Source: a virus
IMG/VR virus record: IMGVR_UViG_3300032265_002277
Location: 1 to 28,605 of that record
Strand: one strand, 5' to 3'
DNA: 28,605 nt
Positions 1 to 28,605 of this stretch are shown here, in pieces. Under the pieces are notes generated by a model. That model saw only the letters and a program-made list of their open reading frames with translations. It ran no database searches and had not been told where the DNA came from. Each line of letters starts with the position of its first letter. Positions within the stretch are counted from its first letter, which is position 1. Made by a program: the position numbers and the translations under genes.

Positions 1-1
1 C

Positions 2-172
2 TTCGGCCCCGCCCTTTCAGCGTGGACTGCTTCTACGGGATACTTCATTGCTACTTCGTCAGACAACACCGGCAAGTTGTTGTATGTGAGCAACTTTGCT
101 GATGGCACCACGCCGACCCTTGCTGTCAACGACACGCTGACGGTCACGCCAACCATCCTGTTGAGCAACTAG
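2..172 (+). CDS. C-terminal end of a phage structural protein (partial)
   Basis: This reading frame is open from the window edge to a TAG stop at 170-172, giving 56 residues that read FGPALSAWTAS at the start and end PTILLSN. The start lies outside the window. The sequence is rich in Thr, Ser, Ala and aromatic residues and looks like beta-strands separated by short turns (a YFIATSSDNTG stretch, then LYVSNFADG and LAVNDTLTV). Small proteins ending in this style are common just after the major capsid gene of tailed phages, and the genes that follow are neck genes, so a capsid-associated or decoration-like role is plausible. I do not recognise a specific family. Codon use matches the downstream genes. 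Confidence 0.6.
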   Translation, partial: FGPALSAWTASTGYFIATSSDNTGKLLYVSNFADGTTPTLAVNDTLTVTPTILLSN

Positions 173-187
173 TCGGGCTACCCCGAC
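172..187 (+). other. Intercistronic hairpin between stop and start codons
   Basis: GTCGGG (172-177), a CTAC loop (178-181) and CCCGAC (182-187) form a perfect 6-bp stem. It begins on the last base of the upstream TAG and ends one base before the ATG at 189. No T-run follows, so it is not a standard terminator. It occupies the place where a Shine-Dalgarno would be, and none is visible. A ribosome finishing the upstream gene would open it, so it may couple translation of the two genes; this is inference. Confidence 0.4.
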
Positions 188-188
188 A

Positions 189-3131
189 ATGAGTTCGCTG
201 GTTTCAGCAGTAGGTAGTTCCTTTAGCGGAACACTCGCCGCCACATCTGCCTTTACCTACACGAGTTCGACTACCCTTTTAAGTGCTACGCCCGTTGCTG
301 GTGATTATGTCTTTGTGGCAGTCTGGCTAACCCGTGCAACCGCAACAACAGCCGTTCAGAACGCTAACGGCACTTATGGCTCGGTGAAATGTGGAACCGT
401 CTTTTTGACTTGTATGGAAAACACCTCGGTTCCGACAAGCCTTTCAGGAACGACTACCACTAACTTCCACGCCTACAACGCTGCGACCACCATTGCCAAC
501 AACACCCCCAACCTTGCCATTTTCGGCGCACCCTACACATCGGGTATGAGCCGACAAATAGTAGTCACTGGCTACAACTCATCAGCAAACACCGCCATTT
601 TGCTCGTCACGGCTATGGCTGTTCAGGGTATCTATACCCCTGCGAGCAACCCTAGAACAACGTGGTGTAATACTATTTCGGCGGGTGGCGTGATAGATGC
701 GACCTCTGGTTCTGGTTTGGGCTGGACGAGCAACGGAACAACCCCCTCGCTAACAAACTTTGGAAGCACTAAGGTCAATAACAGCAACCTTACCTCTGCC
801 ATTGTGGATGATGTTTCTGGCGGTGCGTTTACGGGCGTTCTCAACCTCGGCTCTGGTGGCTACCAAAGCACCCAACTTTCCACTAGATACGCCAACCAGC
901 AGGGTCTTTACAACGGCGAACTAAGCCAATGGGGGATATTGGGGCTAAGCGGAACAGTCACACTTGGCACCACAAGTAGCAACAACCCTATTCCACCCGA
1001 CCTTTCTGGTGGCCCCTCGACCTACACGGGTGGAAAGTGGCTGGCGGTAGGTCAAGCGGTTTCGGGTCAGAATATTCCCAGAGACACATTCATCACAGGC
1101 TTTTCCTACTCATCCAACTTTTTCGGCGTTGGCCCTGCGTGGTTTATCAACCTAAACAACATTGCTACCACAACTGGCACCATTTTTGCTGGCACAGAAC
1201 AACCCGTTTTGTCAGTAATGCTCACCAACAACTTAACCACGGCTGCCGCAAGCACATCGGTTGGCAATGTCACGGGAACGCCAAACAACGGTTTGACCTC
1301 TATTGACCCACAAGGCGCGACAAACTATGTCACCACCGCAGGGCAGTCCTCTGGCGTGGTTGCCACTACCACCAATACCGCCCTGCCGACTTCAGGGAAA
1401 ATGACAGTTCCTACCTATGGTGGAAACGCCACAATGTCGTGGACATCCAAGCCAAGCAGTACAACCCTCGGAGGTTGCACGGTTCCAGCAACTCCCAGCG
1501 ACCAACTTCTTTACCAAGTTTGGTTAGACAATGTAATCACCCCTACCGTGTATTGGGATAACACGCCCGTTCTCTCTAGTGGCTCGACCCAAAGTGTTGC
1601 CCCCGCCATAGAAACACCATCAACGATTACCGCTATCGGCACTACGGGCTTCCAAATGGGAACTTTGGTGATGACTTATGGGGCAAACCGTTCAGGTATT
1701 AACCCTGTTGGCCTCTACGGGCTACTTCGCTCTAATGGTGGAACCAACTTTGGATACGGCGTTGCCTATGCCTTTCAGCCCAACAAAGCGGCGATTATTG
1801 GAACGGTGTCCGAGCAAATCGAGCGTGATGTCAGCGAAAGTTCAGGGGCGAGCCGCGTGTCGGCTCAAACGGCAGAAGTGGTGGAAAGTAGCAGTCCAAA
1901 TGACGGTGGTGCGCCTCGCACCCTTCCACGAACTAACGAAATCAGCCAACAAACCCCTACCGAGAACGCATCGGCCACTTCCAAAGCCAAGTCATCCTCA
2001 ACTAGTGAAATCCCCACCAACCAGAACGGTGCAGCAAGTCACGGCATAAATGAAGTCAGTTCGGTTGCGGAACTTGCTAACCAGCAGAACATCCGAGCCA
2101 GTGTAATGCCCAAAACCAGCGAGGTGAACTCCGCATATTTGGTTAATGATGGCGGTTCACCACTCACACACAACGAAGTGTCGGAAGTCCAAGACGGGTT
2201 TGCCGTGCAGGGCGTTCGTGCTGCAACAGTTTCCAAATCGGGTGCAGTTGCGCAGTTTTTCACTAGTCAAGGTGTGTCGGGCAAAGTCCGTTCTGTTTTG
2301 TCGCAGGTGGCGAGCAGCATTGTGACCCTCGTAAGTAAGGCGTTCACCACCAACAAATCTGGTGCGGTAGCGGGGACACCCTTCTCGGAGAACATCAAGT
2401 CAACGGCGCTTTCACGCACCTCAAAGGTCAATGAAACGCCCACATCGCAAAACCAGAAAGCGAGGGTTGCCTCAAAGACAGGGGCTGTTGCTGAAAAGCC
2501 AACAACGGCGGGAACTCGTGCAACAACTCGTTCTGCGGCTTCGGCGGTTGCTAAAGCCCTTTCCGTCAACGGCATAAAGAGCATTATAAAAACGCTGGTC
2601 AGCGAGGTTGTTGCCACATCAAGTGGTGAAAACTCCAAGTCGGCCAGCCACAACACGGCTTCATCTGTTGCGGAAAAAGCAACGACTGCTGCAGTCACTT
2701 CCAAAACCCTGTCTCGTTCCAGTAGTGTGTTTGAGGCTTTGCTAACTACGGGGTTGCAGTCGGCCTTTCGCACTAAGACATCGGCAGTTGCTGAAAAACC
2801 AAATAGCGAAAATACAAAGGCGGTCACTACCTCTCGTGCAAGCGAAGTCGTTCAGAACCCCTCGTCAACCTCGCAGCGTGTGGTTTCCAAAACTGTTGTA
2901 AGCGAAGTGACCTCTTACATCACCACCACCGTCAGTCGTATAGTCACTTACATTGAGGTTGGGGCGGTTGCCGAGCGCATTTTCACCACAGCCTTTGCCA
3001 TCCTTAACAAACTCGCAGTCGGCCTGAAGGAAACCTTTACCGAATACTCCAAGACCGAAGGATTTGCTGAAAAAACCACCACCCTATCTTTCCGAGATGA
3101 TGGGGTAGCCTCTTACACAGAAAGACAATAA
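189..3131 (+). CDS. Large capsid-proximal structural protein with 20-residue repeats
   Basis: A 980-residue protein of unknown function between an unidentified structural gene and the head-tail adaptor genes. Residues 1 to about 537 are beta-rich, Gly/Ser/Thr/Asn-rich and include a module (about 284-333, WLAVGQAVSG then IPRDTFITG) that also occurs in the tail proteins of this phage. Residues about 538-980 are degenerate tandem repeats, mostly exactly 20 residues, around the pattern [T/S]SxVAEKPxTxNxKAxxxSR. There is no signal peptide, no membrane segment and no enzyme motif that I can see. ATG 189 is the first start after an in-frame TGA at 162-164; it has no Shine-Dalgarno and follows a hairpin. 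The location suggests a head fibre or capsid surface protein, since tail fibres normally lie after the tape measure gene. That role is inference; the reading frame itself is certain. Confidence 0.85.
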   Translation: MSSLVSAVGSSFSGTLAATSAFTYTSSTTLLSATPVAGDYVFVAVWLTRATATTAVQNANGTYGSVKCGTVFLTCMENTSVPTSLSGTTTTNFHAYNAATTIANNTPNLAIFGAPYTSGMSRQIVVTGYNSSANTAILLVTAMAVQGIYTPASNPRTTWCNTISAGGVIDATSGSGLGWTSNGTTPSLTNFGSTKVNNSNLTSAIVDDVSGGAFTGVLNLGSGGYQSTQLSTRYANQQGLYNGELSQWGILGLSGTVTLGTTSSNNPIPPDLSGGPSTYTGGKWLAVGQAVSGQNIPRDTFITGFSYSSNFFGVGPAWFINLNNIATTTGTIFAGTEQPVLSVMLTNNLTTAAASTSVGNVTGTPNNGLTSIDPQGATNYVTTAGQSSGVVATTTNTALPTSGKMTVPTYGGNATMSWTSKPSSTTLGGCTVPATPSDQLLYQVWLDNVITPTVYWDNTPVLSSGSTQSVAPAIETPSTITAIGTTGFQMGTLVMTYGANRSGINPVGLYGLLRSNGGTNFGYGVAYAFQPNKAAIIGTVSEQIERDVSESSGASRVSAQTAEVVESSSPNDGGAPRTLPRTNEISQQTPTENASATSKAKSSSTSEIPTNQNGAASHGINEVSSVAELANQQNIRASVMPKTSEVNSAYLVNDGGSPLTHNEVSEVQDGFAVQGVRAATVSKSGAVAQFFTSQGVSGKVRSVLSQVASSIVTLVSKAFTTNKSGAVAGTPFSENIKSTALSRTSKVNETPTSQNQKARVASKTGAVAEKPTTAGTRATTRSAASAVAKALSVNGIKSIIKTLVSEVVATSSGENSKSASHNTASSVAEKATTAAVTSKTLSRSSSVFEALLTTGLQSAFRTKTSAVAEKPNSENTKAVTTSRASEVVQNPSSTSQRVVSKTVVSEVTSYITTTVSRIVTYIEVGAVAERIFTTAFAILNKLAVGLKETFTEYSKTEGFAEKTTTLSFRDDGVASYTERQ
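1800..3128 (+). repeat. Array of about 20 degenerate 60-bp (20-residue) coding repeats
   Basis: Eleven consecutive units near the end are exactly 20 residues each, for example SGAVAGTPFSENIKSTALSR, TSKVNETPTSQNQKARVASK, TGAVAEKPTTAGTRATTRSA and TSAVAEKPNSENTKAVTTSR. Earlier units keep the same phase with lengths of 18-23. The strongest positions are Ser/Gly at 2, Val at 4, Ala or Val at 5, Glu at 6, and a basic residue near 20. DNA identity between units is low, so the array is old and diverged and is held at protein level. A regular 20-residue period suggests a fibrous or solenoid fold. Confidence 0.8.
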
Positions 3132-3133
3132 AA

Positions 3134-3472
3134 ATGACCACAGTTGCCACTTATCCCACACCAGCATCAAGTTTGCCCGACCTTCAGTTTGTGTGGACTG
3201 ATGCCAACCAGCAACTCATTGACTTCAGCGTGGCGGGTTGGTCGTTCAGTATGAAAATCGGTCAACCGCCGAACGCCGCCATAATCACCAAGACCGCAGG
3301 CATTATCGGCTCTGCCACCTCGCCCAACATCACGGTGCAATGGAGTGTTGGTGAACTTTCCATCCTCACGCCGGGGCGTTGGTATTTCCAACTCACCGCC
3401 ACCTACGGGCCGAGTGGTGGAAAGCAACGCATTATGACCGGCGCTATTCGCATTGACCAAACCTCGATGTAG
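3134..3472 (+). CDS. Small Ig-like (BppU-N-like) phage structural protein
   Basis: A 112-residue protein starting 2 bases after the previous stop (TAA, then AAATG). The sequence has the pattern of a single beta-sandwich: DLQFVWTDANQQLIDFS, a strand with WSFSMKIG, KTAGIIGSATSPNITVQW, and a closing segment around GRWYFQLTATYG and TGAIRIDQ. This matches the general layout of small phage proteins related to the N-terminal domain of the lactococcal baseplate protein BppU (Ig-like). In this position, between the capsid and the adaptor, it is probably a virion surface or neck component. The family match is by pattern recognition only and the exact role is unknown. Confidence 0.6.
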   Translation: MTTVATYPTPASSLPDLQFVWTDANQQLIDFSVAGWSFSMKIGQPPNAAIITKTAGIIGSATSPNITVQWSVGELSILTPGRWYFQLTATYGPSGGKQRIMTGAIRIDQTSM

Positions 3473-3480
3473 GTGAAATA

Positions 3481-3993
3481 ATGACTTGGACTTACTCTGC
3501 CGACCCCACATCATCCACTAAGGATGCCGTTCGCTTCCTTATTGGTGATACCGATGACACCAACCCGATTATCCAAGACGAGGAAATCTACTTTAACCTC
3601 GGTGAAGTAGGGCAGAACATCTATCGAGCCGCTTCCAATACTTGCTACAACTTGGCTGCTCGTTTCACTGGAGAAGCCCAAAGCACGAGCAAGTCGGTTG
3701 GTGGCTTGTCCATCAGCAAGTCGTTGGGTGACAGGGCGCAACGCTACGAACGCCTTGCCAAAGACCTCTTGATGCGTTCTCGCCGTGTTTCACCGCCCAT
3801 TCCAAATGCCGACCCCGAAGCATTGGGTGCAGAGTTCTATATGGGCGAGTTTGACCGCTACTACGCACAGCCGAACTATTGGCCTAGTGAAAGCGTTCTC
3901 GGCGTGACCACGACCTACGGAACGGGCTACGAACCCGGCGAGGGTGGTGAAGTCGGGGGCGGTCAAGAGCCTTATGACGGAAATGCGGTCTAA
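3481..3993 (+). CDS. Head-tail adaptor (connector) protein
   Basis: A 170-residue protein with the typical opening of head-tail connector proteins of the HK97 gp6/SPP1 gp15 type: a short N-terminus, then DAVRFLIGDTDDTNPIIQDEEI, where the RxLIGDtd...l.DeeI pattern marks the first helices. Helical segments continue with AASNTCYNLAARF, SISKSLGDRAQRYERLAKDL and a Pro-rich linker. Such proteins form the ring below the portal and link the filled head to the tail. The C-terminus is a Gly/Glu-rich tail. The stop overlaps the next start as TAATG at 3991-3995, showing translational coupling with the neck genes that follow. Role is inferred from family pattern and gene order. Confidence 0.75.
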   Translation: MTWTYSADPTSSTKDAVRFLIGDTDDTNPIIQDEEIYFNLGEVGQNIYRAASNTCYNLAARFTGEAQSTSKSVGGLSISKSLGDRAQRYERLAKDLLMRSRRVSPPIPNADPEALGAEFYMGEFDRYYAQPNYWPSESVLGVTTTYGTGYEPGEGGEVGGGQEPYDGNAV

Positions 3994-4415
3994 TGCCTAT
4001 TGACCCCGACCTCTACGAACTGTTTGGGCAGACCCTCATTTGCGAAAACCCCCTGCCTATCAGCACCTACACGCCCGTTGGCGGTACCGGCACACCCGCA
4101 CCTGTTTTGGATGCGTATGGTCGGCACATCCTTGCTGATGGCACAACGCCCGCGACTTCGGCGGCAGCGTGGGGGTCACCCGTGACCTACCGCGCTCGTG
4201 TCGAATATTCCACCAAAGTCATAATGGATGCACAGGGGCGTGAGCGAGTGACCTCTGGGCGAGCCTATTTGATGGGCGTTTTCCCCGAAATCACCACCGA
4301 AAGTCGTGTCACGGTAGAGGAAGTCCAGCCCGCTCTGCAACACCCTGTCCTTGTTAGTGTCACCACCGACAACGACCAGTTCGGCCCGCAAAATACGACC
4401 CTGCACTTTGAGTAG
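3993..4415 (+). CDS. Probable head closure (stopper) protein
   Basis: A 140-residue protein coupled to the adaptor gene by a TAATG overlap. The middle and end are beta-rich: VTYRARVEYSTKVIMDAQGRERVTSG, then GVFPEITTESRVTVEE and HPVLVSVTTDNDQFGPQNTTLHF. A short barrel-like protein directly after the adaptor and before an HK97 gp10-like gene is, in siphovirus gene order, normally the stopper (SPP1 gp16-like) that closes the head until tail joining. The assignment rests mainly on position and on the 'rxrve...v.da.Grevts.grvyl' style seen in such proteins. It could be another neck protein. Confidence 0.6.
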   Translation: MPIDPDLYELFGQTLICENPLPISTYTPVGGTGTPAPVLDAYGRHILADGTTPATSAAAWGSPVTYRARVEYSTKVIMDAQGRERVTSGRAYLMGVFPEITTESRVTVEEVQPALQHPVLVSVTTDNDQFGPQNTTLHFE

Positions 4416-4423
4416 GTAGTGAA

Positions 4424-4810
4424 ATGGATATCGTCATCAAAGTGGATGCCACCAACTTGCAACTGCAACAGAAGTCACGGGAAATCAACGCAATGCTGAA
4501 GCGCACCGTTGACGATGTGACCGAGAAGGTCTTTGCTCAAAGCCAAATCCTCGTGCCTGTGAACACGGGCGCACTAAAGGCAAGCGGTCAGATAGTGAAA
4601 GAGCCGACTACGGGCGATGGGGAGTTTGTTGGTTCGTATGTGACCTACGGCAATGGCACGGTTAACTATGCGGTAAAGGTTCACGAGGACTTGCAGATGT
4701 ACCACACCGCCCCGACCCAAGCGAAGTTCCTTGAAGCCCCCTTGTTGCAGAACATCAAAGTGCTGGAAAATCTAATCCGTGAACGCCTGAAAGTGATACT
4801 CCACTCGTGA
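4424..4810 (+). CDS. HK97 gp10-like tail completion protein
   Basis: A 128-residue protein with the marks of the HK97 gp10 family: an N-terminal helix with many charged residues (INAMLKRTVDDVTEKVFAQSQ), then the diagnostic ILVPVNTGALKASG segment, a YAVKVHED segment in place of the family's Yap.vEfGt, and a closing FLEAPLLQNIKVLENLIRERL helix. These proteins act at the head-tail joining step, near the tail terminator. The leader 4416-4423 has no clear Shine-Dalgarno but carries one copy of the recurring TAGTGAAA word overlapping the start region. The TGA stop overlaps the GTG start of the next gene (GTGA, 4807-4810). Confidence 0.8.
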   Translation: MDIVIKVDATNLQLQQKSREINAMLKRTVDDVTEKVFAQSQILVPVNTGALKASGQIVKEPTTGDGEFVGSYVTYGNGTVNYAVKVHEDLQMYHTAPTQAKFLEAPLLQNIKVLENLIRERLKVILHS

Positions 4811-5238
4811 CCGACCTTCTTGATGCTCTAGGGGCTTACCTGCCCACCAAGACCGCCACCCTGCCTGCCGTTCAGCAGTTGCAACTCGGAGTAAATCTGT
4901 TCCTCGCTCGACTGCCCGCCGAAGCCCCCGATGCCTGCGTGGTTATTCAGCAGTATGAGGGGCAAAACCCGACCTTCACGATGGGGCCTGTCGTGAGCGA
5001 GTTGGAACATCCCCGTATCCAAATCAGCGTGAGGGGCAACCGTGAGGACTACCCCGGTGCGTATGACCTCGCCCTAGCCATCCGCAAAATCTTGGGGGCT
5101 ATCACCTCGACTACTTCATTGAGTGGCATCAGCGTGTTGCGTATTGAGCCTCTAGGACTTCCAAATCCCCTTGATTACGACCAAGTTGAGCGACCTCGCT
5201 TCACCACCAACTTCCAAGTCCACTACAAGTCCTCGTGA
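4807..5238 (+). CDS. Tail terminator / minor capsid-like protein
   Basis: A 143-residue protein starting at GTG 4807, coupled to the gp10-like gene by a 4-base overlap. It reads DLLDALGAYLPTKTAT near the start, then LGVNLFLARLPAEAPDACVVIQQYEGQNP, HPRIQISVRGNREDYPGAYDLALAIRKIL, and RPRFTTNFQVHY at the end. This is the layout of the tail terminator family related to Minor_capsid_3 (PF12691): a helix, an xxPdxcvvi.ey.G strand, a P.iqi.vR strand, a helix of length-measuring character, and a closing beta strand. The protein would cap the tail tube and bind the head completion ring. The GTGA overlap with the next gene continues the tight operon. Confidence 0.75.
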   Translation: MTDLLDALGAYLPTKTATLPAVQQLQLGVNLFLARLPAEAPDACVVIQQYEGQNPTFTMGPVVSELEHPRIQISVRGNREDYPGAYDLALAIRKILGAITSTTSLSGISVLRIEPLGLPNPLDYDQVERPRFTTNFQVHYKSS

Positions 5239-5495
5239 GCGAACTAGACCTCGTAATCCAAAGCATCAAGGCGGCGAAAGCAGCCAACCTCGCAGCCCTT
5301 CACGCTTTGGATGCGGTCGAGCGACTGTTGGGAAGTTCCAACACTTCACCAGAAATCCAAAACTCGGAACCGCCCACCGAAGTGGTATCAGATGCGATAC
5401 CAGATGATGACTGTCAGCACCTCGATGCAGTCCAAGTCACAACAACTGAAGGCTCTTTTCTCGTTTGCGGATGTGGTGTTCAGAAAAACATCTGA
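5235..5495 (+). CDS. Small protein with C-terminal Cys/His metal-binding-like motif
   Basis: An 86-residue protein starting at GTG 5235, overlapping the tail terminator gene by 4 bases. The N-terminal half is a predicted amphipathic helix rich in Ala and Leu (IQSIKAAKAANLAALHALDAVERLL), followed by an acidic linker. The C-terminal end has Cys60-x-His62 and Cys78-x-Cys80, a spacing that could bind one zinc ion. Short proteins of this kind are common in phages of Actinobacteria, with no known function. It is the last gene of the neck operon before a probable promoter. Confidence 0.65.
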   Translation: MSELDLVIQSIKAAKAANLAALHALDAVERLLGSSNTSPEIQNSEPPTEVVSDAIPDDDCQHLDAVQVTTTEGSFLVCGCGVQKNI

Positions 5496-5503
5496 CGAAT
5501 GAC

Positions 5504-5530
5504 TTGTCACCCCTCTAAATGTGCTACCGT
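5504..5530 (+). promoter_or_regulatory. Possible promoter (extended -10) upstream of the small accessory gene
   Basis: TTGTCA at 5504-5509 and TACCGT at 5525-5530, preceded by TG at 5522-5523 (TGC-TACCGT, an extended -10). The spacer is 15 bases, shorter than ideal, so the extended -10 would matter more than the -35. It lies in the 63-base gap before the gene at 5559, which has a good AAGGAG. No experimental or comparative support is available from the window. Confidence 0.35.
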
Positions 5531-5558
5531 TTACAAACCGACTAAGGAGTAAACCAAT

Positions 5559-5849
5559 ATGGCACGTAGAGACAGCACAGCAACCATCACCCCCAACTAC
5601 ACCCCTGCGTGGGTCAAAGTATTGGAGTGGAACGGCTTGACCCCCGGTGACCCCGTAAAGGTATCGGGCGAGCGTGGCGAGTTCACCTTCGTGGCAGTCC
5701 ACGAAACCAACGGCGAAGTCACCGATGTCATCGTTCACGGTGGTGTTTACGGACACACGACCATCAGGGCGTTCTACCCCCACCGAGTGACCCCAAAGGC
5801 ACAAAAGCGGTCACGCAATACACGCCAGAACGCCACCACAGCCGATTAA
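5559..5849 (+). CDS. Small SH3-like accessory protein of unknown function
   Basis: A 96-residue protein with a strong Shine-Dalgarno (AAGGAG at 5544-5549). The core reads WVKVLEWNGLTPGDPVKVSGERGEFTFVAVH, then VTDVIVHGGVYGHTTIRAFYPHRV, the look of a small beta-barrel (SH3 or KOW-like) in which Trp, Pro-Gly-Asp and Gly-Gly turn residues are prominent. The last 20 residues are basic and disordered (KAQKRSRNTRQ). Actinobacterial phages carry similar proteins near the structural genes. A basic tail could mean contact with nucleic acid, but no function is known. It appears to be its own transcription unit, with a possible promoter before it and a hairpin after it. Confidence 0.65.
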   Translation: MARRDSTATITPNYTPAWVKVLEWNGLTPGDPVKVSGERGEFTFVAVHETNGEVTDVIVHGGVYGHTTIRAFYPHRVTPKAQKRSRNTRQNATTAD

Positions 5850-5853
5850 ATCA

Positions 5854-5883
5854 AGTGGGTGGGGTAATCCCCTACCCCCCTTC
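5854..5883 (+). terminator. Possible hairpin terminator
   Basis: GGGTGGGG (5857-5864), a TAAT loop (5865-5868) and CCCCTACCC (5869-5877) form a GC-rich stem with a small bulge, just after the stop at 5849. The following sequence (TTCACC, later GAGTTTTCC) has only a weak T-run, so termination may be partial. The arm GGGTGGGG with a TAAT loop resembles part of the clearer terminator at 25275-25310. Confidence 0.45.
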
Positions 5884-5908
5884 ACCATCAGAGTTTTCCT
5901 AATCGGGT

Positions 5909-5916
5909 GATACGAT
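5909..5916 (+). promoter_or_regulatory. Possible extended -10 promoter for the tail-tube operon
   Basis: TGATACGAT at 5908-5916 has the TGnTAnnnT form of an extended -10, 31 bases before the ATG at 5948. No convincing -35 lies 17 bases upstream. It follows the hairpin at 5854-5883, a sensible place to restart transcription for the abundant tail-tube proteins. Low confidence. Confidence 0.3.
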
Positions 5917-5947
5917 TTCCCCGTAGGCATCGCATCGGGAAGGCACT

Positions 5948-6172
5948 ATGGCTAAGGCTAAAACACAGTCGTACCAAGTCACTGACAAGTCACCTTTGTC
6001 TTACAACGGCAAGGAAGCGGCGTGTGGTGATGTGGTTAACGACCTGCCGGGCGAGAGCATCAGTTGGCTTTTGGCTGATGGCTTTATCGTTCCTGTCGTT
6101 TCAGCAGATGAGCCTGTCACGCCCGAAGCCGAAAATACGCCTGTTGATGCCCCCGTTGAGAGCGAAGCGTAA
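5948..6172 (+). CDS. Small acidic protein preceding the tail-tube gene
   Basis: A 74-residue protein with start ATG 5948 and a GGGAAGG Shine-Dalgarno about 7 bases upstream. It reads YQVTDKSPLSYNGKEAACGDVV, then LPGESISWLLADGFIVPV, then an acidic, Pro-rich, probably disordered tail. The first part resembles small phage proteins that bind or cover structural components ('y.g..y..Gdvv.dl...swLl..G.i'), which are often found in the neck-tail region of actinobacterial phages. Function unknown. Its TAA overlaps the ATG of the tail-tube gene (TAATG, 6170-6174), so its translation is coupled to that gene. Confidence 0.65.
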   Translation: MAKAKTQSYQVTDKSPLSYNGKEAACGDVVNDLPGESISWLLADGFIVPVVSADEPVTPEAENTPVDAPVESEA

Positions 6173-7152
6173 TGCCCACTTTCCTGCACGGCAAGAACAC
6201 ACGAGTGATGTTCGTCAACCCCGGCTTCACCTCGCAGACCTTCACGGCTTCTGCCACGAACCTCAGCCCGACCATTTCTGTCGTGTCGGCCAACTTTTCA
6301 CTAGTCCCCGGTATGGGCGTGACCGCCGCTTCTGGCCTTGCTGCTGGAACGGTCATCCTTTCCGTCACGGGCAACACCCTGACCCTCTCAAACAACTTTG
6401 CGGGAACTACGGGAAATATCGTTTTCACCGCATCTAGCACCGGCATTTCCTACGACATCTCGCAGTTTTTTAACGATGTCAGCGTTTCGTTTGCTGGTGA
6501 GGCTACTGAAACTACGACCTTCCAAACCTCTGGCGTGAAGTCTTTTATCGCTGGTCTGCGTGAAGGCAGTGTCGCCCTTTCCGGCTTTTACGATGGCACG
6601 GTCAACGGTGTGGATGCCATCCTGAACACCGCCATCTCCAACACGAGCGATGAAGGCGTAATCGTTTTCCCTGACGGTGCTGGTTCAGCAACTGTCACTT
6701 CTCGCTGCTACTTGGCAAGGGGTATCGAAACCAAGTTAGACCTCAAATCACCCGTTTCTGGCGTGGTGGCGATAGATACTGAAATCCAAGCCGATGGTGG
6801 CGTGTGGCGTGGCTTCGGGCAGACTTTCACCCAAGCGGTTGCTGCTACGACCTACGCACCAAGTTCCACCGGCAATGTCCGAACAGAGGGTGGCACGACC
6901 AACGGTGGTGTCATTTTGATGGGTGTCACATCCCTGACCGGCACTTCGCCCACGGTGGCTTTGACATTTCAGCACTCACCAGACGGTTCAACTTGGACAA
7001 CGCCTACGGGCGGTGACCTTGCTACCGAAAGTGGCGTGGGCGGGGTTGTCACACTCGTCAACGGCAATATTTACAAGTACACCCGACTTCGGGTGGTCTT
7101 GGGTGGCACAAGTCCTTCAGCAAACATCTACTACGGGTTCGCCCGTTTCTAA
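6172..7152 (+). CDS. Major tail (tube) protein, long paralogue
   Basis: A 326-residue protein. The core, shared with the next gene, has an N-terminal HGKN motif, a central block at about 94-143 (DISQFFNDVSV, then ETTTFQTSGVKSFIAGL and a GxxD segment), and a block at about 185-212 (ETKLDLKSPVSGVVAIDTEI). The ExxETTTF...GVKxxIxGL pattern is typical of phage tail tubes. An extra module sits at about 43-90 (LVPGMGV then GTVILSVTGNTLTLS), and a C-terminal domain of about 110 residues follows (TFQHSPDGSTWT, then YKYTRLRVVL), probably an Ig-like surface domain like the one on lambda gpV. Position before the chaperone and tape measure genes fits. Which of the two paralogues forms the main tube cannot be decided from sequence. 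Confidence 0.75.
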   Translation: MPTFLHGKNTRVMFVNPGFTSQTFTASATNLSPTISVVSANFSLVPGMGVTAASGLAAGTVILSVTGNTLTLSNNFAGTTGNIVFTASSTGISYDISQFFNDVSVSFAGEATETTTFQTSGVKSFIAGLREGSVALSGFYDGTVNGVDAILNTAISNTSDEGVIVFPDGAGSATVTSRCYLARGIETKLDLKSPVSGVVAIDTEIQADGGVWRGFGQTFTQAVAATTYAPSSTGNVRTEGGTTNGGVILMGVTSLTGTSPTVALTFQHSPDGSTWTTPTGGDLATESGVGGVVTLVNGNIYKYTRLRVVLGGTSPSANIYYGFARF

Positions 7153-7161
7153 GGAGTAATA

Positions 7162-7866
7162 ATGGCAACTTTCCAGCACGGTAAGAACGGGTTTCTGGCT
7201 CTTGGCTACGAAACCGCAGCACCCATCCCGACCCTGACAGCAGGTATCACCGGCAGCACCGCAATGGGTGCTATCACGGGTTTCACTGGCTCGCTTCTTG
7301 CAAGCAACGCCAGCAACCAGTTGGTCGCAACGAGTGCAACCGCAACCTACGGTCTGTTCCTCGGTGGTGTTCCGAACTATGTGACCACTTCCGTGACCAT
7401 TTCGGGTGGCACTTTGGCCGTATCAGCAACCGCTGCAACCGGCGCACAGGTGCTTACGATGGTCAACATTTCACCATACATCAACGACATTTCGTTCCCG
7501 CAGGCTATTGAAACCAACGAAACCACGACCTTTTCGGCTGCTGGTGTCAAGACCTACATCGTGGGTCTGAAGGGTTGGACTGTCACCTTTGGCGGTATGC
7601 TCGACCTAACTGGTGGAACCCCCGGTGCCATTGACAAGATTATGTCGGACATCATCAACTTCCAAAACCTTTCCAGCGCCAACCTCTTGTCGTTCGTTTA
7701 CGGCCCTGCCTCGCCGGGTGCGCTTGGTGGTGGTACGGCTGACCTGAAGTACTACGGTCAAGCCATTCTCACGAAGTATGACCTCAAATCATCTGTCTCT
7801 GGCGTTGTCACCTTTGATGGTGAACTTCAGGTCACTGGCGCAGTTAACCGCACCATTCTCCTTTAG
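7162..7866 (+). CDS. Major tail (tube) protein, short paralogue
   Basis: A 234-residue protein nine bases after the long paralogue, with AAGGAG overlapping the previous stop. It shares MATFQHGKN at the start, the central block at about 103-150 (YINDISFPQAIETNETTTF, then GVKTYIVGLKGW), and the C-terminal block KYDLKSSVSGVVTFDGELQ, where the protein ends soon after. It therefore lacks the C-terminal domain of its neighbour. It carries a different beta-rich insertion at about 25-95. The two are clearly homologous along the whole core, so this is a tandem duplication that diverged in its extra domains. It may be the main tube subunit, with the longer paralogue as a decorated minor one, or the reverse. 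Confidence 0.75.
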   Translation: MATFQHGKNGFLALGYETAAPIPTLTAGITGSTAMGAITGFTGSLLASNASNQLVATSATATYGLFLGGVPNYVTTSVTISGGTLAVSATAATGAQVLTMVNISPYINDISFPQAIETNETTTFSAAGVKTYIVGLKGWTVTFGGMLDLTGGTPGAIDKIMSDIINFQNLSSANLLSFVYGPASPGALGGGTADLKYYGQAILTKYDLKSSVSGVVTFDGELQVTGAVNRTILL

Positions 7867-7904
7867 TTGACTACACTCTAGGTAGGAACTAACAAGGAGC
7901 ATAG

Positions 7905-8291
7905 GTGTCAAACCTTTCAGCAAAGATTTTCGCAGCAGCAGACATTGAGAGTGAACTCGTAGAGGTCGCTCAATGGGATGTCACGTTGCTAGTGAAATCC
8001 ATCACGGCCAAAGACCGCGCAGTAATGATTTCGGGTTCAGTAGAGAACAACGGTGATTTCCGCTTAGAGGAAATCCTGCCCGACCTCGTTATTGCTTCGT
8101 GCTACGACCCAGAAACGGGCGAGAAGGTTTTTCAGCCCCAAGACCGTGATGCACTAATGGCAAAGTCAGCCGCACCCATTGAGCAGTTGGCGCAAGTCGC
8201 TATGCGCCTGTCAGGTATGGATGCAGAGGCGGTTGATGCGGCGGGAAAAGGCTCTACGCCAACCCAGAGCGACGCTTCCTCTTTGAGTTAG
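7905..8291 (+). CDS. Tail assembly chaperone, short form (gpG-like)
   Basis: A 128-residue protein starting at GTG 7905, with AAGGAG at 7894-7899. It lies between the tail tube and the tape measure genes, where siphoviruses keep their chaperone pair. The sequence reads FAAADIESELVEVAQWDVTLLVKSITAKDRAVM, then EEILPDLVIASCYDPETGEKVF and a helical region with QDRDALMAKSAAPIEQLAQVAMRLSGM, all usual for the actinobacterial gpG-like family. It would bind the tape measure protein during tail assembly and not enter the virion. Most ribosomes should end at TAG 8289-8291; a fraction should shift frame at 8243-8249. Confidence 0.8.
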   Translation: MSNLSAKIFAAADIESELVEVAQWDVTLLVKSITAKDRAVMISGSVENNGDFRLEEILPDLVIASCYDPETGEKVFQPQDRDALMAKSAAPIEQLAQVAMRLSGMDAEAVDAAGKGSTPTQSDASSLS

Positions 8292-8443
8292 CGGAAAAGT
8301 TAGGGAGAACAGTTGGCGAACTTCTAGAAGGTTCTCCCGCACATAGGCCAATGTCTGCTAGTGAAATGGTGGAGTGGCAAGCCGTTTGGAAAATCAGGGC
8401 ATATGAGCAAGAGGAAGCAATGAAGGAGAGTGGCAACTACTAG
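7905..8443 (+). CDS. Tail assembly chaperone, long frameshifted form (gpG-T-like)
   Basis: A -1 shift at the slippery heptamer 8243-8249 joins the first 115 residues of the short form to a 64-residue extension read from 8249 to the TAG at 8441-8443, giving about 179 residues. The extension reads RLYANPERRFLFELAEKLG, then RTVGELLEGSP, MSASEMVEWQAVWKIRAYEQEE and MKESGNY. The pattern FxxxLAexLGxTvgeLl...mSa.El.eW.a...ir..E is the usual T-domain of tail chaperones. This extension has no start codon or ribosome site of its own that would explain it otherwise. The gpG:gpGT ratio is known to matter for tail assembly in lambda; the same is inferred here. Confidence 0.85.
8243..8249 (+). other. -1 programmed frameshift slippery site GGGAAAA
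   Basis: GGGAAAA lies in the zero frame as G GGA AAA (codons at 8244 and 8247), matching the canonical X XXY YYZ form. After slippage the tRNAs pair with GGG and AAA, and reading resumes at 8249 in the -1 frame, which is open through 8443. The zero frame ends 40 bases later at 8289. I did not find a convincing long stem or pseudoknot by eye downstream. Confidence 0.8.
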
Positions 8444-8464
8444 CAAGATGGAAGGGGGGCTGTG

Positions 8465-11400
8465 ATGGAAGAAAGTATGCGTATCCGAATACTCGGTGAC
8501 GCTGCTGGCGCACAGACCGCTTTTCAGCAAGTAGAAAAAGCCGCCGAACTTGCTGCTAACAAAATCACCGGCTCGTTTTCGCATCTGGGAGGCCTCTTTA
8601 AGCGCACCATTGGCTTCGCCGGTGTCGCCATTGGTATTGACACGGCGCTGGAAAGTGCCTCAAAACTCATCAACGCACAGAAGGCGCAGTCGCAACTTCT
8701 CTACAACCAGTCCAAGCAACAGGGCAGTCTCATCAAGTTGCAGGACTATCAGTTGCAGGGTGCTGCCAACGAGTATCAGTGGAAATCCAAAACGCTCGAC
8801 CAGATGGCAACGCAGTTGTCGCTGACAAACGCCATTTCCAAGCAAGACATCGTCGCCGCCCAGAACAAGCAGTTGACCAATACTGACTTGCTGAAGTTTT
8901 ATAAACAGGGCGTTCCTGCACTCCAAAAGCAGAACCAGACCTTTAAGGACATTTCATTTCAGTCCAAGCAGTTGCACCAACATATGTCCAACTCGCAGGT
9001 GGCGATGGCAACGGTGCTGACCACCGCCGCCAACCTTTCCGAGGTCACGGGCCACGGCATTAACGGCTCAATGATGATGCTGACCCGGCTGATGGCTGAC
9101 CCCGCCAAGCGTATGTCGGCTATGTCTCGTAGCGGCATCCAAATCGCCAAAGCCGACCAAGACCGCATTAAGGCGCTGGAAAAGCAGAAGGGTCTTGTGG
9201 CGGCACAAGGCGAACTGCTTAATGTTTTGGATAAGACCTATCACAACATTGCAGCATCGGCGGCATCACCTGTCGAAATCCTGAAAAACGCCTTGCAGAA
9301 CATTTGGACTGCATTGGGCGAAGGTTTGATGCCGGTGCTGGAAAGTTTGTCCGCCGTGGTCATCCAAGTAGTAGAGCCACTTATCCCCATCCTGCAAAGT
9401 ATGGCGAACATCATCAAAATCGTGGCTACCAACCTCGGTACTTCGCTCGGTAATATCCTCGCTGACCTCATCCCCTTCGTTGACCTTTTGGTGAAGGGCT
9501 TGTTGCCTGCGTTGTTTGACCTCATCACGCCACTTATCCAAATGGCAGATGCCGTGATTACACCACTCGCCAACGCCTTCTCAAAGTTGGTGGGTCAAGG
9601 TGATGCCATCGGCCCCCTGTCGCAAATGTTCCTTGATATGGGTAGTGCTATCGGAAAAAACCTGAAGCCTGCGGTGGACTTTCTCACCAAGTCGTTTGAC
9701 CAAATGACCAAGAGTGGTGAAATGAACAAAATGATGCAGGCCATCTTGGATACCTTTAAGGCCCTCGCTCCCGTATTGCCATCCCTTGCTTTGTCGTTCT
9801 CCAAGTTGGTCATTGCGATTACACCAGCCTTCATTGCCGCTTTGCCCGACATCGTGAAGGCGTTCCAACTGTTCGTGACCATTTTGACCAAACTCACGCC
9901 CCTTATCACGATGACAGCCAACGCCCTTGCCGGTCTAGTGAAATGGGTCACGGGCAACAAAGGTTTGACGGGCGTTATCGGCGCACTTCTCGCCATCTGG
10001 TTCACCAAACGGATGTTCCTGACCCCCATCGTCGCTGCCGCAAGCGGTATTGGAAGTCTTATTGGAAAGATGACCTCACTTGGTGGGGCAATGCGTGGCG
10101 TTGCTGGAACGGCAAAAGGTTTGTTTACGGGTGGGTTTGGCGGTGCATCAGCAAGTCGAGCCGCCTACCTTGACCGCCGAGCCTCGATTATTGGTGGAAA
10201 GGCCTCCGCCGCATTTGGTTTCTATGGCGAGGACAGCGCCAAATACAAGCGTTTGCAGACGAAATACAAGTCGGCGGCTGGTGAGGCCGAGATGATGCAC
10301 AGCCGTATTGAGACTGTGGCAACGGCTGGTGGTGGGTTTAAGGGTCTGCTGAAATCAGTATTCGGTATGGGCTTGGGAACGGCGTTCAGCCCGACCAACC
10401 AGATGGATGCCACGAAGGAAAACACGCAGGCTCTCATCCGCTTGACCGATGCAATGAAAATGGGTGCTGGTGGCTCGTTGTCGGGTGGTTTTGGAAGCGG
10501 TGGTGGCTTAGGCGGTTCAGCAACTAAGAAGGCAATGACCATTGAGGAACGCCTTGCTACATCTATAAAGGCTGGTCGCTACGACACTATCGCTGCTGAA
10601 CGCAAGGCTATTGCCACCAAGTTTGGTGCGGGTGCTGGCCCGATGCTGAACCAGTTTGACCAAGCCGCCAAGCGAGCAAAGGCGATGGTTGATGCTGAAA
10701 GGGCTATGTCTAATGTCTCATCTGTGGCAGGTGGCAAGGCTGGTCGCTTTGCTCGTATGGGCAACTTCCTGAAAAATGATTTCAGCGCCTTTAGGGGTCA
10801 GGCTGGCGGTCTGCTCGGCAAAGTCGGTGGCTTTGGTGGAAAACTTGGCGGTATGGCCGAAGGCTTGATGGGCAAGGTCGGCGGTATGGGGATGCTTGGT
10901 AAGGGTCTTATCGGCGGTTTGGGTTCAGCAGCCATAGGACTAGCGATGCCTTTGTTGGCGAAGGTTATGCCCAAATCAGCCGCCAATGTCCTCGGTGGTG
11001 CGGCACAAGGTGCCTCAATGGGGATGATGTTCGGGCCGTGGGGTGCTGGCATCGGCGCTGCTATTGGACTAGTGAAATCTTTGTTCCAGAACTGCAAGCC
11101 GTTCCACGATTTCGTGGTCAAAATCGGCAAGAAGTTGGAGGAGTGGGGCAAGGTGATTTGGAAGCACATTGAGCCTGCGCTGAAGGCGATTTGGAAGGTT
11201 CTACAAGTCGTCGCCAAGGTTTACATCAAGGCGATTATCGAGGAGTTTAAGATTTTGTGGGCTGCCATCAAGTTGGTATGGGACATCCTGATGGATGTCG
11301 GCAAGTTCATTTGGAACGTGCTGGTGAAATATGTCAAGGCATACATCGGGTTTTGGAAGGATGTCTGGGGCATTATTCGGACAGTATGGGACGCCCTTGT

Positions 11401-11881
11401 GAGTGGTGGAAAGACCGTATGGAACTTCCTGAAGGGGATGTTCGGCTGGATTAGTAAGACGGTTTCGACCATTTGGAACGGCCTTTACAACTCGTTCGTC
11501 TGGGTGGCGAACAAGATTATTACGGCCTACAACGACACCATCGGCGGTCTGCTCGGCTTGGTTGGGGTGAACGCCAAGATTAGTTATCTGACCCCCATCG
11601 GCGGTCAAAGCCCCAAAAAACACCACTCTGGTGGCATTGTTCAGGGGCCACGGGGCAAGGAAGTTCCTGCCATCTTGCAGGCTGGCGAAGCCGTGATTTC
11701 ACTAGCCCAGATGAACGCCAACCGAGGTCGCAGCACGGGTCACAGCCTCAATGTCAGCCCCGGTGCGGTCAGCATTGTGGTCAATGGAAACGCCGATGCC
11801 GCCACGACTGCTGAAATCAAGAAGCACGTTGAGGCCCAGTTTAAGGAACTGCACCGCACGCTGAAATCTATGGGTCGGTAA
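8465..11881 (+). CDS. Tape measure protein
   Basis: About 1,138 residues. It sets tail length and fills the tube before DNA ejection. ATG 8465 is preferred over GTG 8462 because it sits about 7 bases from the GAAGGGGG run at 8451-8458. Residues 1-260 are helical and Gln/Lys-rich, with a typical tape-measure stretch (MMMLTRLMADPAKRMSAMSRSGI, then EKQKGLVAAQGELLNVLDKTY). Membrane-like segments follow at about 500-537, 815-836 and 846-875, between Gly-rich linkers. A Trp-rich amphipathic region (about 890-1020, repeated IWKVL, ILWAAIKLVWDIL, VWGIIRTVWDALV) leads to the C-terminal HSGGIVQGPRGKEVPAILQAGEAVIS motif common in actinobacterial tape measures. No peptidase or lysozyme motif is evident. 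At about 0.15 nm per residue the tail would be near 170 nm. Confidence 0.9.
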   Translation: MEESMRIRILGDAAGAQTAFQQVEKAAELAANKITGSFSHLGGLFKRTIGFAGVAIGIDTALESASKLINAQKAQSQLLYNQSKQQGSLIKLQDYQLQGAANEYQWKSKTLDQMATQLSLTNAISKQDIVAAQNKQLTNTDLLKFYKQGVPALQKQNQTFKDISFQSKQLHQHMSNSQVAMATVLTTAANLSEVTGHGINGSMMMLTRLMADPAKRMSAMSRSGIQIAKADQDRIKALEKQKGLVAAQGELLNVLDKTYHNIAASAASPVEILKNALQNIWTALGEGLMPVLESLSAVVIQVVEPLIPILQSMANIIKIVATNLGTSLGNILADLIPFVDLLVKGLLPALFDLITPLIQMADAVITPLANAFSKLVGQGDAIGPLSQMFLDMGSAIGKNLKPAVDFLTKSFDQMTKSGEMNKMMQAILDTFKALAPVLPSLALSFSKLVIAITPAFIAALPDIVKAFQLFVTILTKLTPLITMTANALAGLVKWVTGNKGLTGVIGALLAIWFTKRMFLTPIVAAASGIGSLIGKMTSLGGAMRGVAGTAKGLFTGGFGGASASRAAYLDRRASIIGGKASAAFGFYGEDSAKYKRLQTKYKSAAGEAEMMHSRIETVATAGGGFKGLLKSVFGMGLGTAFSPTNQMDATKENTQALIRLTDAMKMGAGGSLSGGFGSGGGLGGSATKKAMTIEERLATSIKAGRYDTIAAERKAIATKFGAGAGPMLNQFDQAAKRAKAMVDAERAMSNVSSVAGGKAGRFARMGNFLKNDFSAFRGQAGGLLGKVGGFGGKLGGMAEGLMGKVGGMGMLGKGLIGGLGSAAIGLAMPLLAKVMPKSAANVLGGAAQGASMGMMFGPWGAGIGAAIGLVKSLFQNCKPFHDFVVKIGKKLEEWGKVIWKHIEPALKAIWKVLQVVAKVYIKAIIEEFKILWAAIKLVWDILMDVGKFIWNVLVKYVKAYIGFWKDVWGIIRTVWDALVSGGKTVWNFLKGMFGWISKTVSTIWNGLYNSFVWVANKIITAYNDTIGGLLGLVGVNAKISYLTPIGGQSPKKHHSGGIVQGPRGKEVPAILQAGEAVISLAQMNANRGRSTGHSLNVSPGAVSIVVNGNADAATTAEIKKHVEAQFKELHRTLKSMGR

Positions 11882-11918
11882 ATCCCGATTTTGTGGGGTA
11901 GAGTAGGGGTTGAGCGAG

Positions 11919-14900
11919 ATGAAAACTTATTACGCCAACCCCAACTACGCAGAAGCCGCCAACTCTGACAACTGGGTGGTGGTTGGGGCGCAAAGTTCTG
12001 ATGTTGCCACCAATGACTTGACACAGTTGGCTGTCGGCAATATTTCAGCACCAACCGGCACGACTGCTACGGGCTACTACTTTGCCCAAATCGAGGATTT
12101 GAGCCGTTTGATGAAGGGCTGGTCATACCTTACCAAGACCAGCCTCGGCCCTCGGAACACTGGAACCGTCAACATCTCCTTCTTAAAGCCTAACTTTCAG
12201 CAGAACGAGCCGTATTTGTATGTGGCTGAAATCAACGGATTTCAGAATGGGGATACGCTGGCGATTTTGGAAGGGCAACAAGAAAACCAAGCCCCGTATT
12301 CCAGCGCAGCGACCTCATCGGATTATGGTTTTAGCGAGTGGTCTGTTGTTCGCAACGCCGGACTTATTCCTACGGTGGCCGTAGGATACGGCTCAAACAC
12401 CGCCTTCCTGCAACCAGAAAACACGGCATCTGTTGCTTGCCGACTGCTGATTTACCCGACTGTGGACTACGGCGATACCGATTACGGCAACACCTACAAC
12501 GACCTGAACGCCAATGTCGCTACCGTTCCTGCCAAGATTAACTACCCTTCGAGTTTCACCCCCACACCCGACAACCTCGGCACGGGAACCGTCAAAAACT
12601 GGTACATCGTGGCTTCGGGCGATGACACCGCCAAGACGAACATCACGACCTTATTGCCAGATTTCACTACCGATGGCGAGTTGGTCACCAATGTGACGGT
12701 GGGCCAGACATCCACGCAGGTCACCTTGTCCAATGTCAATAGCGGTTTTAAGGTGGGGCAGACCCTCACCATCGTCACCAACGGTGCGGCGGTCAACAGT
12801 TCCCTGCCATCCATTTCCTCGCTCGGAACTGCCCCAATGGGCTTTTTTGCTGGAAAGATTACGGCAGTCTCGGCAACGGGTGGCGTTCTTGTCCTGACCA
12901 CCGACCTCAACGACACCACCGCCGATATTGGAACTCTTGACCCTTTGCCCGGCTCGCTGAACACCAATGTCAACTTCACGGGAACGATTTCCACCACCAC
13001 AACCATCACGCTTTCTGCCTACACCGCCACGAACAACTATGGCTTGGCGGCTGGTCAGACTGTCACGGGTGGCACTTACATTTCAGCAGGAACGACCATT
13101 ACGAGCATCGCTGGCAACGGCCCCGGTGCTGTAATCACCTTGTCGCAGGCGGTTGCTGGTGGCGTGGGAACCACCAATGTCTCCTTTGTTGGCTCTTACA
13201 CGGATAACAACCTTCGAGCCTACGCAGCCACTATCACCAACTATGGGTTGCAAGTCAACTACAACAATGACAAAATCAACGCCGTTTACTCGTCAGCGCC
13301 GTATTACGCCTACAACACGCCACTCTCCCTCGCTACGGCACTTTCCACTACGGGTGCTACCACGCAAGTTGTGCTGCGAAACAATAATGTTTATGACACA
13401 ACGATTTATGGCTCTACAAGCGGAACGCAGTATTTTTCGTTGCAATGTGGTGATAACTATCAGGAAATCGCAGTCACGAGCGACACGACCATCACGGCTG
13501 GCGGTAGTGCCACCGTCACCGTCACGAGTTTCACCCCGAACTTTGCCTACCCTGCTCGCACGACTTCGGTGGTTGACTGGTACTCATCTCGTGGCAATGG
13601 AGTTGACCGCTACGGCAAGATGCTGATTTTGCCCATCGTTCCGCAGGTTTACAAGAACGCCCCTGTCGCTCGCTTTAAGAGTATGACCCCGACCACGATT
13701 ACTGAAACCATTTCAGGGGCTACCTATACCTCCTACTACGGAACGGTTGGGTCACCTTCCGTATACTACTCCGAGCCACCGTATGTTGTTTCAGTAGATA
13801 GCGTTTCGGGTATTGCGGTTGGCGATACCCTGACTTTCCGCAACGACTACAACCCGTGGTTCAGCAACTATCCGACCAACACGCCACCGAATAGTGGTCT
13901 TGGTGGTGCATCAACTTGGTCATCATATGGTGATGCAACGCCGTGGACTTGGACACTCACCGATAACGGTGCGTCGGGTTTCACCTGCACATCGGGTGCT
14001 ACTTACTTTATTTTACCTGATGCCAACGGCTATTCTTTGCCCCTCGTCATTGGGCAAACTGTTTTTGGGGCAAACAGTTTGGTTCCCAACGGCACATTTG
14101 TCACCGGATGGAACGCTACGCAGGTTTTTCTTAGTGCCAATACTGGTGGAACCACCGCAGTAGCAGTCAACCTGCGCTTCTACCCCGGAAGGTCTGGCTA
14201 CAACTATTGGAAGGTTTACTCGGTAGATACGGCCAACAACGCCTTTACTATTTACGGCTCATCTGGCTACTACTCGCTGGCTACGACTTCATACTCGGCT
14301 AATGGTGATAGCCAAAACTCGATTTACTCATACGACAACCACTTCTACGCAGGCAACACCATTGACACCCTGAACTCCAACGGCTTGGGGGCTGGCGTGG
14401 TCGGGATGATGCTTATGAACAGTAGTGGGAACGACCTTGGCCCCGAACCGTACACGCAATGGCACACCACCAACACGGTTGTCGGCTCATACGCTGAAGG
14501 CGCTCGCTACATCGGTAGTCAGTCAGTCGGTGACCAAGAGCAGGTGAAACCCTTCCGTATCGGTACTCTCATCGGCACGACCCTTGCTTTGGATGTCATC
14601 GCCCAAAACAGCACCGCCTTTACGGTTAACGCCCTGCCAACTTCGGCGGCAGTCGGCAACTTTGACCTCAACAACCAAGACACCAACCAATACGGGATGA
14701 ACTCCTACACCAACCCCTACCAATACGGCGGTTTTGCCAACTTGGGAACTTCGGCGGCATATTCCACCAACTACTCGGTGGGAAATCAGTTCCCCATTGT
14801 GGTCGGTCAGGGGCAAACGCAGGAAGTTGTTCTGGCAACTACGGGGGCTGCTGGAAACACGGGTGGCAAATCTTGGGCTTATCCCCAACCCGTTGATGGC

Positions 14901-15083
14901 TCAAACAGCACCCTTGTTCCGATGATTTGGTATCTGGTCGCTGGACAGTCTTTTCAGTATGACCACGCGGCGGGCGAGCCGGTTTGCCTTCCAAACTTCA
15001 TTTACAACTCTGCTGGTACGATTAGTCACGCAGCGAGTGCGCCCGTAATCGGGTTGCCCAACACGGGAACGGTTTATGGCTAA
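11919..15083 (+). CDS. Large beta-rich minor tail protein
   Basis: About 1,054 residues directly after the tape measure gene. ATG 11919 is preferred; a TTG at 11910 is in frame but lies immediately against the GTAGGGG that would serve as its Shine-Dalgarno. The protein is Thr/Asn/Gly/Tyr-rich with little predicted helix. It opens MKTYYANPNYAEAANSDNWVV and contains at least two copies of the recurring module (about residue 375, GLAAGQTVTGG then ISAGTTITSIAG; about 708, LVIGQTVFG then VPNGTFVTGW). A FTPNFAYPARTTSV segment matches segments in the next two proteins. I see no enzyme motif. Position suggests a tail-tip or side-fibre component. The stop lies inside the next gene (8-base overlap). 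Confidence 0.75.
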   Translation: MKTYYANPNYAEAANSDNWVVVGAQSSDVATNDLTQLAVGNISAPTGTTATGYYFAQIEDLSRLMKGWSYLTKTSLGPRNTGTVNISFLKPNFQQNEPYLYVAEINGFQNGDTLAILEGQQENQAPYSSAATSSDYGFSEWSVVRNAGLIPTVAVGYGSNTAFLQPENTASVACRLLIYPTVDYGDTDYGNTYNDLNANVATVPAKINYPSSFTPTPDNLGTGTVKNWYIVASGDDTAKTNITTLLPDFTTDGELVTNVTVGQTSTQVTLSNVNSGFKVGQTLTIVTNGAAVNSSLPSISSLGTAPMGFFAGKITAVSATGGVLVLTTDLNDTTADIGTLDPLPGSLNTNVNFTGTISTTTTITLSAYTATNNYGLAAGQTVTGGTYISAGTTITSIAGNGPGAVITLSQAVAGGVGTTNVSFVGSYTDNNLRAYAATITNYGLQVNYNNDKINAVYSSAPYYAYNTPLSLATALSTTGATTQVVLRNNNVYDTTIYGSTSGTQYFSLQCGDNYQEIAVTSDTTITAGGSATVTVTSFTPNFAYPARTTSVVDWYSSRGNGVDRYGKMLILPIVPQVYKNAPVARFKSMTPTTITETISGATYTSYYGTVGSPSVYYSEPPYVVSVDSVSGIAVGDTLTFRNDYNPWFSNYPTNTPPNSGLGGASTWSSYGDATPWTWTLTDNGASGFTCTSGATYFILPDANGYSLPLVIGQTVFGANSLVPNGTFVTGWNATQVFLSANTGGTTAVAVNLRFYPGRSGYNYWKVYSVDTANNAFTIYGSSGYYSLATTSYSANGDSQNSIYSYDNHFYAGNTIDTLNSNGLGAGVVGMMLMNSSGNDLGPEPYTQWHTTNTVVGSYAEGARYIGSQSVGDQEQVKPFRIGTLIGTTLALDVIAQNSTAFTVNALPTSAAVGNFDLNNQDTNQYGMNSYTNPYQYGGFANLGTSAAYSTNYSVGNQFPIVVGQGQTQEVVLATTGAAGNTGGKSWAYPQPVDGSNSTLVPMIWYLVAGQSFQYDHAAGEPVCLPNFIYNSAGTISHAASAPVIGLPNTGTVYG

Positions 15084-18000
15084 TACAACCTATACAGCCG
15101 CCCCTTCGTTAGTTGCCACGAACACTACGCAACAGTTGTCCATCACCACCGACACAAAGTTGAGTGTGACCGCACCGTGGCTGGCTTCTGGCAACAGTGG
15201 CACACCCGATATTTCCACCACCCTCGCCACAACTGCGTTGGCTGGCTCATCCTCGCTGACCCTGCTTTCGGGAGACAACTTCCCAACTTCCTACCCAAGC
15301 ATTTATCAGCAGGGCATCTACTTCCTGCCTCCTTCCGTTGGGCGTTTGGCTGGCTCGGTCACCTCTGGCACAAATGTCATCCCGTTTGTTCCTAGAGAGG
15401 ATATGCCGACTGCCTTGCCGATTTTTGTGCGGCTCGGTAGTGAAATCCTTCAGGTCACAAGTTTTGGAAACACGACTGTCGGCAGCACCGGATATGTCAC
15501 ACTGAACACCGCCACGAATACAGGTTCATCGCACCCCGACTTCACGCCCATTCACCTCAACTCCTTGCCTACGGACATCCAATACTCGCAAATCGAAGTT
15601 CCTAACTTTTACCTTGCTGATGGCTCGGCAAGCGGAACAATGTCGGGTCAGAGCAACACCATCTCCACCGGCTCTATCCCCTCAACGATGGGCGTGGGGC
15701 AGACGATTACCACTACCACAGGTGGCACGACCTACCTGCCTGTTGGCACGACTGTCACGGCGTATGGAAATGGAAGCGGTTTGGTCACCCTCTCGTCAAC
15801 TTTCAGCACCCCCGCATCCGGTCTGACTTTCTCCAACTCTGCTACTTTTGCAGCCACCATTAACCCACCCCTCATCACGGGCTTTGCCAGCATATCTAGC
15901 ACGGGCGGTGGCACTCACACGGTTTTCAGCAGTTTTCCGAATGTTGGCTCTGCGATTACGGGAACGGGTATTCCTGCCACGACCTACATTTCTGGTTTGG
16001 ATGCGGGAAACATCCGTATGGCTATCAGCAACAACCCAACTGCCTACACCTCGGCGGTGGCCTTGACATCAACTCTTACCTTTACCGTTAGTTCCACAAG
16101 AGGCTCAACGGTTCTTACGCTGAAAACCATCACGGTCAACGGAACTTCCTACCCGAAAGTGGGAACGACCAACCCGACTTGGAACGGCAGAACGCTTGCC
16201 TACTACTTGAAGGTGGGCGCACCGATTAGCGGTGCAAGCCCTGCGATTTCAGCAGTCACTTACATCACGGGTGTCAATGTCAGTAATGGAACTGTCATCA
16301 TCGCTTCTGCCGCAACCGCAACCGTGACAACCTCAACGGTCACTTCGACTATCACCTGCACCGCCAACACGGGTCGTGCAGTTGTGTTCACGCCCAATGC
16401 GAGTAGTGAAATCAACAAACTTTTGGTGGTCAACTCAACCATCGCCAATACGGGTGCGACCAACTATGTCACGACCAGCACCACGATTTCCAAAATCGTG
16501 ACCCTTTCAGCAACGCAGTCCGAGATTTGGATGTCGGCTGCATCAGGAACGACGGGTGCGTGGACAACCACCTTGTCGCTTGGAAGCACTTTCAGCGGCA
16601 CATCAAGTTTCTCAAACCAGATAACGGGCGTGACAAACGCATCAACCCTGTATCAGGTTGGCTCGCTCGTGTATGGCAACCAATACATCCCCGATAACAC
16701 CACCATTTCGGGCATTTCGGGAACGACCATCACTTTGTCAAACACTTTGACAAACGGTTTTAGCACCATAACAGGTGCGACCTTTAAGGTTGGAAGCAGC
16801 CTCAATGTCGGCAAGACTTACACCACCTTGCCGGTCACCCCTTTGCCGTGCCTCATCCCTAGTGGCACGACCTTGTATCTAACTTATGGAAACTTCGTTC
16901 AGAACTTGGTGACCAGCGCCACCGCTTACGCAGGTGATGCCACGATGACGGTCAACTCCTTCCAGCCTCGCTTTAACTTTTCCACCACTTCCTACTCATA
17001 CGGTGTGGCTCGGACAAGCACGGGTGACTACGGCTACGGGGCAAACTTGACGGTGGGGCTGAACTCGGACTTGTTCTCTGGTCAGGCTCTCATCCTTCAG
17101 ACAAGCGGCTCAAACACCACCACGCTCATTGCGGATGGTTATACGCGCCAAACAGCCCGTGTTATCAAGGTAAAGTCCTTTGTTTCGGCTTATGCGTATG
17201 ACGGACAGAGCGTGGGTTTTTCCACCACCGGAACTTTCACGGGTGGTAGCAGCCAAATCACGAGTGTGGGTGCGACTGCCAGCCTTGCGGTTGGGCAACA
17301 AGTTTTCAGCACCGCCCTGCCCACTATGGCTAAATGCTTTATTACGGCTATCTCTGGCTCAACAGTGACTATTTCCAGCAACGCCATCGCTTCAGGAACG
17401 GTTATTACCTTCTCGGTTTACTCAAACTCGTTTACCGCTTCTGTGCCAATGACCTTGGACACGGGCAGTGTGCAAGAGGTCATATTTCCGATTTCACTAC
17501 CGACTTTGGTGGGCAACTACTGGTCAGTCAACCTGTCTGCCCCCACGATGTATCAGCACAACAACGGTTCGCCGTTGGTTTACTACCACTACCCGACCCC
17601 GCTTCACACGGGCGATGTCACCTACCGACCCGATTTTGGAAAGTTCCTGATGTGGGATGGCTTCCAATGGCGAACGGCACGAGTGAACGCCCTTCGTGGC
17701 GTGTATTCGATTTTGGGTGCAGTTGGCGGTGGTGATGTATCCAGCATCACTCTTTACGACCCAAACACAAACAAGGAAACAGCAGCCGACACTTACAAGG
17801 GAACGCCCTCTACGGATTACAGCACCTACTTTGGTGGCTACCGTTCGGTTGACCCCAACGGCGATGAGTGGATGGGCAACTCCATCCTCAACATCAAGTT
17901 TCACCTCACGGCAAAAGTTCCGCAGGGTAAGTCCATTGGGTATCGAAGCCTCGCCCTTCAGAGCGAATACAAATCAGCACCCCTCGTGGCAAACATCAAC

Positions 18001-21000
18001 TTCTCGCCGGGTGACAACTTTGAGATTTCACCAAATGTCACAAACTCGGTCTTTTGGCTCTACTCGGACATTGACGGTGAGCCGCAAGCAGGTTGGGAAG
18101 TTCGCATCTATGACGATTACACCTACCACCGTAGTGACTTTGACCCCGACAACTCGGCCATCATCCCGTTTTGGAAGGCAAGCGGGTCAGATGACACTAC
18201 CGAAGTGGAAATCACGGGTGCGGATGGTTGGGTTAACGGCGAACGCTATTGGGCGTATATTCGAGTAGCCAAGCAGTTTCACCAGAAGCAATGGTGGGGA
18301 GACTGGAACTACCAGCGTTTTCTGGTCACGGTTGACCAGCCTGTGCCACCGATTATGTCAGTCTTTACTGACAACACCAACTCCTACAACAAGTTGGCTA
18401 TCCAAAGCACCGACAACCTGCTTGGTGAAAACAACGGCTCGTTCGGTAGCGGTTTGGGTCAATGGTCTATCACCAGCAACGACACGGCTTCGTCTGGCAT
18501 AAACGACCTCATCGAAGGCATCCCCCTCGGCTCGACACTTTCCACATCTGGCTTGATTACTTCCTTGCCGGTAGGGGCTACGGGTTATGTCAAGACACAG
18601 GGTGCGTTAAGCGGCACGGGAACGGGTACTTTCACAGTTTCCAATACTGCCTCTGGCGGTGGTGATGCCATTGGCTTCCCGACTTCCGGCACTTTCTGGG
18701 TGGCCATAGACAGTGAAAACATTCTTGTCACGAACAAGTTGGATGGCAATAACACAAGCGATACCTTCACCATTGTCCAGCGTGGCTACAAAAACCCGAA
18801 CACGGGAACGAACACCACTGCGGCCACCCACGCAGTTGGTGCAACGGTGAGTTTTGGACTTCAGAACCCCATTTATGTTGGCTCTGTTGCTTCCGTCAAG
18901 TTCTCGCAGCACAAGGTCACGGATTTCACTACGACCACGACTGCCAATGTCCGAAACTACAATGGGCGAGCCGCCTACACCGAGCCGAAGCAGCGTACCG
19001 CACTCCAAATCGTCGCGCAAACGCAGGGTGCTGATAAGGATACGACCGACCACGTAATCGTCAACGACCCGCAACGCTTGCTTTCCAGCGCAGATGTTGG
19101 CTCGTCAGTTGTGTTGAGTTTGCGCTCTTGGCACTATGCCGACAAAAACAATGTGATTACAGTAGATGCCAACGGCAACCGCACCGTTGTGGCACAAGCC
19201 AAGCCTGACCACCAACTCACGGGTAAGGATGTCCGTGAAATCACGATGACCATCAAATCGGTGCGAGACATCTGGGATGACACCCAGAACAAGCAAGGCA
19301 AAGTCACCATCGCCACCGTTTCAGCACAGGTTGCCGGTTCGGTGGCTTCTGGCGCGCTCTACGCCATCCATCAACTGTCCGTCACGCCCCTCGTTGCCAA
19401 GGACAAGATTTTTGTCTACGACAGCAGCAACAGTTGCATCGCCAACAACTTCTTGCCTACGGGAACGCAGTTAAAGATTTCAGCAAGTTCCATCCACGAC
19501 CCCGTTGCCAACAAGGACTTGCCAGCGGCTTCGATGATGGTGACCCTTACTAAGGACTGGCACCCCACCGACACCACCATCCACATCCGGTCCATCCTCA
19601 AAGCCCCCGGCTTCCGAGTGGGCAATGGCTCGTGCTTTATTATTCCAAAGGGTGCTTCGATTACTTGGTCACCGCCTCTTATGTTCACCGGCAGGAAGCG
19701 TGTGACTTTTACTTCTCGCTACGGTCAAAAGCGCAGTTTCTTTGGTCAGAAACTGACCCCCGGCGATGGTTTTTATGTGCTGAAGGGTCGCTACTTCCCC
19801 GCTATTGCCAACACCGCAACGGGCTACCACAACCAAACACAAACCACTTCGGGTCAGACCATCACCGACACGGACAGCCAACAAGACTTCGTAGTTGACT
19901 TCCTCACGCAGCCGACAGTCGCTACGGGTGGTGTTCTCGGAACACTCACGAGTAGCAGTTTCACTATCGCCACAAGTGCGACCTACTCTTACAACGCCAT
20001 TGCGTTTGCCTCGACCCCCGGCTCGGTGTCAGGTGCGTATGTCTCCACACCCGGACTTTCACCAAACTCCATTGCGGCAGCAAACCCGACAACGGTGGTG
20101 GGTGGAACTTACGCTGGCTACTTCGCAGTCACCTTCACCGACCTTTCGGGGGCTACGGCATATGTGACCACCCAGAACAGCAATGTGACTTCCAATGTTG
20201 TTTCCAACCCCGTTTACACGGGCATTACGGCTACCTTCGTTCCCACAAACAACCTAAAGATTTCAGCAGGGTCGCAGAGTATTCCTGTTCGCCCCCTCAC
20301 GCCGAACTTCGCTTACCCCGCCAATGTGCCGATTTCCATTGTTTACCCAACCATTTACACGGGTCACGCCCTTGCGGTGCAACCGACTACGGGAACGGGT
20401 TCGGACAACAAGATTAGTGAAATATCCCTCTACCCAACGGGTTGGAACTTCACCGACCAAAACCCTGTGGCGGTCAACGCCGGCCAGACTTACGGCTTCG
20501 CTGCTTACAGCAAAATCGCTTCAGGTAGCGGAACTCCGACCTTTTCGCCACGAGTGGACTGGTATGACGAAGTGGGCAGTCTGCTGAAATCGTCTTACGG
20601 AACGGAAAGTCTGACCAACCCCGGAACGATTAACTCGGTCACCATCAGCGTTCAGATGAACACCAGCACGAACTTGTGGGGTCAGGGATGGAACCCCATT
20701 GCGATGGTTGCCACCGCCCCGACCATCTCGCTCGGTTCAGCAACCTTCGTGTCAGGTGCATCGTCAACGGGAACTTTCACGCTTGGAAGCAACCTGACTT
20801 TCACCATCAAAGCCGGTGCGACCATCTACGACAGCACGAACTCCTATACGGTCACTTCGGATGCCCTGTTGGGTCAAGCAACGATTACGGTGCGTTTCAC
20901 TTCTGGCATTTCTGTGCCAAGTAGCACTTTGTTGAGCATCAAGGCAACTCGTGCCGTTCCAGCACTTCGCTGGACAAATGTGAAGGCAGCCGATGTGTAT

Positions 21001-22200
21001 GCCGTATCGGGTGTGATGTTTAAGGCTCTGAACGCACCTTCACTCGGCTCAAACTCAACCTCATCTACTGAAATCCCTGCTCTCTCGGCCGCGATTACGG
21101 TGGGCGCAACGCAGGTGAACAATGCCTTCCCCATCCCCTCAACCACGCCCATCGCTGGCGTGAACACCTTGTATGTCTTTGACCCCGTGGGTGACTACAA
21201 CACTCGTGAACTTCACGCTGGTGGAACGCTGAAAACTTTGTGGACTAGCACCACAGGTGCGGTGGCACTTGGGGCTACGCAGGTGACCCTGAACTCGGTG
21301 GATGGACTTGCCCCCGGTGTGCCACTCATCTTTGACTACGGCGCACCAACCCAAGAGACTGTCGTGGTTGACAGTTCGTGGTCGGGTGGGGCAGTCGTTC
21401 CTATCGCCGCCCCATATTTCACCAAGTCTCACGCAGCCACGACCCGTGTGTATTCGTATGTCGCTGGCTTGGCGAGCGAAGTGACCGTCACCCAAGCGGT
21501 GAACACCCCCGTTGCGGTCTTTAACTACGGCCCCGATGGATACATCGCTTCTAATACCAAGACCTACCAATACAAGGTGGAAAAGTCAGAGGATGGCGGT
21601 CAGACTTGGACAACCCTTCGTCACGGCAACACGCTGAAAGCCGATGACACAGGCGTTGCCTACATCACCGACTACGAAGCCGTTCCGGGACTTGCGACCT
21701 ATTACCGAGCCACCGCTACGCACTATGTTCCACCACTTCCGGCTTCCTCGGACTACACGGTGACAGGTGCGCCGAGCGCACAACTGAAGGCAAATGTCAT
21801 CAGCAACAGCAACTGGTGGCTGGCAAGCACGAGTGATGACAGTCTCCGCTACCCAATGCTGGTGAAAACGGGCTACTCGGAAACCCAGAAGCACCCCTCT
21901 GGCGTGTTCTACCCACTCGGCTCGTCACGACCCATCACCATCGCTGGTGTGCCTACGGGTCGAGATGGCAGTTTGACCGTGACTTGGACAGACCTTGCCA
22001 ACTTCAGCAACTTCCTGTCGCTACTGAACAAGGGCGAAACCCTTGTCCTTGTCAACCCCGTTGAGAGTGACCGCAAATACATCTTTATCAACCAAGATGT
22101 CAGCATCACGCACAATGCGGCAAACTCCCCGTATCGTGAAATCACCATCAACTATGTTGAAGCGGCACCGCCCAACTTTGGCTACACCTACGGAAGTTAG
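15076..22200 (+). CDS. Giant modular minor tail protein with probable distal-tail domain at its C-terminus
   Basis: A 2,374-residue protein, the largest in the window, overlapping the previous gene by 8 bases (ATGGCTAA). Residues about 190-780 hold several tandem copies of a beta-module (for example SLAVGQQVF...CFITAISGSTVTISS). Residues about 800-1,130 contain fibronectin-III-like segments (FWLYSDIDGEPQAGWEVRIYDD, then NGERYWAYIRV). A widespread phage module lies at about 1,194-1,250 (FPTSGTFWVAIDSENILV ... RGYKNP ... THAVGATV), and a related one at about 2,057-2,130 (GATQVTLNSVDGLAPG). A jelly-roll-like region near 1,757-1,900 could bind carbohydrate. The last 110 residues (RPITIAGVPTGRDGSLTVTW, then LVNPVESDRKYIFINQDVSI) resemble the C-terminal part of distal-tail proteins. 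It probably forms the tail tip or a receptor-binding structure; the receptor is unknown. Confidence 0.75.
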   Translation: MANTTYTAAPSLVATNTTQQLSITTDTKLSVTAPWLASGNSGTPDISTTLATTALAGSSSLTLLSGDNFPTSYPSIYQQGIYFLPPSVGRLAGSVTSGTNVIPFVPREDMPTALPIFVRLGSEILQVTSFGNTTVGSTGYVTLNTATNTGSSHPDFTPIHLNSLPTDIQYSQIEVPNFYLADGSASGTMSGQSNTISTGSIPSTMGVGQTITTTTGGTTYLPVGTTVTAYGNGSGLVTLSSTFSTPASGLTFSNSATFAATINPPLITGFASISSTGGGTHTVFSSFPNVGSAITGTGIPATTYISGLDAGNIRMAISNNPTAYTSAVALTSTLTFTVSSTRGSTVLTLKTITVNGTSYPKVGTTNPTWNGRTLAYYLKVGAPISGASPAISAVTYITGVNVSNGTVIIASAATATVTTSTVTSTITCTANTGRAVVFTPNASSEINKLLVVNSTIANTGATNYVTTSTTISKIVTLSATQSEIWMSAASGTTGAWTTTLSLGSTFSGTSSFSNQITGVTNASTLYQVGSLVYGNQYIPDNTTISGISGTTITLSNTLTNGFSTITGATFKVGSSLNVGKTYTTLPVTPLPCLIPSGTTLYLTYGNFVQNLVTSATAYAGDATMTVNSFQPRFNFSTTSYSYGVARTSTGDYGYGANLTVGLNSDLFSGQALILQTSGSNTTTLIADGYTRQTARVIKVKSFVSAYAYDGQSVGFSTTGTFTGGSSQITSVGATASLAVGQQVFSTALPTMAKCFITAISGSTVTISSNAIASGTVITFSVYSNSFTASVPMTLDTGSVQEVIFPISLPTLVGNYWSVNLSAPTMYQHNNGSPLVYYHYPTPLHTGDVTYRPDFGKFLMWDGFQWRTARVNALRGVYSILGAVGGGDVSSITLYDPNTNKETAADTYKGTPSTDYSTYFGGYRSVDPNGDEWMGNSILNIKFHLTAKVPQGKSIGYRSLALQSEYKSAPLVANINFSPGDNFEISPNVTNSVFWLYSDIDGEPQAGWEVRIYDDYTYHRSDFDPDNSAIIPFWKASGSDDTTEVEITGADGWVNGERYWAYIRVAKQFHQKQWWGDWNYQRFLVTVDQPVPPIMSVFTDNTNSYNKLAIQSTDNLLGENNGSFGSGLGQWSITSNDTASSGINDLIEGIPLGSTLSTSGLITSLPVGATGYVKTQGALSGTGTGTFTVSNTASGGGDAIGFPTSGTFWVAIDSENILVTNKLDGNNTSDTFTIVQRGYKNPNTGTNTTAATHAVGATVSFGLQNPIYVGSVASVKFSQHKVTDFTTTTTANVRNYNGRAAYTEPKQRTALQIVAQTQGADKDTTDHVIVNDPQRLLSSADVGSSVVLSLRSWHYADKNNVITVDANGNRTVVAQAKPDHQLTGKDVREITMTIKSVRDIWDDTQNKQGKVTIATVSAQVAGSVASGALYAIHQLSVTPLVAKDKIFVYDSSNSCIANNFLPTGTQLKISASSIHDPVANKDLPAASMMVTLTKDWHPTDTTIHIRSILKAPGFRVGNGSCFIIPKGASITWSPPLMFTGRKRVTFTSRYGQKRSFFGQKLTPGDGFYVLKGRYFPAIANTATGYHNQTQTTSGQTITDTDSQQDFVVDFLTQPTVATGGVLGTLTSSSFTIATSATYSYNAIAFASTPGSVSGAYVSTPGLSPNSIAAANPTTVVGGTYAGYFAVTFTDLSGATAYVTTQNSNVTSNVVSNPVYTGITATFVPTNNLKISAGSQSIPVRPLTPNFAYPANVPISIVYPTIYTGHALAVQPTTGTGSDNKISEISLYPTGWNFTDQNPVAVNAGQTYGFAAYSKIASGSGTPTFSPRVDWYDEVGSLLKSSYGTESLTNPGTINSVTISVQMNTSTNLWGQGWNPIAMVATAPTISLGSATFVSGASSTGTFTLGSNLTFTIKAGATIYDSTNSYTVTSDALLGQATITVRFTSGISVPSSTLLSIKATRAVPALRWTNVKAADVYAVSGVMFKALNAPSLGSNSTSSTEIPALSAAITVGATQVNNAFPIPSTTPIAGVNTLYVFDPVGDYNTRELHAGGTLKTLWTSTTGAVALGATQVTLNSVDGLAPGVPLIFDYGAPTQETVVVDSSWSGGAVVPIAAPYFTKSHAATTRVYSYVAGLASEVTVTQAVNTPVAVFNYGPDGYIASNTKTYQYKVEKSEDGGQTWTTLRHGNTLKADDTGVAYITDYEAVPGLATYYRATATHYVPPLPASSDYTVTGAPSAQLKANVISNSNWWLASTSDDSLRYPMLVKTGYSETQKHPSGVFYPLGSSRPITIAGVPTGRDGSLTVTWTDLANFSNFLSLLNKGETLVLVNPVESDRKYIFINQDVSITHNAANSPYREITINYVEAAPPNFGYTYGS

Positions 22201-22202
22201 TC

Positions 22203-23855
22203 GTGTATCCCACTAGTGAAAAGTTTACGCAGTCGGTCAAAGCCTCGCACCGCCCGTTCGTAGTTGTCAAGGCAATGTCCATTGACGGAACTTTCGTCAA
22301 CTTGCCGGTTGTAAGTGGTGATGTCAAGGTTGACCGCACTAGTCAGGATGTTCGCCGCACCCTAAGTTTGACGGTGAACAGCCTCGACCTCGTGCCGGTT
22401 TTGGCTACCGACCCCCTGAACATCTACGGCAACCACATCTATGTGTATCGGGGCGTTCTCTGGCGTTCTGGTAAAATCCCGCAGCAACTGTGGGATGCAC
22501 CGCCACCCCTGAACAAGTATCTGATGCGGTTTGATAACACCACCTCAAACGACCCTGCGTGGGCGCAAGCACTCCAAAGCAACCCACCCTACGAACTCGT
22601 TCCACTTGGCGTATTTCGTATCAACTCGGTGGATGTCAGCGAGGACACGGATGGAAGCGTGACCATTTCGGTTTCCGGAGCCGACATTTCACAAAACATC
22701 TCCAAAAATGCGTGGACAGGGCCGGTCACGATTTGGAAAACGGCCTACAAAGTTCCCGTTCCGAAGGTGGACACCACCCCCGAAGTCACCTATGTGGCAA
22801 CGGGCGTTCACGAAGCCATCAAGTTGTTGGTGAACGACAGGTGGGGCAACGGGCGCAAGTCGGTCTTTGGTGAACCTCGTTTTGAGTTTGGCGGCGTGGC
22901 GAACAAACCCCTCACCAAGCCCGTGATTATGGGGTCAAACACGATTTCCACCACCGGAAGCAACTCCCCGTGGACAGACATCACGGCTCTTGCTTCATCC
23001 ATCGGTGCTGAAATGTATGTGGATGGCGAAGGTGCGTTCCGTCTGCAACCCATCCCCGACCCGAACACCATTTCGCCCGTGTGGGATTATTTTGATGGTG
23101 AAGGCGGTTTGTTGACCAACGCCAAGCGCACCCTGAACGAAAGCAAAGCAGTCAACTATGTCATTGCAAGTGGTGAAAACACAGGCACAAAGACTGCCCT
23201 GAAAGCCATTGCCTACGATGGTGACCCTGCCAGCCCGACTTACTACTTGGGCGAGTTTGGTCGAGTGGTGGGGCGTGAGCCGGGGCGTAAAAAACTTACG
23301 ACACAGGCTGAAGTCCAAAACGCAGCCGACACCTACCTGAACTGGTTCGTGGGTGGCGAGGAAAGCGTGAGCATCGAAGGCGTGGTGAACCCTGCCCTCG
23401 ACACAGGTGATGTCATCCGTGTTCGCCGTAAGCAGTTGGGCATCTACAACGAAGCCACCGTCATCTCCGAACTTGCAGCCGACTTCCCTACGAATAGTGA
23501 AAAGACGGTCATTACCCAAATCCGTGTCGTGGCCCTGAAAAAGGGTCTGGCAGCAGGAAGCCAACTCGTCATTTACACCAACTCGGACTACGACACCGTG
23601 ACCTTGACCCAAGCGGCAAACAAGGGAACGACCACCATAGATGTCCAGCCTTTTCACCCAAAGCGCCAATACCGCAAGGGAACGATTATTTTTGACCCCG
23701 CCGACTTGTCTAATGTTGGTTCTGTTCCTCACTACATTGACCAACTAACCATTCCACTAGACATTGACAAGCCCATCCAAATCACGGCTCGTTCGCGCCG
23801 AGTGGGAAGCCGCCAAGATGCCATCCGTGTGGCCGAATACAGTCAGGGCTACTAA
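22203..23855 (+). CDS. DUF5047-type minor tail / tail-tip hub protein
   Basis: A 550-residue protein starting at GTG 22203, two bases after the preceding stop. The first 360 residues match the DUF5047 pattern of actinobacterial phage minor tail proteins: FTQSVKASHRPFVVVKAMS, GDVKVDRTSQDVRRTLSLTV, PLGVFRINSVDVSEDTDGSV, ISGADISQNI-like text (ISVSGADISQNISKNAW), and WTDITALASSIGAEMYVDG. These correspond to the hub fold, related to tail-associated proteins that cap the tube. Residues about 460-520 add a segment TTIDVQPFHPKRQYRKGTII that resembles segments in the two preceding tail proteins. The final part returns to TARSRRVGSRQDAIRVAEYS. The stop overlaps the next start (TAATG, 23853-23857). Confidence 0.8.
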   Translation: MYPTSEKFTQSVKASHRPFVVVKAMSIDGTFVNLPVVSGDVKVDRTSQDVRRTLSLTVNSLDLVPVLATDPLNIYGNHIYVYRGVLWRSGKIPQQLWDAPPPLNKYLMRFDNTTSNDPAWAQALQSNPPYELVPLGVFRINSVDVSEDTDGSVTISVSGADISQNISKNAWTGPVTIWKTAYKVPVPKVDTTPEVTYVATGVHEAIKLLVNDRWGNGRKSVFGEPRFEFGGVANKPLTKPVIMGSNTISTTGSNSPWTDITALASSIGAEMYVDGEGAFRLQPIPDPNTISPVWDYFDGEGGLLTNAKRTLNESKAVNYVIASGENTGTKTALKAIAYDGDPASPTYYLGEFGRVVGREPGRKKLTTQAEVQNAADTYLNWFVGGEESVSIEGVVNPALDTGDVIRVRRKQLGIYNEATVISELAADFPTNSEKTVITQIRVVALKKGLAAGSQLVIYTNSDYDTVTLTQAANKGTTTIDVQPFHPKRQYRKGTIIFDPADLSNVGSVPHYIDQLTIPLDIDKPIQITARSRRVGSRQDAIRVAEYSQGY

Positions 23856-24610
23856 TGACTTTTGATATGCGCGACCTCGCCAACTCATTGGTTGCCAACG
23901 GACAGTTTCACCTGCCCCCCAACGATGTAATGCGTATGGGGCAAGTCATCGGCTACGACCCGAACTACAACACCACCGTTGCCGGTGGACACGACTATCC
24001 AATGGTCACCATCACGCTGGCAGGCGATAGTTCGCCCCTTCACGGCGTTCGGTTTGCTGATACCTACACTCCAAATCTGGGCGATACGGTTTGGGTTGTC
24101 GTATCTGGCTCTGATGCCTTTGTGCTGTCAAAACTGACGGACATTCCCAACGGCAACGGCACAGTTCGCACCCCAAGCACACCCGGCATTATTGGTCACG
24201 GGGATTTCACTGATACCACCGCCATCACGAGTATCACCCCCACAAACTTGGCAGGCACGGCTATCACCACCTCGCTGCTTCCAAATCGGCTCTACAAGGT
24301 AGAGGCTTCGTTCAGTTTTAACATCACCAACGCCGACCCTACCCACTATCTTTCCAGCGGCATTATGACCCCATCCGGCTACTACGAGATGAACACTCGC
24401 ACCGTCACCAATGGCGTTTACACGGCGAGTGGACACACGATTTGGGCAAACAGTTCGACTAGTGGAAACTATCCCTACAACTGGACAGGCACATATCCAA
24501 ACGCACAGTTCACTTGGCACTTTGCTGCCAAAACTTCGGCTTCGGCGGTCCCGACTGCTACGGGGGTGTTTCAGCGCATCGTCATCCACGACCTCGGCGT
24601 GGCTCACTAG
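23855..24610 (+). CDS. Tail-tip protein with N-terminal OB-fold-like domain
   Basis: A 251-residue protein coupled to the DUF5047 gene by TAATG. Residues 25-100 have an OB-fold look found in spike and baseplate proteins: MRMGQVIGYDP, YPMVTITLAGDSSPLHGVRFADTYTPNLGDTVWVV, then DAFVLSKLTDIP. The rest is a beta-sandwich-like domain (ITPTNLAGTAITTSLLPNRLYKVEASFSF, later TWHFAAKTS and FQRIVIHDLGV) of the type seen in small actinobacterial phage tail proteins. Together with the hub gene upstream it probably forms the tip that first meets the cell surface. No enzymatic motif is visible. It is the last virion structural gene in the window. Confidence 0.7.
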   Translation: MTFDMRDLANSLVANGQFHLPPNDVMRMGQVIGYDPNYNTTVAGGHDYPMVTITLAGDSSPLHGVRFADTYTPNLGDTVWVVVSGSDAFVLSKLTDIPNGNGTVRTPSTPGIIGHGDFTDTTAITSITPTNLAGTAITTSLLPNRLYKVEASFSFNITNADPTHYLSSGIMTPSGYYEMNTRTVTNGVYTASGHTIWANSSTSGNYPYNWTGTYPNAQFTWHFAAKTSASAVPTATGVFQRIVIHDLGVAH

Positions 24611-24635
24611 CAACTACTATTTGCAAACCGTAGTC

Positions 24636-24641
24636 TAAAAT
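24636..24641 (+). promoter_or_regulatory. Candidate -10 for a leaderless transcript of the membrane-protein gene
   Basis: TAAAAT at 24636-24641 lies six bases before the ATG at 24648, so the transcript would begin at or next to the start codon. The 37-base gap has no Shine-Dalgarno, and no good -35 is present at the usual distance. Leaderless starts with exactly this spacing are common in Actinobacteria. The call rests on spacing and absence of a ribosome site. Confidence 0.4.
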
Positions 24642-24647
24642 CGGCGT

Positions 24648-25004
24648 ATGGCAGGAACACCCCCTTATGTTTTGGCGGCGATTATCACGGCGGTTCCAGC
24701 AACCATCGCAGCCACATCCGCTTGGTATCAGGCACATCGGGGTCGCAGGGAAAATACGGGTGACCACGCAAAAGTGGTTCAGCACCTTCAGTCGCTTGAT
24801 AACAAAATCCAAAAGGTTGACATCCGTATAGAGCGTATGGACTTGCGGTTTGACAGCATTGAGGATAAGGTGGAGAGACATCTGGGCTGGCATCGCAATG
24901 AGGCTGGCTCAACCGAAAGCCTTAAAGAGGCCCTATCAAAGGAATATACTGGTGACTACCCAACCTACCCCCTCAACACCGACACCATCCCCGGTGAAAG
25001 TTGA
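24648..25004 (+). CDS. DUF2746-like membrane protein with coiled coil (lysis or holin-associated)
   Basis: A 118-residue protein. Residues about 6-25 (YVLAAIITAVPATIAATSAW) form one membrane segment, followed by a basic stop (HRGRREN). Residues about 37-80 form a coiled coil with clear heptads (VVQHLQSLDNKIQKVDIRIERMDLRFDSIEDKVERHL). This matches the DUF2746 style of proteins found next to holins in actinobacterial phages. A single N-terminal anchor plus a cytoplasmic coiled coil could regulate or support the holin. No Shine-Dalgarno is present. The next gene begins inside its last 53 bases. No endolysin gene is found in the window. Confidence 0.7.
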   Translation: MAGTPPYVLAAIITAVPATIAATSAWYQAHRGRRENTGDHAKVVQHLQSLDNKIQKVDIRIERMDLRFDSIEDKVERHLGWHRNEAGSTESLKEALSKEYTGDYPTYPLNTDTIPGES

Positions 25005-25236
25005 CCCGAAAGCAGTCCAAGCGACTGTCATTCGCTATGCAGTTCCCGCCCTTGTTGGCATCGCTGTTTCCCTCGCGGCTAAGGCTGGTTTCAGCCTCTC
25101 GCCCACGCAGGCATTTGGCTACATCGCCCCTGCCGTTGGAACGGCTTACTCGACCCTCGCTCACATTTTGGAAGCGAAGGTTCCTGCCCTGAAGTTCATC
25201 CTCGGCGCATCAAAGCCAACCGCTATCACCAAGTAG
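24952..25236 (+). CDS. Holin-like small membrane protein
   Basis: A 94-residue protein starting at GTG 24952, chosen because AAAGGA at 24938-24943 lies 8 bases upstream; the frame stays open further upstream, but only inside the preceding gene. After a Pro/Thr-rich head it has two membrane segments (about 26-43, YAVPALVGIAVSLAAKAG; about 49-66, AFGYIAPAVGTAYSTLAH) and a short basic tail. The YSTLAHILEAKVPALKFILGA segment matches the 'aYy.l.r.lE...P.lg.lLG' ending typical of small holin-like proteins in actinobacterial phages. It would form the membrane lesion that allows lysis. It overlaps the upstream gene by 53 bases in another frame. Confidence 0.65.
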   Translation: MTTQPTPSTPTPSPVKVDPKAVQATVIRYAVPALVGIAVSLAAKAGFSLSPTQAFGYIAPAVGTAYSTLAHILEAKVPALKFILGASKPTAITK

Positions 25237-25251
25237 TATCCACGCCACAAG

Positions 25252-25310
25252 GCGTTGCATCGCTTTGCAATGCGAAACCCCACCAGCCCTTAATCGGGTG
25301 GGTGGGGTTT
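25252..25310 (+). terminator. Tandem hairpin terminator between convergent genes
   Basis: Two stems follow the holin-like gene. The first pairs GCGTTGCA (25252-25259) with TGCAATGC (25266-25273). The second pairs AAACCCCACC (25275-25284) with GGTGGGGTTT (25301-25310) around a CCC-TTAAT-GGG inner stem, followed by the T-rich CTGCTTTGTT. The A-run and T-run flanking the second stem make it usable from both strands, fitting its place between convergent transcription units. The rest of 25311-25396 shows nothing I can identify. Confidence 0.75.
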
Positions 25311-25396
25311 CTGCTTTGTTCACCACGATGGGCAGGGGTTAGCACAACTGCAACCCCGTTGGATAGTAGTTTCCCCTACCCACCGTGACGATGTTG

Positions 25397-25999
25397 CTAG
25401 TCAGCGACCTTCACGCTGACCGAGATGCCACCTTCGGTGTGCTGAAGTCCAGCCACAGGCGTTCCGGTGGTGGGGTCAATGACCGAAGTGCCATCGAAGT
25501 CGGCAACCTTCTTGATAGCCGAGACATCAGCCTCACGCTTCACACGCACCCACTCGGAGTGACCGTTGGCTTCAGCCCAAGCGAGAAACGCTTCAGCATC
25601 CGTCACGGCAACCTTGCTCGGCGTGATACGGCTGGTCAGCGTTCCATCGGGGAAGTCAATGGACTTGCGACCATCTTGCTCGTTCTGACGAACGGTGATG
25701 AGGTAGTCCGAGAGAGCGAGGTCAAAAAACTCAACCTCACGCCCGTGCTTCGTGGTGTTCGCTTCTACCCAAGCGTTGATACGGTCAAGTTCGACCTGTG
25801 CCATACGCTTCACCTCGTCAATGCGGCGTTGTGCCTGTGCGAGCCTACGCATCGCCCACAGAGCCTCATCATCGCTGGTGATGGTCAAGGCTCGCTCGGT
25901 GGTGAGGTTGCCCTGTTCGTCAATGTTGTTCTCGGCAAAGCCCGAAGGCTCACCAAGACTTGCTAGGTATGTGGACAAGTCCACGATTTCGTTGCTCAT
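25397..25999 (-). CDS. Gam-like host-nuclease inhibitor
   Basis: A 200-residue protein on the minus strand. The central helical region (about 44-110) reads DEALWAMRRLAQAQRRIDEVKRMAQVELDRINAWVEANT, then EVEFFDLALSDYLITVRQ, DGRKSIDFPDGTLTSRITPSKV and DAEAFLAWAEANG. The long antiparallel-helix pattern followed by 'rKsi.lPdGtl..R..p..v.v.D...fl.wa' is that of the phage Mu Gam family (host-nuclease inhibitor). Such proteins bind free double-strand ends and block exonucleases such as RecBCD. It is coupled to the upstream small gene by TAATG. Placement next to a Sak4-like gene supports a recombination role. It runs against the main direction of transcription. Confidence 0.8.
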   Translation of the reverse strand: MSNEIVDLSTYLASLGEPSGFAENNIDEQGNLTTERALTITSDDEALWAMRRLAQAQRRIDEVKRMAQVELDRINAWVEANTTKHGREVEFFDLALSDYLITVRQNEQDGRKSIDFPDGTLTSRITPSKVAVTDAEAFLAWAEANGHSEWVRVKREADVSAIKKVADFDGTSVIDPTTGTPVAGLQHTEGGISVSVKVAD

Positions 26000-26241
26000 T
26001 ACATCTGTCCTTTCGCTTGTTGGGTAAGACTAACTTCGGGGTGTGACACGAGGCTGATGGCTACCTTGCGGGCAGCCTTCTCACGCCATTGGAACGCATC
26101 CGAGTAAACCTCGTATTCGTTCTCCATACGCTCGTTGTACACGCTCACGATGTCACGCAAGATGCTCTCTGCGGTGTTGTTGTCTTTGGTGGTCAGGGCT
26201 TCAAGAGCCTTGCTCACCATCTCTAATATTTCTATGTCCAC
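25999..26241 (-). CDS. Small helical protein in the Gam operon
   Basis: An 80-residue protein on the minus strand with start GTG at 26241 and a purine-rich AAGGAAGGAAG upstream. It is mostly helix: DIEILEMVSKALEALTTKDNNTAESILRDIVSVYNERMENEYEVYSDAFQWREKAARKVAISLV. I do not recognise a family. Its stop overlaps the ATG of the Gam-like gene (TAATG), so the two are made together, and it may act with Gam or regulate the operon. An internal ATG at 26220 is possible but has a poorer ribosome site. Confidence 0.65.
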   Translation of the reverse strand: MDIEILEMVSKALEALTTKDNNTAESILRDIVSVYNERMENEYEVYSDAFQWREKAARKVAISLVSHPEVSLTQQAKGQM

Positions 26242-26279
26242 AGGACTTCCTTCCTTAGTCGGTTGATACTACGACAGGA

Positions 26280-26308
26280 ACAGTAGCAGGGTTGAGTGAC
26301 AAACACAA
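26280..26308 (-). promoter_or_regulatory. Possible minus-strand promoter for the Gam operon
   Basis: On the minus strand TGC-TACTGT gives an extended -10 (plus-strand 26280-26288) with TTGTGT 17 bases upstream (plus-strand 26303-26308), 39 bases before the GTG at 26241. The -35 is poor. A TTGACA further upstream (plus-strand 26333-26338) has no good -10. The small inverted repeat CACAA-ATCA-TTGTG at 26304-26317 overlaps the -35 and could be an operator. Low confidence. Confidence 0.3.
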
Positions 26309-26366
26309 ATCATTGTGAGGCTTTTTTCGGGGTGTCAAATCATCAAGGGAAATAAGGGTTCTGGGC

Positions 26367-26395
26367 TTGACGAGGGTTTAGTTAAGCACTATGCT
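26367..26395 (+). promoter_or_regulatory. Promoter for the Sak4-like gene
   Basis: TTGACG at 26367-26372 and TATGCT at 26390-26395 with a 17-base spacer form the best sigma-70-like promoter in the window. It lies 71 bases upstream of GTG 26467, whose Shine-Dalgarno AAAGGGG is at 26451-26457. It points away from the Gam operon, so 26242-26466 is a divergent control region. The remaining bases of this 225-base gap show only the small inverted repeat at 26304-26317. Confidence 0.65.
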
Positions 26396-26466
26396 GATGA
26401 GTGGACACTAACGAAACCAGTTCCAATAGCAATACCGAAACCATAAACAGAAAGGGGTGACCAACC

Positions 26467-27390
26467 GTGTCATCTTTATTTACCAAAGCGAGCAAAGCAG
26501 AAGCGAAGGCTCGTATCGCAGTCACCGGCCCATCGGGTTCAGGTAAGACCTATTCATCGCTCTTGTGGGCAAGGGTGCTTGCCGAGGGTGGCAAAATCGC
26601 AGTCATTGACACCGAGCGTGACAGCGCAAAGTTGTATGCAGACCGCTTTGACTTTGACAGCCTTTCGATGTCTGCCCCGTATCACCCTGACCGCCTTGTT
26701 GAGGCTCTGAAGGTCGCACAGGATGAAGGCTACGCTTGCGTGGTTATTGACAGCCTGACCCACTTTTGGAACGGACAGGGTGGCATCTTGGAAATCGTTG
26801 ACCAAGCAGGTGCCGCCAATAAGGGCAACGCCTTCTCTGGTTGGAAGGTTGCCACGCCCATCCAGCAACGGATGGTTGATGCCATCCTCGCTTTTGATGG
26901 TCACATCATCACCACGATGCGTTCTAAGACCGAGTACTCGCTCGAAAAGAACGAATACGGAAAGATTTCCCCCAAGAAGGTTGGCCTTGCACCTCAACAG
27001 CGTGACGGTATTGAATACGAATACACCCTCGTCTTGGAAATGGACACCGACCACCGCACCATCATCGGCAAGACCCGTTGCGAGATTTTGGCTGACAAGG
27101 CGTTCCCTGCGAACGCCGCCACCGATGGTGCAAACACCTTCTTGAACTGGCTGAAGTCGGGTGACCCCCTCATCACAGACACCGAGCGTGATGCTCTTGA
27201 TGGTCGTATCCGTTCGCTGACCCCCGAACGCCGCCGAGCGTTGGGCGAACTGTGGGCTGACAAGGGCTTCCCGAAGGTTGCTTTGCTGACCGCCAACCGC
27301 TACGCCGAAGCCGTTGCTCTCGTCACCGCCGTTGCAACTGACGGTGCTGATGAGGTTGAGGTTGAGGTTGACGAGGAAGCAAACTCGTAG
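26467..27390 (+). CDS. Sak4-like RecA-fold ATPase (recombination)
   Basis: A 307-residue protein starting at GTG 26467. It has a P-loop at residues 21-28 (GPSGSGKT), an early IDTERDSA segment (47-54), and a Walker B at about 90-97 (ACVVIDSL, Asp95). The order 'RiaVtGpsGsGKTyssLlwA', VIDTE, FxxLSMSAPYHPD, VIDSLTHFW, GHIITTMRSKTEY and GKISPKKVGLAPQQRDGIEYE is that of the phage AAA/RecA-core family that includes Sak4 single-strand annealing ATPases. These act with a single-strand binding protein in recombination or recombination-dependent replication. The C-terminal 60 residues are more variable and end in an acidic tail. It is divergent from a Gam-like gene and upstream of replication genes. 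Confidence 0.8.
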   Translation: MSSLFTKASKAEAKARIAVTGPSGSGKTYSSLLWARVLAEGGKIAVIDTERDSAKLYADRFDFDSLSMSAPYHPDRLVEALKVAQDEGYACVVIDSLTHFWNGQGGILEIVDQAGAANKGNAFSGWKVATPIQQRMVDAILAFDGHIITTMRSKTEYSLEKNEYGKISPKKVGLAPQQRDGIEYEYTLVLEMDTDHRTIIGKTRCEILADKAFPANAATDGANTFLNWLKSGDPLITDTERDALDGRIRSLTPERRRALGELWADKGFPKVALLTANRYAEAVALVTAVATDGADEVEVEVDEEANS

Positions 27391-27434
27391 TTCACCGCAC
27401 AGGGGGCTAATCGCCCCGTGAGCCGATGTAAATC

Positions 27435-27469
27435 GCCCTGCCATCCCTTCGGGGGTGGTGGGGCTTTTT
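27435..27469 (+). terminator. Rho-independent terminator after the Sak4-like gene
   Basis: GCCC (27435-27438) and CCATCCC (27441-27447) pair across a TTCG loop with GGGGTGG (27452-27458) and GGGC (27461-27464), and TTTTT follows at 27465-27469. The tetraloop, GC-rich stem and T-run make this the clearest terminator in the window. A smaller stem at 27403-27417 (GGGGC/GCCCC) precedes it. The rest of 27470-27547 holds no clear promoter; the replication gene downstream may rely on read-through or an unrecognised promoter. Confidence 0.85.
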
Positions 27470-27547
27470 GCGCTCTGTAAGTCCACACACGGGTCGCTGT
27501 GGTCGTGTAGTGTCAGCACCCTCTAGAAGCCAACACGAGGAGTGACC

Positions 27548-28363
27548 TTGACCATCCGCAGAAGTCCATCGCCCATCCGCAAAAACTTCACCATCCTTCC
27601 GAACAAAACCCTGAACGACAGTCGCTTGACTTGGCAAGCACGAGGGATGCTCGCCTACCTGCTCTCAAAGCCTGACCATTGGCGTGTCATCGTCAAGGCG
27701 TTGGTGAACGAAAGTCCGGCAGGTCGAGATGCCGTTTACTCCATCCTGAAGGAGTTGGAGAAGTTTGGCTACATCACCTACGAGCAAACCCACGAAAGTG
27801 ATGGCACTTTTGGTGAAACCGAGCGTGTCGTTCACGAGGTTTCCTGCATTTCCCCTGATGGCACCGCTTACGGCTTAGCCGTATACGGCTCAACCGGATA
27901 CGGCTCAACCGTATACGGCGAACCCGTATGCATAGTAAATACTGATTTAGAGAAAGAACTGACTAGAGAAAGTACTGAACTAAGTAATCTGCCCGCTTCT
28001 AGCGAAACGGGCGACAAGTCAAAATCGGCCACTAGTGAAAATCAACCATACCAAGCCGAGTTTGATGAACTGTGGGCGCTCTACCCACGCAAGGTTGGGC
28101 GCAAGAAAGCCCAAGCCCAACTCATTGCCACGCTGCGGCGAGGTATTTCACTAGACGAACTCCGCGCCGCAGTCCAAAACTACGCTGCTTCTCGCCAAGG
28201 CAAAGAGGATGCTTACACCCTTCACGCTTCGACCTTCTGGGGGTCAAGCGATAGGTGGGAGGATTACAAGACAGGCGGTGAGGGGCTGAAAGCCGACAAG
28301 CAAGCCAGCCAGCCGAAGGGCTTCAGCGCCATCCAAAACTTCTTAAACCGAGGCAACCAATGA
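27548..28363 (+). CDS. Replication initiator protein with winged-helix N-terminus
   Basis: About 271 residues. TTG 27548 is preferred over GTG 27542 because GAGGAG at 27537-27542 would overlap the GTG. Residues about 12-90 are a helix-turn-helix domain of the phage replication type: FTILPNKTLNDSRLTWQARG, MLAYLLSKPDHWRV, SPAGRDAVYSILKELEKFGYI. A linker follows (about 108-160) that contains four YGxxV-type pentapeptides encoded by the iterons and then a Ser/Thr/Glu-rich acidic stretch. The C-terminal domain (about 168-250, FDELWALYPRKVGRKKAQAQL, then STFWGSSDRWEDYK) is common in phage replication proteins that recruit a helicase loader. It would bind the origin in its own gene, as lambda O does. 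The TGA overlaps the next start (ATGA, 28360-28363). Confidence 0.8.
   Translation: MTIRRSPSPIRKNFTILPNKTLNDSRLTWQARGMLAYLLSKPDHWRVIVKALVNESPAGRDAVYSILKELEKFGYITYEQTHESDGTFGETERVVHEVSCISPDGTAYGLAVYGSTGYGSTVYGEPVCIVNTDLEKELTRESTELSNLPASSETGDKSKSATSENQPYQAEFDELWALYPRKVGRKKAQAQLIATLRRGISLDELRAAVQNYAASRQGKEDAYTLHASTFWGSSDRWEDYKTGGEGLKADKQASQPKGFSAIQNFLNRGNQ
27869..27928 (+). repeat. Four 15-bp palindromic iterons
   Basis: Four head-to-tail 15-bp units without spacers: TACGGCTTAGCCGTA (27869-27883), TACGGCTCAACCGGA (27884-27898), TACGGCTCAACCGTA (27899-27913) and TACGGCGAACCCGTA (27914-27928). Unit 1 is a perfect interrupted palindrome (TACGGC-TTA-GCCGTA); the others keep the symmetry in part. 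They lie in the linker of the replication initiator gene and are in frame (Tyr-Gly-x-x-Val). This is the form of initiator-binding sites at a phage origin. Confidence 0.8.
27929..27991 (+). other. A+T-rich stretch next to the iterons; candidate origin unwinding element
   Basis: Directly after the fourth iteron, 27931-27990 has 18 G/C in 60 bases (30%), far below the surrounding 50-55%. It encodes an acidic, Lys/Glu/Leu/Ser-rich linker. A+T-rich DNA beside iterons is where lambda-type origins open. The function is inferred from the arrangement; no box for DnaA is recognised in it. Confidence 0.6.
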
Positions 28364-28605
28364 CCCGTGAACAAACAGCCATTATTTGCGCCACCCTTTC
28401 AGCGGCGTTCCCAAACTGGACTGTGACATCCGAGACTTTGGAAGTCTGGCAGGCGATGTTGCAGGATTTGGATGGTGAAATCGTTTTCCGAGCCGCACAG
28501 GACTGGGTTTTGTCCGAGGAAAAGTATCCGACCATCGCTGGCATCCGCAGGAAGTCTGCTGAAATCTCCAACTCGCTCTGCCCCACCGCCTCTGAAGCGT
28601 GGGTC
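28360..28605 (+). CDS. Probable helicase loader, G39P-like (partial, runs off the window)
   Basis: The first 82 residues of a gene that starts at ATG 28360, overlapping the replication initiator stop by 4 bases, and continues past the window edge. It reads MTREQTAIICATLSAAFPNWTV, then ETLEVWQAMLQDLDGEIVFRAAQDWV, then KYPTIAGIRRKSAEISN. The pattern 'e....l..l..afP.w...etl.vw...l.dld.e.v..A...w....ky.PtiaeIR' is that of small helical proteins related to the SPP1 G39P helicase loader/inhibitor family. It would deliver the replicative helicase to the initiator-bound origin, which agrees with its coupling to that gene. No helicase or polymerase gene is in the window. Confidence 0.65.
   Translation, partial: MTREQTAIICATLSAAFPNWTVTSETLEVWQAMLQDLDGEIVFRAAQDWVLSEEKYPTIAGIRRKSAEISNSLCPTASEAWV

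Follow-up and report, generated by a model that had tools for sequence, protein, structure and literature searches.

Avoidance of restriction sites is textbook knowledge in phages and usually concerns one or a few sites. Examples can be found in T7 (GATC, CCWGG) and phage K (GATC), where particular restriction sites are nearly or completely lost. In double-stranded DNA phages generally, Type II sites are under-represented or eliminated, most strongly in non-temperate phages, and in the 2018 survey by Rusinov et al. 7.1% of the tested orthodox Type II sites were eliminated (PMC6286503). A second group of relevant viruses, the whiB-carrying phages of freshwater actinobacteria, consists of tailed phages known from metagenomes (PMC6802176, PMC10202952). 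Restriction-site loss is not mentioned in PMC6802176 or PMC10914622, by keyword search, or in the part of PMC10202952 that was covered.

The viral DNA described here shares site loss with the surveyed phages and, through its relatives, WhiB with the freshwater group. Site avoidance is already known; the number of words, the exactness of their loss and their turnover are new. Unlike in the surveyed phages (PMC6286503), 5–30 motifs are lost together per 28-kb stretch. Type IIS sites and interrupted palindromes are among them, and phages of 71–95% nucleotide identity differ in their sets.

The analysed stretch, called the window below, is the complete IMG/VR record IMGVR_UViG_3300032265_002277, of 28,605 bp. 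Its genes show it to be a genome fragment of a tailed phage. The words that a genome lacks are called its ban list. The features of the window are as follows.

1..28605, no strand: whole window, with a ban list of about 30 motifs at or below 10% of expectation (counts against a codon-shuffled null)
189..3131, + strand: large repetitive protein, 980 aa (open frame), with a similar protein in the corresponding position of the 108-kb relative G001
3134..5238, + strand: five open frames for head-tail connector and tail-completion proteins (PHROGs 1084, 1732, 3881, 5, 2595)
6172..7866, + strand: two major tail protein genes (PHROGs 9522, 10528)
7905..8291, + strand: tail assembly chaperone (PHROGs 344)
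8462..11881, + strand: tail tape-measure protein, 1139 aa, 67% identical to its G001 counterpart (PHROGs 58 and others)
11910..22200, + strand: a pair of long proteins of the tail region, rich in Thr, Ser and Gly, of 1057 and 2374 aa (open frames); similar proteins stand in the same order in G001
22203..23855, + strand: tail protein with relatives among the minor tail proteins of phages of Streptomyces, Rhodococcus and Brevibacterium (PHROGs 1887; tblastn, 24–29% identity)
25397..25999, - strand: Mu Gam-like DNA end-protection protein (PHROGs 2205, E 1e-34)
26467..27390, + strand: Sak4-like RecA-fold ATPase, the marker for collecting relatives (PHROGs 1366, 124)
27542..28363, + strand: replication initiation protein (PHROGs 270)
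28360..28605, + strand: helicase loader, truncated by the window end (PHROGs 2289)

The window holds no tRNA, and a megablast search with its positions 1–25,000 gave no DNA match among 50,697 phage records.

Words eliminated from the window

The original prediction held that the palindromes GATC, AGCT, CATG and AATT are wholly absent from this DNA. An exact count over the 28,605 bp gives zero for each, far below the 47–100 expected from 100 synonymous codon shuffles, which preserve proteins and codon usage. The expected numbers are 99.8 for GATC (minimum among shuffles 82), 87.4 for AGCT (61), 46.5 for CATG (34) and 72.7 for AATT (53), and the Poisson log10 P values of the four absences range from -43 to -20. 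The words are missing from coding and non-coding DNA equally.

Codon habits bend to these absences in the way that had been predicted. Leucine after AAG, CAG or GAG is written TTG 22 times, TTA twice and CTN never (0/24); elsewhere in the window, CTN makes up 470 of 632 leucine codons. None of 126 ATG codons follows a codon ending in C, and asparagine before T is AAC 97 times and AAT never. Aspartate before C likewise is GAC 78 times and GAT never. The further claim that other four-base palindromes are frequent holds for TGCA and CTAG, which are near expectation. It fails for TCGA, GGCC, CCGG, TTAA and GCGC, which are present but depleted (observed/expected 0.39, 0.39, 0.51, 0.52 and 0.59 under the same null).

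A greedy scan yielded the full ban list. It covered every 4-mer and 5-mer, 6-mers that were palindromic or degenerate, and interrupted palindromes; words containing an accepted word were discounted. A motif at or below 10% of its expectation was called eliminated. Under the codon-shuffle null, 30 motifs are eliminated in the window, and 13 of these stand at zero. The number of independent specificities is better estimated at about 20–30, since certain motifs overlap others or may reflect their sequence context (e.g. CGACG, CGTAC and GWCGWC). The further zeros (observed/expected) include GANTC 0/60, CCWGG 0/55, GTWAC 0/68, CAATC 0/49, GDGCHC 0/47, CTYRAG 0/23, CYCGRG 0/22 and ACCGGT 0/17. Near-zeros include GAAGA 1/47, CTSAG 1/47, GRCGYC 1/41, GGWCC 2/40, GACGC 4/63 and ACGT 6/120.

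The purge has the resolution of an enzyme and is specific to single bases. GTWAC does not occur, whereas GTSAC occurs 129 times, or 1.5 times its expectation. Similarly, CCWGG is absent while CCSGG is found 25 times against 40 expected, and CTSAG occurs once while CTWAG is found 19 times against 24 expected.

Ban lists of related phages

Relatives were gathered via the Sak4-like ATPase, giving about 40 contigs, whose names presumably point to JGI freshwater and bog-lake metagenomes. They also show zeros, each with a different set of words. AGCT is banned in nearly all of them and GATC in most, and membership otherwise differs by contig: AATT, TTAA, ATAT, CATG, CCGG, CGCG, TCGA, GGCC, TGCA and ACGT are each banned in some. 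In relatives of 24–121 kb, AGCT, and in most of them GATC too, is at exact or near zero, with other words variable. An example is G001 (IMGVR_UViG_3300023184_004051), a contig of 108,670 bp, which of all the relatives has the longest stretch in common with the window (26.3 kb aligned at 71% identity). Its observed/expected counts are 0/344 for AGCT, 0/242 for CATG, 0/219 for TTAA, 0/200 for CCWGG, 1/271 for AATT and 2/368 for GATC.

Of the 16 four-base palindromes, contigs of the group ban 3.8 on average and contigs with closely related WhiB 4.2. The mean is only 0.3 for other viral contigs that carry the marker gene, and 0.08 for bacterial contigs. Stretches of about 28 kb from the group have 5–30 eliminated motifs each. 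In stretches of similar length, the same scan finds 5 motifs in T7, 3 in Staphylococcus phage K, 2 in Helicobacter phage KHP30, 1 in Mx8 and 0 in each of VWB, Che8 and Microcystis phage LMM01; the 3–5 motifs of phage K and T7 contrast with the 30 of the window. The well-known losses in T7 (GATC, CCWGG) and phage K (GATC) were recovered as positive controls, so the scan works.

Ban lists turn over rapidly. At least 35 changes of four-base ban state are needed on an ATPase tree of 37 rows. The window itself has 39 copies of TTAA, while its two closest relatives on that tree have none.

The purge of a single word can be followed between G007 and G008, which are 87% identical over 49.8 kb. CCGG occurs 108 times in G007 and 0 times in G008, with none in common, whereas for other palindromes that are not banned and exceed 50 copies, 57–69% of positions are common to both. 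Of 107 ungapped CCGG positions, 94 are altered by one base in G008. In coding DNA 76 of 104 changes are synonymous (73%), compared with 38–56% at altered sites of four control words. The replacements are CCAG (36), CCCG (15), CCTG (11), CAGG (8), CTGG (6) and others, with many transversions. Because the changes are mostly synonymous and the replacement bases varied, the loss of CCGG is due to selection, through whatever base the code allows, and not to deamination.

A third phage, G013, is 95% identical to G008 and has 35 CCGG. Eleven of these lie in a 1.5-kb stretch (46,584–48,102) that matches G008 weakly, and the remainder are scattered. Several G008 genes missing from G007 are glycine-rich and tail-adhesin-like, and a host switch may have accompanied the new ban in this one case. 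Since phages 87–95% identical differ by the complete loss of a word, the speed at which restriction is escaped can be measured.

Two further observations concern single words. ATAT is at exactly 0 in G005, G007, G008, G013 and G014 (33–99 expected); no restriction enzyme of this specificity is known to us. G011 (L141–L143) also lacks AAAAA and CCCCC (0 against 98 and 86 expected), a homopolymer avoidance not seen in other long contigs.

Hosts and lifestyle

WhiB is taken as diagnostic of actinobacterial phages (PMC6802176). The domain (PF02467) is found in G001 and G013, with aligned homologues in G004, G009 and G010; none was seen in the window, which is a genome fragment. Among phage records, the relatives of the window's tail protein at 22203..23855 come only from Streptomyces, Rhodococcus, Brevibacterium and Arthrobacter phages. 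Because of these tail protein relatives and the WhiB of related contigs, the hosts are probably Actinomycetota. When the ATPase alignment was searched against bacterial genomes, with each species represented once, all matches were distant and of prophage type (at best 51% identity), and no host emerged. A WhiB search of 396 Actinomycetota genomes found no close relative.

A search confined to tyrosine integrases (PF00589) found none in 19 contigs, which may be incomplete. This absence is compatible with a virulent lifestyle; elimination of sites is commonest in non-temperate phages (PMC6286503).

A candidate host junction in contig L014 was rejected. GATC, CATG, AGCT and CCWGG switch abruptly there from zero to many at about 11.7 kb, and on the site-bearing side lie a homing-endonuclease-like gene and a gene for an ArdA antirestriction protein (13798–14472). 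That end is acquired mobile DNA or a chimera and gives no evidence on the host.

Explanations for the eliminated words

The explanation that we favour, and consider likely to be right, is that a virulent lineage of tailed phages, most likely of Actinomycetota and with largely unmodified DNA, has been selected by Type II restriction endonucleases, including Type IIS enzymes, to lose their cut sites. Incoming unmodified DNA would be cut by the endonucleases of the cells it enters. One or a few cuts would be lethal to the entering genome, and sites that are often met would fall to exactly zero. The loss would take many generations and proceed chiefly by synonymous change. Each lineage would have its own ban list of some 10–30 words, set by its host range, and when the host range or the enzymes of the hosts shift, a word could be purged or readmitted. 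The methyltransferases of some relatives may protect other sites. The enzymes would then be encoded by the hosts, and the turnover driven by host change.

Loss to several restriction specificities, as originally predicted, stands as the best reading because known Type II and Type IIS sites are enriched among the eliminated words, the purge is specific to single bases, and the change between close relatives is mostly synonymous. The predicted number, at least four specificities, was a large underestimate.

The match to known specificities was judged by a hand-written list, not by REBASE itself. Each word was tested in each contig. For asymmetric 5-bp Type IIS sites (FauI, FokI, SfaNI, MboII, HgaI, BbvI, BsrI, BsmFI, BccI, BspCNI and HpyAV), 23 of 270 tests showed elimination, compared with 56 of 6447 for other 5-mers, and 32 of these 56 are CCWGG, GGWCC or GANTC, themselves known Type II sites. 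The odds ratio is 10.6 (P = 2e-14), in tests that are not fully independent, the contigs being related, and with the hand-written list. Among 576 interrupted palindromes, the sites of known enzymes (BglI, Tth111I, PshAI, XmnI, AlwNI) are more depleted (P 3e-6), with the same relatedness of contigs and the same list.

Two points weigh against restriction by the hosts. About 30 specificities acting on one lineage are a lot to ask of one host, and some eliminated words have no cognate enzyme known to us, namely CAATC, GTWAC, ATAT, CCTCC and CGTCC. The fit is also poor if the hosts are lineages like those in the Lake Biwa metaepigenomes, where seven actinobacterial draft genomes, themselves incomplete, had no methylated motif and no methyltransferase (PMC6329791). 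If such lineages are the hosts, the enzymes must sit in the flexible genome; otherwise the hosts are others.

A variant, to which we give a minority share of our belief, attributes the purge to the enzymes of many bacteria, met through promiscuous adsorption or a broad host range, and not to those of one host. Some 20–30 restriction specificities exceed the normal number in one bacterium, as this variant would lead one to expect. Against a single community-wide pressure, one metagenome (3300032241) yields differing sets (L019, L025, L028, L084), although each phage may still have several hosts.

It is improbable that the nucleases responsible belong to the phages. Sequence-specific endonucleases of the phage itself, or of co-infecting phages, would here destroy host or rival DNA, and a genome free of sites would be self-immune. 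AGCT is absent from nearly the whole group, as a shared phage gene would predict, G001 encodes a putative PDDEXK_14 endonuclease and several methyltransferases, and the unmethylated freshwater actinobacterial drafts (PMC6329791) agree with this explanation as well. Phage-encoded nucleases are nevertheless the less probable agents, since nuclease families that can be recognised are scarce in the long contigs with many bans. Among 19 contigs, 16 lack HNH, 17 lack PDDEXK_14 and 10 lack an N6/N4 methyltransferase match, and the presence of these families shows no pattern matching the bans. G008 and G007 differ by the CCGG ban, yet no nuclease can be recognised among the genes that G008 has and G007 lacks, and 20–30 such nucleases per phage are implausible.

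A mutational process, by host methylation and deamination or a biased polymerase, could strip words without selection, and would account for whole words vanishing from coding and non-coding DNA alike. We regard it as very improbable and rejected it on the substitution spectrum at CCGG. The largest replacement class there, CCAG, is a transition, but the transversions CCCG, CCTG, CAGG and CGGG (38) nearly match the transitions CCAG and CTGG (42), and the excess of synonymous changes over the control words is likewise against it. Furthermore, AATT and TTAA have no cytosine, exact zeros are reached, and in L014 the words are missing only from the first 11.7 kb or so.

It is hardly credible that palindromes are avoided in general, on account of structure or expression. 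Many 6-bp palindromes are depleted in all contigs, and phages generally under-use palindromic sites (PMC6286503), but the asymmetric Type IIS words GAAGA, GACGC, CCCGC and CATCC are eliminated as well, the window has CTAG and TGCA at about their expected numbers, and the sets are base-specific and differ among close relatives.

If selection by restriction endonucleases is accepted, ban lists could serve as a route from phage sequence alone to the restriction repertoires of hosts, and hence to the hosts, and they would predict restriction specificities that may still be undescribed. A broader reading, which is possible but which we put forward tentatively, is that they record, in legible form, the restriction specificities of uncultured actinobacteria. 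The pool of these would be unusually large and quick to change and would include undescribed ones (e.g. ATAT, CAATC/GATTG, GTWAC, GGAGG/CCTCC and GGACG/CGTCC), so that phage sequence alone could predict new enzymes as well as each phage's host range.

Some proteins of the relatives have unusual features of their own. The peptide KGDxPGHPF[RH]GNQ[YW] is common to at least nine otherwise different proteins, mostly near the N-terminus, in G001 (L088, L091) and also in G013 and G007. Examples in the G001 record are encoded at 27620–28216, 34098–35465, 90011–91840 and 96907–99334. The peptide resembles a tag by which internal or injected proteins might be sorted or packaged.

In L014, the homing-endonuclease-like gene (12034–12810) lies antisense within a DNA methyltransferase frame (10585–12978). 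In G001, a cytosine-C5 methyltransferase gene (36349–38493; L088:16349–18493) has an apparent insert of about 200 codons ahead of its last motif. An HNH match (PF01844, G001 38148–38288) lies within this insert in a different reading frame, an arrangement that suggests a homing endonuclease gene nested in the methyltransferase gene while leaving its frame intact.
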